Assembly (NCBI RefSeq): GCF_001696615.3
Contig: NZ_CP032279.1
Span: 2,480,001 to 2,544,000, forward strand
Reading direction: 5' to 3'
From: Acinetobacter sp. WCHAc010034
Lineage (GTDB): Bacteria; Pseudomonadota; Gammaproteobacteria; Pseudomonadales; Moraxellaceae
DNA: 64,000 nucleotides
The notes under the pieces were generated by a model that was not told where the DNA came from, ran no database searches, and saw nothing but the letters and a program-made list of their open reading frames with translations. This document shows positions 1-64,000 of the stretch, one piece after another. The position numbers were made by a program, and so were the translations under genes. Position 1 is the first letter of the stretch, and every line of letters starts with the position of its first letter.

Positions 1-108
1 AAACTGGATTTCGACATGATCAAAGCCCTGCGCGCGCGCCAAGGCAAAGCGCTCAATCAGCGGCGCTTCGGTAAAGATCATGGACAGGTTGACGGCAAGC
101 TTGATCAT
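1..108 (-). CDS. hyi: Hydroxypyruvate isomerase-like protein, N-terminal fragment
   Basis: Only the first 36 codons are present; the gene runs off the left edge. The start is an ATG whose complement is CAT at 106-108, followed by [12 protein letters not shown] and ending in GFDHVEIQF. This opening ([10 protein letters not shown], then LIERFALA) is typical of the hydroxypyruvate isomerase / TIM-barrel epimerase family, which interconverts hydroxypyruvate and tartronate semialdehyde. It lies just downstream of a beta-hydroxyacid dehydrogenase, the neighbour expected in a glyoxylate (gcl-hyi-glxR type) operon. The family assignment from the N-terminus is fairly safe. The exact substrate is inferred. 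Confidence 0.7.
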
Positions 109-156
109 GCGGATGCTCCATGCATTTTGGGGACTGACGGGCTGAGCGGGGCAGGG

Positions 157-1026
157 TTACTGCGCTTCAACATGCTGAATCACCGTCGCTAAATCTTTTT
201 CGGAAAAGCCGCTGGCCTGATGCGCCTGCAGCTGGCGCAGCGCCTGCTGCGCCACCGGAATCTGCAGCGCAAATTCAGCCGCCAGCTGCACGGCATTGTT
301 CAGGTCTTTGGACAGGGTCTGGACTTTCCACTGCACCGGTTCAAAGCTGTGCGCCGCCATGCGCGGCGCCAGAATCTGAAAGGGCTTGGAGTCGGCGAAA
401 CCGCCCGCCAGCGCCGGCGCCAGCAGCCGGGTGTCTACGCCGGCTTTTCCGGCCAAGGCAACCGCTTCGGCAATTAAGGCGCTGTTGGCGGCTACAATCA
501 GCTGATTGCAGATTTTGGTCGCTTGCCCGGCGCCAGTCGCCCCCATGCGGGTCACGCGCTGCGACAGCACATTGTAAATCAGGGCCAGGCCATCAATGGC
601 CTGCGCATCGCCGCCGGCAAAAATCACCAAAGTGCCTTGTTCCGCGCCCGCCGTGCCGCCGGAAATCGGGGAGTCAATCCATGTGGTCTGGCGGCTGGCA
701 GCCTGCGCGGCCAGCTGCTGGGTTTGCGCCACGGACAGGCTGGAAAAATCCGCAATCACCTGGCCGGCCTGCAGATGCGGTTCAATCTGCGCATACACCG
801 CCGCTGCCGCCTGATCATCCGCCAGGCAGGTTAAAATCACCGGATACTGGCCGATCTGCTGCAGCTGCAGCGCGCTTGCGCCCATATCCAGCAGCTCGTT
901 GCAGGCGCTGGCGGTGCGGTTCCAGACGGCAACTTCAAAGCCGGCCTGAATCAGCCGGCCTGCCATGCGGCTGCCCATCAGCCCGATGCCTAAAAATGCG
1001 ATTTTGCTGTGACGGTCAAAACTCAT
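157..1026 (-). CDS. NAD(P)-dependent beta-hydroxyacid dehydrogenase (tartronate semialdehyde reductase / 3-hydroxyisobutyrate dehydrogenase family)
   Basis: The 289-residue protein has the full family layout. A Rossmann glycine motif GIGLMGSRM lies at residues 13-21, the substrate-binding segment DSPISGG at 118-124, and the catalytic lysine is K171 in GQATKICNQ. A second conserved LSKDL follows at 238-242. Enzymes of this family reduce tartronate semialdehyde or oxidise 3-hydroxyisobutyrate in the cytosol. The downstream hyi-like gene, 48 bases after this stop, favours tartronate semialdehyde reductase in glyoxylate use, but the sequence alone does not separate it from a 3-hydroxyisobutyrate dehydrogenase. 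The length is normal and the gene looks intact. Confidence 0.82.
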   Translation of the reverse strand: MSFDRHSKIAFLGIGLMGSRMAGRLIQAGFEVAVWNRTASACNELLDMGASALQLQQIGQYPVILTCLADDQAAAAVYAQIEPHLQAGQVIADFSSLSVAQTQQLAAQAASRQTTWIDSPISGGTAGAEQGTLVIFAGGDAQAIDGLALIYNVLSQRVTRMGATGAGQATKICNQLIVAANSALIAEAVALAGKAGVDTRLLAPALAGGFADSKPFQILAPRMAAHSFEPVQWKVQTLSKDLNNAVQLAAEFALQIPVAQQALRQLQAHQASGFSEKDLATVIQHVEAQ

Positions 1027-1061
1027 GCGCTTTCCCTGCCTTATCCGTATAGATCTAAAGT

Positions 1062-1850
1062 TTACTGATATTGCCGCGGCAAAAACTGAACTTCGGGGTT
1101 CTTGTCCTTTTTGCGCGCCAGCTTGCTGTTCTTGCCTAAAAGCAGCTTCAGCTGCCAGATTTTTTCCAGGCGCAGCGATTTCGCCGGATCATGCTCCATG
1201 GCGTCCAGCACGCGCTTGGCGGCGGCCAGCGCATCCGGCGAGCGGCTCAGCATTTCTTCCGCCAAGGCCTGCGCCCGGCTGAGCGGAGATTCGTCTAGAT
1301 GCGTCACCAGTCCGATTTCCTTGGCATAGCCGGCATCAAAAATGCGCGCGGTCAGCGTCAGCTCCTTGGCCAAATCCAGCCCGATCACGCCTTTCAGCGA
1401 GCGGCTCAGGCCCATGTCCGGTACTAGGCCCCAGCGGCTTTCCATAATCGACATTTGCGTTTTGGGATGGGCGATCCGCACGTCCGCCGCCAGCGCCAGC
1501 TGCATGCCGGCGCCAAAGCAGAAGCCTTCCATGGCGGCAATGACCGGAACCGGCAGCTCCTGCCAAATTAAAAAGGCTTTCTGAAACAGGCTTTGCCCCG
1601 GCTTAATCAGCTCCCAGGCCGCATAGGCGGTATTTTTCGGATTGTTTAAGTCGGACAGGTCAATGCCGGCGCTGAAGACCTGCGCTTCGCCGGTTAAAAT
1701 CACGCAGCGGATGGAGCGGTCTTTTTTAATCAGATTGGCGGTGCGCACCAAGTCCTTCAGCAGGGCAAAGCTCATGGCATTGCGCTTCTCAGGGCGGTTT
1801 AAGGTTACCGTGGCGATGCCGTTATTTTTTTCAAATTTTACCAGTGTCAT
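1062..1850 (-). CDS. Enoyl-CoA hydratase/isomerase (crotonase) family protein
   Basis: This 262-residue crotonase-fold protein shows the usual N-terminal VTLNRPEKRNAMS segment (residues 15-27). The two oxyanion-hole blocks are FSAGIDL (59-65) and FCFGAGMQLAL (110-120). Candidate acidic catalytic residues E137 and D145 sit in MESRWGLVPDMG. Crotonases hydrate, isomerise or hydrolyse acyl-CoA thioesters; nothing here fixes the substrate. The C-terminus is lysine-rich (ARKKDKNPE). It sits 35 bases upstream of the dehydrogenase gene on the same strand, so co-transcription is plausible, which would fit a valine or acyl-CoA breakdown role, but that is inference. Confidence 0.85.
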   Translation of the reverse strand: MTLVKFEKNNGIATVTLNRPEKRNAMSFALLKDLVRTANLIKKDRSIRCVILTGEAQVFSAGIDLSDLNNPKNTAYAAWELIKPGQSLFQKAFLIWQELPVPVIAAMEGFCFGAGMQLALAADVRIAHPKTQMSIMESRWGLVPDMGLSRSLKGVIGLDLAKELTLTARIFDAGYAKEIGLVTHLDESPLSRAQALAEEMLSRSPDALAAAKRVLDAMEHDPAKSLRLEKIWQLKLLLGKNSKLARKKDKNPEVQFLPRQYQ

Positions 1851-1928
1851 GCTTGAAACTCTTATTCTGTTTGCGCTTGGAGCATAGCATGCGCGGCTGC
1901 GGCATTCATGACAGCCCAGTCACGAATT

Positions 1929-1946
1929 GCAGGCCGCGCGGCCTGC
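1929..1946. repeat. 18-bp perfect GC-rich palindrome after gacS
   Basis: gcaggccgcgcggcctgc reads identically on both strands. It starts six bases beyond the gacS stop codon. No T-run follows it on the minus strand, so it is not a canonical intrinsic terminator. It may act as an RNA 3'-end stabiliser or a protein site. Confidence 0.5.
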
Positions 1947-1951
1947 CGGAG

Positions 1952-4759
1952 CTACTGTTCATACTTGCTTAAAATCTGCCGGGCGGCCTGCTTCACCTGC
2001 GCAATCACCGCCTTCAGGGTCTGCAGGCGCTTCAGGGTCTCCTGAACAAAAGCCTCATCGGCCTTGCGCCGCTCCTTGCGCAGGGTGGAAACAAACTGTT
2101 CAAAGCCGCCGGCCGCTTCCTGCAGGGCGGGCGCGCCCACGTAGCGCGTTGCGCCGTACAGGCGGTGCAGCACATGCTCCAGCTGCGGATAATCTTCCAG
2201 TTCAATCAGCTGCTCAATTTCATCCAGCTCCTGATTAAAGCTGTCGACCAGCATTTTCAGCAAATCCGCCGCCAGATCTTCCTTATTGGCTGCCAGATGC
2301 AGGCTCTGCTGCCAGTCCAGAATGCCCGGGTCCAGCGCGTCAATCACCGCTGTGCGCTCCTGCGCCGGGGCTTTCTTAAAGCCTTCCATCGTCCAGTGGG
2401 TCAGAATCTGAATGATCTGCTCAATCTGAATCGGCTTGGTGACATAGTCGTCCATGCCGACCTGCAGCAGCTTCTTTTTCTCATCCGACAGCGCATGCGC
2501 GGTCAAGGCGATAATCGGCAGGCGCTGGTGCTGCTCAAATGTCGATTCCAGCGCGCGGATGGCGCGGGTGGTGTCGACGCCGGACATCACCGGCATTTGA
2601 ATATCCATAAACACCAGATCAAAGGATTTCAGGCCCTGCTCATGGCGCGATTTAATGATTTCAATGGCTTCCTGCCCGCTCAGCGCCTTAGTCGCGGTGA
2701 CATTCAGCTCAGACAGCAGCGCCTCAAGCACAATCAGGTTCGGCAGGTGGTCATCGACCGCTAAAACATGCAGCCCTTGGCCGTTGAAGTCTTCGTGCGC
2801 GTCTTCATCAAACAGCGGCTGGTTGCTCAGCAGCTGAATCAGCGCGCTGCGGCTGAGCGGCTGGTGCAGTGGGCGGGCGCGGTATTCATTCAGCATGCCC
2901 GGGTCAAGCAGCATTTGATAGCCGTAAACCGCCAGATTGCCGCTGTAGCGCGTGCGGATCTCCTTCAGCATGGCTTCGGTGTCGCCGCTGTGGTCGACAA
3001 TCAGCCAGGTGTTTTCGGCATGCCGCAGCTGATTCAGGCGGCTGAACAGATCCAGAATCGACTGCGCTTCAATATGCTGCACCGCATAGTTTTCCAGATA
3101 GTGGCGCAGCACATTGGCGGTGGCCGGGTGGGCCAGATAGGACACCACCTGCAGGCTGCTGAACTGCGGATGGATATTTTCCTCATCTTCATTCACCCTG
3201 AACATGGCGGTAAACCAGAAGGTCGAGCCTTTTTCGGTCGGCGCGCGCTCCTGATTGTCTTCAAAGCCGATTTGGCCGTGCATCAGGCTGACCAGCTGCT
3301 TGGAAATGGCCAGGCCCAGGCCGGTGCCGCCGAACTGGCGCGTCACCGAGGCGTCGCCCTGCGAGAAGGATTCAAACAGCTTTTTGCGGTCAGTGCCGCT
3401 GAGGCCGATGCCGCTGTCCTGCACGCTGAAATGCAGCAGGCTTTGCCCTATGTCGTCATGCTCCATGCGCACCCGGACAATAATCTCGCCGTCCGGCGTG
3501 AACTTGATGGCGTTGGAAATCAGGTTGGTTAAAACCTGCTTGAAGCGCAGCGCATCGCCAATCACATGCTTCGGCACGCTGTCGGCATAATAGAAGGTCA
3601 TGTTGATGTGCTTTTGCGCGGCCAGTGGCGAGAGCATGTCCATCACGTCAAATACCGCTTCTTCCAGATCAAAGGGCGCGGTTTCCAGCTCCAGCTTGCC
3701 GGCGTCAATTTTGGAAAAATCCAGCACATCGTTGATTAAAGCCAGCAGGTGCGCGGACGATTTTCGGATGGTCTGCAGATACAGGTTCTGTTCGTTGCTG
3801 AGGTTGCCCTGGCGCAGCAGCAGATGGATAAAGCCGTCTATGCTGTTCAGCGGCGTGCGCAATTCATGGCTGATATTGGCCAGGAATACCGACTTGGCCT
3901 GATTGGCGGAAATCGCCTGATCGCGCGCCTGGCGGTAAGTGATGTTCTGCACTTCCAGCGTGTCCAGCGTGCGGCGCAGGTCATCTTCGGTCTGTTCGGT
4001 ATGCTCGCGCAGCTCCAGAAAGCTGAAATGCAGGCGCTTGACCACATTGGCGATGTCGCGCTGCAGCAGGCGCAGCTCGCCGGTGCTGTTGATGATCATG
4101 TGCTGATCCAGCGTATCGGCGTTCAGGCGCTGCAGCTGCATGCGGATTTCATACATCGGCGCAATCCAGCGCCGCGAGTAGAAGTTCAGGCACAGCAGCA
4201 GCAGCAGCAGGGTCAGCAGGCCGGTGGCGACCAGAACAATTAAAACCCGGTAGCGCGCAATTTCCAGAGGCTGATTGTCCAGCTCCACAATCAGCCAGTG
4301 CGGCGCATGGGCTGCGCCGCTGATTTTAGAGGCGTATACGGTATTTTTGTTGAAGCGGATCGGGCCGGCAAAGCCGGTCTTGCTGCGGATGGCCGGCCAG
4401 GCGTCCTGATCTTCCGGGCCGATATTCAGCCGGTTGCTGCCTTTGCTGTCTAAAATGGCGGCCCGGATCAGGTGCTTTTCATTCAGCATGCTCTGCATGG
4501 CAAAGCGCGCCTGATCCAGCTGTGCGGGGGACTGCGCCATAAGATTCAGCGCGCCTTCAGCCACCGGCTGGTAGCGCGCAAGGATGGCCAGCGCCATCTG
4601 GCGCTGCTGCGCCTTGGCCGCATTGGAGGTTTCCGTCATTACCAGCATGGCGCCGACACAGGCCAGCACAGCAATCGGCACAAAAATAAGCGCGATCAGC
4701 TGTCCATAGGCATGATTTAAGTGCAGGCGTTTAAAAAGCTTTTTGTTGATATTTGACAT
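1952..4759 (-). CDS. gacS: GacS/BarA-type hybrid sensor histidine kinase
   Basis: A tripartite unorthodox kinase of 935 residues counted from the ATG at 4759; a GTG nine codons upstream is in frame but a less likely start. A transmembrane segment near residues 21-42 and a second near 172-193 flank a roughly 130-residue periplasmic sensor. A HAMP-like linker precedes the HisKA box ([14 protein letters not shown], phospho-His 298) and an HATPase domain (N-box [23 protein letters not shown]). A receiver has phospho-Asp 719 in [10 protein letters not shown], and a C-terminal Hpt domain has His 865. This matches GacS/BarA, which phosphorylates GacA/UvrY and controls virulence and secondary metabolism through small RNAs. 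No response-regulator gene is adjacent, as is usual for GacS. It is divergent from cysM. Confidence 0.93.
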
Positions 4760-4912
4760 GGCGCAGGCAGTTTCTTGCTTATGCACCGCATATTAGCATG
4801 GATTATTTAAAACCGGCTGAGCTTTAATCACTTTCAAGAAAAAGCCTGTCAAATGAGTGCAGGCACAGGCATTTTTCCATACAATAGGCGCACCTCGGTA
4901 CAGGTGCAAATA

Positions 4913-5833
4913 ATGAGTAATACATCCCCTGATTTTCATGCAGACGAATTTCTGCTGGACCGCTGCGTAGGAAATACGCCGCTGGTGCGCCTGCAGCGTC
5001 TGGCCAGCCATACGCAAGCGGCGGTATTGGCAAAGCTCGAAGGCAATAATCCGGCGGGTTCTGTCAAAGACCGCCCAGCCTACAACATGATTATGCAGGC
5101 GGAAAAGCGCGGCCAGATTAAGCCGGGCGATACCCTGATCGAGGCCACCAGCGGCAATACCGGCATCGCGCTGGCGATGGTGGCGGCCATGCGCGGCTAT
5201 AAAATCAAGCTGATCATGCCGGGCAACTCCAGCCAGGAGCGCAAAGACGCGATGCGCGCTTACGGCGCGGAGCTGATTGAAGCGCCGAATATGGAAGCTG
5301 CCCGCGATATGGCGCAGCAGATGCAGCGGGACGGCGAAGGGCTGGTGCTGAACCAGTTCGGCAACCCGGACAATGTGGAAGCGCATTACCTGACTACTGG
5401 CCCGGAAATCTGGCGCCAGACCGGCGGCAAGATCACCCATTTTGTCAGCGCGATGGGCACCACCGGCACCATCATGGGAATTTCAAAATACTTAAAGCAG
5501 CAGAATCCTGAAATTCAGATTATCGGCCTGCAGCCGTCGGAAGGCTCCAATATTGCCGGCATCCGGCGCTGGCCGCAGGAATACCTGCCGACCATTTTTG
5601 AGCCGGCGCGGGTTGACCGCATTATCGATATTCCGCAAATTGAAGCGGAAAAAACCGCGCGCCAGCTGGCGCGCAAAGAAGGCATCAGCGCCGGCACTTC
5701 ATCCGGCGGCGCGGTATGGGCTTCGGTTAAGCTGGCGGAAGAAAATCCGGATGCCGTGATTGTCTGCATCGTCTGCGACCGCGGCGACCGTTATCTGTCG
5801 ACGGGCCTGTTTTCTGTTGTTGATCCTGAGTAA
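4913..5833 (+). CDS. cysM: Cysteine synthase B (O-acetylserine sulfhydrylase)
   Basis: A fold-type II PLP enzyme of 306 residues. The PLP lysine is K52 in AGSVKDRPA. The phosphate-binding loop is TSGNTGIAL and the substrate loop is GTTGTIMG. It makes cysteine from O-acetylserine and sulfide or thiosulfate in the cytosol. The ORF extends upstream to 4853, but the ATG at 4913 gives the N-terminus MSNTSPDF expected for CysM, so I chose it. The divergent arrangement with gacS and proximity to relA is typical of gamma-proteobacteria. The motif order and length match CysM better than CysK, whose members are longer. Confidence 0.92.
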   Translation: MSNTSPDFHADEFLLDRCVGNTPLVRLQRLASHTQAAVLAKLEGNNPAGSVKDRPAYNMIMQAEKRGQIKPGDTLIEATSGNTGIALAMVAAMRGYKIKLIMPGNSSQERKDAMRAYGAELIEAPNMEAARDMAQQMQRDGEGLVLNQFGNPDNVEAHYLTTGPEIWRQTGGKITHFVSAMGTTGTIMGISKYLKQQNPEIQIIGLQPSEGSNIAGIRRWPQEYLPTIFEPARVDRIIDIPQIEAEKTARQLARKEGISAGTSSGGAVWASVKLAEENPDAVIVCIVCDRGDRYLSTGLFSVVDPE

Positions 5834-5864
5834 TTAAATTCTGAATAGCTTCAGGATAAAGTGA

Positions 5865-6689
5865 GTGCATATGCGTCTGCCGGTTCTAACTTTTGACATT
5901 GAAACAATGACTGACTTGAAGTCAGGCGCGCATCTGTACGGGCTGGATCTGCCGGAAGCGGATTTGGACGCGGCGTTGGCGAAATTGCGCCGGCAGGAAT
6001 CCGGAACCGATTTTCAGCGCCTGGCCCTGCATGAAATTGCCTGCATTTCCGGCCTGTGGATCGATGAAAACGGCATGAAAATGTTTTCATTCAGCCGCGA
6101 GCACGGCAGTGAAGCGGAAATTTTAAAGAAATTTTTATCTATTTTTGACAAGCGCCATCCGACGCTAGTCAGCTGGAATGGTTCACAATTTGACCTGCCG
6201 GTGATCCTGTTCCGCGCCATGTATCATGGGCTTTCTGCGCCCAGCCTGTTCGATCAGGGCGAGATTGACACGCAAAAGCGCTATAATAACTATCAGAACC
6301 GCTATCATCAGCGCCATATTGACCTGATGGATGTCATGGCGATGTTCCATGGCCGGCACTTTTTAAAGCTGGATGACGCGGCGCATTTGCTGGGCTTTCC
6401 CGGCAAGCGCGGGGACGGCGCCTACCGCGTGCCCGAGTACGTGCGCGGGCAGCAGTGGCAGGCATTGACCAGCTACTGCGAAGGCGATGTGCTGAACACC
6501 TGGCTGATTTACCTGCGCTGGCAGCTGCTGAAAGGCCAGTTGCAGCTGGCGGATCATCAGCATCTGGTGCAAAGCACCATCCAGTATCTGCAGACCCTGC
6601 CGCAGCATGCTGACTTTTTAGCAGTATGGCGCGAAACCGCGCAGCATACCGCATTTACTCAATTTGATTTTCCATCTCCCACAGATTAG
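5865..6689 (+). CDS. Predicted 3'-5' exonuclease, DnaQ-like PolB-exonuclease family
   Basis: The 274-residue protein carries DEDD exonuclease signatures. FDIET at residues 10-14 is motif I, SWNGSQFDLPV is motif II, and YCEGDVLNTW is motif III with a tyrosine (DEDDy type). Two metal ions bound by these acids hydrolyse DNA 3' to 5'. It belongs to the stand-alone PolB-like exonuclease family found beside rlmD and relA in related bacteria; its biological role is not settled. AGGA at 5853-5856 lies eight bases before the GTG at 5865, while the ATG at 5871 is 14 bases away, so the GTG may be the true start. It ends seven bases before rlmD, suggesting one operon. Confidence 0.8.
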   Translation: MHMRLPVLTFDIETMTDLKSGAHLYGLDLPEADLDAALAKLRRQESGTDFQRLALHEIACISGLWIDENGMKMFSFSREHGSEAEILKKFLSIFDKRHPTLVSWNGSQFDLPVILFRAMYHGLSAPSLFDQGEIDTQKRYNNYQNRYHQRHIDLMDVMAMFHGRHFLKLDDAAHLLGFPGKRGDGAYRVPEYVRGQQWQALTSYCEGDVLNTWLIYLRWQLLKGQLQLADHQHLVQSTIQYLQTLPQHADFLAVWRETAQHTAFTQFDFPSPTD

Positions 6690-6695
6690 GTCCGA

Positions 6696-8102
6696 ATGAA
6701 ATCTACAGCCAAGCCCGCCAAAGCCCAGCAGCCCAGTTATATTTTCCAGGTTGAGTCGCTTTCACATGAGGGGCGCGGCATCGCGCATTACGGATCCCAT
6801 CCCGGCCATCCTGAAGAGAAGCGCGGCAAGAAAGTATTCATCCGCTATGCGCTGCCGGGCGAAACGGTGCGCGCCAGCATTACCCATGCGGCCAAGCGCC
6901 TGGAAGAAGCCGACAGCACCGAACTGCTGAGCGGCGCTTCAGCTATGCGCGTGCAGCCGGCCTGCCCGCATTTCGGCGTGTGCGGCGGCTGCAGCATGCA
7001 GCATATCCACCCCGATGAGCAGATCCGCCTCAAGCAGGAGGTGCTGCAGTCGCATTTCGCCCATTTTGCCGGCGTGCAGCCGCAAGAATGGCTGGCGCCC
7101 CTGCGTTCAGCGCGGGAAGACTACCGCCGCAAAGCGCGGATCGGCGTGCGCTATCTGCCGCAGAAAGACCGGCTGATTGTGGGTTTCCGCGAAAACGCCA
7201 GCAATAAGCTGACCTCAATTGACCGCTGCCTGGTGCTGGATCAGCAGTTCGGCTCCATTACCCGCTTAAAGCAGCTAATCCAAAGTCTAAAAGGCAAAGG
7301 GGCGGTAGGTCATATAGAATTGGCGATGGGTGATCAGGATGTTGCCTTGGTCGTGCGCCATACAGAAAAATTATCTGCCGAAGATGTCAACCAATTGCAG
7401 CAGTTTGCGTTACAGAAGAAGTGGCAATTGTATTTGCAGCCCGCAGGGCCAGAAAGCCTGATCCGCGCCGACGGCCAAAGCAGGGAGATGCGCCTGCATT
7501 ACCGTCTGGACGCGTTTGATGCGGAATTCGCCTTCAGCCCGCTGGACTTTACCCAGGTCAATTCCAGCATTAACCCGCAGATGGTCAGGCTGGCATGCGA
7601 TTTGCTTCAGTTGAAGCCGGGCGAGCGCGTGCTGGATTTATTCTGCGGACTGGGCAATTTCTCGCTGCCGCTGGCGCGCTGTGTTGGTGCGGACGGTTTT
7701 GTCGCTGCCGTGGAAGGCAGTGCGGAAATGGTGCAGCGCGGCGCGGAAAATGCCGAAAGCAACGGAATTGGCTGGCTGCGCTTCTATTCACAAGATTTAA
7801 CAAAAGATTTTTCGCATCATTCTTGGGCAAAACAGGGATTTGATGCATTATTGATAGACCCTCCGCGCTCAGGCGCCGAAGAAATAATGCATTATGTGCC
7901 CAAATTTGGTGCCAAAAGAATTGTTTATGTTTCATGCAATCCGGCGACTTTGGCCCGGGATGCGGGAATTCTGGCGCAGCAGGGCTATCGGCTGAAAAAG
8001 GCAGGGGTGATGGATATGTTTACCCATACCGGCCATGTCGAATCCATCGCCTTGTTTGAACAAGAAAATCAGCCGAATGATTTAAGTCATAATGAAGAGT
8101 AA
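6696..8102 (+). CDS. rlmD: 23S rRNA (uracil-1939-C5)-methyltransferase
   Basis: The 468-residue SAM-dependent RNA methyltransferase has an N-terminal TRAM-like domain, then the 4Fe-4S cluster ligands C90, C96, C99 ([10 protein letters not shown]) and C178. The SAM motif is [11 protein letters not shown] (312-322). The [10 protein letters not shown] block follows, then the catalytic nucleophile C414 in [11 protein letters not shown]. It methylates U1939 of 23S rRNA. It precedes relA by 17 bases, the same rlmD-relA order as in E. coli. The DNA composition is uneven: the stretches near 7260-7450 and 7790-7960 are clearly more AT-rich than the rest, which suggests recombination within the gene. 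All catalytic residues remain intact. Confidence 0.95.
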
Positions 8103-8119
8103 AAAAGTAGGAGTAGGGT

Positions 8120-10423
8120 ATGGTCACAGTGCGTGAACAGCTCCCGGGACGCTTAAATGAACTGTCCCTGGAAGCGACTGTAGAACATGCCGATCAAGCG
8201 CTGCACGATTTGGCGGAATGGCTGGAGCGTGTACGCGGCTTGCTGGGGGCGCCCCTGAAGCAGCTCGAAGAAGTTGCGCATTTAACTTTGCAGAAAGAGC
8301 TGGAGTCGACAGTCAGCCACCGTTCCAATACCTTTTATACCGGTATTGAAATGGCGGATATTCTGGCGCATTTGCATGCCGATGAAGACACACTTTCGGC
8401 CGCCATGCTGTACCGCAGCGTGCGCGAAGGCGTAATGCCTCTGGATGAGGTCCGGGTAAAATTCGGCGAGCAGGTGCATGGCCTGGTCAAGGGCGCTTTG
8501 GCCATGGGCAAGCTGTCCGAGCTGATTGAGCAGAACAAGCGCTTGGAAGACCATTTTAATAACAACCAGCGTGAGCATCTGTCCGGCATCTATAAAATGC
8601 TGATTTCGGTTACGGAAGACGTGCGCGTGGTTTTAATCAAGCTGGCGGAGCGGACGTATGCGCTGCGCGAGCTGACCAAAGCCTCGCGCGAGCGCCAGGA
8701 GCGGGTTGCGCGCGAAATTCTGACCATCTACTCGCCGCTGGCGCACCGCCTGGGCATTGCCCAGCTTAAGTGGGAGCTGGAAGATCTGGCGTTCCGCTAT
8801 CTGGCGCCGGAACGCTATAAGGAAATCGCTTCGCTGCTGAATGAGAAGCGTCTGGAGCGCGAGCATTATATTCAGTTCGTGATTGACAAGCTGCGCAATG
8901 AGCTGGCCGAGCACGGCATCGAAGCGGAAATCAACGGGCGGGTAAAGCACATTTATTCGATTTACCGGAAAATGAAAAGCAAGAATCTGAGCTTTGACCA
9001 GCTGTATGATATCCGCGCCGTGCGGGTACTGGTGAAAAGCGTGCCGGAATGCTACCACTCGCTGGGCATTGTGCATCAGATCTGGCGCCACATTCCGCAT
9101 CAGTTTGATGATTACATTACCAACCCGAAAGCCAACGGCTACCGCTCGCTGCATACTGCGGTCATTGCTGAGAATAAGTCGCTGGAGGTGCAGATCCGCA
9201 CGACCAGCATGCATGAAGAAGCCGAGCTGGGCGTGTGCTCGCACTTCAATTATAAGGAAGGCGGCAAGGCGACAGACCATTCTTTCAATCACCGCCTGCA
9301 TTCGCTGCGCGCCGTGCTGGAGCACTATCAGGAGCGCAATGACGCCAGCGCGCATAAGGAAGATCAGGCCGGAGAAAATTTTGAGCAGATTCAGGATTTC
9401 GAAGGCTTTGAAAAGATTTATGTGTTCAGCCGGGACGGCGACATTAAGGAGCTGCCGCGCGGCTCGACGGTTTTAGACTTCGCCTACCATGTGCATACCG
9501 AAGTGGGCAACAAGTGCTATGCAGCCCGGGTGAATCAGCGCTATGTGCCGCTGACCTATACCCTGAAAACCGGTGAGCAGGTCGAAATCCTCACCAAGAA
9601 AGACCGCGAGCCGAACCGCGACTGGCTGGTGAACTCGCTGGGCTATATTAAGACCGCGCGCGCGCGTGACAAGCTGCGCCACTGGTTCCGCCAGCAGGAC
9701 CGCAGCAAGAATCTGGAAGTGGGCCGGGAAATTCTGAACAAGGAATTGTCGCGCCTGGCGATTCACCCGAAAAGCATTGATTTGAATGACTACTGCAATC
9801 ATTTCAATGTTAAAGCCGGCGAAGACATTCTGATCAGCCTGGTCAGCGGCGATATCAGCCTGCATGCCCTGATGAATCAGGTCAACCGCCATATGCATCT
9901 GGATCAGGATGAGCCTGAACTGGTGCTGAAGCCGACGCTGAATCCGCGCGCCAGCCATACGCTGTCCGCGCACGGCATCCTGATTGACGGCCTGGACAAC
10001 GTCGAGCTGCATGTGGCGCAGTGCTGCCAGCCGGTGCATGGCGAATCGATTGCCGGCTACATTACCCTGAACCGTGGCGTCAGCATTCATAAAGTGGCCT
10101 GTCCGGATTATGTGCGCATGATCAGCCAGGAGCCGGAACGCGCTGTGGAAGCGGACTGGGAAATGCAGCCGACCCGCGGCCAGAGCGTGCAGATTGTGGT
10201 GGAAGCCTATGACCGGCGCGGCCTGCTGAAAGACCTGACGCAGGTGATTTTCTCAGACCAGATCAATATCCGCCAGGTGAACACCATTTCTGAAGCGGAC
10301 GGCATTGCCAATATGAAGCTGCTGATTGAGGTGAAAGGCCTGGCGCAGCTGTCGCGCCTGCTGGCCCGCCTGGAGCAGCAGCCGGGAATCATCAGCGCGC
10401 GCCGCCTGATTCAGGGCGGCTGA
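8120..10423 (+). CDS. relA: (p)ppGpp synthetase RelA (GTP pyrophosphokinase)
   Basis: A long RSH protein of 767 residues that makes (p)ppGpp when uncharged tRNA is on the ribosome. The N-terminal HD region is degenerate: where SpoT has a metal-binding His-Asp pair, this protein reads LYRSVREG (97-104), so hydrolase activity should be absent. The synthetase domain follows (YDIRAVRVLV, then NPKANGYRSLH). A TGS domain begins near IYVFSRDGDIKELP, then zinc-finger-like and C-terminal ACT regions (YDRRGLLKDLTQV). The start ATG follows AGTAGGAGTAGGGT, a strong ribosome binding site. An intrinsic terminator follows the gene, separating it from the aryl-polyene operon. Confidence 0.95.
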   Translation: MVTVREQLPGRLNELSLEATVEHADQALHDLAEWLERVRGLLGAPLKQLEEVAHLTLQKELESTVSHRSNTFYTGIEMADILAHLHADEDTLSAAMLYRSVREGVMPLDEVRVKFGEQVHGLVKGALAMGKLSELIEQNKRLEDHFNNNQREHLSGIYKMLISVTEDVRVVLIKLAERTYALRELTKASRERQERVAREILTIYSPLAHRLGIAQLKWELEDLAFRYLAPERYKEIASLLNEKRLEREHYIQFVIDKLRNELAEHGIEAEINGRVKHIYSIYRKMKSKNLSFDQLYDIRAVRVLVKSVPECYHSLGIVHQIWRHIPHQFDDYITNPKANGYRSLHTAVIAENKSLEVQIRTTSMHEEAELGVCSHFNYKEGGKATDHSFNHRLHSLRAVLEHYQERNDASAHKEDQAGENFEQIQDFEGFEKIYVFSRDGDIKELPRGSTVLDFAYHVHTEVGNKCYAARVNQRYVPLTYTLKTGEQVEILTKKDREPNRDWLVNSLGYIKTARARDKLRHWFRQQDRSKNLEVGREILNKELSRLAIHPKSIDLNDYCNHFNVKAGEDILISLVSGDISLHALMNQVNRHMHLDQDEPELVLKPTLNPRASHTLSAHGILIDGLDNVELHVAQCCQPVHGESIAGYITLNRGVSIHKVACPDYVRMISQEPERAVEADWEMQPTRGQSVQIVVEAYDRRGLLKDLTQVIFSDQINIRQVNTISEADGIANMKLLIEVKGLAQLSRLLARLEQQPGIISARRLIQGG

Positions 10424-10443
10424 CGGAACGCCCCGGCATAAAG

Positions 10444-10469
10444 AGCCTGCAGCAATGCGGGCTTTTTTT
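10444..10469 (+). terminator. Intrinsic terminator after relA
   Basis: A seven-pair stem AGCCTGC/GCGGGCT (one G-T pair) with a six-base loop at 10451-10456 is followed directly by seven T. It lies 20 bases after the relA stop. Confidence 0.85.
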
Positions 10470-10537
10470 ATGGCTGGCGCAATTCAGCCCTTAACATGCA
10501 GCTGGATATATTGTATTGAAAACGCGCAGCATATTTT

Positions 10538-10567
10538 TTGTAAGTTTTTGAGCGCAAATGCTATAAT
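10538..10567 (+). promoter_or_regulatory. Probable sigma-70 promoter of the aryl-polyene operon
   Basis: The -35 candidate is TTGTAA (10538-10543), then an 18-bp spacer, then a perfect -10 TATAAT (10562-10567). It lies between the relA terminator and the first ape gene, about 50 bases before its ATG. No other strong promoter is obvious inside the following tightly packed operon. Confidence 0.65.
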
Positions 10568-10618
10568 CCGCGCCACTATTTTGAAGACGAATTTGAAAGG
10601 GTCAGGGTATATCGGCGC

Positions 10619-11239
10619 ATGATACAAATGAATGTGTCCCGGCTTTGCGTAAGCCGGGCAGATGAAGTTTTTCCTGCATTGGCGCAAATTCCCGCCCTGC
10701 AGCGCCGCCGCTTATCGCCTATTGCAAAACTGGCCTTCAGCAGCGCAATGCAGGCGCTGTCCGGAATGCCTGCGGACTATATTGTCTGGGTGTCGCAGTA
10801 CGGCGATGAAGCTAAAACACTGAAAATCCTTGAAGATGTCCTCAAGGATCAAACCCCTTCACCGACGCAATTTTCAACCTCAGTGCATAATGCAATTTCA
10901 GGTTTATATTCCATTTTATGTCAGGATCCGACACCTGCGACCAGCTTGGCAGGTTCGTGGAATGATGGGTTGATTGAAGCCTATGCATGGTTAAAAGCAA
11001 TGCCAGAAGCCCGTCAGGTTTTGCTGGTGTATTATGATGAAGCCTTGCCAGACATTTATATCGAGCATCAACCCTTTGCTGCTTTTGCGGTGGCAGCGAT
11101 GATTTCATTAGCGCCTGCCAATTTGATGTTGACGCCAAAGCATACAGATTCAACGCCAGCCTATCAGCAGGCTTTAGCATTTAACACGTTTTGGACTAAT
11201 CCTGAGCAAACTGAATCAGAAGCGTGGACGAAATGCTGA
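10619..11239 (+). CDS. apeC: Aryl-polyene ketosynthase chain-length factor (beta-ketoacyl synthase N-terminal-like)
   Basis: The 206-residue protein matches the short ketosynthase-like chain-length factor that opens aryl-polyene clusters (ApeC in Xenorhabdus naming). It has no catalytic Cys-His-His triad and would pair with the ApeO ketosynthase to set polyene length. Recognisable segments are SPIAKLAFSSAMQAL and SVHNAISGLYSI, the latter reminiscent of thiolase-fold packing. The next gene overlaps its stop. Base composition breaks inside this gene: the line at 10681 has 37 G/C in 60 nt, the line at 10861 only 21. The first third therefore looks like host DNA and the rest like the imported cluster. 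A second in-frame ATG at 10628 is also possible. Confidence 0.82.
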   Translation: MIQMNVSRLCVSRADEVFPALAQIPALQRRRLSPIAKLAFSSAMQALSGMPADYIVWVSQYGDEAKTLKILEDVLKDQTPSPTQFSTSVHNAISGLYSILCQDPTPATSLAGSWNDGLIEAYAWLKAMPEARQVLLVYYDEALPDIYIEHQPFAAFAVAAMISLAPANLMLTPKHTDSTPAYQQALAFNTFWTNPEQTESEAWTKC

Positions 11240-12045
11240 AATTAAATCGAATCAAGCAAAAAGCCAACTATGTCTGGCGCGTTGGAGCGACAGGGTTTAG
11301 TTTTGCCAGCTTTGGCTTAGGCGGCGTGGCGATTGGCGGTTTGATTGCACCAATGGTTAAGCTGAGTTCAGCAGATCCAGAAGTTCGAAAGCAGCGCACT
11401 CAAAAAGTCATTAAGCATAGTTTTAAAGGTTTTACTGAGATGATGGTGAAACTGGGCATCATGACCTATACGGTTGAAGGCTTAGACAAACTGCAGCACA
11501 GCCAGCAGGAGCTGGTGATTGCCAACCATCCGACACTGATTGACGTGGTGGTTTTAATTGGTTTAATGGAACAAGCAAACTGTGTGGTCAAGCAGGCGTT
11601 GTGGTCGAACCCATTTACCAAAGGCCCTGTGCAAAGTGCAGGCTATATTTTAAATGCAGGTTCTGAACAATTTATTCAGGACTGCGTATACAAATTACAA
11701 CAGGATCATGCGGCGTCCTTGTTAATCTTCCCTGAAGGGACAAGAACGGCAAAAGGTGAGCAACTGAATGATTTTCAGCGTGGTGCGGCCAATATTGCTC
11801 TACGTGCAGGTGTGCCGATTCGCCCTGTGCTGATTAGCTGTGCGCCATCGACCCTGACCAAAAATGAAAAGTGGTATCACATTCCAGAACAGCCTTTTCA
11901 TATCCATGTGAAAGTGCTGGATGCGATCCGAGTGGAAGACGTATTGGATGACGTAACGGTCAATCCCAAAAATGTGCGTCAATTAAATCAACAATTACAG
12001 TGGTTTTTTAACCAAGAGTTATCCGTAAATGAGCAATCTTGCTGA
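11233..12045 (+). CDS. Lysophospholipid acyltransferase (PlsC family) of the aryl-polyene cluster
   Basis: Counted from the ATG at 11233, the protein has 270 residues; the GTG at 11224 is an alternative. It has the acyltransferase signature NHPTLID (H99, D104) and the second motif FPEGTRT (E168). A hydrophobic N-terminal stretch (about residues 20-42) should anchor it to the inner membrane. By position it corresponds to ApeD, thought to help attach the polyene to its lipid. The start overlaps the apeC stop (ATGCTGA), indicating translational coupling. Confidence 0.85.
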   Translation: MLKLNRIKQKANYVWRVGATGFSFASFGLGGVAIGGLIAPMVKLSSADPEVRKQRTQKVIKHSFKGFTEMMVKLGIMTYTVEGLDKLQHSQQELVIANHPTLIDVVVLIGLMEQANCVVKQALWSNPFTKGPVQSAGYILNAGSEQFIQDCVYKLQQDHAASLLIFPEGTRTAKGEQLNDFQRGAANIALRAGVPIRPVLISCAPSTLTKNEKWYHIPEQPFHIHVKVLDAIRVEDVLDDVTVNPKNVRQLNQQLQWFFNQELSVNEQSC

Positions 12046-12289
12046 TGAATTAAAGCAAATGATTATTGATGTCCTTGCCCTTGAAGACATCCATATTGAA
12101 GACATTGATACAGATGCACCTTTATTTGGTGATGGTCTGGGTTTGGACTCGATTGATGCTTTAGAACTGGGTTTGGCATTGAAAAAGCGCTATGGCATTC
12201 ATTTGAATGCAGAGTCTGCAGAAACAAAAGAACATTTTAAATCAATTCAAAGCTTAGTGGCTTTGGTTGAAGCACAGAAAACAGCATAA
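12029..12289 (+). CDS. apeE: Acyl carrier protein (first)
   Basis: An 86-residue acidic carrier protein with the phosphopantetheine attachment serine S41 in GLGLDSIDALEL. The 4'-phosphopantetheinyl arm carries the growing polyene intermediates. It overlaps the end of the acyltransferase gene by 17 bases and is followed by a second carrier gene, the usual tandem pair in aryl-polyene clusters. The PPTase encoded at 27352 is the obvious activating enzyme. Confidence 0.93.
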   Translation: MSNLADELKQMIIDVLALEDIHIEDIDTDAPLFGDGLGLDSIDALELGLALKKRYGIHLNAESAETKEHFKSIQSLVALVEAQKTA

Positions 12290-12298
12290 GAGGTTGCT

Positions 12299-12547
12299 AT
12301 GCTTGCACAAGAAACCGTGTTAGAAAAATTACGTGAGTGGATGGAAGAGCTGTTTGAAATTGCGCCTGAAGATGTGCAGTTAGAATCAAACTTAGCTTCA
12401 GACCTCGATGTTGATAGTATTGATGCCATTGATTTGGTCGTGAAAATTAAAGAACTGACAGGCAAACAAGTCAATCCTGAAGACTTTAAAAACGTGCGTA
12501 CCGTAGAAGATGTGGTGCTCGTGATTCAGAATATGTCGGCTGCATGA
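12299..12547 (+). CDS. apeF: Acyl carrier protein (second)
   Basis: An 82-residue acyl carrier protein with attachment serine S40 in DLDVDSIDAIDL. AGAGG lies just upstream of the ATG as a ribosome binding site. In the Xenorhabdus system the two carriers differ in the chains they carry; which one loads the aryl starter here cannot be told from sequence. The stop overlaps the next start (ATGA). Confidence 0.93.
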   Translation: MLAQETVLEKLREWMEELFEIAPEDVQLESNLASDLDVDSIDAIDLVVKIKELTGKQVNPEDFKNVRTVEDVVLVIQNMSAA

Positions 12548-13098
12548 ACAACATTTTAAAAGGGATAGCAGGGGTTGGATTGATCCTCTATCCTTTTTTT
12601 GTGGCTTATTCTTTAGCGCATGGACAGTATGTCTGGGTCAGTGCCGTATTGATTGCACTGGGTATTTTACGTCTCTTGAGTAAGGGCAATGCCCTGCTAT
12701 GGCCCTTGACCGGTTTTGCCATTTTATGTGGCGGGTTGAGTTTGATTTTAAAAGATCATGCGTGGCTGAAACTCTATCCTGTCTTTATGAGTCTTGGGGC
12801 GCTGTTTATTTTTACCAGCACTTTGATTCGACCGCCTTCAATGATTGAACGTTTTGCACGTTTGGCAGAGCCTAATCTGCCCGAAGAAGGAGTAGAATGG
12901 ACCCGTCAAGTGACCAAAGTTTGGTGTGGTTTTTTTTGCATCAATGCGGTCATTGCCCTGATCACTGTTTTCTTTGCACCGATGAAGATTTGGGTGCTGT
13001 ATAACGGTTTGATCTCTTATATCTTGATGGGTGGACTGTTACTGGGTGAGTTTGTCTTGCGTAAACGTCAGCAACGACTGCATCAGGCACAGAAATAA
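12544..13098 (+). CDS. COG4648-type inner-membrane protein of the aryl-polyene cluster
   Basis: A 184-residue integral membrane protein with about five hydrophobic helices, for example LIALGILRLL, LLWPLTGFAILCGGL and LYPVFMSLGALFIF. It is the conserved small membrane protein that follows the two carrier genes in these clusters (ApeG position). Its biochemical function is not known to me. The start overlaps the apeF stop by four bases. Confidence 0.75.
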   Translation: MNNILKGIAGVGLILYPFFVAYSLAHGQYVWVSAVLIALGILRLLSKGNALLWPLTGFAILCGGLSLILKDHAWLKLYPVFMSLGALFIFTSTLIRPPSMIERFARLAEPNLPEEGVEWTRQVTKVWCGFFCINAVIALITVFFAPMKIWVLYNGLISYILMGGLLLGEFVLRKRQQRLHQAQK

Positions 13099-13176
13099 CA
13101 GCATTTCCGTCAGGGCAACTGAAATAGTGGCCTCGAACTATAGCGATTAGAAATACGGTTTTTAAAAACAAATTTT

Positions 13177-14838
13177 ATGTCTTGTCATTTTCAACACCAT
13201 CTCCATTCATCACGTCCCTTGTGTATTCAGGCGGACTCAAGTTTTGTGTCCTTTCACACTTTTTGGTTGGATGTAGCTGTGCAGGCTATGCAAATTCAGC
13301 AGTTGGAACAGCCAGTATGGGCGCTTTGGCAAGAAGACAGTTATGAGTTTTTGGTATTGTTGTTTGCAGCCTTGCAAGCAGGTAAGCAAGTGCTGTTGCC
13401 GCCGCATCGGGTCAGCGACTTAGAAAAAGAACTGGCTGAACAGCAGATTTATTTTTTACAACGTTTGCCGTCGACAGCCGCGTCAACCTTTGAGCTTCAA
13501 TTTGATGCTGCCTTTCTCAATCAGGCACAGCTGTATTTTTATACTTCGGGCTCAACTGGGCAACCGAAAAAGATTCCACGCAGCTTGCAACAGTTGTTCA
13601 ATGAAGTCTGTGGCTTGGAAGCCAGTTTTGATTTGCCTGAACAGGCGGTGGCGATTGCCACGGTGAGTCATCAGCATATTTATGGCTTGTTGTTCAAGCT
13701 GTTGTGGCCCTTAGCCAGTGGACGCAGTTTCTATCAAAAACAACAGGCTTTCCCTGAAGAGGTGGTCGATCTTCAAAAGAAAATTGCCCATTTGCAACTG
13801 CCCAATTATCTGATTTCAAGTCCTGCATTGTTGAAGCGCTGGACCACAGATGTGGTGTTGCAAGACTGCCATCGGGTCTATTCCTCTGGTGGAAAGTTGG
13901 ATGCAGGCGTGCGTCCTTTGCTGAATCGCCCGATTACTGAAGTGTTTGGCAGTTCTGAAACAGGTGGGATCGCTCACCGTCAGGCGGATGATGCACTATG
14001 GACACCCTTTGCCAATGTCGAAATTAACTGCGCCGAGCAACAAGAGTTAGCCGTTAAAACCAATCATGCCTTTAGCACGGATTGGATTTTGACTGGAGAT
14101 AAAGTGCAGGTTGCAGATGTACAGAATCCCAAAAGTCCATTCCAGTTATTGGGGCGTTTGGACCGCATTGTCAAACTTGAAGAAAAGCGGTTAAGTCTCG
14201 ATGCGATTGAAGCAAAAATCGCTGAGTTGGCAGAAATACAGCAGTGCCATGTTTTAATTCATGAAAAAGAACAGCGTCAGATGTTGGCGGTGGTGGCAGT
14301 GTTGACGGATGATGCAAGGGAGCTGCTCATTGAAAAGGGTAAAGCTGCCTTTACCGCACAACTGAAAAAACAATTACAACAGAAACTGGAAAGTATCGCG
14401 ATTCCGCGGCAGTGGCGGTTTTTAACGCAAATGCCACAAAATGCCCAATCGAAGCTGAATAAACAGTATTTAAAATCGCTCTTTCAACCGATGACCTTGC
14501 CTGTGGTATTGACGCAGCAGTCTCAGGATATGCAGATCACTTATGCTTTGGAGTTTGTGCCTGAGCTGGAATGCTTTAAAGGGCATTTCCCAAACTTCCC
14601 GATTTATCCGGGTGTAGGGCAAATTGGATTTATTCAACATTTTGCTAAACAAAACTGGGCAGATTTACTGTGGTGCAATGGTTTTGAACAGTTAAAATTT
14701 CAAGGACTGATCCAACCCTATCAAACGGTGGAACTGGTGCTCAGCCGTAAAGCGCATAAGGTCAGTTTTGAGTTGAAAAATCATGACAAAATATTGGCAT
14801 CAGGACGTTTGCTGTTTGCTGTCACTGTAGACGTTTAA
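13177..14838 (+). CDS. Acyl-ACP synthetase fused to a hotdog dehydratase (ApeH-ApeI type)
   Basis: At 553 residues this is two enzymes in one chain. The first roughly 440 residues form an adenylate-forming ligase: P-loop FYTSGSTGQPKK (121-132), EVFGSSETGG, the aspartate motif LTGDKVQ and hinge GRLDRIVK. It should activate the aryl acid and load it on a carrier protein. The last roughly 100 residues form a FabZ/FabA-like hotdog domain with GHFPNFPIYPGVGQ, matching the separate ApeI dehydratase of Xenorhabdus and E. coli. A 78-base gap precedes it, the longest in the first half of the operon. No stop or frameshift marks the joint, so the fusion appears genuine. Confidence 0.88.
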   Translation: MSCHFQHHLHSSRPLCIQADSSFVSFHTFWLDVAVQAMQIQQLEQPVWALWQEDSYEFLVLLFAALQAGKQVLLPPHRVSDLEKELAEQQIYFLQRLPSTAASTFELQFDAAFLNQAQLYFYTSGSTGQPKKIPRSLQQLFNEVCGLEASFDLPEQAVAIATVSHQHIYGLLFKLLWPLASGRSFYQKQQAFPEEVVDLQKKIAHLQLPNYLISSPALLKRWTTDVVLQDCHRVYSSGGKLDAGVRPLLNRPITEVFGSSETGGIAHRQADDALWTPFANVEINCAEQQELAVKTNHAFSTDWILTGDKVQVADVQNPKSPFQLLGRLDRIVKLEEKRLSLDAIEAKIAELAEIQQCHVLIHEKEQRQMLAVVAVLTDDARELLIEKGKAAFTAQLKKQLQQKLESIAIPRQWRFLTQMPQNAQSKLNKQYLKSLFQPMTLPVVLTQQSQDMQITYALEFVPELECFKGHFPNFPIYPGVGQIGFIQHFAKQNWADLLWCNGFEQLKFQGLIQPYQTVELVLSRKAHKVSFELKNHDKILASGRLLFAVTVDV

Positions 14839-14851
14839 GCCGAGAGACAAA

Positions 14852-15586
14852 ATGAAACACTGCTTTGTGATTCCTGTGTATAACCATCCGCATTATTTGG
14901 CGGCGTTACTGTCACATTTAAGCGCTTTTGAGTTACCCATCATTATGGTGAATGATGGCAGTGATGCCGATTGTACAGCAGTGTTACATCAGCTTGCGCA
15001 CGACTACCCAAGGGTCGATTTGGTTGAACATACCTACAATCAGGGGAAGGGGCAGGCGGTGATCACGGGTCTCAAGCATGCCTTTCAATGTGGCTATAGC
15101 CATGCCTTGCAATTGGATGCCGATGGACAACATGATTGGCAGGATGTGCAACGCTTTTTAGACACTTCTATCCAGCATCCTGAAGCCATGATTATTGGTC
15201 AGCCGATCTTTGATACGACTGTTCCAAAAAAACGTCTCTATGGCCGTTATGCAACCCATATTTGGGTGTGGATTAACAGCCTGTCTTTTGAGATTAAAGA
15301 CAGTATGTGTGGCTTTCGTGTTTATCCTTTGGCGCAGACAGTAAACATTCTAAATACAGCCAAATTTCAACCGCGGATGGGCTTTGACTCGGAAATTTTG
15401 GTGCGTTTGAAATGGGATAATGTGCCGTTTATCAATTTGCCCACGCATGTCGTTTACCCTGAAGGTGGCATTTCACATTTCGATGTGTGGCGGGACAATC
15501 TGGGCATGGCGCGCGCGCATAGTCGCTTATTGGGTGGCATGCTGCTGAGGTTCCCCAAACTGATTTATAAGAAAGTCAAAGGTTAA
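14852..15586 (+). CDS. Family 2 glycosyltransferase of the aryl-polyene cluster
   Basis: A 244-residue GT-A fold transferase. It opens with FVIPVYNHPHYL, has the nucleotide-binding VNDGSDADCT and the metal-binding LDADGQHDW. A membrane-associated C-terminal helix is not obvious. In some aryl-polyene clusters this domain is the first half of the bifunctional ApeJ glycosyltransferase/acyltransferase. Here the acyltransferase half is a separate gene 17 bases downstream. It probably transfers a sugar or lipid head group during polyene anchoring; this is inference. Confidence 0.85.
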   Translation: MKHCFVIPVYNHPHYLAALLSHLSAFELPIIMVNDGSDADCTAVLHQLAHDYPRVDLVEHTYNQGKGQAVITGLKHAFQCGYSHALQLDADGQHDWQDVQRFLDTSIQHPEAMIIGQPIFDTTVPKKRLYGRYATHIWVWINSLSFEIKDSMCGFRVYPLAQTVNILNTAKFQPRMGFDSEILVRLKWDNVPFINLPTHVVYPEGGISHFDVWRDNLGMARAHSRLLGGMLLRFPKLIYKKVKG

Positions 15587-15603
15587 GGCGGTCAGAGAAG
15601 CAT

Positions 15604-16518
15604 ATGCAGAAATGGAGCGCCGTGAAAGAGCGGGGCGGGATGTTACCGCTGATGCTGATGCTGGGTTTCTACCGTTTAGGTGGGCGCTGGCTGTGTCGGG
15701 TCATCTTGTACTTTGTGATTTTATGGTACTGGCTCTTTTCCAATACCGCGCGTCAGGCTTCTCTGTTGTACTTAAAAAAACTGCATCATTTTGCAGGTGC
15801 ACAGTCACCGTTTCAGGCTGAGCCGCAGCTTTGGCATAGCTATACGCATTTGATGCAATTTGGCGAATGTATTTTAGATAAAATTGAAGGTTGGCTTGGG
15901 CATATTCCTGAACAGAACTTAAAGCTACATGGTCATGCGCACTTTCGCTCGCACTATCAAAAAGGTGCGGTGATTGTGGTGTCGCACTTTGGCAATATTG
16001 AATTGTTGCGCGCCGTCAAAGCAGAGCATCCGCAGAGAATTAATGTGTTGGTCTATCAAAAACATGCTACCAAATTCAATGCATTTTTAAAAAAGCTGAA
16101 TGAACATGCCGATGTTAATTTGGTTTCGGTGGATGAGCTAGGAATCGAAACAGCACTGATTTTACAGGATAAGTTGGATCAAGGTGAATGGGTGATTGTG
16201 GCAGCAGACCGCGTACCTGTGCAGTCAGATCGGGTACAATCGGTTGCGTTTTTAGGTGAGCAGGCGCTGTGGCCACAGGGCGCATGGATTTTGGCCAGTT
16301 TGTTGAAAGCTCCTGTGCTAGCTGTGTTTTGCTATCGAGTCGATACACATTTTGAAGTGCATATCCATCAAGTCGCGGAGCAGTTAAACTGGCCACGTAA
16401 AGAGCGTTTACAGGCCATGCAACAGACCACACGACAGTATGTGGAGCTGTTGGAACAGCATTGCATACGCGCACCCTATCAATGGTTTAATTTTTATAAT
16501 TTTTGGAATAAAGGATAA
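15604..16518 (+). CDS. LpxL/HtrB-like acyltransferase of the aryl-polyene cluster
   Basis: A 304-residue LPLAT-superfamily protein resembling lipid A acyltransferases. It has a hydrophobic N-terminal anchor (WLCRVILYFVILWYWLF), then VVSHFGNIELLRA, the HxxxxE-type catalytic motif. A later VIVAADRVPVQSD block corresponds to the substrate region. The position matches the acyltransferase half of ApeJ. It would acylate a lipid carrier for the polyene at the inner membrane. The ATG at 15604 overlaps no gene and has GAAGC upstream, a modest ribosome binding site. Confidence 0.83.
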   Translation: MQKWSAVKERGGMLPLMLMLGFYRLGGRWLCRVILYFVILWYWLFSNTARQASLLYLKKLHHFAGAQSPFQAEPQLWHSYTHLMQFGECILDKIEGWLGHIPEQNLKLHGHAHFRSHYQKGAVIVVSHFGNIELLRAVKAEHPQRINVLVYQKHATKFNAFLKKLNEHADVNLVSVDELGIETALILQDKLDQGEWVIVAADRVPVQSDRVQSVAFLGEQALWPQGAWILASLLKAPVLAVFCYRVDTHFEVHIHQVAEQLNWPRKERLQAMQQTTRQYVELLEQHCIRAPYQWFNFYNFWNKG

Positions 16519-16523
16519 GTCTT

Positions 16524-18056
16524 GTGTTAATTGTTGGGGAAACTCCGCTCAGTATTGAAGATGTTGTGGCTGTAGCGCGTAAAGAAAAACAGGTGGCATT
16601 GCCTGCTTCTGCTGAATGGACAGCATTGATTCAACGTGGCGCAGATTTCCTCGATCAGCTGTTGCAAGACGAAGGCGTCATTTATGGCGTGACCACGGGC
16701 TATGGCGATTCGTGCTTGGTCGAAATTCCAGCCCATCAAGTGCATGAGTTGCCACTACATTTGTCGCGTTTTCATGGCTGTGGCATGGGACAAAACTTAG
16801 ACTTAATGACCGCACGTGCTGTAGTGGTGGTGCGTTTATGTTCTTTAGCACGCGGTTATTCGGGTGTTTCACATGCCTTGTTACAGCGTTTGGTTTGGAT
16901 GCTGAATGAAGATGTCATTCCTGTAATTCCCTCAGAAGGTTCGGTGGGTGCCAGTGGGGACTTGACGCCTTTGTCTTATATCGCTGGGGCCTTGGTCGGT
17001 GAGCGTGATGTGTACTATCAAGACCAGATTGTGCCGATTGCACAAGTGTATGCCGAAAAAGGTTTGGAGCCTTTGGTGATGCGTCCTAAAGAAGGCTTGG
17101 CCCTGATGAATGGTACAGCGGTTATGACCGCGATTGCCTGCCTGAATTATAAAAAAGCCGAACAGATTTCTTTTGCCAGTACTTTGATTACTGCCCTGAA
17201 TGTCTTGGCTTTAGAAGGGAATCCAAGCCATTTTGATGAAGTCTTGTTTGCGCAGAAACCACATCCGGGACAGCAACATATTGCAGCTCAGTTACGTGAC
17301 TGGTTAAACAGTGAAGTGCAGACCGAGCACCAAAGTTCGCGCCTGCAAGACCGTTATTCACTGCGCTGTGCACCGCATGTGATTGGGGTGTTTGAAGATT
17401 CTAAAGTCTGGTTGCGTCAGTTTATTGAAAATGAGCTGAATTCAAGTAATGACAACCCATTGATTGATCCTGTCAATTTGCGGGTACTGCATGGTGGACA
17501 TTTCTATGGCGGACATATTGCCCAAGCCATGGACAGCCTGAAAATTATGATCGCGAATATTGCCGACTTGATGGATCGTCAGTTGGCACAGTTGGTCGAC
17601 TATAAAATGAACAATGGTTTGCCGCGCAATTTAACCGGTTCAAGCCCTGAGCGTTTGCCGTTGAATCATGGCTTTAAAGCGGTGCAAATTGGGGTTTCGG
17701 CATGGACAGCAGAAGCCTTGAAACAAACCCTCGCTGCGTCGATTTTCTCACGCTCAACCGAATGTCATAATCAAGACAAAGTCAGTATGGGTACCATTGC
17801 TGCGCGTGATGCCAGTCGAGTGATTACCCTGACTGAACAAGTGATTGCGGCACTCAGCTGTGCAGCGGTTCAGGCGGTCAAACTCAAAGGGGTAGATACA
17901 GAACTCAGCCCTGTTTTAACAGCATTTCAACACTGGGTGCTTCAGAGCTTCACCTATGTAGCGGAAGATCGTCCTTTGCAGCAAGAGCTTCAGGCATTGG
18001 TTCATCGCTTTGAGGATTTAGAACTGTTAGACAGCATTGCTGTTCAATATTCATAG
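16524..18056 (+). CDS. HAL/PAL-family aromatic amino acid ammonia-lyase
   Basis: A 510-residue member of the MIO-dependent lyase family. The self-cyclising triad A143-S144-G145 sits in VGASGDLTPL, and the catalytic tyrosine is Y54 in IYGVTTGYGD. A conserved GSSPER and QDKVSMGT follow. These enzymes release ammonia from His, Tyr or Phe. The selectivity region reads HLSRFHGCG; aligned by eye to the Gly-x-Gly, the pair in the ring-binding position is Ser-Arg, neither the Ser-His of histidine nor the His-Leu of tyrosine lyases. It starts with GTG behind AAAGGATAAG. It may supply a cinnamate-type aryl starter, but its substrate is open. Confidence 0.85.
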   Translation: MLIVGETPLSIEDVVAVARKEKQVALPASAEWTALIQRGADFLDQLLQDEGVIYGVTTGYGDSCLVEIPAHQVHELPLHLSRFHGCGMGQNLDLMTARAVVVVRLCSLARGYSGVSHALLQRLVWMLNEDVIPVIPSEGSVGASGDLTPLSYIAGALVGERDVYYQDQIVPIAQVYAEKGLEPLVMRPKEGLALMNGTAVMTAIACLNYKKAEQISFASTLITALNVLALEGNPSHFDEVLFAQKPHPGQQHIAAQLRDWLNSEVQTEHQSSRLQDRYSLRCAPHVIGVFEDSKVWLRQFIENELNSSNDNPLIDPVNLRVLHGGHFYGGHIAQAMDSLKIMIANIADLMDRQLAQLVDYKMNNGLPRNLTGSSPERLPLNHGFKAVQIGVSAWTAEALKQTLAASIFSRSTECHNQDKVSMGTIAARDASRVITLTEQVIAALSCAAVQAVKLKGVDTELSPVLTAFQHWVLQSFTYVAEDRPLQQELQALVHRFEDLELLDSIAVQYS

Positions 18057-18059
18057 GAA

Positions 18060-18485
18060 ATGAGCATGCATGCTGATGTAATCATTGAAGTGCCTTTTCA
18101 TGATGTCGACACCATGAATGTGGTGTGGCACGGGCATTATTTAAAATATTTTGAAATTGCGCGCTGCAAATTGCTGGATCAATTTCACTATAACTATAAC
18201 CAAATGCGTGACTCGGGCTATGCATGGCCGGTGATTGAAAGTCATGTGCGTTATGTACAAGGCATTGAGTTTGAGCAAAAAATTCGTGTGCGCGCCGTTT
18301 TGAAAGAATGGGAAAATCGCTTAAAAATCGAATATCTGATTTTCGATGCGGTTTCAGGCAGAAAGCTGACCAAGGGTTATACCTCGCAAGTGGCGGTACA
18401 TATTGAAAAACGTGAAATGTGCTTCCAGTCACCACAGGTGTTGCTGGACTGTTTAAATGCATGGCCTGAATTTAAAGCGGAGTAA
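18060..18485 (+). CDS. apeK: 4HBT-family acyl thioesterase
   Basis: A 141-residue hotdog-fold thioesterase of the YbgC/FadM type. The active-site aspartate lies in FHDVDTMNVVWHGHYLKYFE. It corresponds to ApeK, thought to release or edit carrier-bound chains. It starts three bases after the ammonia-lyase stop, so translation is probably coupled. Length and motif match the family closely. Confidence 0.87.
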   Translation: MSMHADVIIEVPFHDVDTMNVVWHGHYLKYFEIARCKLLDQFHYNYNQMRDSGYAWPVIESHVRYVQGIEFEQKIRVRAVLKEWENRLKIEYLIFDAVSGRKLTKGYTSQVAVHIEKREMCFQSPQVLLDCLNAWPEFKAE

Positions 18486-18492
18486 TGCAAGC

Positions 18493-19134
18493 ATGATTCG
18501 ATACAAATTTTTTAAGCCGATTTTGGTTGCGTGTACAGCCAGTATGATGACTGTGCTTGCTCCCGCAGTGAATGCACAAAATACTGAATTGAAACAGGTG
18601 TTTGCTCAGCTCGGTGCAACGCCTGTGGTGCGTACCCAATTTGAGCAGCAGAAAAAACTGGCCGCTCTGAATAAAACCTATGTGTCCAAAGGCACGGTGC
18701 TGTTCAGCAAAAACCAAGGGGTGCTGTGGCAGATTCAAAGTCCAGTCAAAGCCGATTTGGTGGTGACACCGCGTAAGCTGGTACAAAAAACGCAGCGTAC
18801 TAGCAGTCAAATTGAAGTCGATAAGACTCCTTATGGCTCTGTAGCGACGATGTTTTTACAGTTGATGTCGGGCAATGAAGCGGCACTCGCTAAAAACTTT
18901 AATGTGGTGTCTGCCAATTACAGTCCGACGCAGTGGAATGTCAGCTTAACGCCGAAAAGCAGTCTGTTTAAAAAGCTTTTTGTCCAAGTTGATGCGCAAG
19001 GTCAGCGTTATGTGGATCGTATTACCATTTTGGAACAAGCCAATAATCGCACCATCATTCGTTTTAGCCAGCAAACGGCTCAACCTCAAACTTTAACGGC
19101 TGCGGAAAATGCGCTTTTCCAATTGGCAAAATAA
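18493..19134 (+). CDS. LolA-like outer-membrane lipoprotein carrier protein
   Basis: Counted from the ATG at 18493, the protein has 213 residues. The N-terminus is a signal peptide (positive MIRYKFFK, hydrophobic core, AVNAQ cleavage region), so it acts in the periplasm. The segment after it (VRTQFEQQKKLAALNKTY, then GVLWQI) is typical of LolA proteins. It matches ApeL, which likely escorts the lipid-linked polyene to the outer membrane. GGAG at 18479-18482 gives a ribosome binding site, which favours this start over 18457. The next gene overlaps it by 26 bases. Confidence 0.87.
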   Translation: MIRYKFFKPILVACTASMMTVLAPAVNAQNTELKQVFAQLGATPVVRTQFEQQKKLAALNKTYVSKGTVLFSKNQGVLWQIQSPVKADLVVTPRKLVQKTQRTSSQIEVDKTPYGSVATMFLQLMSGNEAALAKNFNVVSANYSPTQWNVSLTPKSSLFKKLFVQVDAQGQRYVDRITILEQANNRTIIRFSQQTAQPQTLTAAENALFQLAK

Positions 19135-21433
19135 ATTTAGCGCCCTGTGGCTGTTGGTGCTGTGTGTCATTACTTTGGCACTGGGCGTGGCTTGGCTGAA
19201 TAAAGGCATTAAGATTGAGACCAATATTTTTGCTTTGCTGCCTGAGGCACATCAAGATGCTTATCTGGAACAAGCACAGCAATATGTCAGTCAGCAGTTA
19301 AATGACAAAGTCTTTGTGGTGCTGGATGCCAAAACAGATCTGCAACTCGAACAGGCAACGCAGGCACTCAAAACCCAAGCCGACCACAGTCAGCTGTTTT
19401 TACCTGTTCGTCCACAGCTTGATCCTGATCAATTTGCCCAAGCACTGTATCTACACAAGGCGGGGTTATTATCCAAGACAGATCAACAGATTGTGCAAGG
19501 GCAGGATACTGCAGCGTTAATGGAGCAGGGCTTATTACAACTGATGAGTCCAGGCCTGCCAATCACGGCTGAAATGCTGAAACAAGATCCTTTATTGCTG
19601 TTTCCGCGCTATGCAGTGGGTTTAAGCGCCTTACAAAGCAATGCCGATATCAATTTAGAGCAGGGCTTTGCGACCATTCGTGATGAACAGGGCATCTCGC
19701 GCCTGATGGTGCTTCAGCTCAACAACAGCCCTTATAACATTGCCTACCAAGAGCAGACTGCTGCTTTTATTCAAAATATCAATCAGCAGCTTAGCCAGTT
19801 GCAGGTTAAACCGCACTGGACAGGAACACTGCTGTTTGCACAGTTCGGCACCAATTCTGCCAAAGAGGAAATCTCGACTATTGGCGTGGGTTCGACCATT
19901 GGAATATTACTGCTGGTCTGGTTTGGCTTCCGTTCGATACGCCCGATGCTGACGGAAATGGTTGCAGTCGGTACCGGCAGTCTGGTGGCCTTTGCAGTGA
20001 CATATTGGGTTTTCGGCGAAATTCACCTGATGACACTGGTCTTTGGCGCCAGTCTGATAGGGGTCTGTGTCGATTTTTCATTTTACTTTATGGCCATGCA
20101 GTCTCAGCATCGACAGATGGATGGATTTGCAGTTTTAAAACCATTATTGCCAAGCCTATTTGTGGGTTTGATGACCACACTGTTGGCTTATGTGGTGCTG
20201 AGTTTTACCCCATTTCCGGGTTTTAAGCAGATTGCGGTCTTTTCCATGGTTGGACTGAGCGCCGCATGGGTGACCAGTATTTTATTGCTGCCACGCTTGC
20301 CTGCGCTGAATGCGGAACCTGCGATACGTGCTTTGGGCTTTATTGGCAAAGCACGTAGTTATGTGCAGCGCCACAACACGCTACGTTATGGCATGATTTC
20401 ACTGATTATATTGGTAATGGGTAGCAGCCTTGTCTTCCTGAAAAGTAATGATGACATCCGCAATTTACAAAGTATGGATGCCACTTTAAAGCAGGAAGAT
20501 CAATATATTCGTTCGCGTTTTATGCAACAGCAAAGCAGTGAATATTTTGTGGTACAAGGTCGAACCCCAGCAGAATTAGAACAGCGCGAACAGCAACTGC
20601 TGGCAGAGCTTGCGCCCTTGCAGCAGGCTGGCAAGTTGGATGCTGTACAAGCTTTAGGGCAATGGATTCCATCGCTTGAGCAGCAAAAACACAATATTGC
20701 AATGTTGCAGGCGATTCCCCAGCCCGCTTTGGTGGAATATGCGCAAGCGTTACAGCTCAACGCAGCCGATGTTTTAAACTGGCAAGCGCATTTAAAAGAC
20801 CAGCCGTTGCTGACCGAAGCCGTCTTTAAAGATCATCCTCTGTATTTTTTGCAGATGAGTCCGACGCAGCGTTTGGTGATGCTGCAAAATGTACATGATG
20901 TGAATGCCGTACAGCAGCTTGAGAATGCTGATGTGCAACTGTTACGTCCCGTTCATCAACTGTCTGAATTGTTTAAACAGCACCGTGAGCAGGCACAGTG
21001 GCTATTGCTCAGCGCTTTGGTGATTTTAGCCATTGGCTTAGGGGCACTATATGGCAAAAAATCAATTCTGCCTTTGGTGTTGCCTGTCAGCATGGCCTTA
21101 ATGACCACGTTTGCGATTCAAGCATGGCTGGGTGTCGAGATTAATTTATTCAGCATTATGGGTACCTTCCTGATCATTGGAATTGGGGTGGATTATGCAA
21201 TTTTCTACCGCCACGGACATGATCACCCGCAGGTGGTGGGCATGGCTTTATTCCTGTGCATGATGTCGACGTTCTTTAGTTTTGGTTTGCTGTCCTTTAG
21301 TCATACCTATGCCATTCACAGTTTTGGCTTAACAGTGTTGCTGGGCGTTATTTTTTCATTTATTTATGCCACACTTTTTACATCCTCCGATGCAAAACAT
21401 GTGGTGGTTCAACAATATCAGCCAAAGAGCTGA
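19109..21433 (+). CDS. MMPL/RND-family exporter
   Basis: A 774-residue RND-like permease with two repeats, each containing one large extracytoplasmic loop and a five- or six-helix membrane block. Examples are GVGSTIGILLLVWFG and FGASLIGVCVDFSFYFMAM in the first half, and FLIIGIGVDYAIFYRHGHD in the second. The paired GVCVDFSFYF/GIGVDYAIFY segments are the usual charged TM4/TM10 motifs for proton coupling. This is the ApeM-type exporter, predicted to move the polyene lipid across the inner membrane. It starts inside the LolA gene. Confidence 0.88.
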   Translation: MRFSNWQNKFSALWLLVLCVITLALGVAWLNKGIKIETNIFALLPEAHQDAYLEQAQQYVSQQLNDKVFVVLDAKTDLQLEQATQALKTQADHSQLFLPVRPQLDPDQFAQALYLHKAGLLSKTDQQIVQGQDTAALMEQGLLQLMSPGLPITAEMLKQDPLLLFPRYAVGLSALQSNADINLEQGFATIRDEQGISRLMVLQLNNSPYNIAYQEQTAAFIQNINQQLSQLQVKPHWTGTLLFAQFGTNSAKEEISTIGVGSTIGILLLVWFGFRSIRPMLTEMVAVGTGSLVAFAVTYWVFGEIHLMTLVFGASLIGVCVDFSFYFMAMQSQHRQMDGFAVLKPLLPSLFVGLMTTLLAYVVLSFTPFPGFKQIAVFSMVGLSAAWVTSILLLPRLPALNAEPAIRALGFIGKARSYVQRHNTLRYGMISLIILVMGSSLVFLKSNDDIRNLQSMDATLKQEDQYIRSRFMQQQSSEYFVVQGRTPAELEQREQQLLAELAPLQQAGKLDAVQALGQWIPSLEQQKHNIAMLQAIPQPALVEYAQALQLNAADVLNWQAHLKDQPLLTEAVFKDHPLYFLQMSPTQRLVMLQNVHDVNAVQQLENADVQLLRPVHQLSELFKQHREQAQWLLLSALVILAIGLGALYGKKSILPLVLPVSMALMTTFAIQAWLGVEINLFSIMGTFLIIGIGVDYAIFYRHGHDHPQVVGMALFLCMMSTFFSFGLLSFSHTYAIHSFGLTVLLGVIFSFIYATLFTSSDAKHVVVQQYQPKS

Positions 21434-21451
21434 GTCAAAGGGTACAGTGCA

Positions 21452-22753
21452 ATGAGCACCATGCAACAGACAGATGTTTTAATTATTGGGGCAGGACCAT
21501 CAGGCAGTTCGGCTGCGGCTTTGCTGCGCCAAAAAGGCCATCAAGTCACGGTCATCGAAAAGCAATATTTTCCGCGTTTTTCCATCGGCGAGTCTTTATT
21601 GCCGCAGTGTATGGTGTTTTTAGAAGAAGCCGGTTTATTGGAAACGGTGCGTGCCCATGCCGACGAATATGCCTTTCAGTTTAAAAATGGCGCGGCTTTT
21701 TTAAGAGGCACACAGCGCAGTTTTTATGATTTTACTCAAAAGTTTAGTGAAGGCCCAGGCACTACATGGCAGGTCCGGCGTGCCAACTTTGATCAGCTTT
21801 TGGCACAGCAAGCCGGAAAAATGGGCGCGGACATCCGTTTTGGCCATGAAGTTTTGGCCGTCGATGTGGCATCCACACAGCCGATTTTGACGGTCAAAGA
21901 TGCGCAAGGTGACAGCTATCAAATTCAAGGCAAGTTCCTCTTAGATGCCAGCGGTTTTGGCCGTATTTTGCCGAAGTTTCTTGACTTAGAAAGTCCATCG
22001 GACTTTCCTGTGCGCCGTGCAGTCTTTACCCATATTGAAGACGGTCTATTGAATGACCCTGAGTTTGACCGTGAGAAAATTTTAATTACCGTACATGAAA
22101 AAGATCATCGTGCGTGGTATTGGCTGATTCCCTTTGCCGATGGGCGCTCTTCATTTGGCATCGTGGCGGAGCAAGATTTCTTTGAAAAATATGGTTATGA
22201 CGGCAGTGCAGACTATGACTTAGAAGCCTTGCAAAAACGTATTTTGGCCGATGATGTTAGCTTGTCGCATGTATTGCGCCATGCCAAACATGATACTCCT
22301 GTGCGGACTTTGGTGGGCTACTCTGCCGATGTGAAACATTTGGCCTCCAACAATTATGCACTGCTGGGCAATGCGGGCGAGTTCCTCGATCCTGTCTTTT
22401 CTTCAGGGGTAACCATTGCCTTGAAATCATCCAGTCTAGCCGTGCCATTGGTCGAGCAAGTGCTGCAAGGTCAGGCAGTAGATTGGATGGAGCAATATGA
22501 AAAGCCGCTGCGTAAAGGCATTCAGGTATTCCGTGCCTATGTCGAGTCATGGTATTCAGGTGAATTTCAGGATGTGGTGTTCTCCACTCATCAGGATGAA
22601 AAAATCCGCCGTATGATTGCTTCCTTACTGGCAGGTTATGCGTGGGATGCAAGCAACCCGATTCATCGTAATGCCAAGCAACGCTTGAGCACTTTGGCCG
22701 AATATTGCCGGGAAGAACAACCGCAAAAAGAGTCACTGACCGATGAAACTTGA
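21452..22753 (+). CDS. FAD-dependent oxidoreductase, tryptophan-halogenase-like
   Basis: A 433-residue flavoprotein with the dinucleotide motif IIGAGPSGSSAAAL (11-24), PRFSIGESLLP (41-51) and the halogenase-type WYWLIP (222-227). A later LLGNAGEFLDPVFSSG closes the FAD site. This family includes flavin halogenases and geranylgeranyl reductase-like enzymes. In aryl-polyene and flexirubin clusters, similar genes are thought to modify the aryl ring or polyene, by hydroxylation or halogenation. The sequence does not decide which. It overlaps the lipoprotein gene by 11 bases. Confidence 0.83.
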   Translation: MSTMQQTDVLIIGAGPSGSSAAALLRQKGHQVTVIEKQYFPRFSIGESLLPQCMVFLEEAGLLETVRAHADEYAFQFKNGAAFLRGTQRSFYDFTQKFSEGPGTTWQVRRANFDQLLAQQAGKMGADIRFGHEVLAVDVASTQPILTVKDAQGDSYQIQGKFLLDASGFGRILPKFLDLESPSDFPVRRAVFTHIEDGLLNDPEFDREKILITVHEKDHRAWYWLIPFADGRSSFGIVAEQDFFEKYGYDGSADYDLEALQKRILADDVSLSHVLRHAKHDTPVRTLVGYSADVKHLASNNYALLGNAGEFLDPVFSSGVTIALKSSSLAVPLVEQVLQGQAVDWMEQYEKPLRKGIQVFRAYVESWYSGEFQDVVFSTHQDEKIRRMIASLLAGYAWDASNPIHRNAKQRLSTLAEYCREEQPQKESLTDET

Positions 22754-23300
22754 GCTGCGTTTGAAAACTGTCAGTTGGATTTTAGCCAGTGCTTTGCTCT
22801 GTAGTGCCTGCCAAAGCTGGATCCCCAAGGCGCAGGGACTCGCGACCCCGCAGTGGGCTGCGCAAAATTATCAACGTCAAGATCAAATCGAAGTACAGTG
22901 GAAAACCCAGAGTTTCAGCTTTTTACTGTATCAGCAACAACGGGGGCAGTCGCTTGATATGCTGGCGCTCAGCCTCACAGGACAGCAGTTGTTTAAGCTC
23001 AGTTTTGATGGTCAAAAGGTCGAAGTTGAACAGCGGATTGATCCAATGAAACGGTTACCTTTTGATTATGTAGTGCGTGATATTCTGTATGCCACTTATC
23101 CAAATTTTGCTGCCTTACATACTGCTCAAAATGCGGTCGTGCAGAAAGACGATACCATTTATATACAGCAGCAACCCGTGTTGAAAATTCAGCAAAATGA
23201 AGGAACAATTGAACTGGATAATTTGCAAGTGCCTTATCAAATGGTGATCAGCACGGTGAGCAATACTTTAGAAGATGATCAAGGTGACCATCATGACTAA
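22743..23300 (+). CDS. DUF3261-type lipoprotein
   Basis: A 185-residue lipoprotein with a signal peptide ending in the lipobox ALLCSAC, so Cys 22 or 23 should be lipidated. The mature part is beta-rich with no catalytic motif that I can name. It is the conserved DUF3261 member of aryl-polyene clusters. It may help place the polyene in the outer membrane, which is inference from context. The end of the gene overlaps the ketosynthase start. Confidence 0.78.
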   Translation: MKLELRLKTVSWILASALLCSACQSWIPKAQGLATPQWAAQNYQRQDQIEVQWKTQSFSFLLYQQQRGQSLDMLALSLTGQQLFKLSFDGQKVEVEQRIDPMKRLPFDYVVRDILYATYPNFAALHTAQNAVVQKDDTIYIQQQPVLKIQQNEGTIELDNLQVPYQMVISTVSNTLEDDQGDHHD

Positions 23301-24489
23301 AAATCTACAGCATGTTTCAGCCGTGGGGATTCAGTTCAGTGTGGCGCTGTCGGCTTTGGGGCAAAATGCCACTGAGCTTCAGCATGCCTTAACCAATACT
23401 GAAAATACTTTGTCGCAACGAGAGGATTTGATCGCGGGGCGTTCGGTTTGGGTCGGTGCATCTGATCAAGCCTTGGTTCAAGCAGTGCCTGAAAGCTTGA
23501 GCGGTGCAGATTCACGGAATCTACGCTTTGCCTTGACGGCTCTGGCACATATTGAAACTGAAATTCATGCTTATACTGCGCAGTTTGCTAAACAACGTCT
23601 TGCTGTGATTATCGGCACGTCAACCTCAGGCATCGCGGATAATGAGCCTGTATTGAAAGCGCAGTTTCAACAGCCAGCGTCAAAGTCTGTACAGCACCAA
23701 AAACAAGAAATGGGCAGTTTAGCGAAAGCCTTACAACAGTATTTGGGCTGGGAAGGGCCCGCCTATACCATTTCTACTGCCTGCTCCTCGGCAGCCAAAG
23801 CGCTGGCGGCGGGGCAACGTCTGCTGAATGCCGATCTGGCCGATGCTGTGTTGGTTGGAGGCATTGATACCTTATGCAAGCTGACCTTAAATGGTTTTGA
23901 TAGTTTAGAAAGCTTATCGAGCGGAATTTGTCAGCCCTGTGGTGCCAACCGTGACGGTATCAATATTGGTGAAGCCGCAGGACTGTTTTTACTTTCTAAA
24001 GCGCTTGCCCCTGTGATGTTACTGTCGAGCGGCGAGTCAATGGATGCGTGGCACATTTCAGCACCGCATCCAGAAGGACGAGGGGCTGCGGAGGCGATGC
24101 AAAAAGCTTTAGATATGGCACAGCTGCAAGCAAGCAATATTGGATATTTAAATTTGCATGGTACATCCACACCCCAAAATGATGCGATGGAAATTCAAGC
24201 GGTACAGACTGTTTTCTCAGATGCAGCTGTGGCTTTGAGCAGTACCAAACATAAAACAGGGCATTGTCTGGGGGCAGCGGGTGCAATCGAAGCCTTTATT
24301 TGCCAACAAGTTTTATTGGACCAATCCTGGTTGCCGCTACATCATGCAGGTGAGTTGGACGATGCTTTGGCTGGGCAAAATTATGTGCTTACACCGCATT
24401 TGAATACACCCATTCGCTATGCGATGAGTAATTCTTTTGCTTTTGGGGGGAGCAACATCAGTTTAATTTTCGGGACGGCTTTGTCATGA
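23293..24489 (+). CDS. apeO: Aryl-polyene beta-ketoacyl synthase
   Basis: Counted from the ATG at 23293 (AAGGTGA six bases upstream), the protein has 398 residues. The catalytic triad is complete: C164 in STACSSAAKAL, H289 in LHGTSTP and H324 in HKTGHCLGAAGA. It is the condensing partner of the ApeC chain-length factor and extends the aryl-primed chain with malonyl units. The gene order ketosynthase, dehydratase, ketoreductase, ketosynthase matches apeOPQR. The start overlaps the DUF3261 gene stop. Confidence 0.9.
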   Translation: MTKNLQHVSAVGIQFSVALSALGQNATELQHALTNTENTLSQREDLIAGRSVWVGASDQALVQAVPESLSGADSRNLRFALTALAHIETEIHAYTAQFAKQRLAVIIGTSTSGIADNEPVLKAQFQQPASKSVQHQKQEMGSLAKALQQYLGWEGPAYTISTACSSAAKALAAGQRLLNADLADAVLVGGIDTLCKLTLNGFDSLESLSSGICQPCGANRDGINIGEAAGLFLLSKALAPVMLLSSGESMDAWHISAPHPEGRGAAEAMQKALDMAQLQASNIGYLNLHGTSTPQNDAMEIQAVQTVFSDAAVALSSTKHKTGHCLGAAGAIEAFICQQVLLDQSWLPLHHAGELDDALAGQNYVLTPHLNTPIRYAMSNSFAFGGSNISLIFGTALS

Positions 24490-24923
24490 TGGACGCAGTA
24501 CAGTTTATTCCACATGCGAAACCGATGGTTTTTGTAAGTCATCTGATTGAAGCCAATGATACATTTGCGATTGCAGAACTTCATATCACAGCTGATTTGA
24601 TGTTTTGTGAGCCAAATGGCTTGCCCACATGGAGCAGTATTGAGCTGATGGCGCAGACCATTAGTGCCTATGCAGGCTATAAAGGGCAAACCAAGGGTTG
24701 GCCACCGAAAATTGGCTTTTTATTGGGAACGCGTAAAATGCAGTTACCCTGTGCCTATTTTAGTTTGGGTACAACCGTGCAGATTCGGGTCGAACAAAGT
24801 TATCTGCACGAAGGTTTGGGGCAGTTTAATTGTGAAATTGAATATCAAGAACATCGGTTCAGCGCTATGTTGAGCGTATTTGAGCCTGAAAATATGAATG
24901 AAATCATTGGAAAATTAGTGTGA
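24486..24923 (+). CDS. apeP: Aryl-polyene 3-hydroxyacyl-ACP dehydratase
   Basis: A 145-residue hotdog protein. It reads IPHAKPMVFVSHLIE at the N-terminus, and the conserved MAQTISAYAGYKG sits on the central helix. It matches ApeP, which forms a dehydratase pair with ApeI (here the C-terminal domain of the ligase fusion at 13177). Together they introduce the double bonds. Both ends overlap neighbours by four bases, suggesting strong translational coupling with apeO and apeQ. Confidence 0.87.
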   Translation: MMDAVQFIPHAKPMVFVSHLIEANDTFAIAELHITADLMFCEPNGLPTWSSIELMAQTISAYAGYKGQTKGWPPKIGFLLGTRKMQLPCAYFSLGTTVQIRVEQSYLHEGLGQFNCEIEYQEHRFSAMLSVFEPENMNEIIGKLV

Positions 24924-25645
24924 ACAGAAGAATTTTAGTCACGGGTTCGAGTCGAGGAATAGGTAAAGCGATCGCTTTGGAGTTGGCAAAGGCGGGCTTT
25001 GATGTCACGGTACATGCTCGTTCAAGACAGTCTGAGGCCGAAACGGTGGCTCAGGAAATTCAAGCACTTGGACAGGCCAGCCATGTACTGATGTTCGATG
25101 TGAATGAGCGTGAAAATATTGCCGCTATTTTAGAGCAAGATATAGCACAGCATGGTGCTTTTTACGGCGCTGTGTTGAATGCAGGATTAACCCGTGATGG
25201 TGCTTTCCCCGCACTGACTGATGAAGACTGGGATGATGTGGTCTCGACTTCTCTGAACGGTTTTTATAATGTGCTGAAACCCCTGATGATGCCGATGATC
25301 CGCTTGAAAAAGGGCGGACGTATTGTGACCTTATCTTCAGTGTCTGGGATCATGGGCAACCGTGGTCAGGTGAACTATAGTGCTGCTAAGGCAGGCTTGA
25401 TTGGTGCGACCAAAGCATTGGCACTGGAATTGGCAAAACGCAAAATTACGGTGAACTGTGTGGCTCCGGGCTTGATTGAAACCGAAATGGTCACGGAAGA
25501 AGTGAAAGAACATGCTTTGAAAATGATCCCGATGCAGCGCATGGGGCAGGTGGAAGAAGTCGCAAAAGCGGTGAAGTTTTTATGTAGTGATGATGCCAGT
25601 TATATCACTCGCCAAGTGATTTCAGTCAATGGAGGCTTGATCTAA
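24920..25645 (+). CDS. apeQ: Aryl-polyene 3-oxoacyl-ACP reductase (FabG type)
   Basis: A 241-residue short-chain dehydrogenase. The cofactor motif is TGSSRGIGKAIA, the catalytic serine lies in LSSVSGIMGN, and the YxxxK pair in YSAAKAGLIG. It reduces the 3-keto intermediate with NADPH. The GTG start at 24920 overlaps the apeP stop. The C-terminus (ITRQVISVNGGLI) is typical of FabG enzymes. It corresponds to ApeQ. Confidence 0.92.
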   Translation: MNRRILVTGSSRGIGKAIALELAKAGFDVTVHARSRQSEAETVAQEIQALGQASHVLMFDVNERENIAAILEQDIAQHGAFYGAVLNAGLTRDGAFPALTDEDWDDVVSTSLNGFYNVLKPLMMPMIRLKKGGRIVTLSSVSGIMGNRGQVNYSAAKAGLIGATKALALELAKRKITVNCVAPGLIETEMVTEEVKEHALKMIPMQRMGQVEEVAKAVKFLCSDDASYITRQVISVNGGLI

Positions 25646-26865
25646 TGAAACGTGTTGTCGTAACAGGCATGTCTGGGATTACCTCTTTGGGTGAAACCGC
25701 AGAGCAAATTTTTGAGCAGTTTGCACAAGGCAAAAGCGGTATTCGCTATATGCCTGACTGGGAAATTTATCCTGATTTACGCAGTAAATTGGCTGGCCCG
25801 GTGGAGTCATTTACTGTACCGAAGCATTTTAACCGTAAAGTAACCCGTGGCATGGGGCGTGTTGCTTTAATGTCTACGGTATGTGCTGAAAAAGCATTGG
25901 AAGATGCAGGTTTACTGCATGCGGATATCTTAAAAAGTGGTGATGCAGGCGTGGCCTTTGGTTCCTCTGCGGGCAGTGTGGATGCCGTGCGTGAGTTTGG
26001 TGCCATGTTGATTGAGCATAATATGAGCCAATTGAATGCCACAACCTACATTCGTATGATGTCGCATACCAGTGCAGTCAATATGACGGTGTATTTTGGT
26101 TTAAAGGGTTTAACCCTACCAACTTCGAGTGCTTGTACTTCAGGTTCTATGGCGATTGGCCAAGCTTATGAAGCGATCAAATATGGCAAGCAAACTGTGA
26201 TGATTGCGGGTGGTGCGGAAGAGCTCAGTGCAGCGGGTTCAGCCGTGTTCGATGTGCTATTGGCGACCAGTGTGCAAAATGATCATCCAGAGAAAACCCC
26301 ACGTCCGTTTGATGCAAGCCGAGATGGTTTGGTGGTGGGTGAAGGTGCAGGTTGTTTGATTTTAGAAGAGTATGAACATGCGCAAGCGCGTGGGGCGACC
26401 ATTTATGCCGAGATTGTGGGTTATGGCAGCAATACCGATGGTCAGCATGTGACCCGGCCTGATTCTGAAATGATGGGCCGTTGTATGCAGCTGGCGCTGA
26501 AGGATGCGCAGCTGGCAGCAGAGAGCATTGATTATGTCAATGCGCACGGCACATCGACCGATCAGGGCGATATCGCCGAGTCGCAGGCGACTGCGCGGAT
26601 CTTGGGGAAAAAACCGATCAGCTCATTAAAAAGCTATTTTGGCCATACCTTAGGCGCGTGTGGCGCAATTGAAGCTTGGCTCAGTATTGAAATGATGCAC
26701 CGCAGCCAGCTGGTGCCGACATTAAACTTAGATCAGGTTGACAGCGCCTGCGGCGGCTTGGATTATATTGCTGGAGGGATGCGCTCAGCAGAAGCGCAAA
26801 TCATCATGAGCAATAATTTTGCATTTGGCGGTATCAATACCTCCTTAATTTTTAAACGTGTTTAA
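25645..26865 (+). CDS. apeR: Aryl-polyene beta-ketoacyl synthase (FabF type)
   Basis: The second ketosynthase of the operon has 406 residues. The nucleophile is C164 in SSACTSGSMAIG, and the histidines lie in NAHGTSTDQGD and YFGHTLGACGA. ApeR is considered an accessory ketosynthase, possibly for the first condensation. It overlaps the apeQ stop by one base. Composition changes inside the gene: the line at 26041 has 25 G/C in 60, the line at 26701 has 36, and the switch falls near 26.45 kb. The protein itself shows no break. Confidence 0.9.
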   Translation: MKRVVVTGMSGITSLGETAEQIFEQFAQGKSGIRYMPDWEIYPDLRSKLAGPVESFTVPKHFNRKVTRGMGRVALMSTVCAEKALEDAGLLHADILKSGDAGVAFGSSAGSVDAVREFGAMLIEHNMSQLNATTYIRMMSHTSAVNMTVYFGLKGLTLPTSSACTSGSMAIGQAYEAIKYGKQTVMIAGGAEELSAAGSAVFDVLLATSVQNDHPEKTPRPFDASRDGLVVGEGAGCLILEEYEHAQARGATIYAEIVGYGSNTDGQHVTRPDSEMMGRCMQLALKDAQLAAESIDYVNAHGTSTDQGDIAESQATARILGKKPISSLKSYFGHTLGACGAIEAWLSIEMMHRSQLVPTLNLDQVDSACGGLDYIAGGMRSAEAQIIMSNNFAFGGINTSLIFKRV

Positions 26866-26884
26866 TTGGGAAGAGGGCATAACA

Positions 26885-27319
26885 ATGTCATTAAAAAAAA
26901 TCTGCGCAGCCGCTGTGCTGGCTTTGGGTGGAATTGCGTCTGCAAGCGCTGCGGACAAAATGCATGACTTTAATTTTAAGGATGCGGTAGACCGCGCGGT
27001 TGCTGACGGCGCATTGGATGGTTCGGTCAAATTCTATTTGGCGGGCACCAAGTCCGGCGGCAAAGTGATTCAGAAAGGACTGGTCACCAACAAGAAAACC
27101 AATGGCTTCGCCAAATCGGCTGAAAGCTCCTGCGACCATGTGCTGCGTTCGGCACTGATTCAGTTCCAGAATACCGCAAAAGCCAAGGGCGCCAATGCGG
27201 TGACCAATTTGGTGAGCTTCTATAGGTCCAACGAAACCCGCAGCACAACGACTTACCAATGCGCTAAAGGTACAGCGTTAGCCGGCGTGGCTTTAAAGGG
27301 CGATATTGTCAAGTTTTAA
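26885..27319 (+). CDS. Small secreted protein of the aryl-polyene locus (family often misnamed excinuclease ATPase subunit)
   Basis: The 144-residue protein starts at the ATG at 26885, preceded by AGAGGG. It has a clear signal peptide (MSLKKICAAAVLALGGIASA, cleaved near ASA-ADK), so the mature form is periplasmic or secreted. Two cysteines (SSCDHV, YQCAKG) could form a disulfide. The chain KGANAVTNLVSFYR resembles YbjQ-like or DUF74-like folds in pattern only. Databases often call its relatives excinuclease subunits, which the sequence does not support. Composition is host-like. Confidence 0.72.
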   Translation: MSLKKICAAAVLALGGIASASAADKMHDFNFKDAVDRAVADGALDGSVKFYLAGTKSGGKVIQKGLVTNKKTNGFAKSAESSCDHVLRSALIQFQNTAKAKGANAVTNLVSFYRSNETRSTTTYQCAKGTALAGVALKGDIVKF

Positions 27320-27351
27320 GCGCCGCATCCAGCATAAGCCGAGTTGAGCCG

Positions 27352-28008
27352 ATGACTAAGCCCAGAGCGATTCAAATTTATCTGCATGCCTTGTCTCAGC
27401 TTGCGCCTTTAGACAAAGCCGGCTTTGCCGACCTGCGCCAGTACAGCCGCTATAAAAAGCAGCAGATTTACGCGCAGCGCAATGCGCATCTCAGCGCATT
27501 TTCCGGCCAGCCGGTTGCCGATGCAGATATTGCGCTCAGCGCATACGGCAAGCCTTTTTTAAAGCACCGGCCTGAAATTGCCTTCAACCATTCGCACAGC
27601 CAGAAAAACTACGCCTTGGCGCTCAGCGCCGGCATGCAGGATATCGGCATAGATGTGGAAGACTTGGAGCGCAAAGTTCGCTTTGAGGCCTTGGCGCGCC
27701 ATGCCTTTCACCCGCGGGAACTGGATGCCTGGAACGCTTCAGGCCAGCAGCCGGAGTACTGGTTTAAAGTCTGGACGGCTAAAGAGGCGGTGCTGAAAGC
27801 TGCAGGCTTGGGCATCCGGATGAGCCTGAATGAACTGGATACCCAAGCGCATCCGGAGCAGAACGGCGGGGTCTGCAGCCATCCAAGCCTGGGCGTTTTC
27901 GCCTATCAGAACTTTCAGCTGGCGCATGTCATGCTGACGGTAGCCTGGCGTTCTGAGCTGTCCTGCAGGGGTTTTGCTTTTCCGGATATTCAGCTGCTGC
28001 AGCGTTAG
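27352..28008 (+). CDS. 4'-phosphopantetheinyl transferase (Sfp type)
   Basis: A 218-residue Sfp-type PPTase. The Mg-binding residues are D101 and E103 (IGIDVEDLER), and the catalytic pair K144-E145 with K149 is in WTAKEAVLKAAG. The coenzyme A motif region includes NHSHSQKNYALAL. It transfers phosphopantetheine from CoA to carrier proteins, most likely ApeE S41 and ApeF S40. It lies 32 bases after the secreted-protein gene, and a shared terminator follows it. Confidence 0.9.
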   Translation: MTKPRAIQIYLHALSQLAPLDKAGFADLRQYSRYKKQQIYAQRNAHLSAFSGQPVADADIALSAYGKPFLKHRPEIAFNHSHSQKNYALALSAGMQDIGIDVEDLERKVRFEALARHAFHPRELDAWNASGQQPEYWFKVWTAKEAVLKAAGLGIRMSLNELDTQAHPEQNGGVCSHPSLGVFAYQNFQLAHVMLTVAWRSELSCRGFAFPDIQLLQR

Positions 28009-28033
28009 CCACTGCCTTTTTGCAGCGCTAAAA

Positions 28034-28055
28034 AAACCCATCCGTAGATGGGTTT
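28034..28055. terminator. Bidirectional terminator between the PPTase gene and secF
   Basis: A nine-pair stem AAACCCATC/GATGGGTTT with a four-base loop CGTA sits between convergent genes. A and T runs flank both sides, so it can stop transcription from either direction. Confidence 0.8.
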
Positions 28056-28080
28056 CTTTCATTCAGTTCAGCGCATCGAA

Positions 28081-29055
28081 TCAGCGCGGAATTTCATCTT
28101 CTTCTTCAAACTCCGGCTTGACCTGCACAATGAAGTCCTGGCGGTTCAGGCCGCGCCACAATGCAAATGCAGTGCCGATATAAATTGAAGAGTAAGTGCC
28201 GACAAAAACCCCGACAAACATCGCGACAGAGAACCAGTGCAGGCCTTCGCCGCCCAGGAACATCATCGCCAGCACCACCAGCATCAAGGTCATTGACGTA
28301 TGCACGGTGCGGCGCAAGGTTTCAGTCAGGGCAATATTGACGATTTCCATAGGCTCCGCGCCGCGGATTTTGCGGAAGTTTTCACGGATACGGTCAGAAA
28401 CTACAATATTGTCGTTCAGCGAGAAGCCTAAAAGCGCCAGAATCGCCGCCAGCACAGTCAAGTCAAACGGCCACTGCATCATGGCGAAAATGCCCACAGT
28501 GACAATGACATCGTGAAACAGCGAAAGCACGGCGCCTAAAGCCAGCTTGAATTCAAAGCGGATGGTGACATAGACCAGCATCAGCAGCAGGGCCAGCGCT
28601 ACAGCGCCGCCGGAGCGGACATACAGTTCATTGCCGACTTGGCCGCCGACCACATCTACTTTATGCACTTCGGCTGCGTTGCCCGGAAGCTGCGCAGCGG
28701 CGGTGATGGCCTTGCTTAAGTCAGCCGCTTCGGCATCTTCCTGCACCGGCATGCGGATCATCAGGTCGCGGTTCGAGCCTAAAGTCTGCACCACCGGGTC
28801 ATGGAAGCCGGCCTTGGTTAAGGCTGCCGTCACTTCAGAGGCTTTGACCGGCTGCGCATAGTTCAGCTCGGCTGCCACGCCGCCGGTAAAGTCCAAACCG
28901 AGGTTCAGGCCTTTGGTGGCAATGAAGAAAAGGCTGGCCAGCGTGAGCAGGAGTGAAATCACCGCCGCCGGCAGCGCAATCTTCATAAACGGAATGACGC
29001 GTTCGCCGTCTGGACGGCCGTACTGCTTCGGATTCAGCTGAGTATTTTCAGTCAT
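28081..29055 (-). CDS. secF: Protein translocase subunit SecF
   Basis: This 324-residue inner-membrane protein has six predicted helices and the family motif LGLDFTGGVAAEL near the start of the first periplasmic loop. The second membrane block includes GFSLNDNIVVSDRIREN. SecF acts with SecD and YajC to pull proteins across SecYEG using proton motive force. It follows secD after 11 bases, the standard order. Confidence 0.95.
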   Translation of the reverse strand: MTENTQLNPKQYGRPDGERVIPFMKIALPAAVISLLLTLASLFFIATKGLNLGLDFTGGVAAELNYAQPVKASEVTAALTKAGFHDPVVQTLGSNRDLMIRMPVQEDAEAADLSKAITAAAQLPGNAAEVHKVDVVGGQVGNELYVRSGGAVALALLLMLVYVTIRFEFKLALGAVLSLFHDVIVTVGIFAMMQWPFDLTVLAAILALLGFSLNDNIVVSDRIRENFRKIRGAEPMEIVNIALTETLRRTVHTSMTLMLVVLAMMFLGGEGLHWFSVAMFVGVFVGTYSSIYIGTAFALWRGLNRQDFIVQVKPEFEEEDEIPR

Positions 29056-29066
29056 CTTCGATCTCC

Positions 29067-30965
29067 TTAAATGCTCAACTTATGCAGGTTGCGTTTTTTG
29101 CCGTAAATCAGCTGGACCACCGCGCGGGTTACTGTAATGGCAGTAAACATTGAGCAGATAATGCCGATCATCAGGGTCACCGCGAAGCCTTTAATCGGGC
29201 CGGTGCCAATCGCAAACAGAATGAACGCCACCAAGAACGTGGTTAAGTTCGAGTCGAAAATGGTGTTGTAAGCCCGGTCATAGCCGGCCACAATGGCCTG
29301 TTTGGGCGAGGCGCCCCATTTCATCTCTTCCCGTATCCGCTCGCAGATCAGCACGTTGGCGTCGACCGCCATGCCGATGGTGATCACGATGCCGGCAATC
29401 CCCGGCAGGGTGAGCGAGGCACCGATCCAGGACATCACGGTTAAGATCATGGCCAGGTTGAACACCAGGGCAAAGTTGGCGATTAAGCCGAACAGGCGGA
29501 AGAACACCACCATCCAGATCGCCACCAGCAGGAAGCCGATTTGCGTAGACAGTACGCCTTTATCGATATTTTCCTGGCCTAGGCTTGGGCCAATCACGCG
29601 CTCTTCAACGAAGTACATTGGCGCAGCCAAAGCGCCGGCGCGCAGCATCAGCGCCAGTTCAGAGGCTTCCTGCGGCGAATCCAGTCCGGTAATGCGGAAC
29701 TGCGAGCCTAATACCGCCTGAATGGTTGCGGCGTTAATGACCACAGATTCAGTATACGGCGTGCGCACTTCAGTTTGCTTGCCGGTTTCAGGGTCAGCCA
29801 CATAGCTGATTTTCTGCTTGTTCTCAATAAACAGCACCGCCATGCGCTTGCCTACGGCATTGCGCGTGGCTTCAGCCATCAGCTTGCCGCCGGCCGTGTC
29901 CAGCGTAATGTTCACTTCGGCGCCGCCAGTGTCCTGGCTGAAGCCGGAAGATGCATTCTGCACGCGTTCGCCGGTCAGGATGCGGCTGCGGTTCAGCAGC
30001 AGCTGGCGCCCGCTGTCCAAAGATTCATAGGCGAATGCTTCGGTGCCCGGAGGCAGCGCGCCTTTCACCTGGCCGGTATACGGGTCAATGTACTGGTCAT
30101 TCAGGTCAGAGACTAAGCGGAATTCGAGGTTGGCGGTGCGGCCAAGCACGCGCTTCGCTTCGGCAGTATCCTGCACGCCCGGAAGCTCAACCACAATGCG
30201 GTTGCTGCCCTGAGTCTGCACCAGTGCCTCAGCCACGCCCAGCTCGTTAATCCGGTTGCGCAGCGTGGTTAAGTTCTGGTTCACCGCATAGGATTCAATT
30301 TCCTGCTTGCGCACATCGGTATAATTCAGGCGCAGGGTTGAGCCGCTGTCGGTCGCAACTGCCTGCTGGGTAAATTCATTGCCGTTGCGGCGCAGGAAAT
30401 CCATCGCTGCTGAACGGTCATCATTATTGGCGAACTGCACCGTAATGGTGTTGCTGCTCAGCGAAAGGCTGTTGAATTTCAGTTTATTGTCACGCAGCTG
30501 GCGGCGCAGGTCGGCAGCCGATGTTTCCATGCGCTGCGCAATGGCTTTATCCATGTCCACTTCAAGCAGGAAGTGCACGCCGCCGCGCAGGTCCAGGCCG
30601 AGCTTCATCGGCTTGGCGCCGATTTTCTGCAGCCATTCAGGCGTAGTCGGCGCAAGGTTCAGCGCAACAACATAGTCATCGCCTAAGCCGCGGCGCAGCG
30701 CATCTTTGGCTTTCAGCTGTGCTTCGCTTGAATCTACGCGCAATAAGGCAGCATTATTGGTGAAGCTGTTGTCATGTGTCGCAATTTTTTCACTTTTTAA
30801 TATTTGCTCTGCTTTTTGCACGATGCTCTGGTCAATTTGAGTACCGGCTTTGGCACCCGAAATCTGAACGGCAGGTTCATCTGGATACAAACTTGGCAGG
30901 GCATATAATGTGCTGACCACTAAAACCACTAGGATCAGCAGATATTTCCATGCTGGGTAACGCAT
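29067..30965 (-). CDS. secD: Protein translocase subunit SecD
   Basis: A 632-residue RND-like translocase subunit. An N-terminal anchor YLLILVVLVVSTLYAL precedes a large periplasmic region with LGLDLRGGVHFLLEVD (P1 domain). The six-helix block has MAVDANVLICERIREE, the proton-coupling region. It pairs with SecF. A hairpin with a T-run separates it from yajC, which may lower its expression relative to yajC and tgt. Confidence 0.95.
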   Translation of the reverse strand: MRYPAWKYLLILVVLVVSTLYALPSLYPDEPAVQISGAKAGTQIDQSIVQKAEQILKSEKIATHDNSFTNNAALLRVDSSEAQLKAKDALRRGLGDDYVVALNLAPTTPEWLQKIGAKPMKLGLDLRGGVHFLLEVDMDKAIAQRMETSAADLRRQLRDNKLKFNSLSLSSNTITVQFANNDDRSAAMDFLRRNGNEFTQQAVATDSGSTLRLNYTDVRKQEIESYAVNQNLTTLRNRINELGVAEALVQTQGSNRIVVELPGVQDTAEAKRVLGRTANLEFRLVSDLNDQYIDPYTGQVKGALPPGTEAFAYESLDSGRQLLLNRSRILTGERVQNASSGFSQDTGGAEVNITLDTAGGKLMAEATRNAVGKRMAVLFIENKQKISYVADPETGKQTEVRTPYTESVVINAATIQAVLGSQFRITGLDSPQEASELALMLRAGALAAPMYFVEERVIGPSLGQENIDKGVLSTQIGFLLVAIWMVVFFRLFGLIANFALVFNLAMILTVMSWIGASLTLPGIAGIVITIGMAVDANVLICERIREEMKWGASPKQAIVAGYDRAYNTIFDSNLTTFLVAFILFAIGTGPIKGFAVTLMIGIICSMFTAITVTRAVVQLIYGKKRNLHKLSI

Positions 30966-30984
30966 TCGTTTTCTTCTTAAAATG

Positions 30985-31008
30985 AAAAAAGCCGCGCGGA
31001 TGCGCGAC
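30985..31008 (-). terminator. Attenuator-like hairpin between yajC and secD
   Basis: On the minus strand, GTCGCGC (complement of 31002-31008) pairs with GCGCGGC (30991-30997), and six T follow (complement of 30985-30990). It lies between the yajC stop and secD start. Because the secDF genes must be transcribed, this is likely a partial terminator. Confidence 0.65.
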
Positions 31009-31019
31009 TGTTTTTTTGA

Positions 31020-31349
31020 TTAAAGGTTGTTTAGCGTGCCTTCAGGAAGAACTGAAATCACGCTGGCGCGCTGGACTTTCACCTCTACGCCGCGGCTTAA
31101 TTCAACCACTGCAAAATCGCCGTCGATTTTAGTGATTTTGCCCATCAGGCCGCCGGCAAAAACCACTTCGCTGCCTACGCCTAAGCTTTCAACCAGCGCG
31201 CGGTGCTCTTTTGCGCGCTTGGCTTGCGGGCGCCAGATCAGGAAGTAGAAGATTGCGACAAAAACCGCAATCATCAAAATATTTGCCATAAGGCTTGGCT
31301 GCTGTGCTGCTTCACCCGCCGCGTGAGCGGTAGAAATAAAAAGGCTCAT
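31020..31349 (-). CDS. yajC: Preprotein translocase accessory subunit YajC
   Basis: A 109-residue protein with one N-terminal membrane helix (LMANILMIAVFVAIFYFLIW) and a cytosolic domain holding EHRALVESLGVGSEVVFAGG. This is the usual length and layout of YajC, which binds SecDF. The gene sits between tgt and secD, as in most gamma-proteobacteria. Confidence 0.93.
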   Translation of the reverse strand: MSLFISTAHAAGEAAQQPSLMANILMIAVFVAIFYFLIWRPQAKRAKEHRALVESLGVGSEVVFAGGLMGKITKIDGDFAVVELSRGVEVKVQRASVISVLPEGTLNNL

Positions 31350-31452
31350 TTCAATTTCCTAAACTAATAAAACTGTATATCAATAACATGATAATAAATT
31401 GGCTTGTTCTGCAATTTACCCTGTCTTTTTCCTCAGCGCAAATGCCGCAGGA

Positions 31453-32890
<1,438 letters not shown>

Positions 32891-33460
32891 CTAGAAATTC
32901 GGGCGGTAATCAAAATTCTGCGTTGCCGCGCTGTCGCGGAACGGGCGGATGGCTTTTTTGCCTAAAGTCATGGTATTGACAATATTATTCGGGAAAATCT
33001 GGATGTGATTGTTGAACAGTTCGACGTTGCGGTTGAAAATGGTGATGGCCGCGCCGACGTTCTCGTTCTGCTCTTCAATTTCAACCATCATTTTCAGATA
33101 AATTTCATTGGCTTTCAGTTCAGGATAGTTTTCCACTACTACATTCAGGCTGTGCATCAGCTCTTTGTTCAGCGACTCAATGCGCTGCAGCTGCGACACA
33201 TCGGTATTGTTCAGGTTCAGGTTCAGAATGTTCTGGCGCAGTTCGGTGACTTTTTCCAGCGTGCCTTTTTCAAAGCTGGAGTACTGTTCGACCAGCGGCT
33301 GCAGGCCGTCCAGAATCTTGATTTTCTGGCGCTCATAGCTGGCGACGTCCGCCCATGCCCGGATGGTGGCGTTATGGTGGCGCACAATGTTGTTGCGGAT
33401 CATGATGCAGGCAAAAACCGCAGCGATGATCAGTAAAAAAAACAGCAGCAGTGCCATCAT
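32891..33460 (-). CDS. LemA family protein
   Basis: Counted from the ATG at 33460, the protein has 189 residues. A single N-terminal helix (MALLLFFLLIIAAVFACIM) is followed by a long helical, LemA-type cytoplasmic or periplasmic domain (RNNIVRHHNATIRAWADV, SLNKELMHSLNVVVENYPEL). AGGGGA precedes this ATG. A further in-frame ATG at 33487 also has a ribosome binding site (AGGAG), so the start is uncertain. The function of LemA proteins is unclear. It follows the unknown 33490-34518 gene with almost no gap. Confidence 0.85.
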   Translation of the reverse strand: MMALLLFFLLIIAAVFACIMIRNNIVRHHNATIRAWADVASYERQKIKILDGLQPLVEQYSSFEKGTLEKVTELRQNILNLNLNNTDVSQLQRIESLNKELMHSLNVVVENYPELKANEIYLKMMVEIEEQNENVGAAITIFNRNVELFNNHIQIFPNNIVNTMTLGKKAIRPFRDSAATQNFDYRPNF

Positions 33461-33489
33461 CTCAATTCCCCTAAAGCCCGCATGCACTC

Positions 33490-34518
33490 CTATTTCAGGA
33501 ATTGCATCAGGTCATGCTTTAAATTTTCTAATGCAGTTAATTTAAACGTTCTCAGATGCCCGCGCAATGCTGAAATATCTTCGATCTTTTCCGCTTTGCT
33601 GGACGCTTTGAACAGATCCTGCGGCCCAAGAAAGCACAGGAGATTGCTGGATGGATGAAACATCAGGTCGCCCTGGCGCTGCGCAAAAAAATCCGCCAGG
33701 CGCAGCACGAAGCCGGGGCTCATCAGCTTGGCGGTCTGCATTTCATCGCTGCCGTAAAATTTCAGGCGCTGATTGATCTGAATGTCGCTGCTGTGCCATG
33801 GGAAGCTGTAGGGATAGTAAAATGCGGTATTCATGCTGGACACCGCAATGCCCTGAATTTCCACATCAAAGACAAATATGCCCCATAAGTCTTTATGCAC
33901 TTCCTTCAGCTTGATTTCTTCGCCGTCTTTGCCGCGGGCTTTAATTTCATCGACATAATGGTACTGAAACAGCAGCACCTGATGCTGCCGGCCATTTTCA
34001 TCTTCCCAGACCGAACTGGCGTAAGTGCTGATGTCATTGGAAAGCGAGCCGCGGCTGAAGGCGGGAAACAGGCGCTTGATGTGCGCAATGAAATGCAGCT
34101 GGTTCATTGGGATGGAAATGTGCTGCGGCTGCCGGCCAAAGGCCAGCTGATATTTTTTGGCGATGCTTTCCTTTTCCAGGAAAGCGATGACCTCCTGCAC
34201 CGGATCATCATTCTCATAGCTGATGTAGGCCCCGAAGATCATCAGCAGGCCGGCCAGCAGGCACAGCTGCGCCCAGAAATGCGCGGCCTGGAAAAAAAAC
34301 GGCAAGGCCGTCAAGACGCCGGCCACAGCCAGCAGGCGCGGCAGCAGGTTTTCAAAGCGCAGGCTGATCGGCGCATTCCAGGGGTGCAGCCCATCCAGAA
34401 TTTCCTGATGCGACTGCGCGCTGCGCCCCAGATCCCACAGCCGGGCGATATTCTGGAAAATCACCTGATTTTTCCTGCGCCGGATATGAATGGACTGCTT
34501 GACGGAATCGAGGGGCAT
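33490..34518 (-). CDS. Membrane-associated protein of unknown function next to LemA
   Basis: I do not recognise this 342-residue protein with confidence. It has two hydrophobic helices near residues 62-95 (LLAVAGVLTALPFFF, LCLLAGLLMIFGAYI). A large soluble region follows (LFQYHYVDEIKARGKDG, HKDLWGIFVFDVEIQG). The topology and the pairing with LemA recall DUF3137-type proteins, which often sit beside lemA. It starts 14 bases after queA and is likely co-transcribed with queA and lemA. Partnership with LemA is inferred from adjacency. Confidence 0.6.
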   Translation of the reverse strand: MPLDSVKQSIHIRRRKNQVIFQNIARLWDLGRSAQSHQEILDGLHPWNAPISLRFENLLPRLLAVAGVLTALPFFFQAAHFWAQLCLLAGLLMIFGAYISYENDDPVQEVIAFLEKESIAKKYQLAFGRQPQHISIPMNQLHFIAHIKRLFPAFSRGSLSNDISTYASSVWEDENGRQHQVLLFQYHYVDEIKARGKDGEEIKLKEVHKDLWGIFVFDVEIQGIAVSSMNTAFYYPYSFPWHSSDIQINQRLKFYGSDEMQTAKLMSPGFVLRLADFFAQRQGDLMFHPSSNLLCFLGPQDLFKASSKAEKIEDISALRGHLRTFKLTALENLKHDLMQFLK

Positions 34519-34532
34519 GGGCGGGCTTCCGG

Positions 34533-35573
34533 CTATTTCAGGCGGATGCTGTCAATCAGCATGGCGTCGCCATAGCTGAAAAAGCGGTACTGGCTGTCTA
34601 CAGCATGGCGGTAGGCGTTCAGAATATTGTCGCGGCTGGACAGGGCAGCCACCAGCATCAGCAGGGTGGACTCCGGCAGGTGGAAGTTGGTGATCAGGCG
34701 GTCAACCACTTTAAACTCATAGCCTGGATAGATGAAAATCTGGGTGTCGCCGGTCCAGGCCTGCAGCGCGCCGCCATGCGCCTGAGCTGCGCTTTCAGCG
34801 GCGCGGGTTGCGGTGGTGCCGACCGCAATCACTTTATTGCCGCGGGCTTTGGCCTGCCGGATCAGCTCAACGGTCTGTTCCGGCACATCGCACCATTCGC
34901 TGTGCATAATGTGGTTGGCAATATCCGCTGCGCGCACAGGCAGGAAAGTGCCGGCGCCGACATGCAGGGTGACAAAGGCCTTGCCGATGCCTTTGGCCTC
35001 TAATTTTTCCAGCAGCTCCTGATCAAAATGCAGGCTGGCGGTCGGGGCAGCCACGCTTGCCAGCTTGGCCGGATCGTTGAAAACGGTTTGATAGCGTTCG
35101 GTGTCAATGGCTTCCGCTTCGCGGTTGAAGTACGGGGGAATCGGCAGGGCGCCGTATTGCTCCAAAACTTCTAAAATCGGCTGTGAAAACTCAACGATGA
35201 ACAGGTTTTCATGGCGGCCTTTGACCGTTACCTGCACTTCATCCGGGCCAATAAACAGTTCTGCGCCGGCTTTCGGCGAGTTGCTGGCTTTAATGTGGCA
35301 GTGGGCAATGAATTTGTCCATCATGCGCTCAACCAGCACTTCAACTGCGCCGCCGCTGGCGCGTTTGCCTTTTAAGCGCGCCTTCATGACTTTGGTGTCG
35401 TTCAGCAGCAGCAGGTCGCCCGGCTCAAGCAAATCCAGAATGTCAGTGAAATGGCCGTCATGATGCTGGCCTTGGCTGTCTAGATGAAGCAGGCGGGAGG
35501 CGCTGCGGTTCTGCAGCGGGTAGCGGGCAATGAGTTCATCGGGGAGATCAAAACTGAAATCTGAAAGTTGCAT
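34533..35573 (-). CDS. queA: S-adenosylmethionine:tRNA ribosyltransferase-isomerase
   Basis: A 346-residue enzyme of queuosine synthesis that adds the epoxycyclopentanediol ring to preQ1-tRNA using SAM. Family landmarks include [13 protein letters not shown] at the start, [25 protein letters not shown] and [12 protein letters not shown]. The length is normal. Upstream lies the divergent tRNA-Leu gene. Downstream the gene is followed by the unknown/LemA pair rather than directly by tgt. Confidence 0.95.
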
Positions 35574-35708
35574 GAGGAATGTATAAAGCAGCAGGGGATA
35601 AAATTGCGCCTAGTATATGCTTTTTTAAGTTTGATGGCTGAATTTGGCGATTTATGAAGCGAAAAAATCTCAAGCGCTTTAAAAGTAATCAAATGCGTAT
35701 TTCATGCG

Positions 35709-35736
35709 TTGACAAGTTTTTGAAACAGGGTAATAT
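35709..35736 (+). promoter_or_regulatory. Promoter of tRNA-Leu
   Basis: A perfect -35 TTGACA (35709-35714) and a -10-like TAATAT (35731-35736) are spaced by 16 bp. The tRNA begins 14 bases after the -10 box. Confidence 0.75.
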
Positions 35737-35750
35737 AGCCGTCATCCACT

Positions 35751-35837
35751 CCCGAGGTGGTGAAATTGGTAGACGCGGCGGACTCAAAATCCGCTGTCAG
35801 AGATGACGTGTCGGTTCGAGTCCGACCCTCGGGACCA
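35751..35837 (+). tRNA. tRNA-Leu (anticodon CAA)
   Basis: An 87-base cloverleaf with a long variable arm, typical of leucine tRNA. The acceptor stem CCCGAGG pairs with CCTCGGG, followed by discriminator A and encoded CCA. The D region GGTGGTGAAATTGGTAGAC and the T-loop GGTTCGAGTCC are standard. The anticodon stem GCGGA/TCCGC encloses CTCAAAA, giving CAA, which reads UUG codons. No integrase lies nearby, so it shows no sign of use as an attachment site. Confidence 0.95.
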
Positions 35838-35846
35838 AGATTTTGA

Positions 35847-35880
35847 AAAACCCCAAGCATATTAAGCCTTGGGGTTTTTT
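35847..35880 (+). terminator. Terminator after tRNA-Leu
   Basis: The stem CCCCAAG/CTTGGGG with a ten-base loop is followed by six T (35875-35880). A-rich bases before the stem would extend it. Confidence 0.85.
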
Positions 35881-36217
35881 ATTGCCTGAAGGAAATAAGT
35901 CCGCTTGGCTTTAAACCGTTTTTTGAATTTATATTATTGTTTTTAAATGTATTTTTAATTCTGGTGGGAAATGACGGCAATTGATATTTTAATTAAAATC
36001 CTGCCGGTATTTCTGGCCTTCTGTTTCATGCGGTTGATGCTGCCGTAGAAATTTACGATGATTTGAATGCAGTGTGCATCAGTAAAAAGCAGCAGGCTTG
36101 GATTCTGTGGGGGCATAGTTCATTCCTAAGAACCGGAATTCTGCAGGCGCGCATAAAAAAACCGGCGCCTAAGCGCCGGTTTTTCATATCGCTGAGCGAA
36201 TCAGCGATGCATTAAGC
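35881..36217. other. Intergenic region between tRNA-Leu and icd
   Basis: About 340 bases without a clear gene. A short ORF at 35971-36048 would encode a 25-residue hydrophobic peptide (MTAIDILIKILPVFLAF and onward) behind GGTGGGA. It could be a small membrane peptide or the leftover start of a transporter. The right end holds the icd terminator. Nothing else is recognisable. Confidence 0.4.
36157..36184 (-). terminator. Terminator of icd
   Basis: The stem ACCGGCGC/GCGCCGGT with loop CTAA is flanked by A and T runs on both sides. It lies just beyond the icd stop on the minus strand. Confidence 0.85.
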
Positions 36218-38449
36218 TTAAGCAGATTCAAGCACTGCATTTAAAGTTGCACTTGGACGCATCACAGCGCTTACTTTCGCTGCATCAACTGCGTAGTAAC
36301 CGCCTATATCGGCAGCTTTGCCTTGAACTTCTGCAAGTTCAGCAACGATTTTGTCTTCGTTTTCAGTCAGCGCTTTCGCAAGCGGCGCAAACTTGGCTTT
36401 CAGCTCAGCGTTTTCATCTTGTGCTGCAAGTTCTTCAGCCCAGTATTTCGCTAAGTAGAAGTGGCTGCCACGGTTGTCTAATTCACCGGTGCGGCGTGAT
36501 GGAGACTTGTCGTTGTCCAGTAATTTGCCAGTCGCTTGGTCTAAAGTTTTAGCAAGCAGCTTAATGTTGTCATTGCCTTCTTTAATACCCATCTCTTCTA
36601 GCGATACAGCCAGCGCCATGAATTCACCCAGTGAATCCCAGCGTAAATGGTTTTCTTCTACCAGCTGCTGTACGTGTTTCGGCGCTGAACCGCCTGCGCC
36701 GGTTTCGTACATGCCGCCGCCCGCCATTAACGGAACGATAGACAGCATTTTCGCTGAAGTGCCTAATTCCATAATTGGGAACAAGTCAGTCAGGTAGTCA
36801 CGTAAAATATTGCCTGTTACTGAAATTGTATCTAGACCGCGTGCAACACGCTCAAGCGTATAGCGCATAGCGCGTACTTGAGACATGATTTGAATGTCTA
36901 AACCAGCAGTGTCATGATCTTTCAAGTATTTTTCAACTTTCTTGATCAGCTCGTTTTCGTGCGGACGGTACGGGTCAAGCCAGAAAATTGCAGGCATGCC
37001 AGAGTTGCGCGCGCGCGTTACCGCAAGTTTTACCCAGTCGCGGATCGGCGCGTCTTTCACCTGACACATACGCCAGATATCGCCTTCTTCCACGTTTTGC
37101 GACATCAGCACTTCGCCAGTTTCAAGATCGACGATGTTTGCAACACCGGCTTCTGAAATTTCGAAAGTTTTGTCGTGTGAACCGTATTCTTCAGCTTTTT
37201 GCGCCATCAAACCAACGTTAGGCACAGTACCCATAGTTTGTGGATCGAAGTTGCCATTCCATTTACAGAAATTAATCATTTCCTGGTAAATACGCGCAAA
37301 AGTTGACTCAGGCATTACCGCTTTACAGTCATAAGGTTTGCCGTCAGCGCCCCACATTTTACCGCCGCCGCGAATCATTGCAGGCATAGAAGCATCTACA
37401 ATCACGTCGTTTGGTGAGTGGAAGTTTGTGATGCCTTTCGCAGAATCAACCATCGCAAGTGCAGGACGGTGTTCCTGGCAAGCGTGCAGGTCTTCGATGA
37501 TTTCTTCACGAACAGACGTTGGCAAAGTGGCGATCTTCTCGTAGAGGCCAGCCATGCCGTTGTTTACGTTAATGCCTAGCTCATCGAATAATTTGCCGTG
37601 TTTTTCAAAAGCATCTTTGTAGTAAATTTTCACACAGTGACCGAAAACGATCGGGTGCGAAACTTTCATCATGGTTGCTTTAACGTGCAGAGAGAACAAA
37701 ATGCCTGCTTCTTTACAATCATCAAGTTCTTTTTCATAGAAGTCGCAGAGCGCTTTCTTGCTCATAAACATTGAGTCGATGATTTCGCCATCTTTCAATG
37801 CAACTTTTTGTTTAAGAACAATCGTTTCGCCAGACTTAGTCACAAGTTCCATTTTCACGTCACGAGCGCGGTCTAAAGTCATTGACTTTTCACCGTGGTA
37901 GAAGTCACCTTCGTTCATGTGAGATACATGGGTCTGTGACCACTGTTTCCACTCGCTCATAGAGTGCGGGTGCTTTTTCACGTAGTTTTTAACCGCGGCA
38001 GGCGCGCGGCGGTCAGAGTTGCCTTCACGCAGCACAGGGTTTACAGCAGAACCTAGGCACTTGCTGTAACGCGCTTTGATCGCTTTTTCTTCGTCAGTTG
38101 TTGGGTTTTCAGGGTAGTCTGGAAGCGCGTAGCCTTTAGACTGAAGCTCTTTAATGCACGCAGTTAACTGGCCAACAGAAGCGCTGATATTTGGGAGTTT
38201 GATAATATTGGTGTCTGGATCTTGTGTGAGACGGCCAAGCTCTGCAAGCGTATCAGGTACCTTTTGTTCGTCGCTTAGGCAGTCTGCAAATTCTGCAAGC
38301 ACACGCACAGCTACAGAGATATCACTTTTAACGATCTCGACGCCAGCTGGCTTAGTAAAGGTTTCAATGATCGGCAGCAATGAGTAGGTCGCCAATAGCG
38401 GCGCCTCGTCGGTCAGTGTGTAAATGATTGTTGACTTTCCACCAGCCAT
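36218..38449 (-). CDS. icd: Monomeric NADP-dependent isocitrate dehydrogenase
   Basis: A 743-residue monomeric-type IDH, a different family from the dimeric E. coli enzyme. It opens with [20 protein letters not shown] and has [29 protein letters not shown] and [20 protein letters not shown]. It converts isocitrate to 2-oxoglutarate in the TCA cycle. The codon choice looks biased as in strongly expressed genes. Its own promoter lies upstream and a strong terminator follows. Acinetobacter is known to have such a monomeric form. Confidence 0.95.
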
Positions 38450-39462
38450 ATATAGCCCCTTGCTTTGGATTGAGTTTTCCAGGAGCGAGTCTAAAGCTCA
38501 GCCCCTGCGAACCGGTTTGCTTAATAAAACTTGAGAGTATCAGTCCTGATGGCATCCCAGTCAACGAAATATCCAGTGATAACGACATTTCGCTGAGAAA
38601 TGATGCGCGGTCAGGCCGATAACTGCGCTTATCAAGTTTTCTTAAGCAGCCCCTTCAGCTTCCTTATGAAAAATCTCCTATAAAATAGGATTTCACGAGG
38701 TTTTAGCCGCATTAACTATTTCGGCAATTAATGATGGCGCTTGCACTGCCTCATTTTTCCTTTAAATGTTTAAACAGCTTTGCGCAGGCAATACTCCGCT
38801 TTGGAAAGACCCAAAATGGATAAAAGCCTTTTGTTGCCCATACACGGTGTCCTGAGCGAGTTTTAAGCGCTGCTTTAAAGTGCAGCGCAAGGATGAACAG
38901 CGTGCGGCCTCTCTGCCGCACACGCGTATCCAGCGTTTATTTTACTCAAGGGCCTGGGAAACTCGGAGTTGAGGGGATTTTAGCGGCGTCATTTAAGAAA
39001 GCTTAGCCACCATATAGCTGAGTTTTGCAATCTGCATCACGCATCATCTCAGATAAAATATGCTTTCATTCGCTTTTGCGTGTGAGATCTATTGAAGTAA
39101 TTGACTGTAGATAATTTAAGGCGCGGATTTTGAGCAGAGTGGCGCAGTAAGCGGGCGGGCCATGGAAAATCCGGCGGCGGCTAGTGGAAAGTGTGATCAA
39201 AGCTGCATTTTATTTACGCTTTTAATTTATGATGAATCACTTGATTTATGCTGCAATAAAAGCCTTCAAATCATTCAAATCCCTGCCTATTTTAGGGCCT
39301 GTATTGGCAATTCCATCTTATCCTGCCGGAGGCCTTTGGTCTGGTTTTTGATTCCTGTTATTGAGTTGTTTGTTAAAATTTGTTAATTAATAATGGAAGC
39401 AGCTTAAGGCTGGCTAATCCGGCCGGCTTGACTCTTTTAAGCAATGGCAAAGTGAGGCGTCT
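38450..39462. other. 1.0-kb non-coding region between icd and the histidine kinase
   Basis: Apart from the icd promoter, no convincing gene is present. The only plus-strand ORF of size (39162-39386) starts in a GC-rich patch and encodes a peptide without family features. A perfect hairpin GTGCGGC-ctctct-GCCGCAC lies at 38902-38921 without a T-run. AT-rich stretches near 39355-39395 may hold the kinase promoter. Its length is unusual for this gene-dense window. Confidence 0.5.
38536..38564 (-). promoter_or_regulatory. Probable icd promoter
   Basis: On the minus strand, TTGACT (complement of 38559-38564) and GATACT (complement of 38536-38541) are separated by 17 bp. They lie about 90 bases upstream of the icd ATG. 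Confidence 0.6.
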
Positions 39463-40740
39463 ATGGCAATACAATTGCTCGAAATAGGTACGCAGACTGA
39501 ACAGCTGGCGGCGTGCAGGCTGGCCTTGCTGCTGGGAGTGTTTACCGAAGATAACCGCATTGCCGAATTCCTGAAAGTTGCCAGAAGCCTGCTGCAGATT
39601 GACAGCGCGATTCTGGCCTTTCAGGACGAACCCTATATTTGGTATTCCTCAGCCGCAGGCTGCCAGCCCTTTCTGGCCCATGAAGGCGCCAGCCTGGCGG
39701 CCTATTTTGACGGCGCGGGCTGCATTGATGCGCTGCACCCGAATTATGCGGCGTTTTCCCGGCATATTAGCGGCTTGGGCGCAGGCCATGCGCGCCTGCT
39801 GGGCTTTAACCTGCAGGATGGCGGCAGCGTGATCGGGCAGGTGCTGCTGTTTGATGAAAGCGCGGAGATATTTGATGCGCAGCAGAAAAGCGTTGTGCAG
39901 GAGTTTGTGCAGGGGCTGGTCAGCATCATCAAGCTGCGGGTGGAAAATGCCGAACTGAAAGAGCTGTATGAGCAGCAGTCTGCGCTGAATTTCAGCAAGA
40001 CTAAATTTTTCCAGATTATCGCGCATGACCTGCGCGCGCCGTTTCATGGCCTGCTGGGCTTTTCAGAGGTTCTGGCGCAGGAGCGCGATTCGCTGGATGA
40101 ATCCAGCATTCAGAATATTGCCGATTATCTGTTTGATACGGCGCAGTCCACCTACAGCCTGCTGGAAAGCCTGCTGAACTGGGCCATGGCCGAAGGCGGG
40201 CGCTTTGTCTATCATCCGATCAATTTTGAACTCAGCCAGTCGGTCAAAATTGTCTGCAATGTTTTGAACAGCCTGGCGGTCAAAAAGAATATCCGCCTGC
40301 TGGATGAAGTGCCTGAAGGCCTGAAAATTTACGCAGACATTAATATGGTGACTTCGGTTATTCAGAATCTGGTTTCCAATGCGCTTAAATTCACCCATAC
40401 CGACGGCAGCGGCGCGGTGGTGCTGCGCGCAGCGGAGGGCGAATCCGGCGTGAGCCTCAGCATTCAGGATAATGGTTTGGGCATGACCCGGCATCAGATT
40501 GAACAGCTGTTTCAGCCCAAGCTGACGGTCAGCGTTAAAGGCACCGCCGGCGAAAAAGGCACAGGGCTGGGGCTGATACTGTGCAAGCGCTTTGTCGATT
40601 TAAACCACGGCGAAATCGGCGTGGAGTCCAAAGAGGGCGCCGGCACGGCGTTTACCGTAACATTCCCGCCGGCATCCAGCAGCCATCAGGCCCTCAGCAT
40701 GGGCAGCCTGCAGGGTGACAAGCCGGAAGAAACCGCCTGA
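39463..40740 (+). CDS. Soluble sensor histidine kinase with GAF-like N-terminus
   Basis: A 425-residue kinase with no transmembrane segment, hence cytosolic. Residues 1 to about 160 resemble a GAF sensor domain (ILAFQDEPYIWYSSAAG, VIGQVLLFDESA). The HisKA phospho-acceptor is H188 in FFQIIAHDLRAPFHGLLGF. The ATPase domain has N-box QNLVSNALKF, G1 DNGLGM (336-341) and G2 GEKGTGLGL. No response regulator is adjacent. The signal is unknown. GAGG precedes the start. Confidence 0.85.
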   Translation: MAIQLLEIGTQTEQLAACRLALLLGVFTEDNRIAEFLKVARSLLQIDSAILAFQDEPYIWYSSAAGCQPFLAHEGASLAAYFDGAGCIDALHPNYAAFSRHISGLGAGHARLLGFNLQDGGSVIGQVLLFDESAEIFDAQQKSVVQEFVQGLVSIIKLRVENAELKELYEQQSALNFSKTKFFQIIAHDLRAPFHGLLGFSEVLAQERDSLDESSIQNIADYLFDTAQSTYSLLESLLNWAMAEGGRFVYHPINFELSQSVKIVCNVLNSLAVKKNIRLLDEVPEGLKIYADINMVTSVIQNLVSNALKFTHTDGSGAVVLRAAEGESGVSLSIQDNGLGMTRHQIEQLFQPKLTVSVKGTAGEKGTGLGLILCKRFVDLNHGEIGVESKEGAGTAFTVTFPPASSSHQALSMGSLQGDKPEETA

Positions 40741-40824
40741 GCAGCGCATGGCGCATTAAATTTCTTTTCCACTATCCTCCGGCAGCTGATATAACTAGAA
40801 AAAACTTAGGCCAAGGGTTTGAAA

Positions 40825-43584
40825 ATGAACGCGGAACAATTGCGCAAGGCATTGCGCGCCAGCCAGTATGCTGAACAGGTGCTGGGAATGCACGGCGCTT
40901 TAATTGAGCAGGATTATGCAGCCGACCAGTTCCTTGCGCCGCTCAGCGCTGAACAAATTCAGGCCTATGTGGAAAATACCTTAGATCAGATTCAGGATGA
41001 AGCGGCATGGATGCGCGCCATGCGCATATTGCGCGCCCGCCTGATGTTCCGCTGGATCTGGCAGGACGCTAATCAGCTGACCGATGTGGTTGCGCTGACC
41101 CGGGAACTCTCTGATTTTGCCGACGCTGCCATTTGCGCCGCCAAAGCCTTCGCCTATCCGCCGCTGGCCGCCAAGCATGGCGAGCCGGTCGGCTACAACG
41201 GGCAAAAGCAGGACCTGATCGTCATCGCTATGGGCAAGCTCGGCGCGCAGGAGCTGAATTTATCCAGCGACATTGACCTGATTTTCGCCTTTGACGAGCA
41301 GGGCGAAAGCAATGGGCGCAAATGCATTGATGTGCGGCAGTTCTGCATTCTGTGGGGGCAGAAGCTGATTTACCTGCTGGATCATATCACCGCCGACGGT
41401 TTTGTGTTCCGCGTGGATATGCGCCTGCGCCCTTGGGGTGACGGTTCGGCTCTGGCCATCAGCCATGCTGCGCTGGAAAAATACCTCAGCCAGCACGGCC
41501 GCGAGTGGGAGCGCTATGCATGGATCAAGGCGCGGATTGTCACCGGCGGCAAAGAAGGCCAGGATCTGCTGCAGATGACCCGGCCCTTTGTGTTCCGCAA
41601 ATATGTGGATTACAGCGCCTTTGAAGCCATGCGCGAAATGAAGGCGATGATTGAGCGCGAAGTGCTGCGCCGCAATATCGAAGATGACATTAAGCTGGGC
41701 GCCGGCGGCATCCGTGAAGTGGAATTCATTGTGCAGGTGTTCCAGCTGATTTACGGCGGCTCCAAGCTGGCGCTGCAGGACCGCCAGTGCCTGGTCAGCC
41801 TGCGCCATCTGGGCGGAGCCGGCCTGCTGGACGCTCAGGCGGTTGCGGAGCTTGAAGACGCCTATCTGTTCCTGCGCCGCATTGAGCATGCGATTCAGGC
41901 GCTGAATGACCAGCAGACCCAGTCGCTGCCGGCCGAAGCCGAACTGCGCCAGCGCATGCTGGACACGCTGGGCTACGGCTCCTGGGATGAGCTGCTGCAG
42001 GTCCTGAACCGGAAGCGCGTCAAAGTGATTTACCAGTTTGAGCATCTGATTAAGGAAACGGAGCCGGATCCGCTGACTGAAAGCTTTGCCCAGCTGGAAA
42101 AGCAGCTGGATGCGGTGCTGGATGCGCATGCGAAAAATCTGGTGCATGAGTTCTGGCATGGCCATGCGCTGAAAAAACTCCCAGCTAAAGCGGTGCAGCG
42201 CCTGAAGGCTTTCTGGCCGCATCTGGTTGAAGCGGTGATTCAGTCCGACAGCCCGCAGGTGGCTTTATTGCGCCTGATGCCGCTGGTGGAATCGGTGATG
42301 CGCCGCACGGTGTATTTGGTGATGCTGATTGAAAGCAAAGGCGCGCTGCAGCGCCTGGTGAAAATGGCCACCGTCAGCCCGTGGATTTGCGAAGAGCTGA
42401 CCCATTACCCGGTGCTGCTGGATGAATTCCTGTCGATGGATTTTGAGCTGCCCAAGCGCAGGGATCTGGAAGATTCGCTGCGCCAGCAGCTGCTGCGCAT
42501 TGAGCTGGATGATGTGGAAGACCTGATGCGCGCGCTGCGCCTGTTCAAAAAGTCCAATGTGCTGACGGTGGCTGCCAGCGATGTGCTGGCGGAAAGCCCG
42601 CTGATGAAGGTTTCTGACGCCTTGACCGATATTGCGGAGGTTTCGGTGAATGCGACGCTGAATCTGGCGTACCGGATGACCGCGAAAAAGCACGGCTGCC
42701 CGCTGGATGCCGAAGGCCAGCGCTGCTCGCCGGAGCATACCGCATTTGCGGTTGCGGGCTACGGCAAGCTGGGCGGCATTGAGCTGGGCTACGGTTCAGA
42801 CCTGGACCTGGTGTTCATTCATTTCATGGATGAACAGGCGGATACCGACGGCTTGAAGCCGATCAGCGGCTTTGAATTCGCCATGCGGGTTGCGCAGAAA
42901 TTCATGTCTTTAATGACCACGCAGACCCTGGATGGCCGGGTCTATGAGATTGACACGCGGCTGCGCCCTTCCGGCGAGGCCGGCGTGCTGGTGACCAGCC
43001 TGAAAGCCTTTGAGCAGTACCAGTTTAAAAACGCATGGCTCTGGGAGCATCAGGCGCTGGTGCGCGCGCGCTCGATTGCCGGCGAAGATCCGCTGCGCGC
43101 CAAGTTTGAAGACCTGCGCTGCCGCATTCTGACCCAGCCCAGAGATGAGGCCAGCGTGCGCGAAGAAGTGCTGAAAATGCGCTGCAAAATGAAGGATCAT
43201 TTAGGCTCATCTAAGGAGCAGAAAAAAGAAGGAATTTTTCATTTAAAACAGGACGCAGGTGGTATCGTTGATATTGAATTTATGGCACAGTATGCGGTAT
43301 TGGCATGGAGTGGGGCGAATCCAGATCTCGCTCATTATTCCGACAACGTACGAATCCTTGAAGACGCCGCAAAAGCAGGTTGCTTATCCAGCGACGACGC
43401 GACAGCATTGATTCAAGCTTATCTTTGTGAACGGGCCGAGAGCCACCGTCTGGCGCTTGCAAATCAATCCATGCAAGTCAGCGCAGCGGACTGGCGCGAT
43501 ACCCGAGAGGCCGTTTGCAAGCTATGGCAAAGATTAATTGATCCGGGCGCAGCTGCTGCCCTGGATAAAAATGACTGTGTATAA
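40825..43584 (+). CDS. glnE: Glutamine synthetase adenylyltransferase/adenylyl-removing enzyme
   Basis: From the ATG at 40825 the protein has 919 residues; a TTG two codons upstream is also in frame. It has two nucleotidyltransferase domains: SSDIDLIFAF in the first (deadenylylation) and YGSDLDLVFIHF in the second (adenylylation). Helical domains lie between and after. It switches glutamine synthetase activity according to nitrogen status via PII. The last roughly 400 bases are markedly more AT-rich than the rest (22 G/C in the line at 43201 against 37 at 43021), yet the reading frame is intact. Confidence 0.94.
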   Translation: MNAEQLRKALRASQYAEQVLGMHGALIEQDYAADQFLAPLSAEQIQAYVENTLDQIQDEAAWMRAMRILRARLMFRWIWQDANQLTDVVALTRELSDFADAAICAAKAFAYPPLAAKHGEPVGYNGQKQDLIVIAMGKLGAQELNLSSDIDLIFAFDEQGESNGRKCIDVRQFCILWGQKLIYLLDHITADGFVFRVDMRLRPWGDGSALAISHAALEKYLSQHGREWERYAWIKARIVTGGKEGQDLLQMTRPFVFRKYVDYSAFEAMREMKAMIEREVLRRNIEDDIKLGAGGIREVEFIVQVFQLIYGGSKLALQDRQCLVSLRHLGGAGLLDAQAVAELEDAYLFLRRIEHAIQALNDQQTQSLPAEAELRQRMLDTLGYGSWDELLQVLNRKRVKVIYQFEHLIKETEPDPLTESFAQLEKQLDAVLDAHAKNLVHEFWHGHALKKLPAKAVQRLKAFWPHLVEAVIQSDSPQVALLRLMPLVESVMRRTVYLVMLIESKGALQRLVKMATVSPWICEELTHYPVLLDEFLSMDFELPKRRDLEDSLRQQLLRIELDDVEDLMRALRLFKKSNVLTVAASDVLAESPLMKVSDALTDIAEVSVNATLNLAYRMTAKKHGCPLDAEGQRCSPEHTAFAVAGYGKLGGIELGYGSDLDLVFIHFMDEQADTDGLKPISGFEFAMRVAQKFMSLMTTQTLDGRVYEIDTRLRPSGEAGVLVTSLKAFEQYQFKNAWLWEHQALVRARSIAGEDPLRAKFEDLRCRILTQPRDEASVREEVLKMRCKMKDHLGSSKEQKKEGIFHLKQDAGGIVDIEFMAQYAVLAWSGANPDLAHYSDNVRILEDAAKAGCLSSDDATALIQAYLCERAESHRLALANQSMQVSAADWRDTREAVCKLWQRLIDPGAAAALDKNDCV

Positions 43585-43602
43585 AAATTTGGAGTGTGCG
43601 CC

Positions 43603-44529
43603 ATGAACTTGGCTGATCGTGATGGTTTTATTTGGCAAGATGGACAATTGGTTGACTGGCGTGAGGCGAAAGTCCACGTTTTAACTCATACGCTGCATTA
43701 CAGCATGGGGGTCTTTGAAGGTGTCCGCGCTTATGAAACACCAAATGGTACCGCGATTTTCCGTCTCCAAGACCATACCAAGCGCCTGCTTAATTCTGCA
43801 AAAATTTATCAGATGAAAGTTCCATTTGATCAGGCGGCGCTGGAACAGGCGCAGATTGATGTGGTGCGTGAAAATAAATTGGCGTCCTGCTATCTGCGTC
43901 CTTTAATCTGGATTGGCTCTGAAAAGCTCGGCATTGCCGCGACAAACAATACCATTCATGCCGCTGTGGCGGCGTGGAGCTGGGGCGCTTACCTGGGCGA
44001 TGAAGCCATGGCGAACGGCATCCGGGTGAAAACCTCATCCTTTACCCATCATCACCCGAATGTGACGATGTGCAAGGCGAAAGCGTCGGGCAACTATACG
44101 CTGTCTATCCTTGCGCATCAGGAAGTGGCGCATTCAGGCTATGACGAAGCGATGCTGATGGACCCGCAGGGCTATGTCTGTCAAGGTTCAGGCGAAAACG
44201 TCTTCCTGGTGAAGGACGGCGCGCTGCATACGCCGGATATCTCTGGCGGCGCATTGGACGGCATTACCCGCCAAACCATCATCACCATTGCGAAAGATCT
44301 GGGCATTGAAGTAATTGAGCGCCGCATCACCCGCGATGAGTTCTATATCGGCGATGAAGCGTTCTTTACCGGCACGGCCGCTGAAGTGACGCCAATCCGT
44401 GAATATGATGACCGTCAAATCGGCGAAGGCTGCCGCGGCCCGATTACGGAAAAAATCCAGAAAGCGTATTTTGACGCTGTTCAGGGCAAAGACCCTAAAT
44501 ATGCGCACTGGCTAACTTACGTAAAATAA
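43603..44529 (+). CDS. ilvE: Branched-chain amino acid aminotransferase
   Basis: Counted from the ATG at 43603 (GGAG eight bases upstream), the enzyme has 308 residues; the GTG at 43594 is a weaker alternative. This fold-type IV PLP enzyme performs the last step of Val, Leu and Ile synthesis. Landmarks are HYSMGVFEGVRAY, the PLP-lysine region MCKAKASGNY and GSGENVFLV. It marks one border of the outer-core locus in Acinetobacter. A strong terminator follows. Confidence 0.95.
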   Translation: MNLADRDGFIWQDGQLVDWREAKVHVLTHTLHYSMGVFEGVRAYETPNGTAIFRLQDHTKRLLNSAKIYQMKVPFDQAALEQAQIDVVRENKLASCYLRPLIWIGSEKLGIAATNNTIHAAVAAWSWGAYLGDEAMANGIRVKTSSFTHHHPNVTMCKAKASGNYTLSILAHQEVAHSGYDEAMLMDPQGYVCQGSGENVFLVKDGALHTPDISGGALDGITRQTIITIAKDLGIEVIERRITRDEFYIGDEAFFTGTAAEVTPIREYDDRQIGEGCRGPITEKIQKAYFDAVQGKDPKYAHWLTYVK

Positions 44530-44548
44530 GCGGATCGGTTAAGATCAA

Positions 44549-44577
44549 AAGGCGGAACGGAAGTTCCGCCTTTTTTT
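44549..44577 (+). terminator. Terminator after ilvE
   Basis: The perfect eight-pair stem GGCGGAAC/GTTCCGCC has loop GGAA and is followed by seven T. It isolates ilvE from the outer-core genes. Confidence 0.9.
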
Positions 44578-44604
44578 ATTGAAATTTGATGATGGCTGCT
44601 GTTT

Positions 44605-45498
44605 ATGCATATTGTTTATGTGAGTGATGGAAAAGCCGGGCACCGCTCGCAAGCTGCCGGCCTGTATCATGCGGTGCAGCGCATCAGCGGGCAAAGCGTG
44701 ACCTTTCAGGAAATTTCCATTGAGCAGCTGCCGCTTCTGGCTTTATGCAAAGGCATAATTTCAGGCCGGTTAAAGGCTTTGGAGCAGGCGCCGGACTATA
44801 TCTTCGGGGTAGGCAGCCATACTCAATTGCGGGTTCTGCTGCTGGGGAAGGCCTATCCTCAGGCTAAAACTGTGATTTTAATGAAGCCGAATTTTCCTGT
44901 ATCGTGGTTTGATTATTCAATTATTCCTGAACATGACGCCGTGCCTGAATCTAAAAAAGTGATTGTGACTCAGGGCGCGCTGAACCCGATTGTGAATGAG
45001 CAGCGCCATCAGCAAAACCGAATTTTAATTGCCCTGGGCGGATCTTCAAAGCGCCATGCATGGAATGACCAAAAGGTGCTGTCAGCCGTTCAGCAGATTG
45101 CGGAAAGCAATCTGCAGGCGGAAATTATCCTGACCACCTCGCGCCGTACGCCAAAAGCGTTTCTGGAGCAGCTGCAGGCGCAGCCTTTTGCCGGGCAGCT
45201 GCAGGTTTTTCCTGTAGAAGAAACTCCGCAGGGCTGGATTTTTGAAGAAATGCAGAAGGCGGAAGCGGTTTGGGTGACTGAAGACAGCGTGTCAATGATT
45301 TATGAAGCGCTGACAGCAGGCTGCCGGGTCGGGGTGATTGAGGTTGACCGGTTGAAGCAGGACCGGATTGTGAATGTGGTAGATCAATTGCTGGAGAGGC
45401 AAATTATTTCCAGTCATTTTAAAATCTCCCAGCTTGCGGAGGCGTTTCAGCTCATGGAAGCGGATCAGGCTGCTGCCCGGCTGCTGCAGGCTGCTTAG
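44605..45498 (+). CDS. Mitochondrial-fission ELM1-like protein of the outer-core locus
   Basis: A 297-residue protein of the ELM1-like family (COG3660 type), which has a GT-B-like fold. Typical parts are VYVSDGKAGHRSQAAGL at the N-terminus, FGVGSHTQLRVLLL, IALGGSSKRHAWN and VWVTEDSVSMIYEALTAG. The last motif resembles nucleotide-sugar binding in glycosyltransferases. It is the first gene after ilvE, a conserved position in Acinetobacter outer-core loci, so a role in lipooligosaccharide core assembly is likely. The exact reaction is not known. Confidence 0.8.
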   Translation: MHIVYVSDGKAGHRSQAAGLYHAVQRISGQSVTFQEISIEQLPLLALCKGIISGRLKALEQAPDYIFGVGSHTQLRVLLLGKAYPQAKTVILMKPNFPVSWFDYSIIPEHDAVPESKKVIVTQGALNPIVNEQRHQQNRILIALGGSSKRHAWNDQKVLSAVQQIAESNLQAEIILTTSRRTPKAFLEQLQAQPFAGQLQVFPVEETPQGWIFEEMQKAEAVWVTEDSVSMIYEALTAGCRVGVIEVDRLKQDRIVNVVDQLLERQIISSHFKISQLAEAFQLMEADQAAARLLQAA

Positions 45499-45819
45499 CA
45501 GGATGGCTGCTGAATATCGGCCCTTAGCACATCAGCGGAGATATAGAGCATACAGCCTGCTTTGCACAAACTCCCTGCACAAAAATATGCAATGAAAATC
45601 AATGCAAAGCAAGGTGGAACCCCTTAAGCCGAATCTCAATAATGGCTAAAACAAGAATGATTTTTCCGCATGAATAATGCCCTATTTTGTCAGGTTTCGG
45701 CCGCTGCGGATGAAAAGTTTATTGCTGTCCGCATCTTGGCTTTATGCTATTCTTGCGCTTTAAAGATTAGAATATGCCAATCCGGCGATACTGCAGCTGA
45801 TTGTTTTTTTGAGTGATTT
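45499..45819. other. Intergenic region with likely outer-core operon promoter
   Basis: A 321-base gap without coding signal. A promoter candidate TTGCTG-N17-TGCTAT occurs about 75 bases before the next gene. It probably drives the tightly packed genes from 45820 to 49395. No operator or JUMPstart-like element was recognised. Confidence 0.45.
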
Positions 45820-46848
45820 ATGAAAATTTTACATATTGCGAATTTCGGCTTCAATAAGCAGGGCGCCCATTTTTACTGTACAGACCGCAAAATTTCCGCG
45901 GGCTTGACCGAAAATGGCCATTTCGTTTATGACTTCAGTTTCCGCGATATGGCGCGCATGGGCACAATTTTTAAAACCAAAAAACTCGGCGCCAGCTGGG
46001 CCAATAAAGAAATCCTGAAAATCGTCAATAATATTGAGCCGGATCTGGTTCTGATCGGGCACAGCGACCTGATGAGCCCAGACGTGCTGAAAGAAATCAA
46101 GCAGCGGTTTCCAAAAACCAAAATCGCTTTCTGGTATGTCGATCCGCTGTATCTGGAGCAGAAGCTGGGTTTTGTCCGCGACTTTTCTCCGTATTTGGAT
46201 GCAATCTTCTGCACTACAGGCGGCGAGTACCTGAAAAAGCTGAAGCAGCCGCATTTAAAGGCCGCCTATATGCCGAATGTCGGCCACCGCAATGTGGAAG
46301 TGCTGAAGCAGTTCGAATCTGAAAATATTGATAAGGAATTTATTTTCTGCGGCGTCATTTATAAAGAGCCGGAACGCGAAAAGTTCCTGAAGGATTTGGC
46401 GGATACCCTCAGGCAGAATCAGGTGCAGTATCAATATTACGGCTGTTTCGAGCAGCCGGGGGTCTACGGCAAAGGCTATTATAAGGTGCTGTCCGAGTCG
46501 CGCATGGGGCTGAATTACTCACGCAGAAATGATGTCACGCTGTACAGCTCAGACCGCATTGTGCAGCTGACCGGCAATGGCCTGCTGACATTCAGTCCGA
46601 AAATCCCTGGCTTTGACAAGCTGTATACAGCGCAGGAAGTGGTTTATTTTGATGACCAGAATGATTTGGCCGAAAAAATTAAATTCTATGCGGATCACCC
46701 GGAGCAAGCCCGGAAAATTGCCGAAGCCGGCTGGAATAAAACCCGAAGCAGCTTCAATGCCAAGCGCATCAGCCAGTTTATGATTGAAGTGACTTTTGAT
46801 CAGCCATTGTCGGAAGCGTACGAATGGGCGCATGAGGTATATGCTTAA
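45820..46848 (+). CDS. CgeB/GT4-like glycosyltransferase of the outer core
   Basis: A 342-residue GT-B glycosyltransferase. It opens with LHIANFGFNKQGAHFY, and the C-terminal half has RMGLNYSRRNDVTLYSSDR and a glycan-binding LTGNGLLTFSPKIPGF, as in CgeB-like enzymes. It presumably adds a core sugar to lipid A-linked acceptor on the cytoplasmic face. Its stop overlaps the next start (TAATG). Composition is close to the host average, consistent with a conserved inner part of the locus. Confidence 0.83.
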   Translation: MKILHIANFGFNKQGAHFYCTDRKISAGLTENGHFVYDFSFRDMARMGTIFKTKKLGASWANKEILKIVNNIEPDLVLIGHSDLMSPDVLKEIKQRFPKTKIAFWYVDPLYLEQKLGFVRDFSPYLDAIFCTTGGEYLKKLKQPHLKAAYMPNVGHRNVEVLKQFESENIDKEFIFCGVIYKEPEREKFLKDLADTLRQNQVQYQYYGCFEQPGVYGKGYYKVLSESRMGLNYSRRNDVTLYSSDRIVQLTGNGLLTFSPKIPGFDKLYTAQEVVYFDDQNDLAEKIKFYADHPEQARKIAEAGWNKTRSSFNAKRISQFMIEVTFDQPLSEAYEWAHEVYA

Positions 46849-47600
46849 TGTGGATTTTATATGTCTTGGCCGGCATCGCAGTTTTGGCCGCGGTGCTGTA
46901 CCTGCTGGGCAATTATACCTTTTGGCTGCCGCTGCGCAGCGCTGAATTGCCGCGTGTCGTAATGCTGCATCAAGTGACGCCGCATGAAGATGCTTCAGGC
47001 ATGAATATGCCTCCGGCCAAATTTGAGCTGCTGCTGCAGTATCTGGTGAAAAAGAAAGCCGTTTTCTGTTTCGTTTCCGAGCTGGATCAATATCAGGGCC
47101 AGCGCAATGTTTTCGCTTTGTCTTTTGATGATGGATTTTTGGATAACTATCAATACGCTTATCCCTTGCTGAAGAAATATCAGGCTAAAGCGACTATTTA
47201 TTTAGCCACGCAAATTGAAGGCATCGAAAAATTAAATGCTGAACAGATCCGGGAAATGTCTGATTCAGGCCTGATTGAATTTGGCGCGCACACCCAGCAT
47301 CATGTGAATCTGCTTAAGCTGTCTGATGATGAGGCTTTTGCAGAAATGCAGGCCTCAAAACAGGATGTGGAAGCCTTGGCCGGGCGCTGCCTGAGCTTTG
47401 CCTATCCCTTTGGGCGCTTTAATGCAAAGCATCAGCAGATGGCCAAAGAAATCGGCTTTAAAAATGCGGTATCGACCCGCAAGAAAGTCGAAGCCTATAC
47501 CGCAGAAAATCAATTCAATATTCCCCGCGTCAGCACGCATGGCGCGATGAATGCCGTGCAAATGCGCATTGCCTTAGCCAAAGGACGCTATAAATTATGA
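46848..47600 (+). CDS. Polysaccharide deacetylase family protein
   Basis: A 250-residue protein with an N-terminal membrane helix (ILYVLAGIAVLAAVLYLLG) and a NodB domain: LSFDDGFLDN (metal-binding Asp) and EFGAHTQHHVNL (HxxxH motif). It should remove N-acetyl groups from a hexosamine of the core. A similar deacetylase (Pda1) is common in Acinetobacter outer-core loci. It is coupled to both neighbours by overlapping starts and stops. Confidence 0.85.
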   Translation: MWILYVLAGIAVLAAVLYLLGNYTFWLPLRSAELPRVVMLHQVTPHEDASGMNMPPAKFELLLQYLVKKKAVFCFVSELDQYQGQRNVFALSFDDGFLDNYQYAYPLLKKYQAKATIYLATQIEGIEKLNAEQIREMSDSGLIEFGAHTQHHVNLLKLSDDEAFAEMQASKQDVEALAGRCLSFAYPFGRFNAKHQQMAKEIGFKNAVSTRKKVEAYTAENQFNIPRVSTHGAMNAVQMRIALAKGRYKL

Positions 47601-48370
47601 TTCCATGCAGTGTTTATATTGTCACCTTGAACTGCGGCGCCTGGCTGCGCGATACGCTCAATAGCGTCAAGGACTTTGCCGAAGTGGTTATTCTGGATTC
47701 CGGCAGCACCGATGATACCTATGCCATTGCGCAGTCATTTCCGAATGCCCGCATTGCGCATCAGGACTGGCAGGGCTATGCAGGCCAGAAAAGTTTAGCG
47801 CTGGCGCAATGTAAAAATGACTGGGTGCTGAATCTGGATGGCGATGAAGTGCTGTCGCCTGAACTGAAAGCTGAAATTGAGCAGGCCATTCAGGCAGATC
47901 AAATTGATGCCTTAATCACCCCCATCAATGATGTGTTCTTGGGTGTGCCGAACAGCAAGCACACGAAGAAGCATGCCAAAGTGCGTTTTTTCCGCAAGAG
48001 CAAAGGCCAGTATGACCTTGAGAATAAAGTCCATGAAAATGTGGTGGTGAATGGCGAGAGCGCCCGCGCTGCCGGGGATATCTATCACTATGGCGAATCG
48101 AGCATTTTTGTCAAAGTTGAAAAAAACAATCAGTATTCAAACTTGAAGGCGGCGGAAAAGTTCCAAAAAGGCAAAAAGCCAAGCGTATTGAAGCTGAGCC
48201 TGGTGATGCCTATGACTTTCCTGAAATCCTATTTCATCCGCCGCAGCTGCCTGAATGGCTGGCGCGGCTTTGTAAACAGCATGATCAATGCATTTTATGC
48301 TTTTCTGAAAGAAGCAAAACTGTTTGAGCAGCATCAAAACGCGCAAAAGAACCGCCAGGACAAGCCATGA
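47597..48370 (+). CDS. Family 2 glycosyltransferase (WaaE-like)
   Basis: A 257-residue GT-A enzyme. It has VYIVTLNCGAWLRDTL, the nucleotide site LDSGSTDDTY and the metal site NLDGDEVLSPEL. It resembles lipopolysaccharide core transferases of the WaaE/KdtX type, which often add glucose to inner core. The start overlaps the deacetylase stop by four bases and the end overlaps the next start. No specific sugar can be assigned. Confidence 0.87.
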   Translation: MIPCSVYIVTLNCGAWLRDTLNSVKDFAEVVILDSGSTDDTYAIAQSFPNARIAHQDWQGYAGQKSLALAQCKNDWVLNLDGDEVLSPELKAEIEQAIQADQIDALITPINDVFLGVPNSKHTKKHAKVRFFRKSKGQYDLENKVHENVVVNGESARAAGDIYHYGESSIFVKVEKNNQYSNLKAAEKFQKGKKPSVLKLSLVMPMTFLKSYFIRRSCLNGWRGFVNSMINAFYAFLKEAKLFEQHQNAQKNRQDKP

Positions 48371-49395
48371 AAATTGTTCAGGTCTTGGCGACCAGCGGCG
48401 GCATCGGCGGCTTGGAGCAGCATACCTTTAACTTGGCGAATGAGCTGTCGCAGCAGCATGAAGTGCATATGATTGCGCATCCTTGCTATGCGGAAAAGTT
48501 CAATCCGCAGGTGCATTTTCATGCGGTCGATTTTGCCCGCAGCCGCTGGAACATCCTGCTGCTTTGGCAGCTGAAAAGCCTGATTAATCAAATTCAGCCG
48601 GATATTGTGCATGCGCAGGCCGGCAAGGCGGCTGAGCTGATTGCAAAAATCCGCGCATGGCTGCAGCCTGTTAAATTTGTCAGCACGGTGCATGGCACTA
48701 AAAAAAATAAATCCGCTTATGCGGCTGCAGATGCGGTGATTGCGGTCAGCCAGGCGCTGACGCAGAGCATACCGCCTGCCAAGGCGCATGTGATTTATAA
48801 CGGCGTGCATGCGCAGCCTAGGCTTTCCGATCAGCAAAAACAGCGGCTGAAAGCTGAAATTTATGCGCAGCATCCGGCTTTAGACGCTTCCAGAAAAATT
48901 GTGATGTGCATTGGCCGCTTAGAGCCGGTGAAAAATATCAGCCTGCTGCTTCAAGCCATGCAAGGCATAGACGCCAACCTTTGGATTGTGGGAGATGGCT
49001 CATTGCGTCAAAGACTGGAAAGCCAGATGCAGCAGCAGAATCTGCAGCATCAGGCGGCTTTTCTTGGGTTCCGGAGTGATGCGCGTGATTTGATTCAGCT
49101 TGCGGATGCCGTGGTGCTGTCCTCAGACCGCGAGGGTTTCCCGCTGGTGATGGTTGAGGCGCTGCAGGCGGATAAAGCCATGGCATCGACCAAAGTCAAT
49201 GGCGTGGTTGAATGGCTGCCGGAGCCGTATTTGGCCGGCACCGGCAAAGCGGATGAATTGCATGCTGCAATTATAAATGCGCTGTCTGCGCAGGCCGAAT
49301 TTCAGCCCTTATTTGCCAGAGCCAAGGCTGAATTGACTGTTCAAGCAATGGCAGGGCAAACGCTGAATATTTATGAGCAATTGCTGCAAAAATAG
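48367..49395 (+). CDS. Family 4 glycosyltransferase of the outer core
   Basis: A 342-residue GT-B transferase. It reads QVLATSGGIGGLEQHTFNLA at the acceptor side and GRLEPVKNISLLLQAM, GDGSLRQRL and SSDREGFPLVMVEAL in the donor-binding half. The EGFPLVMVEA motif is the usual GT4 EX7E signature. It is the last plus-strand gene of the first outer-core block. It converges with the minus-strand gene at 49410 without an obvious terminator between them. Confidence 0.88.
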   Translation: MKIVQVLATSGGIGGLEQHTFNLANELSQQHEVHMIAHPCYAEKFNPQVHFHAVDFARSRWNILLLWQLKSLINQIQPDIVHAQAGKAAELIAKIRAWLQPVKFVSTVHGTKKNKSAYAAADAVIAVSQALTQSIPPAKAHVIYNGVHAQPRLSDQQKQRLKAEIYAQHPALDASRKIVMCIGRLEPVKNISLLLQAMQGIDANLWIVGDGSLRQRLESQMQQQNLQHQAAFLGFRSDARDLIQLADAVVLSSDREGFPLVMVEALQADKAMASTKVNGVVEWLPEPYLAGTGKADELHAAIINALSAQAEFQPLFARAKAELTVQAMAGQTLNIYEQLLQK

Positions 49396-49409
49396 CGCAG
49401 GAAAATTCC

Positions 49410-50294
49410 TTAGTTTTTGGCGGTTAAGCGGATCGCATCTAAAACCACAAAACCGCCTTCAGCATTGATGGTATGGCAGCCGTCATCGCTGTCATGCCAC
49501 TCCGGCAGGACAACTTCCAGCAGGCGCTCTTCATAATGCGCCGGGCTCAGCCGCACAATCTCCTTCAGCTCAATGTTGCCGCCATAGCGCTTTAAGGAGT
49601 CTTGGCTTGGACGAACCAGCTTGCCGTCATAAATGAAGGGCTTGCCTGCCATGCGGAACTGCTGATGGCCCTTGCATACCGGATTCTGCGGATGCTCCTG
49701 CCAGTTTGGATTTAAAATATCTTCGGTAAAAAACAGGTCTAGGCGGTCGCCGAATTTTTTGCAGTTTCTGCGCGTGGAGGTAAATAAGTACCACATGCCT
49801 TCATGGTAAAAAGGTGTGCTGTCCACAGCTTCAATGCCTTCTAGAATATTTGAATGCTTTTCCCATTTCAGCGGAAACTCGGTGCATTTCCACAGTTCAA
49901 CGGTTTTATTGGCGCTGCTTTCCGGAATCATGTACCAGTCATTCCCGGCTTTAAAAACACAAGGGTAGGACAGATGATAGTCCAGTTTTAAAATGGTTTG
50001 CGGTTCAGTATAAGCCCCATCTTTAAAGACTTCCAGAACCGATAAAAAGCCGACAGGGTGAACATCATCGACTTCTTCAAAAAAAATGAAATAGCGGTCA
50101 TTTTCCTGCGCATAAAAACAGTCTGCAAAGGTGAATTTGCGCGGCGAGTGGATTTCAAAAAGATTTTTTAATTGTTCTTGGCTTTTTAACGATTCGTCCA
50201 GCCAGCCAAAACGCATGTACCAGTGGGAATCAAATTTTTTAGCTTGCTGATTTTGCTGGTGTTTGTACCATTTTTTTAACAAAATTCTTTTCAT
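49410..50294 (-). CDS. Beta-propeller, glycosyl-hydrolase-like protein of the outer core
   Basis: A 294-residue protein with repeated blade-like segments: DSHWYMRFGWLDESLK, SYPCVFKAGNDWYMIPES, STPFYHEGMWYLFTSTR and KPFIYDGKLVRPSQDS. Such patterns occur in GH43-like five-bladed propellers and in the N-terminal part of GINT1-like transferases. Acinetobacter outer-core loci often contain a putative glycosyl hydrolase, so it may trim or transfer a core sugar. No catalytic acid can be named safely. It is the only intact minus-strand gene between two plus-strand blocks. Confidence 0.65.
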   Translation of the reverse strand: MKRILLKKWYKHQQNQQAKKFDSHWYMRFGWLDESLKSQEQLKNLFEIHSPRKFTFADCFYAQENDRYFIFFEEVDDVHPVGFLSVLEVFKDGAYTEPQTILKLDYHLSYPCVFKAGNDWYMIPESSANKTVELWKCTEFPLKWEKHSNILEGIEAVDSTPFYHEGMWYLFTSTRRNCKKFGDRLDLFFTEDILNPNWQEHPQNPVCKGHQQFRMAGKPFIYDGKLVRPSQDSLKRYGGNIELKEIVRLSPAHYEERLLEVVLPEWHDSDDGCHTINAEGGFVVLDAIRLTAKN

Positions 50295-50375
50295 CGTAAG
50301 AAAATTATAAATTACTAACTATTCATATGATTCTACATTAGATATCATTTATATAGTTTATACAGGCCCATTTTG

Positions 50376-51140
50376 ATGAAAATTTTTGTGATAAGTATTG
50401 AGGAAGAAAACTCTCTTCGTTTAAATAACTTTACAGCACAGCCTTTTTTTCAGCAAGGTGCTGCGCCTTTTGCAAAAGTTGGTGTAAAAGGCTCGGAACT
50501 CCCTGTTAAGCAGTATTTTGAAATTGCGGTAAAAGGCCGCTCCCAGCCGCTTTCTCCAAGTGAGCTGGGCTGTTCCTTATCTCATATGGCTGCGCTGAAA
50601 GCATTTTTAGAAACTGATGATGATTATGCGCTTATTTTAGAAGATGACGCGCTGTTTCCTCATGCTTTGACTCTTGCGCAGATTGAAGCTGAAATAGAAA
50701 AGGCGGATTTTCCGCCTAATATTTTACTGAGTCTTGGTGGTATTCAAATGAAAGAGTCTTTAAAAGTCAGAGGAAAAATCAGAGCGCAAAAATTTTTAAA
50801 TAAAAATGTTTTAGAAGTAACACCGCATTATTATCATCGCGTTTGCGCAGCTTTTGCATATATTGTTGACCGTAAAATGGCTAATACTTTGCTTAAATAC
50901 AATGCGCGAATTAGAAAAGCGGATGATTGGGGCTATTTATATGACTTTGATTCTACTGCACATATTTTAATGACGCATATTATTGAGCATCCGCCCCTTG
51001 CTGTAGGGGAAACCGATGAGGCCATCAGCAAAATAGAAAATGAACGGGTTAATACTGCAGATTTGCCTGTGAGCAGCTATGGTAAATTCTGGCCTAAGAA
51101 TTTAATTAAATTAGTGACTTCGCGCTATAAAAATAACTGA
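50376..51140 (+). CDS. Family 25 glycosyltransferase (first of tandem pair)
   Basis: A 254-residue LPS glycosyltransferase of the LgtB/LpsA type; the ATG at 50376 is preferred over the TTG at 50373. It has FVISIEEENSLR, the acceptor segment SELGCSLSHMAALKAFL, the metal site ALILEDDA and LLSLGGIQ. Members add galactose or glucose to core oligosaccharide. The protein aligns along its length with the next gene, so the two probably arose by duplication. Composition becomes AT-rich from here. Confidence 0.85.
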   Translation: MKIFVISIEEENSLRLNNFTAQPFFQQGAAPFAKVGVKGSELPVKQYFEIAVKGRSQPLSPSELGCSLSHMAALKAFLETDDDYALILEDDALFPHALTLAQIEAEIEKADFPPNILLSLGGIQMKESLKVRGKIRAQKFLNKNVLEVTPHYYHRVCAAFAYIVDRKMANTLLKYNARIRKADDWGYLYDFDSTAHILMTHIIEHPPLAVGETDEAISKIENERVNTADLPVSSYGKFWPKNLIKLVTSRYKNN

Positions 51141-51182
51141 ATTTAATTTTTTGCAATGACACGTTGCTAAAGTAAAAATTTA

Positions 51183-51959
51183 ATGAGGAACATTTTGGAA
51201 AAGTATCTAATCAGTATTGAAGCATCGGAAAGCCCTCGTTGGCAGGCATTCTTTGCTCAAGAGATTTTTAAACAGAATCAGTCTGTTTTTCATATTTTTG
51301 GCGTAAAAGGCGCAGATTTGCCGACAGCGCTATATTTTAAATTAGCTGTTGCGAATAGAGAGAGGCCTTTATCTCCAGGAGAGCTGGGCTGCACATTATC
51401 GCATGTTGAGGCAATGAAGCATTTTTTAGCAACAGGGCAACAGTACGCCATATTTTTTGAAGATGATGCGATTCAAAAGCTAGACTTCTCATTAGATCAA
51501 TTAGAGCAGGACATTATAAAGCTTAATCTTAAGCCTAATTTCTTGCTCAGCTTAGGCGGCATACAGCTTTCATTCAGTGAAAAAGTGAAAGGAAAGTTTT
51601 TACAGGATAAATTATTCGGAAAGGCTGTTATTGATATTCATCCTTATTATTATAAAAATTTATCATCTACTTATGCATACATGCTTGATCGAAAAATGGC
51701 GCAAGTTCTAGTTGAGTACCATCAGCCTCCATGTGGCTGTGATCATTGGGGGGATTTAGCGTATTTGGAGGAAGTGCCTCATTTATATGCTACGTATTTG
51801 TTTGATCACCCAGAAATTATTAATGAACAGACGAATAGCTACATTGAACAAGAGCGCTTAAAAGTAAAAGGAATTGAAAATAATAAAGCTCAAAAGAGTT
51901 TTTATTTTCAATTAATTAATAAGCTCAAGCGCTTGCAACTTCAAAAATATCATGACTGA
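51183..51959 (+). CDS. Family 25 glycosyltransferase (second of tandem pair)
   Basis: A 258-residue GT25 enzyme. It shows [17 protein letters not shown], the metal site [18 protein letters not shown] and [12 protein letters not shown], all paralleling the preceding gene. A TTG at 51195 has GAGGAA six bases upstream and gives [10 protein letters not shown], which lines up with the first paralogue; the ATG at 51183 lacks a ribosome binding site. The real start may thus be 51195. It should add a sugar to the core; which one is unknown. Confidence 0.83.
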
Positions 51960-51975
51960 GAATGGTTCAAAAATA

Positions 51976-53037
51976 ATGAAATATTTAATCACTGGCGGCG
52001 CAGGCTTCATTGGTTCAGCTATAATCCGCTATATTATACGAAACACTGAAAATGAAGTTTTAAATATTGATAAATTGACCTATGCGGGTAATTTAGAATC
52101 TTTGGCTAAAATTGAGCAAAGTTCACGCTATCATTTTAATCAGATTGATATTTGTGACGCTGTGGCTTTGGATCGGGCGATAAAAGATTTTCAACCTGAT
52201 GTTGTGATGCATTTAGCCGCTGAATCGCATGTAGATCGCTCGATTGATGGTCCAGCAGCATTTATTCAAACCAATATTGTCGGAACTTATACTCTTTTAG
52301 AGGCCGTTCGAAAATATTGGTTAGCCTTAGATGCAGATAAACAAAAGAATTTCCGTTTTCACCATATTTCTACAGATGAAGTTTATGGTGATTTAGAGGG
52401 AACCACAGATTTATTTACAGAAAAAACGCCATATGAACCGAGTTCACCTTATTCCGCCAGTAAAGCGAGTTCGGATCATCTGGTTCGGGCATGGCATAGA
52501 ACTTATGGCTTACCAACGATTGTGACCAATTGTTCAAATAATTATGGGCCATATCATTTTCCAGAAAAACTGATTCCTCTGGTTATTTTGAATGCACTTG
52601 AAGGTAAAGCATTGCCCATTTATGGCAATGGTCAGCAAGTACGTGATTGGTTATTTGTCGAAGACCATGCCCGTGCCTTATATACGGTAGCGACCCAAGG
52701 TCAGGTTGGGGAAACTTATAATATTGGCGGCCATAATGAAAAACAGAATATTGAAGTTGTTAGAACAATTTGCCAACTATTAGATGAACTTCAACCACGA
52801 AGTGATCAACAGTCTTATGCATCTTTAATTACCTATGTTGCAGACCGTCCAGGGCATGACCTACGTTATGCTATTGATGCGAGTAAAATAAAAAATGAGC
52901 TGGGGTGGGTGCCGCAAGAATCTTTTGAAACGGGTATTCGTCAAACTGTAGAATGGTATTTGAGTCATTTAGACTGGTGCCGTAGAGTTCAAGATGGCAG
53001 CTATCAACGCGAGAGACTAGGAGTAGATCAATCATGA
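51976..53037 (+). CDS. rmlB: dTDP-glucose 4,6-dehydratase
   Basis: A 353-residue extended SDR enzyme counted from the ATG at 51976; the ATG at 51952 lies inside the previous gene. It has [11 protein letters not shown] (NAD site), STDEVYGD (acid/base region) and [10 protein letters not shown] (YxxxK). It forms dTDP-4-keto-6-deoxyglucose from dTDP-glucose. The stop overlaps the rmlA start. No rmlC or rmlD is present, so the product is not headed to rhamnose in this locus. Confidence 0.94.
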
Positions 53038-53912
53038 ATACAAAAGGAATTATTCTCGCAGGTGGTTCTGGAACACGTTTGTACCCCATTACCAAAGGCG
53101 TATCAAAGCAGCTGTTGCCGATTTATGATAAGCCGATGATTTATTACCCATTGTCAGTTTTGATGTTGGCGGGTATTCGTGAAGTGCTTATTATTACCAC
53201 ACCTGAAGATGTTGACAGTTTTAAACGCTTATTGGGGGATGGCTCACTGTTTGGTATTGAGCTGACTTATGCGGTACAGCCAAGTCCAGATGGCTTAGCA
53301 CAGGCATTTATTATTGGTGAAGATTTTATCGGTCAGAGCAATGTTTGTTTGGTGCTAGGTGATAATATTTTTTATGGTCAAGGCTTTACGTCAATGTTGA
53401 AACAAGCGATTACACGCCAACAAGGTGCGACAGTATTTGGTTATCAAGTCAAAGATCCTGAACGTTTTGGTGTGGTTGAGTTTGATCAAAATAAGTGTGC
53501 GATTTCCCTTGAAGAAAAGCCAAAACATCCAAAGTCTAATTTTGCGGTAACGGGTCTTTATTTCTATGATAATGATGTCATTCAAATTGCCAAACAAGTC
53601 AAACCTTCAGATCGTGGTGAGTTGGAAATTACCACGGTGAATCAGATGTATCTTGAGCGCGGTGACTTAAATGTAGAATTATTGGGCCGTGGTTTTGCTT
53701 GGTTAGATACGGGTACGCATGAAAGTTTACTCGAAGCGGCACAGTTTGTTGAAACCATTGAAAAACGCCAAGGCTATAAAGTGGCATGTTTAGAAGAAAT
53801 TGCTTTTAACAATGGTTGGTTAAGTACGGAGCAAATTTTAGAAATTGGTCGGAGCATGTGTAAAAATGAGTACGGTCAATATTTAATTTCATTGGTAGAT
53901 GATCAGATATGA
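53034..53912 (+). CDS. rmlA: Glucose-1-phosphate thymidylyltransferase
   Basis: A 292-residue enzyme that makes dTDP-glucose. The nucleotide loop is [18 protein letters not shown], with [11 protein letters not shown] and the C-terminal [15 protein letters not shown] typical of RmlA. It overlaps rmlB by four bases and the aminotransferase start by four, forming one sugar-nucleotide module. Confidence 0.95.
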
Positions 53913-55006
53913 ACAGCCCAATTTACGTAACTCAGCCAGTCTTGCCTGAATTTGATGAATTTATTCCTTATTTAGAGCAAATTTGGAAAAATAAAATTTT
54001 GACTAATTGTGGCCCATTACACCAACAACTCGAACAGGAACTCTGTGCATATTTAGGTGTGGATTATATCTCGCTATTCAATAATGGAACTATCGCATTA
54101 GTAACAGCACTACAGGCATTAGGTTTAACTGAGGGTGAGGTTATTACTACACCTTATACATTTGTCGCAACTGCACATTCTATTGTTTGGAATAATTTAA
54201 CTCCTGTATTTGTTGATATTGATCCGAAGACATCTAATATTGACTCTATAAACGTTGAAAAAGCGATAACAGATAAAACAGTCGCAATTTTACCGGTGCA
54301 TTGTTATGGCATTCCTTGTGATGTAGAAAAACTGCAAGAAATTGCGAATCTACATAATCTTAAATTAATTTATGATGCAGCGCATGCTTTTGGTGTAATA
54401 CATCAGGGCAAAAGCTTATTAAAATATGGTGATTTAAGCATAATGAGTTTTCATGCCACAAAAGTGTTTAATACTTTTGAGGGGGGAGCAATTGTTTGCC
54501 ATAGTGCTGAAATGAAACAACGTATAGATCGTTTAAAGAATTTTGGCATTGTGAATGAAAGTACCATAGATGATATTTCTTTGAATGGAAAATTAAGTGA
54601 GATACATGCTGCGCTTGGCTTGCTTCAATTAAAAAGTATTGATCATATTTTACAAGCACGACAGAAAATTGATCGTATTTATCGCAGTTCATTCATAGAT
54701 ATAGAGGGTATACGTTGTATAGAGCGCATAGATTTAGTAAAAGATAATTACTCTTATTTCCCAATAGTTATTTCTGAGCCATACCCACTCAGTCGTGATG
54801 AATTATTTGAAAAATTGAAGCTCAACAATATTTTTGCAAGAAAATATTTTTATCCGATTATGACTGATCTAGCTGTTTATAAAAAATATCAGTCAGACAC
54901 CCCCGAAGCCAAACGCTTGTCAGAGCAAGTACTTTGCTTACCTTTATATCCAGATCTTTGCATGGAATCAGTAGAAAAGATCATTAATTTAATTAAGGAT
55001 AATTAA
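53909..55006 (+). CDS. DegT/DnrJ/EryC1-family sugar aminotransferase (VioA-like)
   Basis: A 365-residue PLP aminotransferase. The PLP lysine is in [14 protein letters not shown], with YDAAHAFGV and [11 protein letters not shown] as family marks. The N-terminus [16 protein letters not shown] closely recalls VioA of E. coli/Shigella as I remember it. Acting on dTDP-4-keto-6-deoxyglucose from RmlB, it would place an amino group at C4, giving dTDP-viosamine or dTDP-Fuc4N. No 3,4-ketoisomerase gene (FdtA type) is nearby, which argues against a C3-amino product. Stereochemistry is not shown by the sequence. Confidence 0.85.
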
Positions 55007-55575
55007 TGGCTTTTTTAACAGAAGATCAAATTAAAGCAATGGGCTTTGGTTGCGTAGGTGAAAATTGCTTACTTTCAGATAAAGCCTCTTATTATAATTG
55101 TCAAAATATAAGAATTGGAAATAACGTAAGAATAGATGATTTTTGTGTGCTATCAGCAGGGGATGGGGGGGTAACTATAGGGAATTATATTCATATTGCA
55201 GTATATAGTTCACTGATAGGCGCTGGAAAAATAGTGCTAAAAGATTTTTGTAATATCTCATCTAGGGTGGCAATTTATAGTAGTAATGATGATTATAGTG
55301 GTGAGTTTATGACAAACCCTATGGTACCTAAACAATATACGAATGTTGAAAACTCAGATGTTATCATTGGAGAGCATGTCATTGTCGGATCTGGAACTGT
55401 GATTTTACCTGGCGTGACTTTAGAAAAAGGTGTAGCTATCGGGGCATTAAGTTTGGTAAATAAAAGTTGCACAGAGTTTGGTATTTATATTGGGACTCCA
55501 GCAAAACGAATTAAGGAAAGAAAGAGGGATATACTCAAATTAGAGATAAAACTAAAAAATAATGGATTTGTTTAA
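55006..55575 (+). CDS. Left-handed beta-helix sugar acyltransferase
   Basis: A 189-residue hexapeptide-repeat enzyme. Repeats such as IGNNVRIDD, IGNYIHIAV, IGEHVIVGSGTV and LPGVTLEKGVAIGALSLV build the beta-helix. Following the aminotransferase with a one-base overlap, it most likely N-acetylates the C4 amino sugar (a VioB-like role). O-acetylation of a sugar cannot be excluded. Strongly AT-rich DNA (19 G/C in the line at 55201) fits horizontal origin. Confidence 0.82.
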   Translation: MAFLTEDQIKAMGFGCVGENCLLSDKASYYNCQNIRIGNNVRIDDFCVLSAGDGGVTIGNYIHIAVYSSLIGAGKIVLKDFCNISSRVAIYSSNDDYSGEFMTNPMVPKQYTNVENSDVIIGEHVIVGSGTVILPGVTLEKGVAIGALSLVNKSCTEFGIYIGTPAKRIKERKRDILKLEIKLKNNGFV

Positions 55576-55576
55576 T

Positions 55577-56491
55577 ATGAATATATTAGTTTCAGTCTGT
55601 ATTGTTACATATAATCAAGAAAAATTTATAGAGCAGACCTTAAAAAGTGTTCTTACCCAAGATACTAATTTTCAGTATGAAGTTATTATTGGGGATGATT
55701 GCTCAACTGATTCAACTAGAAAAATAGTAGAAGCTTTTTTTCAAAAGAATCAGGATATTATTGTTCCAGTGTTTCATGAGAAAAATATAGGGCCTGTGGA
55801 AAATATTAAGGCGGTATATAGAAAGGCTAAGGGTAAATACATCTATCATCTTGATGGGGATGACTTGGCTCTTCCGAATAAATTGCAACGTCAATTTGAT
55901 ATTATGGAATCCAATTCCGATTGCTCAATCTGTACGCATAATATGCGATATATTGATGCTGAAGGAAACAAAGTACGAGAATGGACGCATCAAAACGGTA
56001 AATTTGATCTAGATTATTTATATCTACATTTACCTTTTTTTGCACATTCATCAAAAATGTTTAGAAATGATTTTACGTTTGATTATTTTAATGATTTACA
56101 CCCTAAAGCATTAGATATAGAAATTCATATTGAGCAGGCTAGAAAAGGATTTATTTATCATTTAAATGAAGAATTAGGTGCATATCGTGTAGATGTCGGA
56201 ATTAGTATTATTGGGAAGAAGATTAACCCAATTTTACCTATGGGTATCATGAGAGCGTACGATAAGAAATTAGTGGAAGAAAAAGATTTAGATAAACTTG
56301 AAAAATTAAGAAAAACTTATTCTAAGTATGCACTTCAATATGCTCGTCAATTTTACAAAACTGGTAGTGATTATGATGTTTATTGCTTATTGGTGAGAAA
56401 ATCTTTATCTGTAAAATTTTATACAGTAAGGCAAGTATTTTTCTATATACTTAGCCTATTACCTAAAAGTATTGTGTGGAAGTCTGACTAA
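55577..56491 (+). CDS. Family 2 glycosyltransferase next to the amino-sugar module
   Basis: A 304-residue GT-A enzyme; the ATG at 55577 gives MNILVSVCIVTYNQEKFIEQ, the usual start, whereas 55562 overlaps the previous gene. It has IIGDDCSTDSTRKI and the metal site HLDGDDLALPNKL. It is the natural candidate to transfer the 4-acylamino-4,6-dideoxyhexose made by the four genes before it. That link is inferred from adjacency. Confidence 0.85.
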   Translation: MNILVSVCIVTYNQEKFIEQTLKSVLTQDTNFQYEVIIGDDCSTDSTRKIVEAFFQKNQDIIVPVFHEKNIGPVENIKAVYRKAKGKYIYHLDGDDLALPNKLQRQFDIMESNSDCSICTHNMRYIDAEGNKVREWTHQNGKFDLDYLYLHLPFFAHSSKMFRNDFTFDYFNDLHPKALDIEIHIEQARKGFIYHLNEELGAYRVDVGISIIGKKINPILPMGIMRAYDKKLVEEKDLDKLEKLRKTYSKYALQYARQFYKTGSDYDVYCLLVRKSLSVKFYTVRQVFFYILSLLPKSIVWKSD

Positions 56492-56659
56492 TTGTATTTA
56501 TTTCAATCGCACAAATCTAAAAATATTTATGCCTATTATTTATACCGATATTGTATAGAAATATATTGATATGTGTTTGATTTTATAAATTATTATAGAG
56601 TAAAACTTGGGGCATAAATATTTTTTAGGAGCTAATGCTAATTTAGTAGTTTGTTAAGT

Positions 56660-56840
56660 AAACAAATCACGAATGCCAGAGGAGGATTCATAAGTAGCCA
56701 CAGGAAGGAATACCGAGAGAATTCGCTTCGGCTAATACTGCAGGATTTTCCTCATAGAGAGAAGATATAATCATACTTTTGCGTTGGAGTTGTAATAGCA
56801 CCTAAACGTATATTTTTAAGTAAGTATCTGATGGATCTTC
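56660..56840 (-). pseudogene. Remnant of a family 4 glycosyltransferase
   Basis: Read on the minus strand in three frames, the sequence gives RYLLKNIRLGAITTPTQKYD, then SLYEENPAVLAEANSLGIPS, then ATYESSSGIRDLFT. Joined, these match the donor-binding part of GT4 enzymes (SLYE-x-P-x-VLxEA-x-x-x-GIP, then GIRDL). At least two frameshifts and stops interrupt it, and the ends are missing. It lies just downstream of the minus-strand transferase. The rest of 56492-56857 has no recognisable content. Confidence 0.6.
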
Positions 56841-56857
56841 TTTAAACATTTTTTACT

Positions 56858-58219
56858 CTAACTTCGATGATTTTTTGTGATTGACTTTAGGCGTATTTTA
56901 CGTAATAGGTCTAATACAAATGATAATTTCCATTGAATGTTTAATTTTAATATTTTCCAATTTATATTTTCTGATGGTATAGGGCTGTGCATTACTTCAC
57001 GCAATAGATCGATTCTAGGTTGCATCTGTGCCTCTAGATTATATAATTCTCGCACACGGTGCATTCCATTTTCCCCAATCATTTTGAGAGCATAAGGGTT
57101 AGCATAATAGTTTTCGATCTTATCAACAATATGCATAATATTGTATTGGATTAGAACAATATCTTCTCCATCTGTAAAATATCCTTCTGCAGAATTGAAT
57201 TCATCCACTGCGAAGATTGCACTACCTCGTAGTGCTGCTTCAGTACAACTTGCTGTGGGAAAACCATCGAATGAACCTGGACAAATTTTACCACTGATAT
57301 TAGGAGATATAATAATATCAATATTTTGGAAAAAGCTATCAAATTTTTCTGGATCTAATGAGCCATGGAATTCGATACGATCACTTAAGGAGCTAACATC
57401 AATAACTTGGGGATCAAATGGTCCTACAACATGAAAGTACATGTCCTCATGATATTGACGTAATATAGTCGCTACATTCACAAAAACATCATATCCTTTA
57501 TCCTGACCATAGGTTGTATATTTATGTGCCATGAAACAGATATCTAAGCGGGATTTGTCAAAACCCCATCGATGTTTCATAAAGAGAGAATCTGCCTTTG
57601 GAAGCTCTGGCATAACAACACCAAAGATCATTTGGACTTTTTCTGGCGGGCACATTCCCCGACTGATAATATAGTTATAAGTTACCTGTTGAGTTACGAT
57701 TACCTTCTGGAAGCAGGGGGAATTAAAAACCCGTTTAAGCTTACGATCACATATTTGATCATTTAGAAGAAACCCTCCTCCTGGATAAAGAGTGAAAACA
57801 AATGGAACTTTAGCAGCCTCAATTTGTGGTAATAGTGAAAAAACATTATTTAAAAAGGTTACATAAACTAAGTTGGTTATGTTCAAAGGAAATTTATCGA
57901 CACATTGTATTACTTTGTGGCTAAGATTAGGAAACTTCTCCCGATAACTACCAATAACACCAGCTATGGGTTTTTTCTCAAGAGCCCCAATGTTTTTGCC
58001 AGAAGTAAGTATTAATGAGTTATTAAATTCATTTAAGTATGCAGTGAATTCAACGTAGCGAAAACCACTTTTCAATGAAGGAAAAACATCATCAATAATT
58101 AAAAGATCAAATTTATTTTGTTTTCTAGAATTGCTTTTGTAATCAAGGATATTCTTAGACAGTTGCAGAAATTGATTTTTATCAGACATATCACTATTGT
58201 CGATGAATTTGTTAACCAT
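56858..58219 (-). CDS. Putative GT4/GT-B glycosyltransferase at the aspS side of the OC locus
   Basis: A 453-residue protein with GT-B features: FDLLIIDDVFPSLKSGFRYVE in the first half, and CFMAHKYTTYGQDKGYDVF, MYFHVVGPFDPQV and FDGFPTASCTEAALRGSAI in the second. The last segment corresponds to the EX7E donor motif. The GAGAA before the ATG at 58219 is a fair ribosome binding site. It runs opposite to the other outer-core genes and appears to use its own promoter at 58427-58455. The protein is intact although surrounded by decayed sequence. Substrate unknown. Confidence 0.75.
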   Translation of the reverse strand: MVNKFIDNSDMSDKNQFLQLSKNILDYKSNSRKQNKFDLLIIDDVFPSLKSGFRYVEFTAYLNEFNNSLILTSGKNIGALEKKPIAGVIGSYREKFPNLSHKVIQCVDKFPLNITNLVYVTFLNNVFSLLPQIEAAKVPFVFTLYPGGGFLLNDQICDRKLKRVFNSPCFQKVIVTQQVTYNYIISRGMCPPEKVQMIFGVVMPELPKADSLFMKHRWGFDKSRLDICFMAHKYTTYGQDKGYDVFVNVATILRQYHEDMYFHVVGPFDPQVIDVSSLSDRIEFHGSLDPEKFDSFFQNIDIIISPNISGKICPGSFDGFPTASCTEAALRGSAIFAVDEFNSAEGYFTDGEDIVLIQYNIMHIVDKIENYYANPYALKMIGENGMHRVRELYNLEAQMQPRIDLLREVMHSPIPSENINWKILKLNIQWKLSFVLDLLRKIRLKSITKNHRS

Positions 58220-58426
58220 AAGAGAATTCTCTTTGTAATTAATCAGAAAATCATATCCATTTCCTGATCCCTCTAAATTCTTAAACTATTTCTGCTCAAA
58301 GTTTCGGTGCTAAATAAACTAGCCGTTTGCAGAATAGCTTCTGATTTGATTGTAATAGATCTCAATATATTCAAAATATAGTATCTACCTCTTTTCGAGT
58401 AGAAAGGACATTGCCATATATGAGCT

Positions 58427-58455
58427 ATTATGCCACCGTTGGGAATTGTTCTCAA
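58427..58455 (-). promoter_or_regulatory. Duplicated promoter upstream of the minus-strand glycosyltransferase
   Basis: On the minus strand, TTGAGA and CATAAT are spaced 17 bp apart. An 18-base block at 58424-58441 is identical to 59256-59273, which covers the same promoter parts of the small membrane-protein gene. The copy is about 210 bases from the start of the transferase gene. The remaining 58220-58557 sequence shows no gene. Confidence 0.6.
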
Positions 58456-58557
58456 ATGAATAAAACATTCTATTGATATCAAAATAAATTAATATTTATA
58501 GCAATTTGGCGTTATTTTCTACATTGGGGTATCTAACTGCCGTAACTTAAGTGGTGA

Positions 58558-58975
58558 TTATCTTCTATAAGCATTGATATTACCGTAACAATTTCGAAAA
58601 CGCTTATAAGACCATAAATACTGTTCAGGAGCGATATTAATCATAGCTTCTAAATTTTGATTGAGATTATCCACGGAAGTTTGTAAATTTTTGGATGAAA
58701 TTTCCTCGGGAAGTCGTGAACAATGGATATTAAAACCAGAAACTTCATCACGAATACAACCGAGTCCAATGATATTACATTATGTTTTACTGGCTAATTT
58801 TGATACCAATGTTGTTGATAGTATTTTTTGTCCAAAAAAAGGAGGAATAAATTCCGCCAGATTCTTTAGGTAGATGGTCGGGTAATATTACCGTCAAGCC
58901 ACCTTTTTTTGAGGTGCTTAAAGATTGAATGCACACCATTTTCATCAGTTGGAACGAGGGTGGAATTTAGTCATT
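58558..58975 (-). pseudogene. Decayed lipid A lauroyl acyltransferase (LpxL/HtrB family)
   Basis: Minus-strand translation gives a C-terminal LpxL-like piece. VPTDENGVHSIFKHLKK comes first. After a frameshift in an A7 run come GGLTVILPDHLPKESGGIYS and SFFGQKILSTTLVSKLASKT. A TAA stop interrupts, then CIRDEVSGFNIHCSRLPEE and PEQYLWSYKRFR follow before the true end. The PDHLPKESGG and PEQYLWSYKRF motifs are diagnostic of lipid A late acyltransferases. The N-terminal half with the HxxxxE site is missing. It lies between the small membrane gene and the duplicated promoter. Confidence 0.8.
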
Positions 58976-59003
58976 GGAGGCCAATCGTGGGGCTAGAAAA
59001 AAT

Positions 59004-59225
59004 TTACTCAGGTTTATCCGCATTGCCTTTCAGCACCATATAAATCAACCCGACAAAGATCATAAAGGCGCCGCCAAGGCTGCTGATGCAAAACACGACA
59101 ATACGGTTATAAGTGGTTAAATTGAATAATTGATTATCCACGATGTAGCGCATGAAAACCCATTGCACGATAGCAAAAACGATTAAAACGATTGCGCGAC
59201 GGCGGACTTCAGGACGCATAGCCAT
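59004..59225 (-). CDS. Small two-helix membrane protein near aspS
   Basis: Counted from the ATG at 59225, the protein has 73 residues; an in-frame upstream extension to 59333 would cross the promoter and is unlikely. It has two hydrophobic helices (AIVLIVFAIVQWVFMRYIV and IVVFCISSLGGAFMIFVGLI). The function is unknown. It lies after the aspS terminator and has its own promoter. The lpxL remnant follows directly downstream, so they may once have formed an operon. Confidence 0.7.
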   Translation of the reverse strand: MAMRPEVRRRAIVLIVFAIVQWVFMRYIVDNQLFNLTTYNRIVVFCISSLGGAFMIFVGLIYMVLKGNADKPE

Positions 59226-59258
59226 AAGAATGCTCACAGCAAAGTGGAATAGGGCGCT

Positions 59259-59287
59259 ATTATGCCACCGTTGCCTGCCGATCTCAA
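59259..59287 (-). promoter_or_regulatory. Promoter of the small membrane-protein gene
   Basis: On the minus strand, TTGAGA and CATAAT with a 17-bp spacer; the start codon lies about 34 bases downstream of the -10. The same block recurs at 58424-58441. Confidence 0.65.
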
Positions 59288-59294
59288 TGCAATA

Positions 59295-59321
59295 AAAAAC
59301 CCTGCATAGCGCAGGGTTTTT
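59295..59321. terminator. Terminator of aspS
   Basis: The stem ACCCTGC/GCAGGGT with a five-base loop is flanked by A and T runs. It lies just past the aspS stop on the minus strand. Confidence 0.85.
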
Positions 59322-59341
59322 TAACTTCAGCAAAAGCGCAA

Positions 59342-61126
59342 TTAAGCTTCTTTCGCTTCAGCTTTCAGCTTTTCACGCAGGCGGATGCCCAAGTCGCGCA
59401 GCTGATTTGGCTCAACCGGCGCAGGCGCCTGAGTTAATGGGCATTCTGCAGTCTTGGTTTTCGGGAAGGCAATCACGTCGCGGATAGAAGTCGCGCCGGT
59501 CATCAGCATCACTAGGCGGTCCAGGCCGAATGCCAAGCCGCCATGCGGAGGCGCGCCGAATTTCAATGCATTCAGTAAGAAGCTGAATTTTTCTTCGGCT
59601 TCTTCTTCGCCAATGCCTAAAGCTTCAAAAATCGCTTTCTGCATTTCCAGCGTGTAAATACGCAGAGAGCCGCCGCCGACTTCAGTACCGTTCAGCACCA
59701 TGTCATAAGCGACAGACAGCGCCTGGCCCGGGTTGTTCTTCACTTCTTCAACGCTGGATTTAGGCAGCGTGAACGGGTGATGCACAGAGGTCCATTTGCC
59801 GTCATCGGTTTCCTCAAACATCGGGAAGTCAACCACCCAAAGCGGCGCCCATTCGCAAGTCGCCAGTTTCATGTCATGGCCGACTTTAATGCGCAAAGCG
59901 CCCATCGCATCGTTCACAACTTTGGCTTTGTCCGCACCGAAGAAGACGATGTCGCCATTTTCAGCGCCAACGCGTTTCAGCAAATCAAGCACGATCGGCT
60001 CGATGAATTTAACGATAGGCGACTGCAGGCCTTCAATGCCTTTCTCAAGCTCGTTGACTTTGATGTAAGCCAAGCCTTTCGCGCCGTAGATGCCGACAAA
60101 TTTAGTGTATTCGTCAATCTGGCTGCGCGGCAGTGAGCCTGCGCCCGGCACGCGGAGCGCGACAATACGGCCTTTCGGATCTTTAGCCGGGCCTGCAAAT
60201 ACTTTGAACTCAACATCCTGCATCATGTCTGCAACGTCCACCAGCTTCAGCGGAATGCGCATATCCGGTTTGTCAGATGCATAGTCGCGCATCGCGTCTG
60301 CATAAGTCATGCGCTGGAATTTGCCAAAGTCAACATTCAGAAGCTCTTTGAACATCTTAATGGTCAAAGTTTCCATCAGATCCATAATGTCATCGTCGCT
60401 CATGAACGATGTTTCAACGTCGATCTGGGTGAATTCAGGCTGGCGGTCTGCGCGCAAGTCTTCATCGCGGAAGCATTTGGCGATTTGGTAGTAGCGGTCA
60501 ATGCCGCCGACCATCAGCAATTGCTTGAACAGCTGCGGCGACTGCGGCAGGGCATAGAAGCTGCCGTTGGATACGCGGCTTGGCACTAAATAGTCGCGCG
60601 CGCCTTCAGGCGTAGCGCGGGTCAGAATCGGCGTTTCAACGTCAAGGAAGCCGTTTTCTTCGAAATAGTTGCGGATCAGGTTGGTCAGCTTAGAGCGGAA
60701 GCGCAGGCGGTCCAGCATTTCCGGACGGCGGATGTCCAGGAAGCGGTACTTTAAGCGGACTTCTTCAGAAATGTTGGTATTTTCGTCATTCAACGGGAAT
60801 GGCGGCGTTTCAGACGCTGCAAGAACTTCAATTTCTTTGCCTAAAACTTCAATTTGACCGCTGACGATATTGGCATTTTCCGTGCCTTCGTAGCGGCGGC
60901 GCACGCGGCCGGTAATTTTCAGCACGTATTCAGAGCGCGATTTGTCAGCGGTTGCAAAGGCTTCCGGAGTGTCCGGATCAATAACCACCTGCACAAGGCC
61001 GTCACGGTCGCGCATGTCCAGAAAAATCACGCCGCCATGATCGCGGCGGCGGTGCACCCAGCCGCAGAGTGTCACTGTCTGGTCAATTTGAGCTTCGGTT
61101 AAAGAACCGCAATAATGAGTTCGCAT
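59342..61126 (-). CDS. aspS: Aspartyl-tRNA synthetase
   Basis: Counted from the ATG at 61126 ([15 protein letters not shown]), the enzyme has 594 residues, normal for bacterial AspRS. The anticodon-binding OB fold has [20 protein letters not shown]. Class II motifs follow: [20 protein letters not shown] (motif 2 neighbourhood), [19 protein letters not shown] (motif 2) and [11 protein letters not shown] (motif 3). The bacterial GAD domain lies between. It is the right border gene of the outer-core locus. Confidence 0.96.
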
Positions 61127-61246
61127 CATAGCGTAAAAAATCCAACTATATGGGTTAAGGAAGCGAATGCGTAAACAGCGCACCGCCTTAGAAAAAATTA
61201 ATCTAGGATTATGCCTCTTTGAGGAGGCCGTCACAAGAACTAGATC

Positions 61247-61272
61247 AAAAAACCGCGGGAAATCGCGCGGTT
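61247..61272 (-). terminator. Terminator of the DUF4184 gene
   Basis: The stem AACCGCG/CGCGGTT with an eight-base loop, followed on the minus strand by a T-run (complement of 61247-61252). Confidence 0.75.
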
Positions 61273-61296
61273 TTAGCGCTGCATCCGCCTGCTGCT

Positions 61297-62061
61297 TCAG
61301 CCCATGCGGTGTCCGCGGTCTAGAACGGCAAACAGCAGGCAGCCCAAGCTGAACATCAGCAGGCTGCCGTGGGCAAACTCATTCAGCAGGCGGCCGGTTA
61401 TTTCATATAAGTCTGTGCGCCACAGCTGGCTGGAGGGCGAAATGTTAAACAGCCAGGCCTGCAAAGCGCCCGCGCCCAGCGAGGCAAGGGCCAGGCCCCA
61501 GGCAAAGCGCCTGATTTTAAGGCTGACGGGAAGATGCTGCTGATAGCTTTGATAATAGCGCCAGCTCATCCAGCCGATCAGCGGCAGGGCGGCGATGGAG
61601 CAGCCGATTTGCAGGATGCGGTGCAGCGGATAGGCCTGGCCCAGCAGCATGATGGGCTGGCTTAAAGCCTCTTTGAAGGCGAAGGTGCGGAAGTCGGCAT
61701 GGGTCAGCCCGTCCCAAATCAGGTGCGTGGCGGTGCCGGCGATCACCGCGGCGCAGACGGCGCCCAAAAACCTGAATGCAGCCCATGCGCTGTAAATGCC
61801 TAAGTCATGCTGCAGGCCTAAAAAGCGGTAAACCGCAGGGCGGTACAGCAGGTACCAGGCTGCGCAGAATGCCAGGCCAATCCATAAATCAGGATGAATC
61901 AGCGCGCTCCACAAATGCGTCACATTGGTGCGCTCTGCAGTAAACAGCCGGAATAAATCCGGCACCATGCAGCCGATGGCTAAAGCGGCGGTGGGCAGGC
62001 GCCCGCCTGTAAGGCGCGACAGCGGCGGCGCTAAAACAGCGTGAGATAAGGTAAAAGGCAT
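61297..62061 (-). CDS. DUF4184-family membrane protein
   Basis: Counted from the ATG at 62061, the protein has 254 residues. The N-terminus [17 protein letters not shown] with its conserved FTLSHA and a later [10 protein letters not shown] are typical of DUF4184. At least six hydrophobic helices follow, and [10 protein letters not shown] supplies histidines and an aspartate. The family is distantly compared with membrane-bound metal-dependent hydrolases; the activity is unproven. It is divergent from the zinc receptor gene across a 147-base intergenic region. Confidence 0.8.
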
Positions 62062-62143
62062 TGATCCTGCTGGCAATTCAGCAAATTAGTTCTAAAAGTC
62101 CGCAGGCAGTCTAGCGCAGGATGCAAGAAAGAAATGTTTTTTA

Positions 62144-62175
62144 TTGCAAAGCAAATGAAATGTTATATTATAACA
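62144..62175 (+). promoter_or_regulatory. Zur-regulated promoter of the TonB receptor
   Basis: A perfect 7-1-7 palindrome TGTTATATTATAACA at 62161-62175, preceded by GAAA, matches the known Acinetobacter Zur operator pattern. The probable promoter has -35 TTGCAA (62144-62149), a 16-bp spacer and -10 TATTAT (62166-62171). The -10 lies inside the palindrome, so zinc-loaded Zur would block RNA polymerase. Confidence 0.85.
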
Positions 62176-62208
62176 AAAATTGACAAATAACCTGTTTGAG
62201 CCAGCCCA

Positions 62209-64000
62209 ATGCGCCTTAAAAAGAATTTAATTACTGCTTCACTTTTCGCCGCCGCCGCGCCGCTGGCATTCGCCGATGAAAATGCCGTTCAGGCGCAGCG
62301 GCTGGACACCATTCAAGTGCAGGTGCATCCCTTGGCGCAGACGGCTGCGGATTTCGCCGCGGCGGATCATATTGTCAGCCAGCAGCAGTTGGCGGAGCGC
62401 CCCGTCACCATTGGCGATGCGCTGGCAGGCGAGCTGGGGGTGTCTTCCAACCAGTACGGCGCTGGCTCCAGCCGGCCGGTGATCCGCGGCCAGGACGGCC
62501 CGCGGGTCAAAGTGCTGCAGCATGCCTCTGAACCGGCCGATGTGTCTGCGCTTTCGCCTGACCATGCGGTTACTGTCGATTCGGTCCTAGCCAAGCAGGT
62601 TGAAATCATCCGCGGGCCGTCAACGCTGCTGTATGGCGCGGGCGCCGCCGGTGGGCTGGTGAATGTGACGGATCAGAAAATTCCAGCGCAAATGCCGGAA
62701 AACGGCTATGAAGGCCGGGCCGGGCTGCGCTACAACTCCGGCAGCGATGAGAAGCTGGCCAGCGCCGGGGTTACGGCTGCGCTGGGCGGGCAGTTCGCTG
62801 TGCGGGTGGAAGGCTCCAAGCGCAAAGCCAACAACTATATTGCTCCGGATTATTTCCATGATCATGATGATGAGCTTGAAAAAGAGCGCCGCGTGGACAA
62901 CACCTTTGCCGAAGGGCAGACCGTGAATGTCGGCGGCTCATGGATTCATGACCGCGGCTTTGTCGGCGCTGCCTACAGCAGCCGCCAGGACAAATACGGC
63001 CTGCCGGGCCACAGCCATGAATATGAAGACTGCCATCCGCATGGCGACGAGCTGGATTGCCATGCGCACGGGCCTGCGCCCGTACCCGGCCACGGCCATG
63101 CGCATGAAGAGGAGCATGCAGGGCCTTGGGTTGATTTGAAATCGGAGCGCTATGATGTGCGCGCGGAACTGGCGCAGCCTTTTGCCGGCTTCCAGAAATT
63201 GCGCGCGCATGCCAGCTATACCGACTATCAGCATGACGAAAAGGAAGAAAGCGCAGTAATGACCGCCTTTAAAAGCAAGGGCTATGATGCGCGCGTGGAG
63301 CTGGCGCATCAGCCGGCTGCAGGCTGGGAAGGGGTGATTGGCGCGCAGTACAATCAGCAGAAGCTGGACATCCGCGGTGAAGAAGCGCTGATGAATCCAA
63401 GCAAAACGCAGAAATGGAGCCTGTTCGGCCTGGAGCACAGGCAGTTTGGCGATGTGCATGTTGAGCTGGGCGCGCGCGCGGATCAGCAGAAGATTGACAT
63501 TGATTCCGCGCAGAAAGGCTTTGATGATTACGCTATTTCCTATTCGGGCGCAGCCAGCTGGGATTTTGCGCCGGACTATAAGCTGTCTTTGTCTGCATCG
63601 CATCAGGAACGGCTGCCGCTGGCGCAGGAGCTGTATGCCAAGGGCAAGCATTTTGCCACCAATACCTATGAGCGCGGCAATCAAAATCTGGGCGCGGAAA
63701 AATCCAATAATCTGGAATTGGGCCTGCATTATGAGGCGGACCGGCTGGATTATCACGTGCATGCCTATCACAACTGGTATGACAGCTATATTTACGCCGC
63801 CACCACCGACCAGCATGAAAACTTCCGCCTTGTGGACTACACGCAGGACAAAGCCAAGTTTTACGGCATAGAAGCTGAAACCGGCTATGCTTTAAGCGAC
63901 AGCTACAAGCTGAGCGTATTCGGCGATTATGTGCGCGGAAAAATTGACGGCGAAAATGCGCCGCGCGTGCCTGCAGGCCGCTTAGGCGCGAAAGTCAATG
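62209..64000 (+). CDS. znuD: ZnuD-like TonB-dependent zinc receptor (5' part)
   Basis: The reading frame is open from the ATG at 62209 to the window end, 597 codons. A signal peptide (LITASLFAAAAPLAFA) is followed by a plug domain (RPVTIGDALAGELGV, RPVIRGQDGPRVKVL, IIRGPSTLLYGAGAAGG). The barrel follows. An extracellular loop is rich in histidine and acid: YFHDHDDELEKE, then GHSHEYEDCHPHGDELDCH and PGHGHAHEEEH. This is the hallmark of ZnuD-type zinc receptors. The Zur palindrome upstream supports zinc as the substrate. The C-terminus lies outside the window. Confidence 0.9.
   Translation, partial: MRLKKNLITASLFAAAAPLAFADENAVQAQRLDTIQVQVHPLAQTAADFAAADHIVSQQQLAERPVTIGDALAGELGVSSNQYGAGSSRPVIRGQDGPRVKVLQHASEPADVSALSPDHAVTVDSVLAKQVEIIRGPSTLLYGAGAAGGLVNVTDQKIPAQMPENGYEGRAGLRYNSGSDEKLASAGVTAALGGQFAVRVEGSKRKANNYIAPDYFHDHDDELEKERRVDNTFAEGQTVNVGGSWIHDRGFVGAAYSSRQDKYGLPGHSHEYEDCHPHGDELDCHAHGPAPVPGHGHAHEEEHAGPWVDLKSERYDVRAELAQPFAGFQKLRAHASYTDYQHDEKEESAVMTAFKSKGYDARVELAHQPAAGWEGVIGAQYNQQKLDIRGEEALMNPSKTQKWSLFGLEHRQFGDVHVELGARADQQKIDIDSAQKGFDDYAISYSGAASWDFAPDYKLSLSASHQERLPLAQELYAKGKHFATNTYERGNQNLGAEKSNNLELGLHYEADRLDYHVHAYHNWYDSYIYAATTDQHENFRLVDYTQDKAKFYGIEAETGYALSDSYKLSVFGDYVRGKIDGENAPRVPAGRLGAKVN

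Follow-up and report, generated by a model that had tools for sequence, protein, structure and literature searches.

Predicted aryl-polyene gene cluster of Acinetobacter sp. WCHAc010034 with a core probably exchanged for that of a distant relative and joints in its first and last genes

The window, the 64,000-nt stretch of Acinetobacter sp. WCHAc010034 DNA analyzed here, carries a gene cluster of the predicted aryl-polyene (yellow-pigment) type between spoT (positions 8120–10423, + strand) and secF (28081–29055, - strand). The first gene of the cluster is apeC (10619–11239, + strand), a ketosynthase-like chain-length factor with a PF13723 domain and a match to PDB 7f28. The last is apeR (25645–26865, + strand), a ketosynthase with PF00109/PF02801 and a match to PDB 7f27. 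It is followed by a small secreted protein gene, ssp (26858–27319, + strand), and a 4'-phosphopantetheinyl transferase (PPTase) gene (27352–28008, + strand; PF01648). The genes between the two ends encode an acyltransferase, two acyl carrier proteins, a membrane protein, an AMP ligase-ApeI fusion, a glycosyltransferase, an acyltransferase, an aromatic amino-acid ammonia-lyase (HAL, 16524–18056, + strand), a thioesterase, a LolA-like protein, an MMPL exporter, a FAD enzyme, a lipoprotein, ApeO, ApeP and ApeQ. The predicted type follows from the ApeC/ApeO/ApeR ketosynthase-family genes, the two carrier proteins, the ApeI-type dehydratase and the ketoreductase, with gene roles as described in PMC8253772. 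Profile searches show PF13723, two pairs of PF00109/PF02801, two PF00550 domains and an ApeI-like PF22818 domain. FabG-type reductase and beta-ketoacyl synthase models score above their cut-offs, and apeC, the dehydratase and the small secreted protein matched no NCBIfam model. A second copy of the cluster in the same genome was looked for and rejected, as a DNA search with the ammonia-lyase gene matched one place only. A protein search with apeR gave apeR, apeO and a FabF-like gene as the three matches listed of four.

An aryl-polyene cluster is present at the same spoT-secF site in all four sister species, A. bouvetii, A. pragensis, ANC 3813 and A. celticus, and therefore the cluster is not a new island. 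A homologue is thus resident at the site in close relatives. The site is occupied in 24 genomes in addition to that of the window, and in five loci that were read (L134, L137–L140) it is empty, with spoT about 0.8 kb from secF and no cluster between. There is no real match to the ammonia-lyase gene of the cluster in 85 of 175 genomes of the genus. The spoT gene, the resident left flank (GC3 0.71), groups the window with the four sister species at 100/100 support, and the order of the window, A. bouvetii, A. pragensis and ANC 3813 is left open. On the right, secF is the same neighbor in all four sisters. The sequence-only reading had taken ssp and the PPTase gene for host DNA. This is borne out for the PPTase gene, which adjoins secF in the four sisters and finds no counterpart beside the cluster at those other-site loci that were retrieved, but the diagnostic sites of ssp are split 11 to 9.

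The interior of the cluster has different affinities. A tree of the AMP, HAL, MMPL and FAD genes (6,813 columns kept) places the window with A. bouvetii and 11 genomes that carry the cluster elsewhere in the chromosome, at 100/100 support. A grouping of the window with the four sister species is rejected (AU p 4e-6). A grouping with the 11 other-site genomes without A. bouvetii is also rejected (AU p 0.013), because A. bouvetii falls within that group. This core allele class, called the donor class below, occupies four other chromosomal sites; of its 13 members, two carry it at the spoT site, namely the window and A. bouvetii. The genomes closest to the window are G170 (ANC 4204) and G180. The synonymous difference (pS) between the window and G170 is 0.84 in spoT, 0.04 in the ammonia-lyase gene and 0.77 in ssp, and the ammonia-lyase gene, the stretch nearest to the donor class, is 99% identical in nt sequence to that of G170 and 98% to that of G180. 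Identity to these two genomes is 88–100% from 11.3 to 23.3 kb (400-base bins) and 85–100% from 23.3 to 26.5 kb (100-base bins), the value of 85% being reached in one G180 bin and one G170 bin. In comparison, nine matches of at least 700 bases between 28.1 and 48.0 kb of the window are 69–85% identical to G170 and G180. Trees inside and outside the cluster are thus in conflict. A block of 15.6 kb (10850–26490, + strand), from within apeC through most of apeR, appears to have given way to its counterpart from a distant relative, and the joints lie in the first and last genes. The genome nearest to the window varies along the core, being G170 in some stretches and G180, A. bouvetii or others elsewhere; A. 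bouvetii is closest in the 3' part of apeC (96%). The core is therefore a mosaic that probably took more than one exchange, and the data do not show one event with one donor.

The left joint is in apeC, between positions 10,845 (the last host-like diagnostic site) and 10,876 (the start of an unbroken donor-like run). Of 34 diagnostic sites in the 5' tail of the gene (10619–10845, + strand), 25 are host-like, five donor-like and four other. In the rest of the gene, from 10,853 on, there are no host-like sites, 27 donor-like sites and one other. The changepoint in identity is at 10,849 against ACIN00150, G011 and A. bouvetii. The best cut against G170, G180, ANC 4173 and towneri is at 10,777, and the interval against G170 covers 10,771–10,787 only and does not include 10,849. 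In all six donor-class genomes tried, none of 1000 permutations gave a step as large as that in apeC. Host sequences also step within this gene, at 11,088–11,124, where permutations were as large in 0 of 1000 (A. pragensis and A. celticus) and 17 of 1000 cases (ANC 3813). A tree of the 228-base left tail gives AU p values of 0.053 for the window with the donor class and 0.31 when A. bouvetii is kept in that group, and weakly rejects the window with three hosts and ANC 5054 (p 0.043). A segment of 228 bases is too short for a tree to decide, and it is the diagnostic sites that favor a host origin.

The right joint is in apeR at 26,474–26,502. The changepoint against G170, G180 and albensis is at 26,490, with 2-log-unit intervals of 26,474–26,502 (G180) and 26,479–26,496 (G170). 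The step in apeR was equalled in none of 1000 permutations in five of six donor-class genomes, one of which, ANC 4173, has its step at 26,099; in the sixth, G011, 59 of 1000 were as large. Host sequences show no step in apeR (191–472 of 1000 permutations as large). The 3' tail of apeR (26503–26865, + strand) is probably resident. Together with ssp it groups with host species (93/91), and the donor grouping is rejected (p 0.020). A grouping of the window with four hosts without ANC 5054 is also rejected (p 0.0075), because ANC 5054 branches among them. GC3 in the last 120 codons of apeR is 0.54 in the window and 0.25–0.44 in 11 donor-class genomes. The apeR tail alone has no supported place in the tree (53/66), and its diagnostic sites are 3 host-like, 8 donor-like and 2 other. 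Thus tree and composition favor the host but diagnostic sites do not, and this end is less secure than the left. Both genes are complete reading frames. The sequence-only reading had proposed breaks near 10,850 and 26,450 with both proteins intact, and these lie close to the joints given here.

The same reading had started from base composition. In 500-base windows G+C falls from 0.60 (start 10,000) to 0.46 (start 10,750) on the left and rises from 0.49 (start 26,000) to 0.55 (start 27,250) on the right. A two-changepoint model gives a coding GC3 of 0.46 inside the cluster and 0.67 outside and is better than a single rate by 166 log units. Its left change (10,423–10,816) by itself accords with the proposed drop at that end; the gap between spoT and apeC has a G+C of 0.46. 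Its right change (26,947–27,082) is in ssp and not in apeR, where sequence identity puts the step. The GC3 changepoint was rejected as a breakpoint finder, since it overshoots the right joint by about 0.5 kb. Stretches of 60 bases are noisy, with 0.65 beside 0.38 in the core part of apeR, and the four lines quoted in the reading are therefore unsafe on their own. The genome average is about 0.48 (14 samples of 20 kb), which means that the flanks are locally G+C-rich and that the cluster does not stand out from the genome as a whole. The step is informative because none of the 11 other same-site genomes examined (of the 24) has a comparable one. The largest GC3 gap among the 11 is in A. bouvetii, 56 in spoT and 44–53 in cluster genes, compared with 71 and 45–50 in the window (two carrier proteins and the dehydratase gene left aside in both).

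This arrangement very probably arose by homologous recombination that replaced the resident cluster. An aryl-polyene cluster would already have lain at the spoT-secF site in the ancestor of the window. Another Acinetobacter, similar to ANC 4204 and G180 and with the cluster elsewhere in its chromosome, would have supplied DNA that paired with the resident copy, and about 15.6 kb would have been replaced. Homology with the donor class begins near the start of apeC and ends with ssp, other-site alignments stopping at 27,318–27,319. G170 and G180 have no flank in common with the window site; the neighbors of the G180 cluster are LysR, metF-like and guaA-like genes, and the ORFs read there include no integrase. 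As the sampled donors share only apeC to ssp with the window site, this limit is the likely reason for joints within genes. It would have confined both crossovers to the cluster, and crossovers in apeC and apeR would leave two in-frame chimeric ketosynthase-family genes. We infer the direction of transfer, natural transformation as the entry route and, for the true donor too, a cluster at another chromosomal site; this last point is somewhat better than an even prospect. A ComEC-family protein is present in the window genome, which is weak support for uptake, as 10 of 14 control genomes also match.

Insertion of the whole cluster as a new island at an empty spoT-secF site would fit the empty loci and the many genomes that lack the ammonia-lyase gene. 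It is very improbable, and was ruled out by the occupied sites of the four sisters and by the resident left tail of apeC; moreover, the steps are inside genes, at homologous positions and in frame. An explanation without transfer, in which selection or codon use varies along the cluster, has next to no probability. The gene apeC is indeed variable (mean host-donor identity 52–80% per 60 bases), and host sequences step near its 3' end, but the synonymous differences, the lack of a GC3 step in the 11 other genomes examined and the rejected core grouping argue against it. The exchange of an already present cluster, as proposed from the sequence alone, is supported by the occupied sister sites, the conflict between spoT and core trees and the steps in apeC and apeR; the check that the reading had set comes out in its favor.

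Two variants of replacement are unlikely but deserve more weight. The foreign core may have been acquired once, before the window and A. bouvetii diverged, with patches of the ANC 4204/G180 kind later overwriting parts of it in the window. A. bouvetii has the same core class at the same site, is closest in the 3' part of apeC, and has no fixed order relative to the window, A. pragensis and ANC 3813 in the spoT tree. However, the left joints differ: the diagnostic sites at 10,701–10,846 are 2 host-like and 12 donor-like in A. bouvetii but 9 host-like, 2 donor-like and 3 other in the window. Core pS is also 0.28 to A. bouvetii against 0.15 to G170. A. bouvetii appears to have a similar replacement with a different left joint. 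With comparably low probability, the donor also had its cluster at the spoT site, as do two donor-class members, and the joints are within genes by chance and not through limits of homology; the closest sampled genomes, G170 and G180, with their clusters elsewhere and no shared flank, speak against this.

Replacement between species that carry the cluster at different sites is ordinary bacterial gene exchange, yet unusually clear and apparently repeated among species. It gives a view at near-base resolution of the replacement of a natural-product cluster, and offers a possible reason for joints in its first and last genes. The A. bouvetii cluster and the ANC 3813/ANC 5054 pair suggest that such exchange is repeated. 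If so, aryl-polyene type would diverge from Acinetobacter species trees and cluster trees would be misleading as species markers. A wider and more tentative proposal, which is less likely than not, is that one core allele class sweeps through Acinetobacter as a location-independent unit. It would have displaced existing clusters or founded new ones in at least five lineages and at five chromosomal sites, with its own end genes as the only homology, overwriting resident copies wherever located and leaving chimeric ApeC and ApeR. ApeC is a chain-length partner of ApeO (PMC8253772), and the chimeric ApeC would be a natural test of subunit exchangeability with ApeO.

The titles and abstract openings listed in the literature searches contain no mention of aryl-polyene cluster replacement in Acinetobacter. 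The nearest parallels are the outer-core (ilvE-aspS) and capsule loci of A. baumannii, where homologous recombination replaces a whole biosynthetic locus at a fixed chromosomal site between lineages, as appears to be the case here. In those loci the crossovers reportedly fall in conserved genes on either side and alter the gene content, whereas in the window gene order is kept and the joints are within the end genes of the cluster itself. Natural transformation in Acinetobacter transfers large chromosomal stretches (PMC8787482) and would be the likely entry route for the block. In Enterobacteriaceae, aryl-polyene clusters occur on pathogenicity islands and have been suggested to be transmissible between bacteria (PMC8253772). 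These are the same kind of cluster, but there the cluster is part of an island, whereas in the window it is a resident copy that appears to have been replaced.

apeC and apeR match PDB 7f28 and PDB 7f27, the structures of A. baumannii ApeC and ApeR, respectively. The aryl-polyene cluster, with domains assigned by search, extends from apeC at 10,619 to the end of apeR at 26,865, in a genome of 3.84 Mb and 13 contigs whose closest named relatives place it in Acinetobacter. The order is spoT, apeC through apeR, the gene for a small secreted protein (ssp), the gene for a phosphopantetheinyl transferase, and secF; the ape letters follow gene order and the roles given in an excerpt of PMC8253772. 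The spoT and ssp-transferase-secF genes also flank the cluster in the sister species A. bouvetii, A. celticus, A. pragensis and ANC 3813, and the spoT-secF cluster site is old. The cluster's ammonia-lyase gene is found in 90 of 175 genus genomes (93 rows minus three short chance hits in G034, G105 and G193). It is at most 12 kb from spoT in 25 of the 90, the window counted, and not in 60; the place of spoT is not listed for five. In loci L134 and L137–L140, spoT and secF lie approximately 0.8 kb apart and no cluster separates them; these are apparent losses at the old site. Genome G026 has two equal-scoring ammonia-lyase places (C14:90577 and 307741), a candidate duplication in an assembly with 9% estimated contamination.

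Inside and outside of the cluster disagree in ancestry. The spoT tree places the window with the four sister species (100/100). The ammonia-lyase gene is nearest, among the 175 genomes, to G170 (99%) and G180 (98%), which carry the cluster elsewhere in the chromosome; ten further genomes, A. bouvetii among them, show 91–95% identity, and A. pragensis and ANC 3813 show 83%. A core tree built on four genes of 23 genomes (chosen from 71 loci, with relatives found by search, plus G180; the base-level analysis covers these) groups the window with A. bouvetii and 11 other-site genomes, the donor class (100/100), and within it with G170 and G180 (100/100). Forcing the window to join the four sister species is worse by 2,233 log units (AU p 4e-6), and forcing it to join the 11 without A. 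bouvetii is worse by 34 (p 0.013). Synonymous difference (pS) between the window and G170 is 0.84 in spoT and 0.77 in ssp, but 0.04–0.42 across the eight cluster genes compared, and 0.15 for the four core genes together. The direction of transfer, into the resident cluster, is drawn from the fact that three of the four sister species have a different core. Over the four core genes, none of the 22 other tree genomes exceeds 96% identity to the window's core, which argues against contamination from those genomes.

The sequence-only reading had described a composition step at the cluster, and the step is real: coding GC3 is 0.46 inside and 0.67 outside in the window, and a two-changepoint model gains 166 log units. 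Its left position holds (10,423–10,816), but the right GC3 step, at 26,947–27,082, is about 0.5 kb too far to fall where that reading placed it in apeR. By gene, GC3 in the window is 71 for spoT, 41–50 for cluster genes and 29 and 39 for two carrier proteins. With the two carrier proteins set aside, spoT and cluster values are 49 and 47–61 in A. pragensis, 37 and 29–40 in A. celticus, and 56 and 44–53 in A. bouvetii (here also without the dehydratase gene, 42). The gap between spoT and cluster is smaller than the window's in the 11 other same-site genomes examined.

The interval from an ilvE-like gene to aspS (43594–61234) has glycosyltransferase, dTDP-sugar and glycan genes, as read from translations, and a G+C of 0.32–0.39 at 50–58 kb. 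It looks like a lipooligosaccharide outer-core locus and is likely a second stretch of foreign composition in the window.

At the left joint, apeC identity to G170 and G180 is 65–66% in the first 228 bases and 84–90% in the remainder. Changepoints are at 10,777 or 10,849 depending on the partner, with intervals within 10,771–10,858 (against G170, just 10,771–10,787); the control partners A. pragensis, ANC 3813 and A. celticus give different steps, at 11,088–11,124. A site counts as diagnostic when the host type and the donor class differ and each is consistent within itself (three or more of four host-type genomes, 75% or more of nine donor-class genomes). Up to 10,846 the window has 25 host-like, 5 donor-like and 4 neither; from 10,853 to the apeC end it has 0, 27 and 1. 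Host-like sites end at 10,845, and the donor-like run starts at 10,876. Sites with full agreement number 6 host, 1 donor and 1 other in the left tail and 0, 4 and 0 in the rest of apeC. The tree of the 228-base tail gives AU p values of 0.053 for the window with the donor class, 0.31 for that grouping with A. bouvetii added, 0.107 for the window with three hosts and 0.043 for the window with three hosts plus ANC 5054. By diagnostic sites, host-like left of about 10,850 (25/34), apeC is split as predicted; the tree of the short tail does not discriminate between the groupings.

At the right joint, apeR matches G170 at 98% and G180 at 94% as far as 26,479; beyond 26,492 both drop to 83–84%. Changepoints are at 26,477–26,501 for G170, G180, ACIN00150, A. 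albensis and G011 (not significant for G011, 59/1000 permutations); no apeR step is present against the controls A. pragensis, ANC 3813 and A. celticus. Against ANC 4173 the break comes earlier, at 26,099, as it does against A. bouvetii, at 25,865, a sign of mosaic structure. By the 75% diagnostic test, 45 of 47 sites before 26,479 are donor-like. The tail has 3 host, 8 donor and 2 other sites and ssp has 11, 9 and 3, and the test therefore does not call the tail resident. In a joint tree of the apeR tail and ssp, the window groups with ANC 5054 and all four sisters (93/91); p is 0.020 for the window with the donor class and 0.0075 for the window with the four sisters when ANC 5054 is left out. 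In the tail-only tree its position is weakly supported (53/66), with p 0.031 for the window with the donor class. The tail is probably resident by the tail plus ssp tree and composition, but not by diagnostic sites.

The donor class aligns with the window from the first apeC base (10,682 for A. tandoii) through the last ssp bases, where the alignments end; those of ACIN00150, A. towneri and A2 are in two pieces. The 11 genomes have the cluster at four other sites: one in G170 and G180, one in ANC 4173, ANC 4910, ANC 4178, A. tandoii and G011, one in ACIN00150, A. towneri and A2, and one in A. albensis. The downstream flank of A. albensis matches the G180 upstream flank over 1,483 bases, which may point to a relationship between the two sites. 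In G180 the cluster is flanked on one side by LysR-type regulator, metF-like and ribB-like genes and on the other by guaA-like and parA-like genes, named by reading translations of open reading frames of at least 120 and at least 150 aa. For a donor with the cluster elsewhere, homology to the resident site is the cluster alone, and entry by homologous recombination therefore requires both crossovers to lie within it. The true donor would be of this other-site kind, and its DNA would have entered by transformation. A ComEC-family protein is present in the window's genome and likewise in 10 of 14 control genomes.

A. bouvetii has a donor-class core at the spoT site, and its apeC is resident no further than about 10,700 in window coordinates: its diagnostic sites are 16 host, 0 donor and 4 other before this point and 2 host and 12 donor beyond. 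Its left joint (L009/L233) thus differs from the window's, and at about 25,885–26,060 its apeR has a patch without a close match among 13 genomes compared. ACIN00150 shares its apeR tail and ssp at 100% identity with A. towneri and A2 (L005, L006, L007), and from apeC to the MMPL gene its identity to them is 82–93%, which would represent a recent exchange affecting the right end alone. ANC 3813 and ANC 5054 differ synonymously by 0.74 in spoT and 0.22 in the ammonia-lyase gene; the loci (L013/L237, L011/L235) are 92–95% identical over about 12.0–19.5 kb of the ANC 3813 locus and 73–81% in the left flank. By this comparison the pair appears to be another cross-species exchange of the cluster core. 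Core pS is below spoT pS in 63 of 63 different-site donor-class pairs (medians 0.31 vs 0.70; pairs drawn from 13 genomes, the window and A. bouvetii included), and in 7 of 45 pairs of ten other-type spoT-site genomes (core 0.73, spoT 0.68). These cases and counts fit a repeated spread of one core class.
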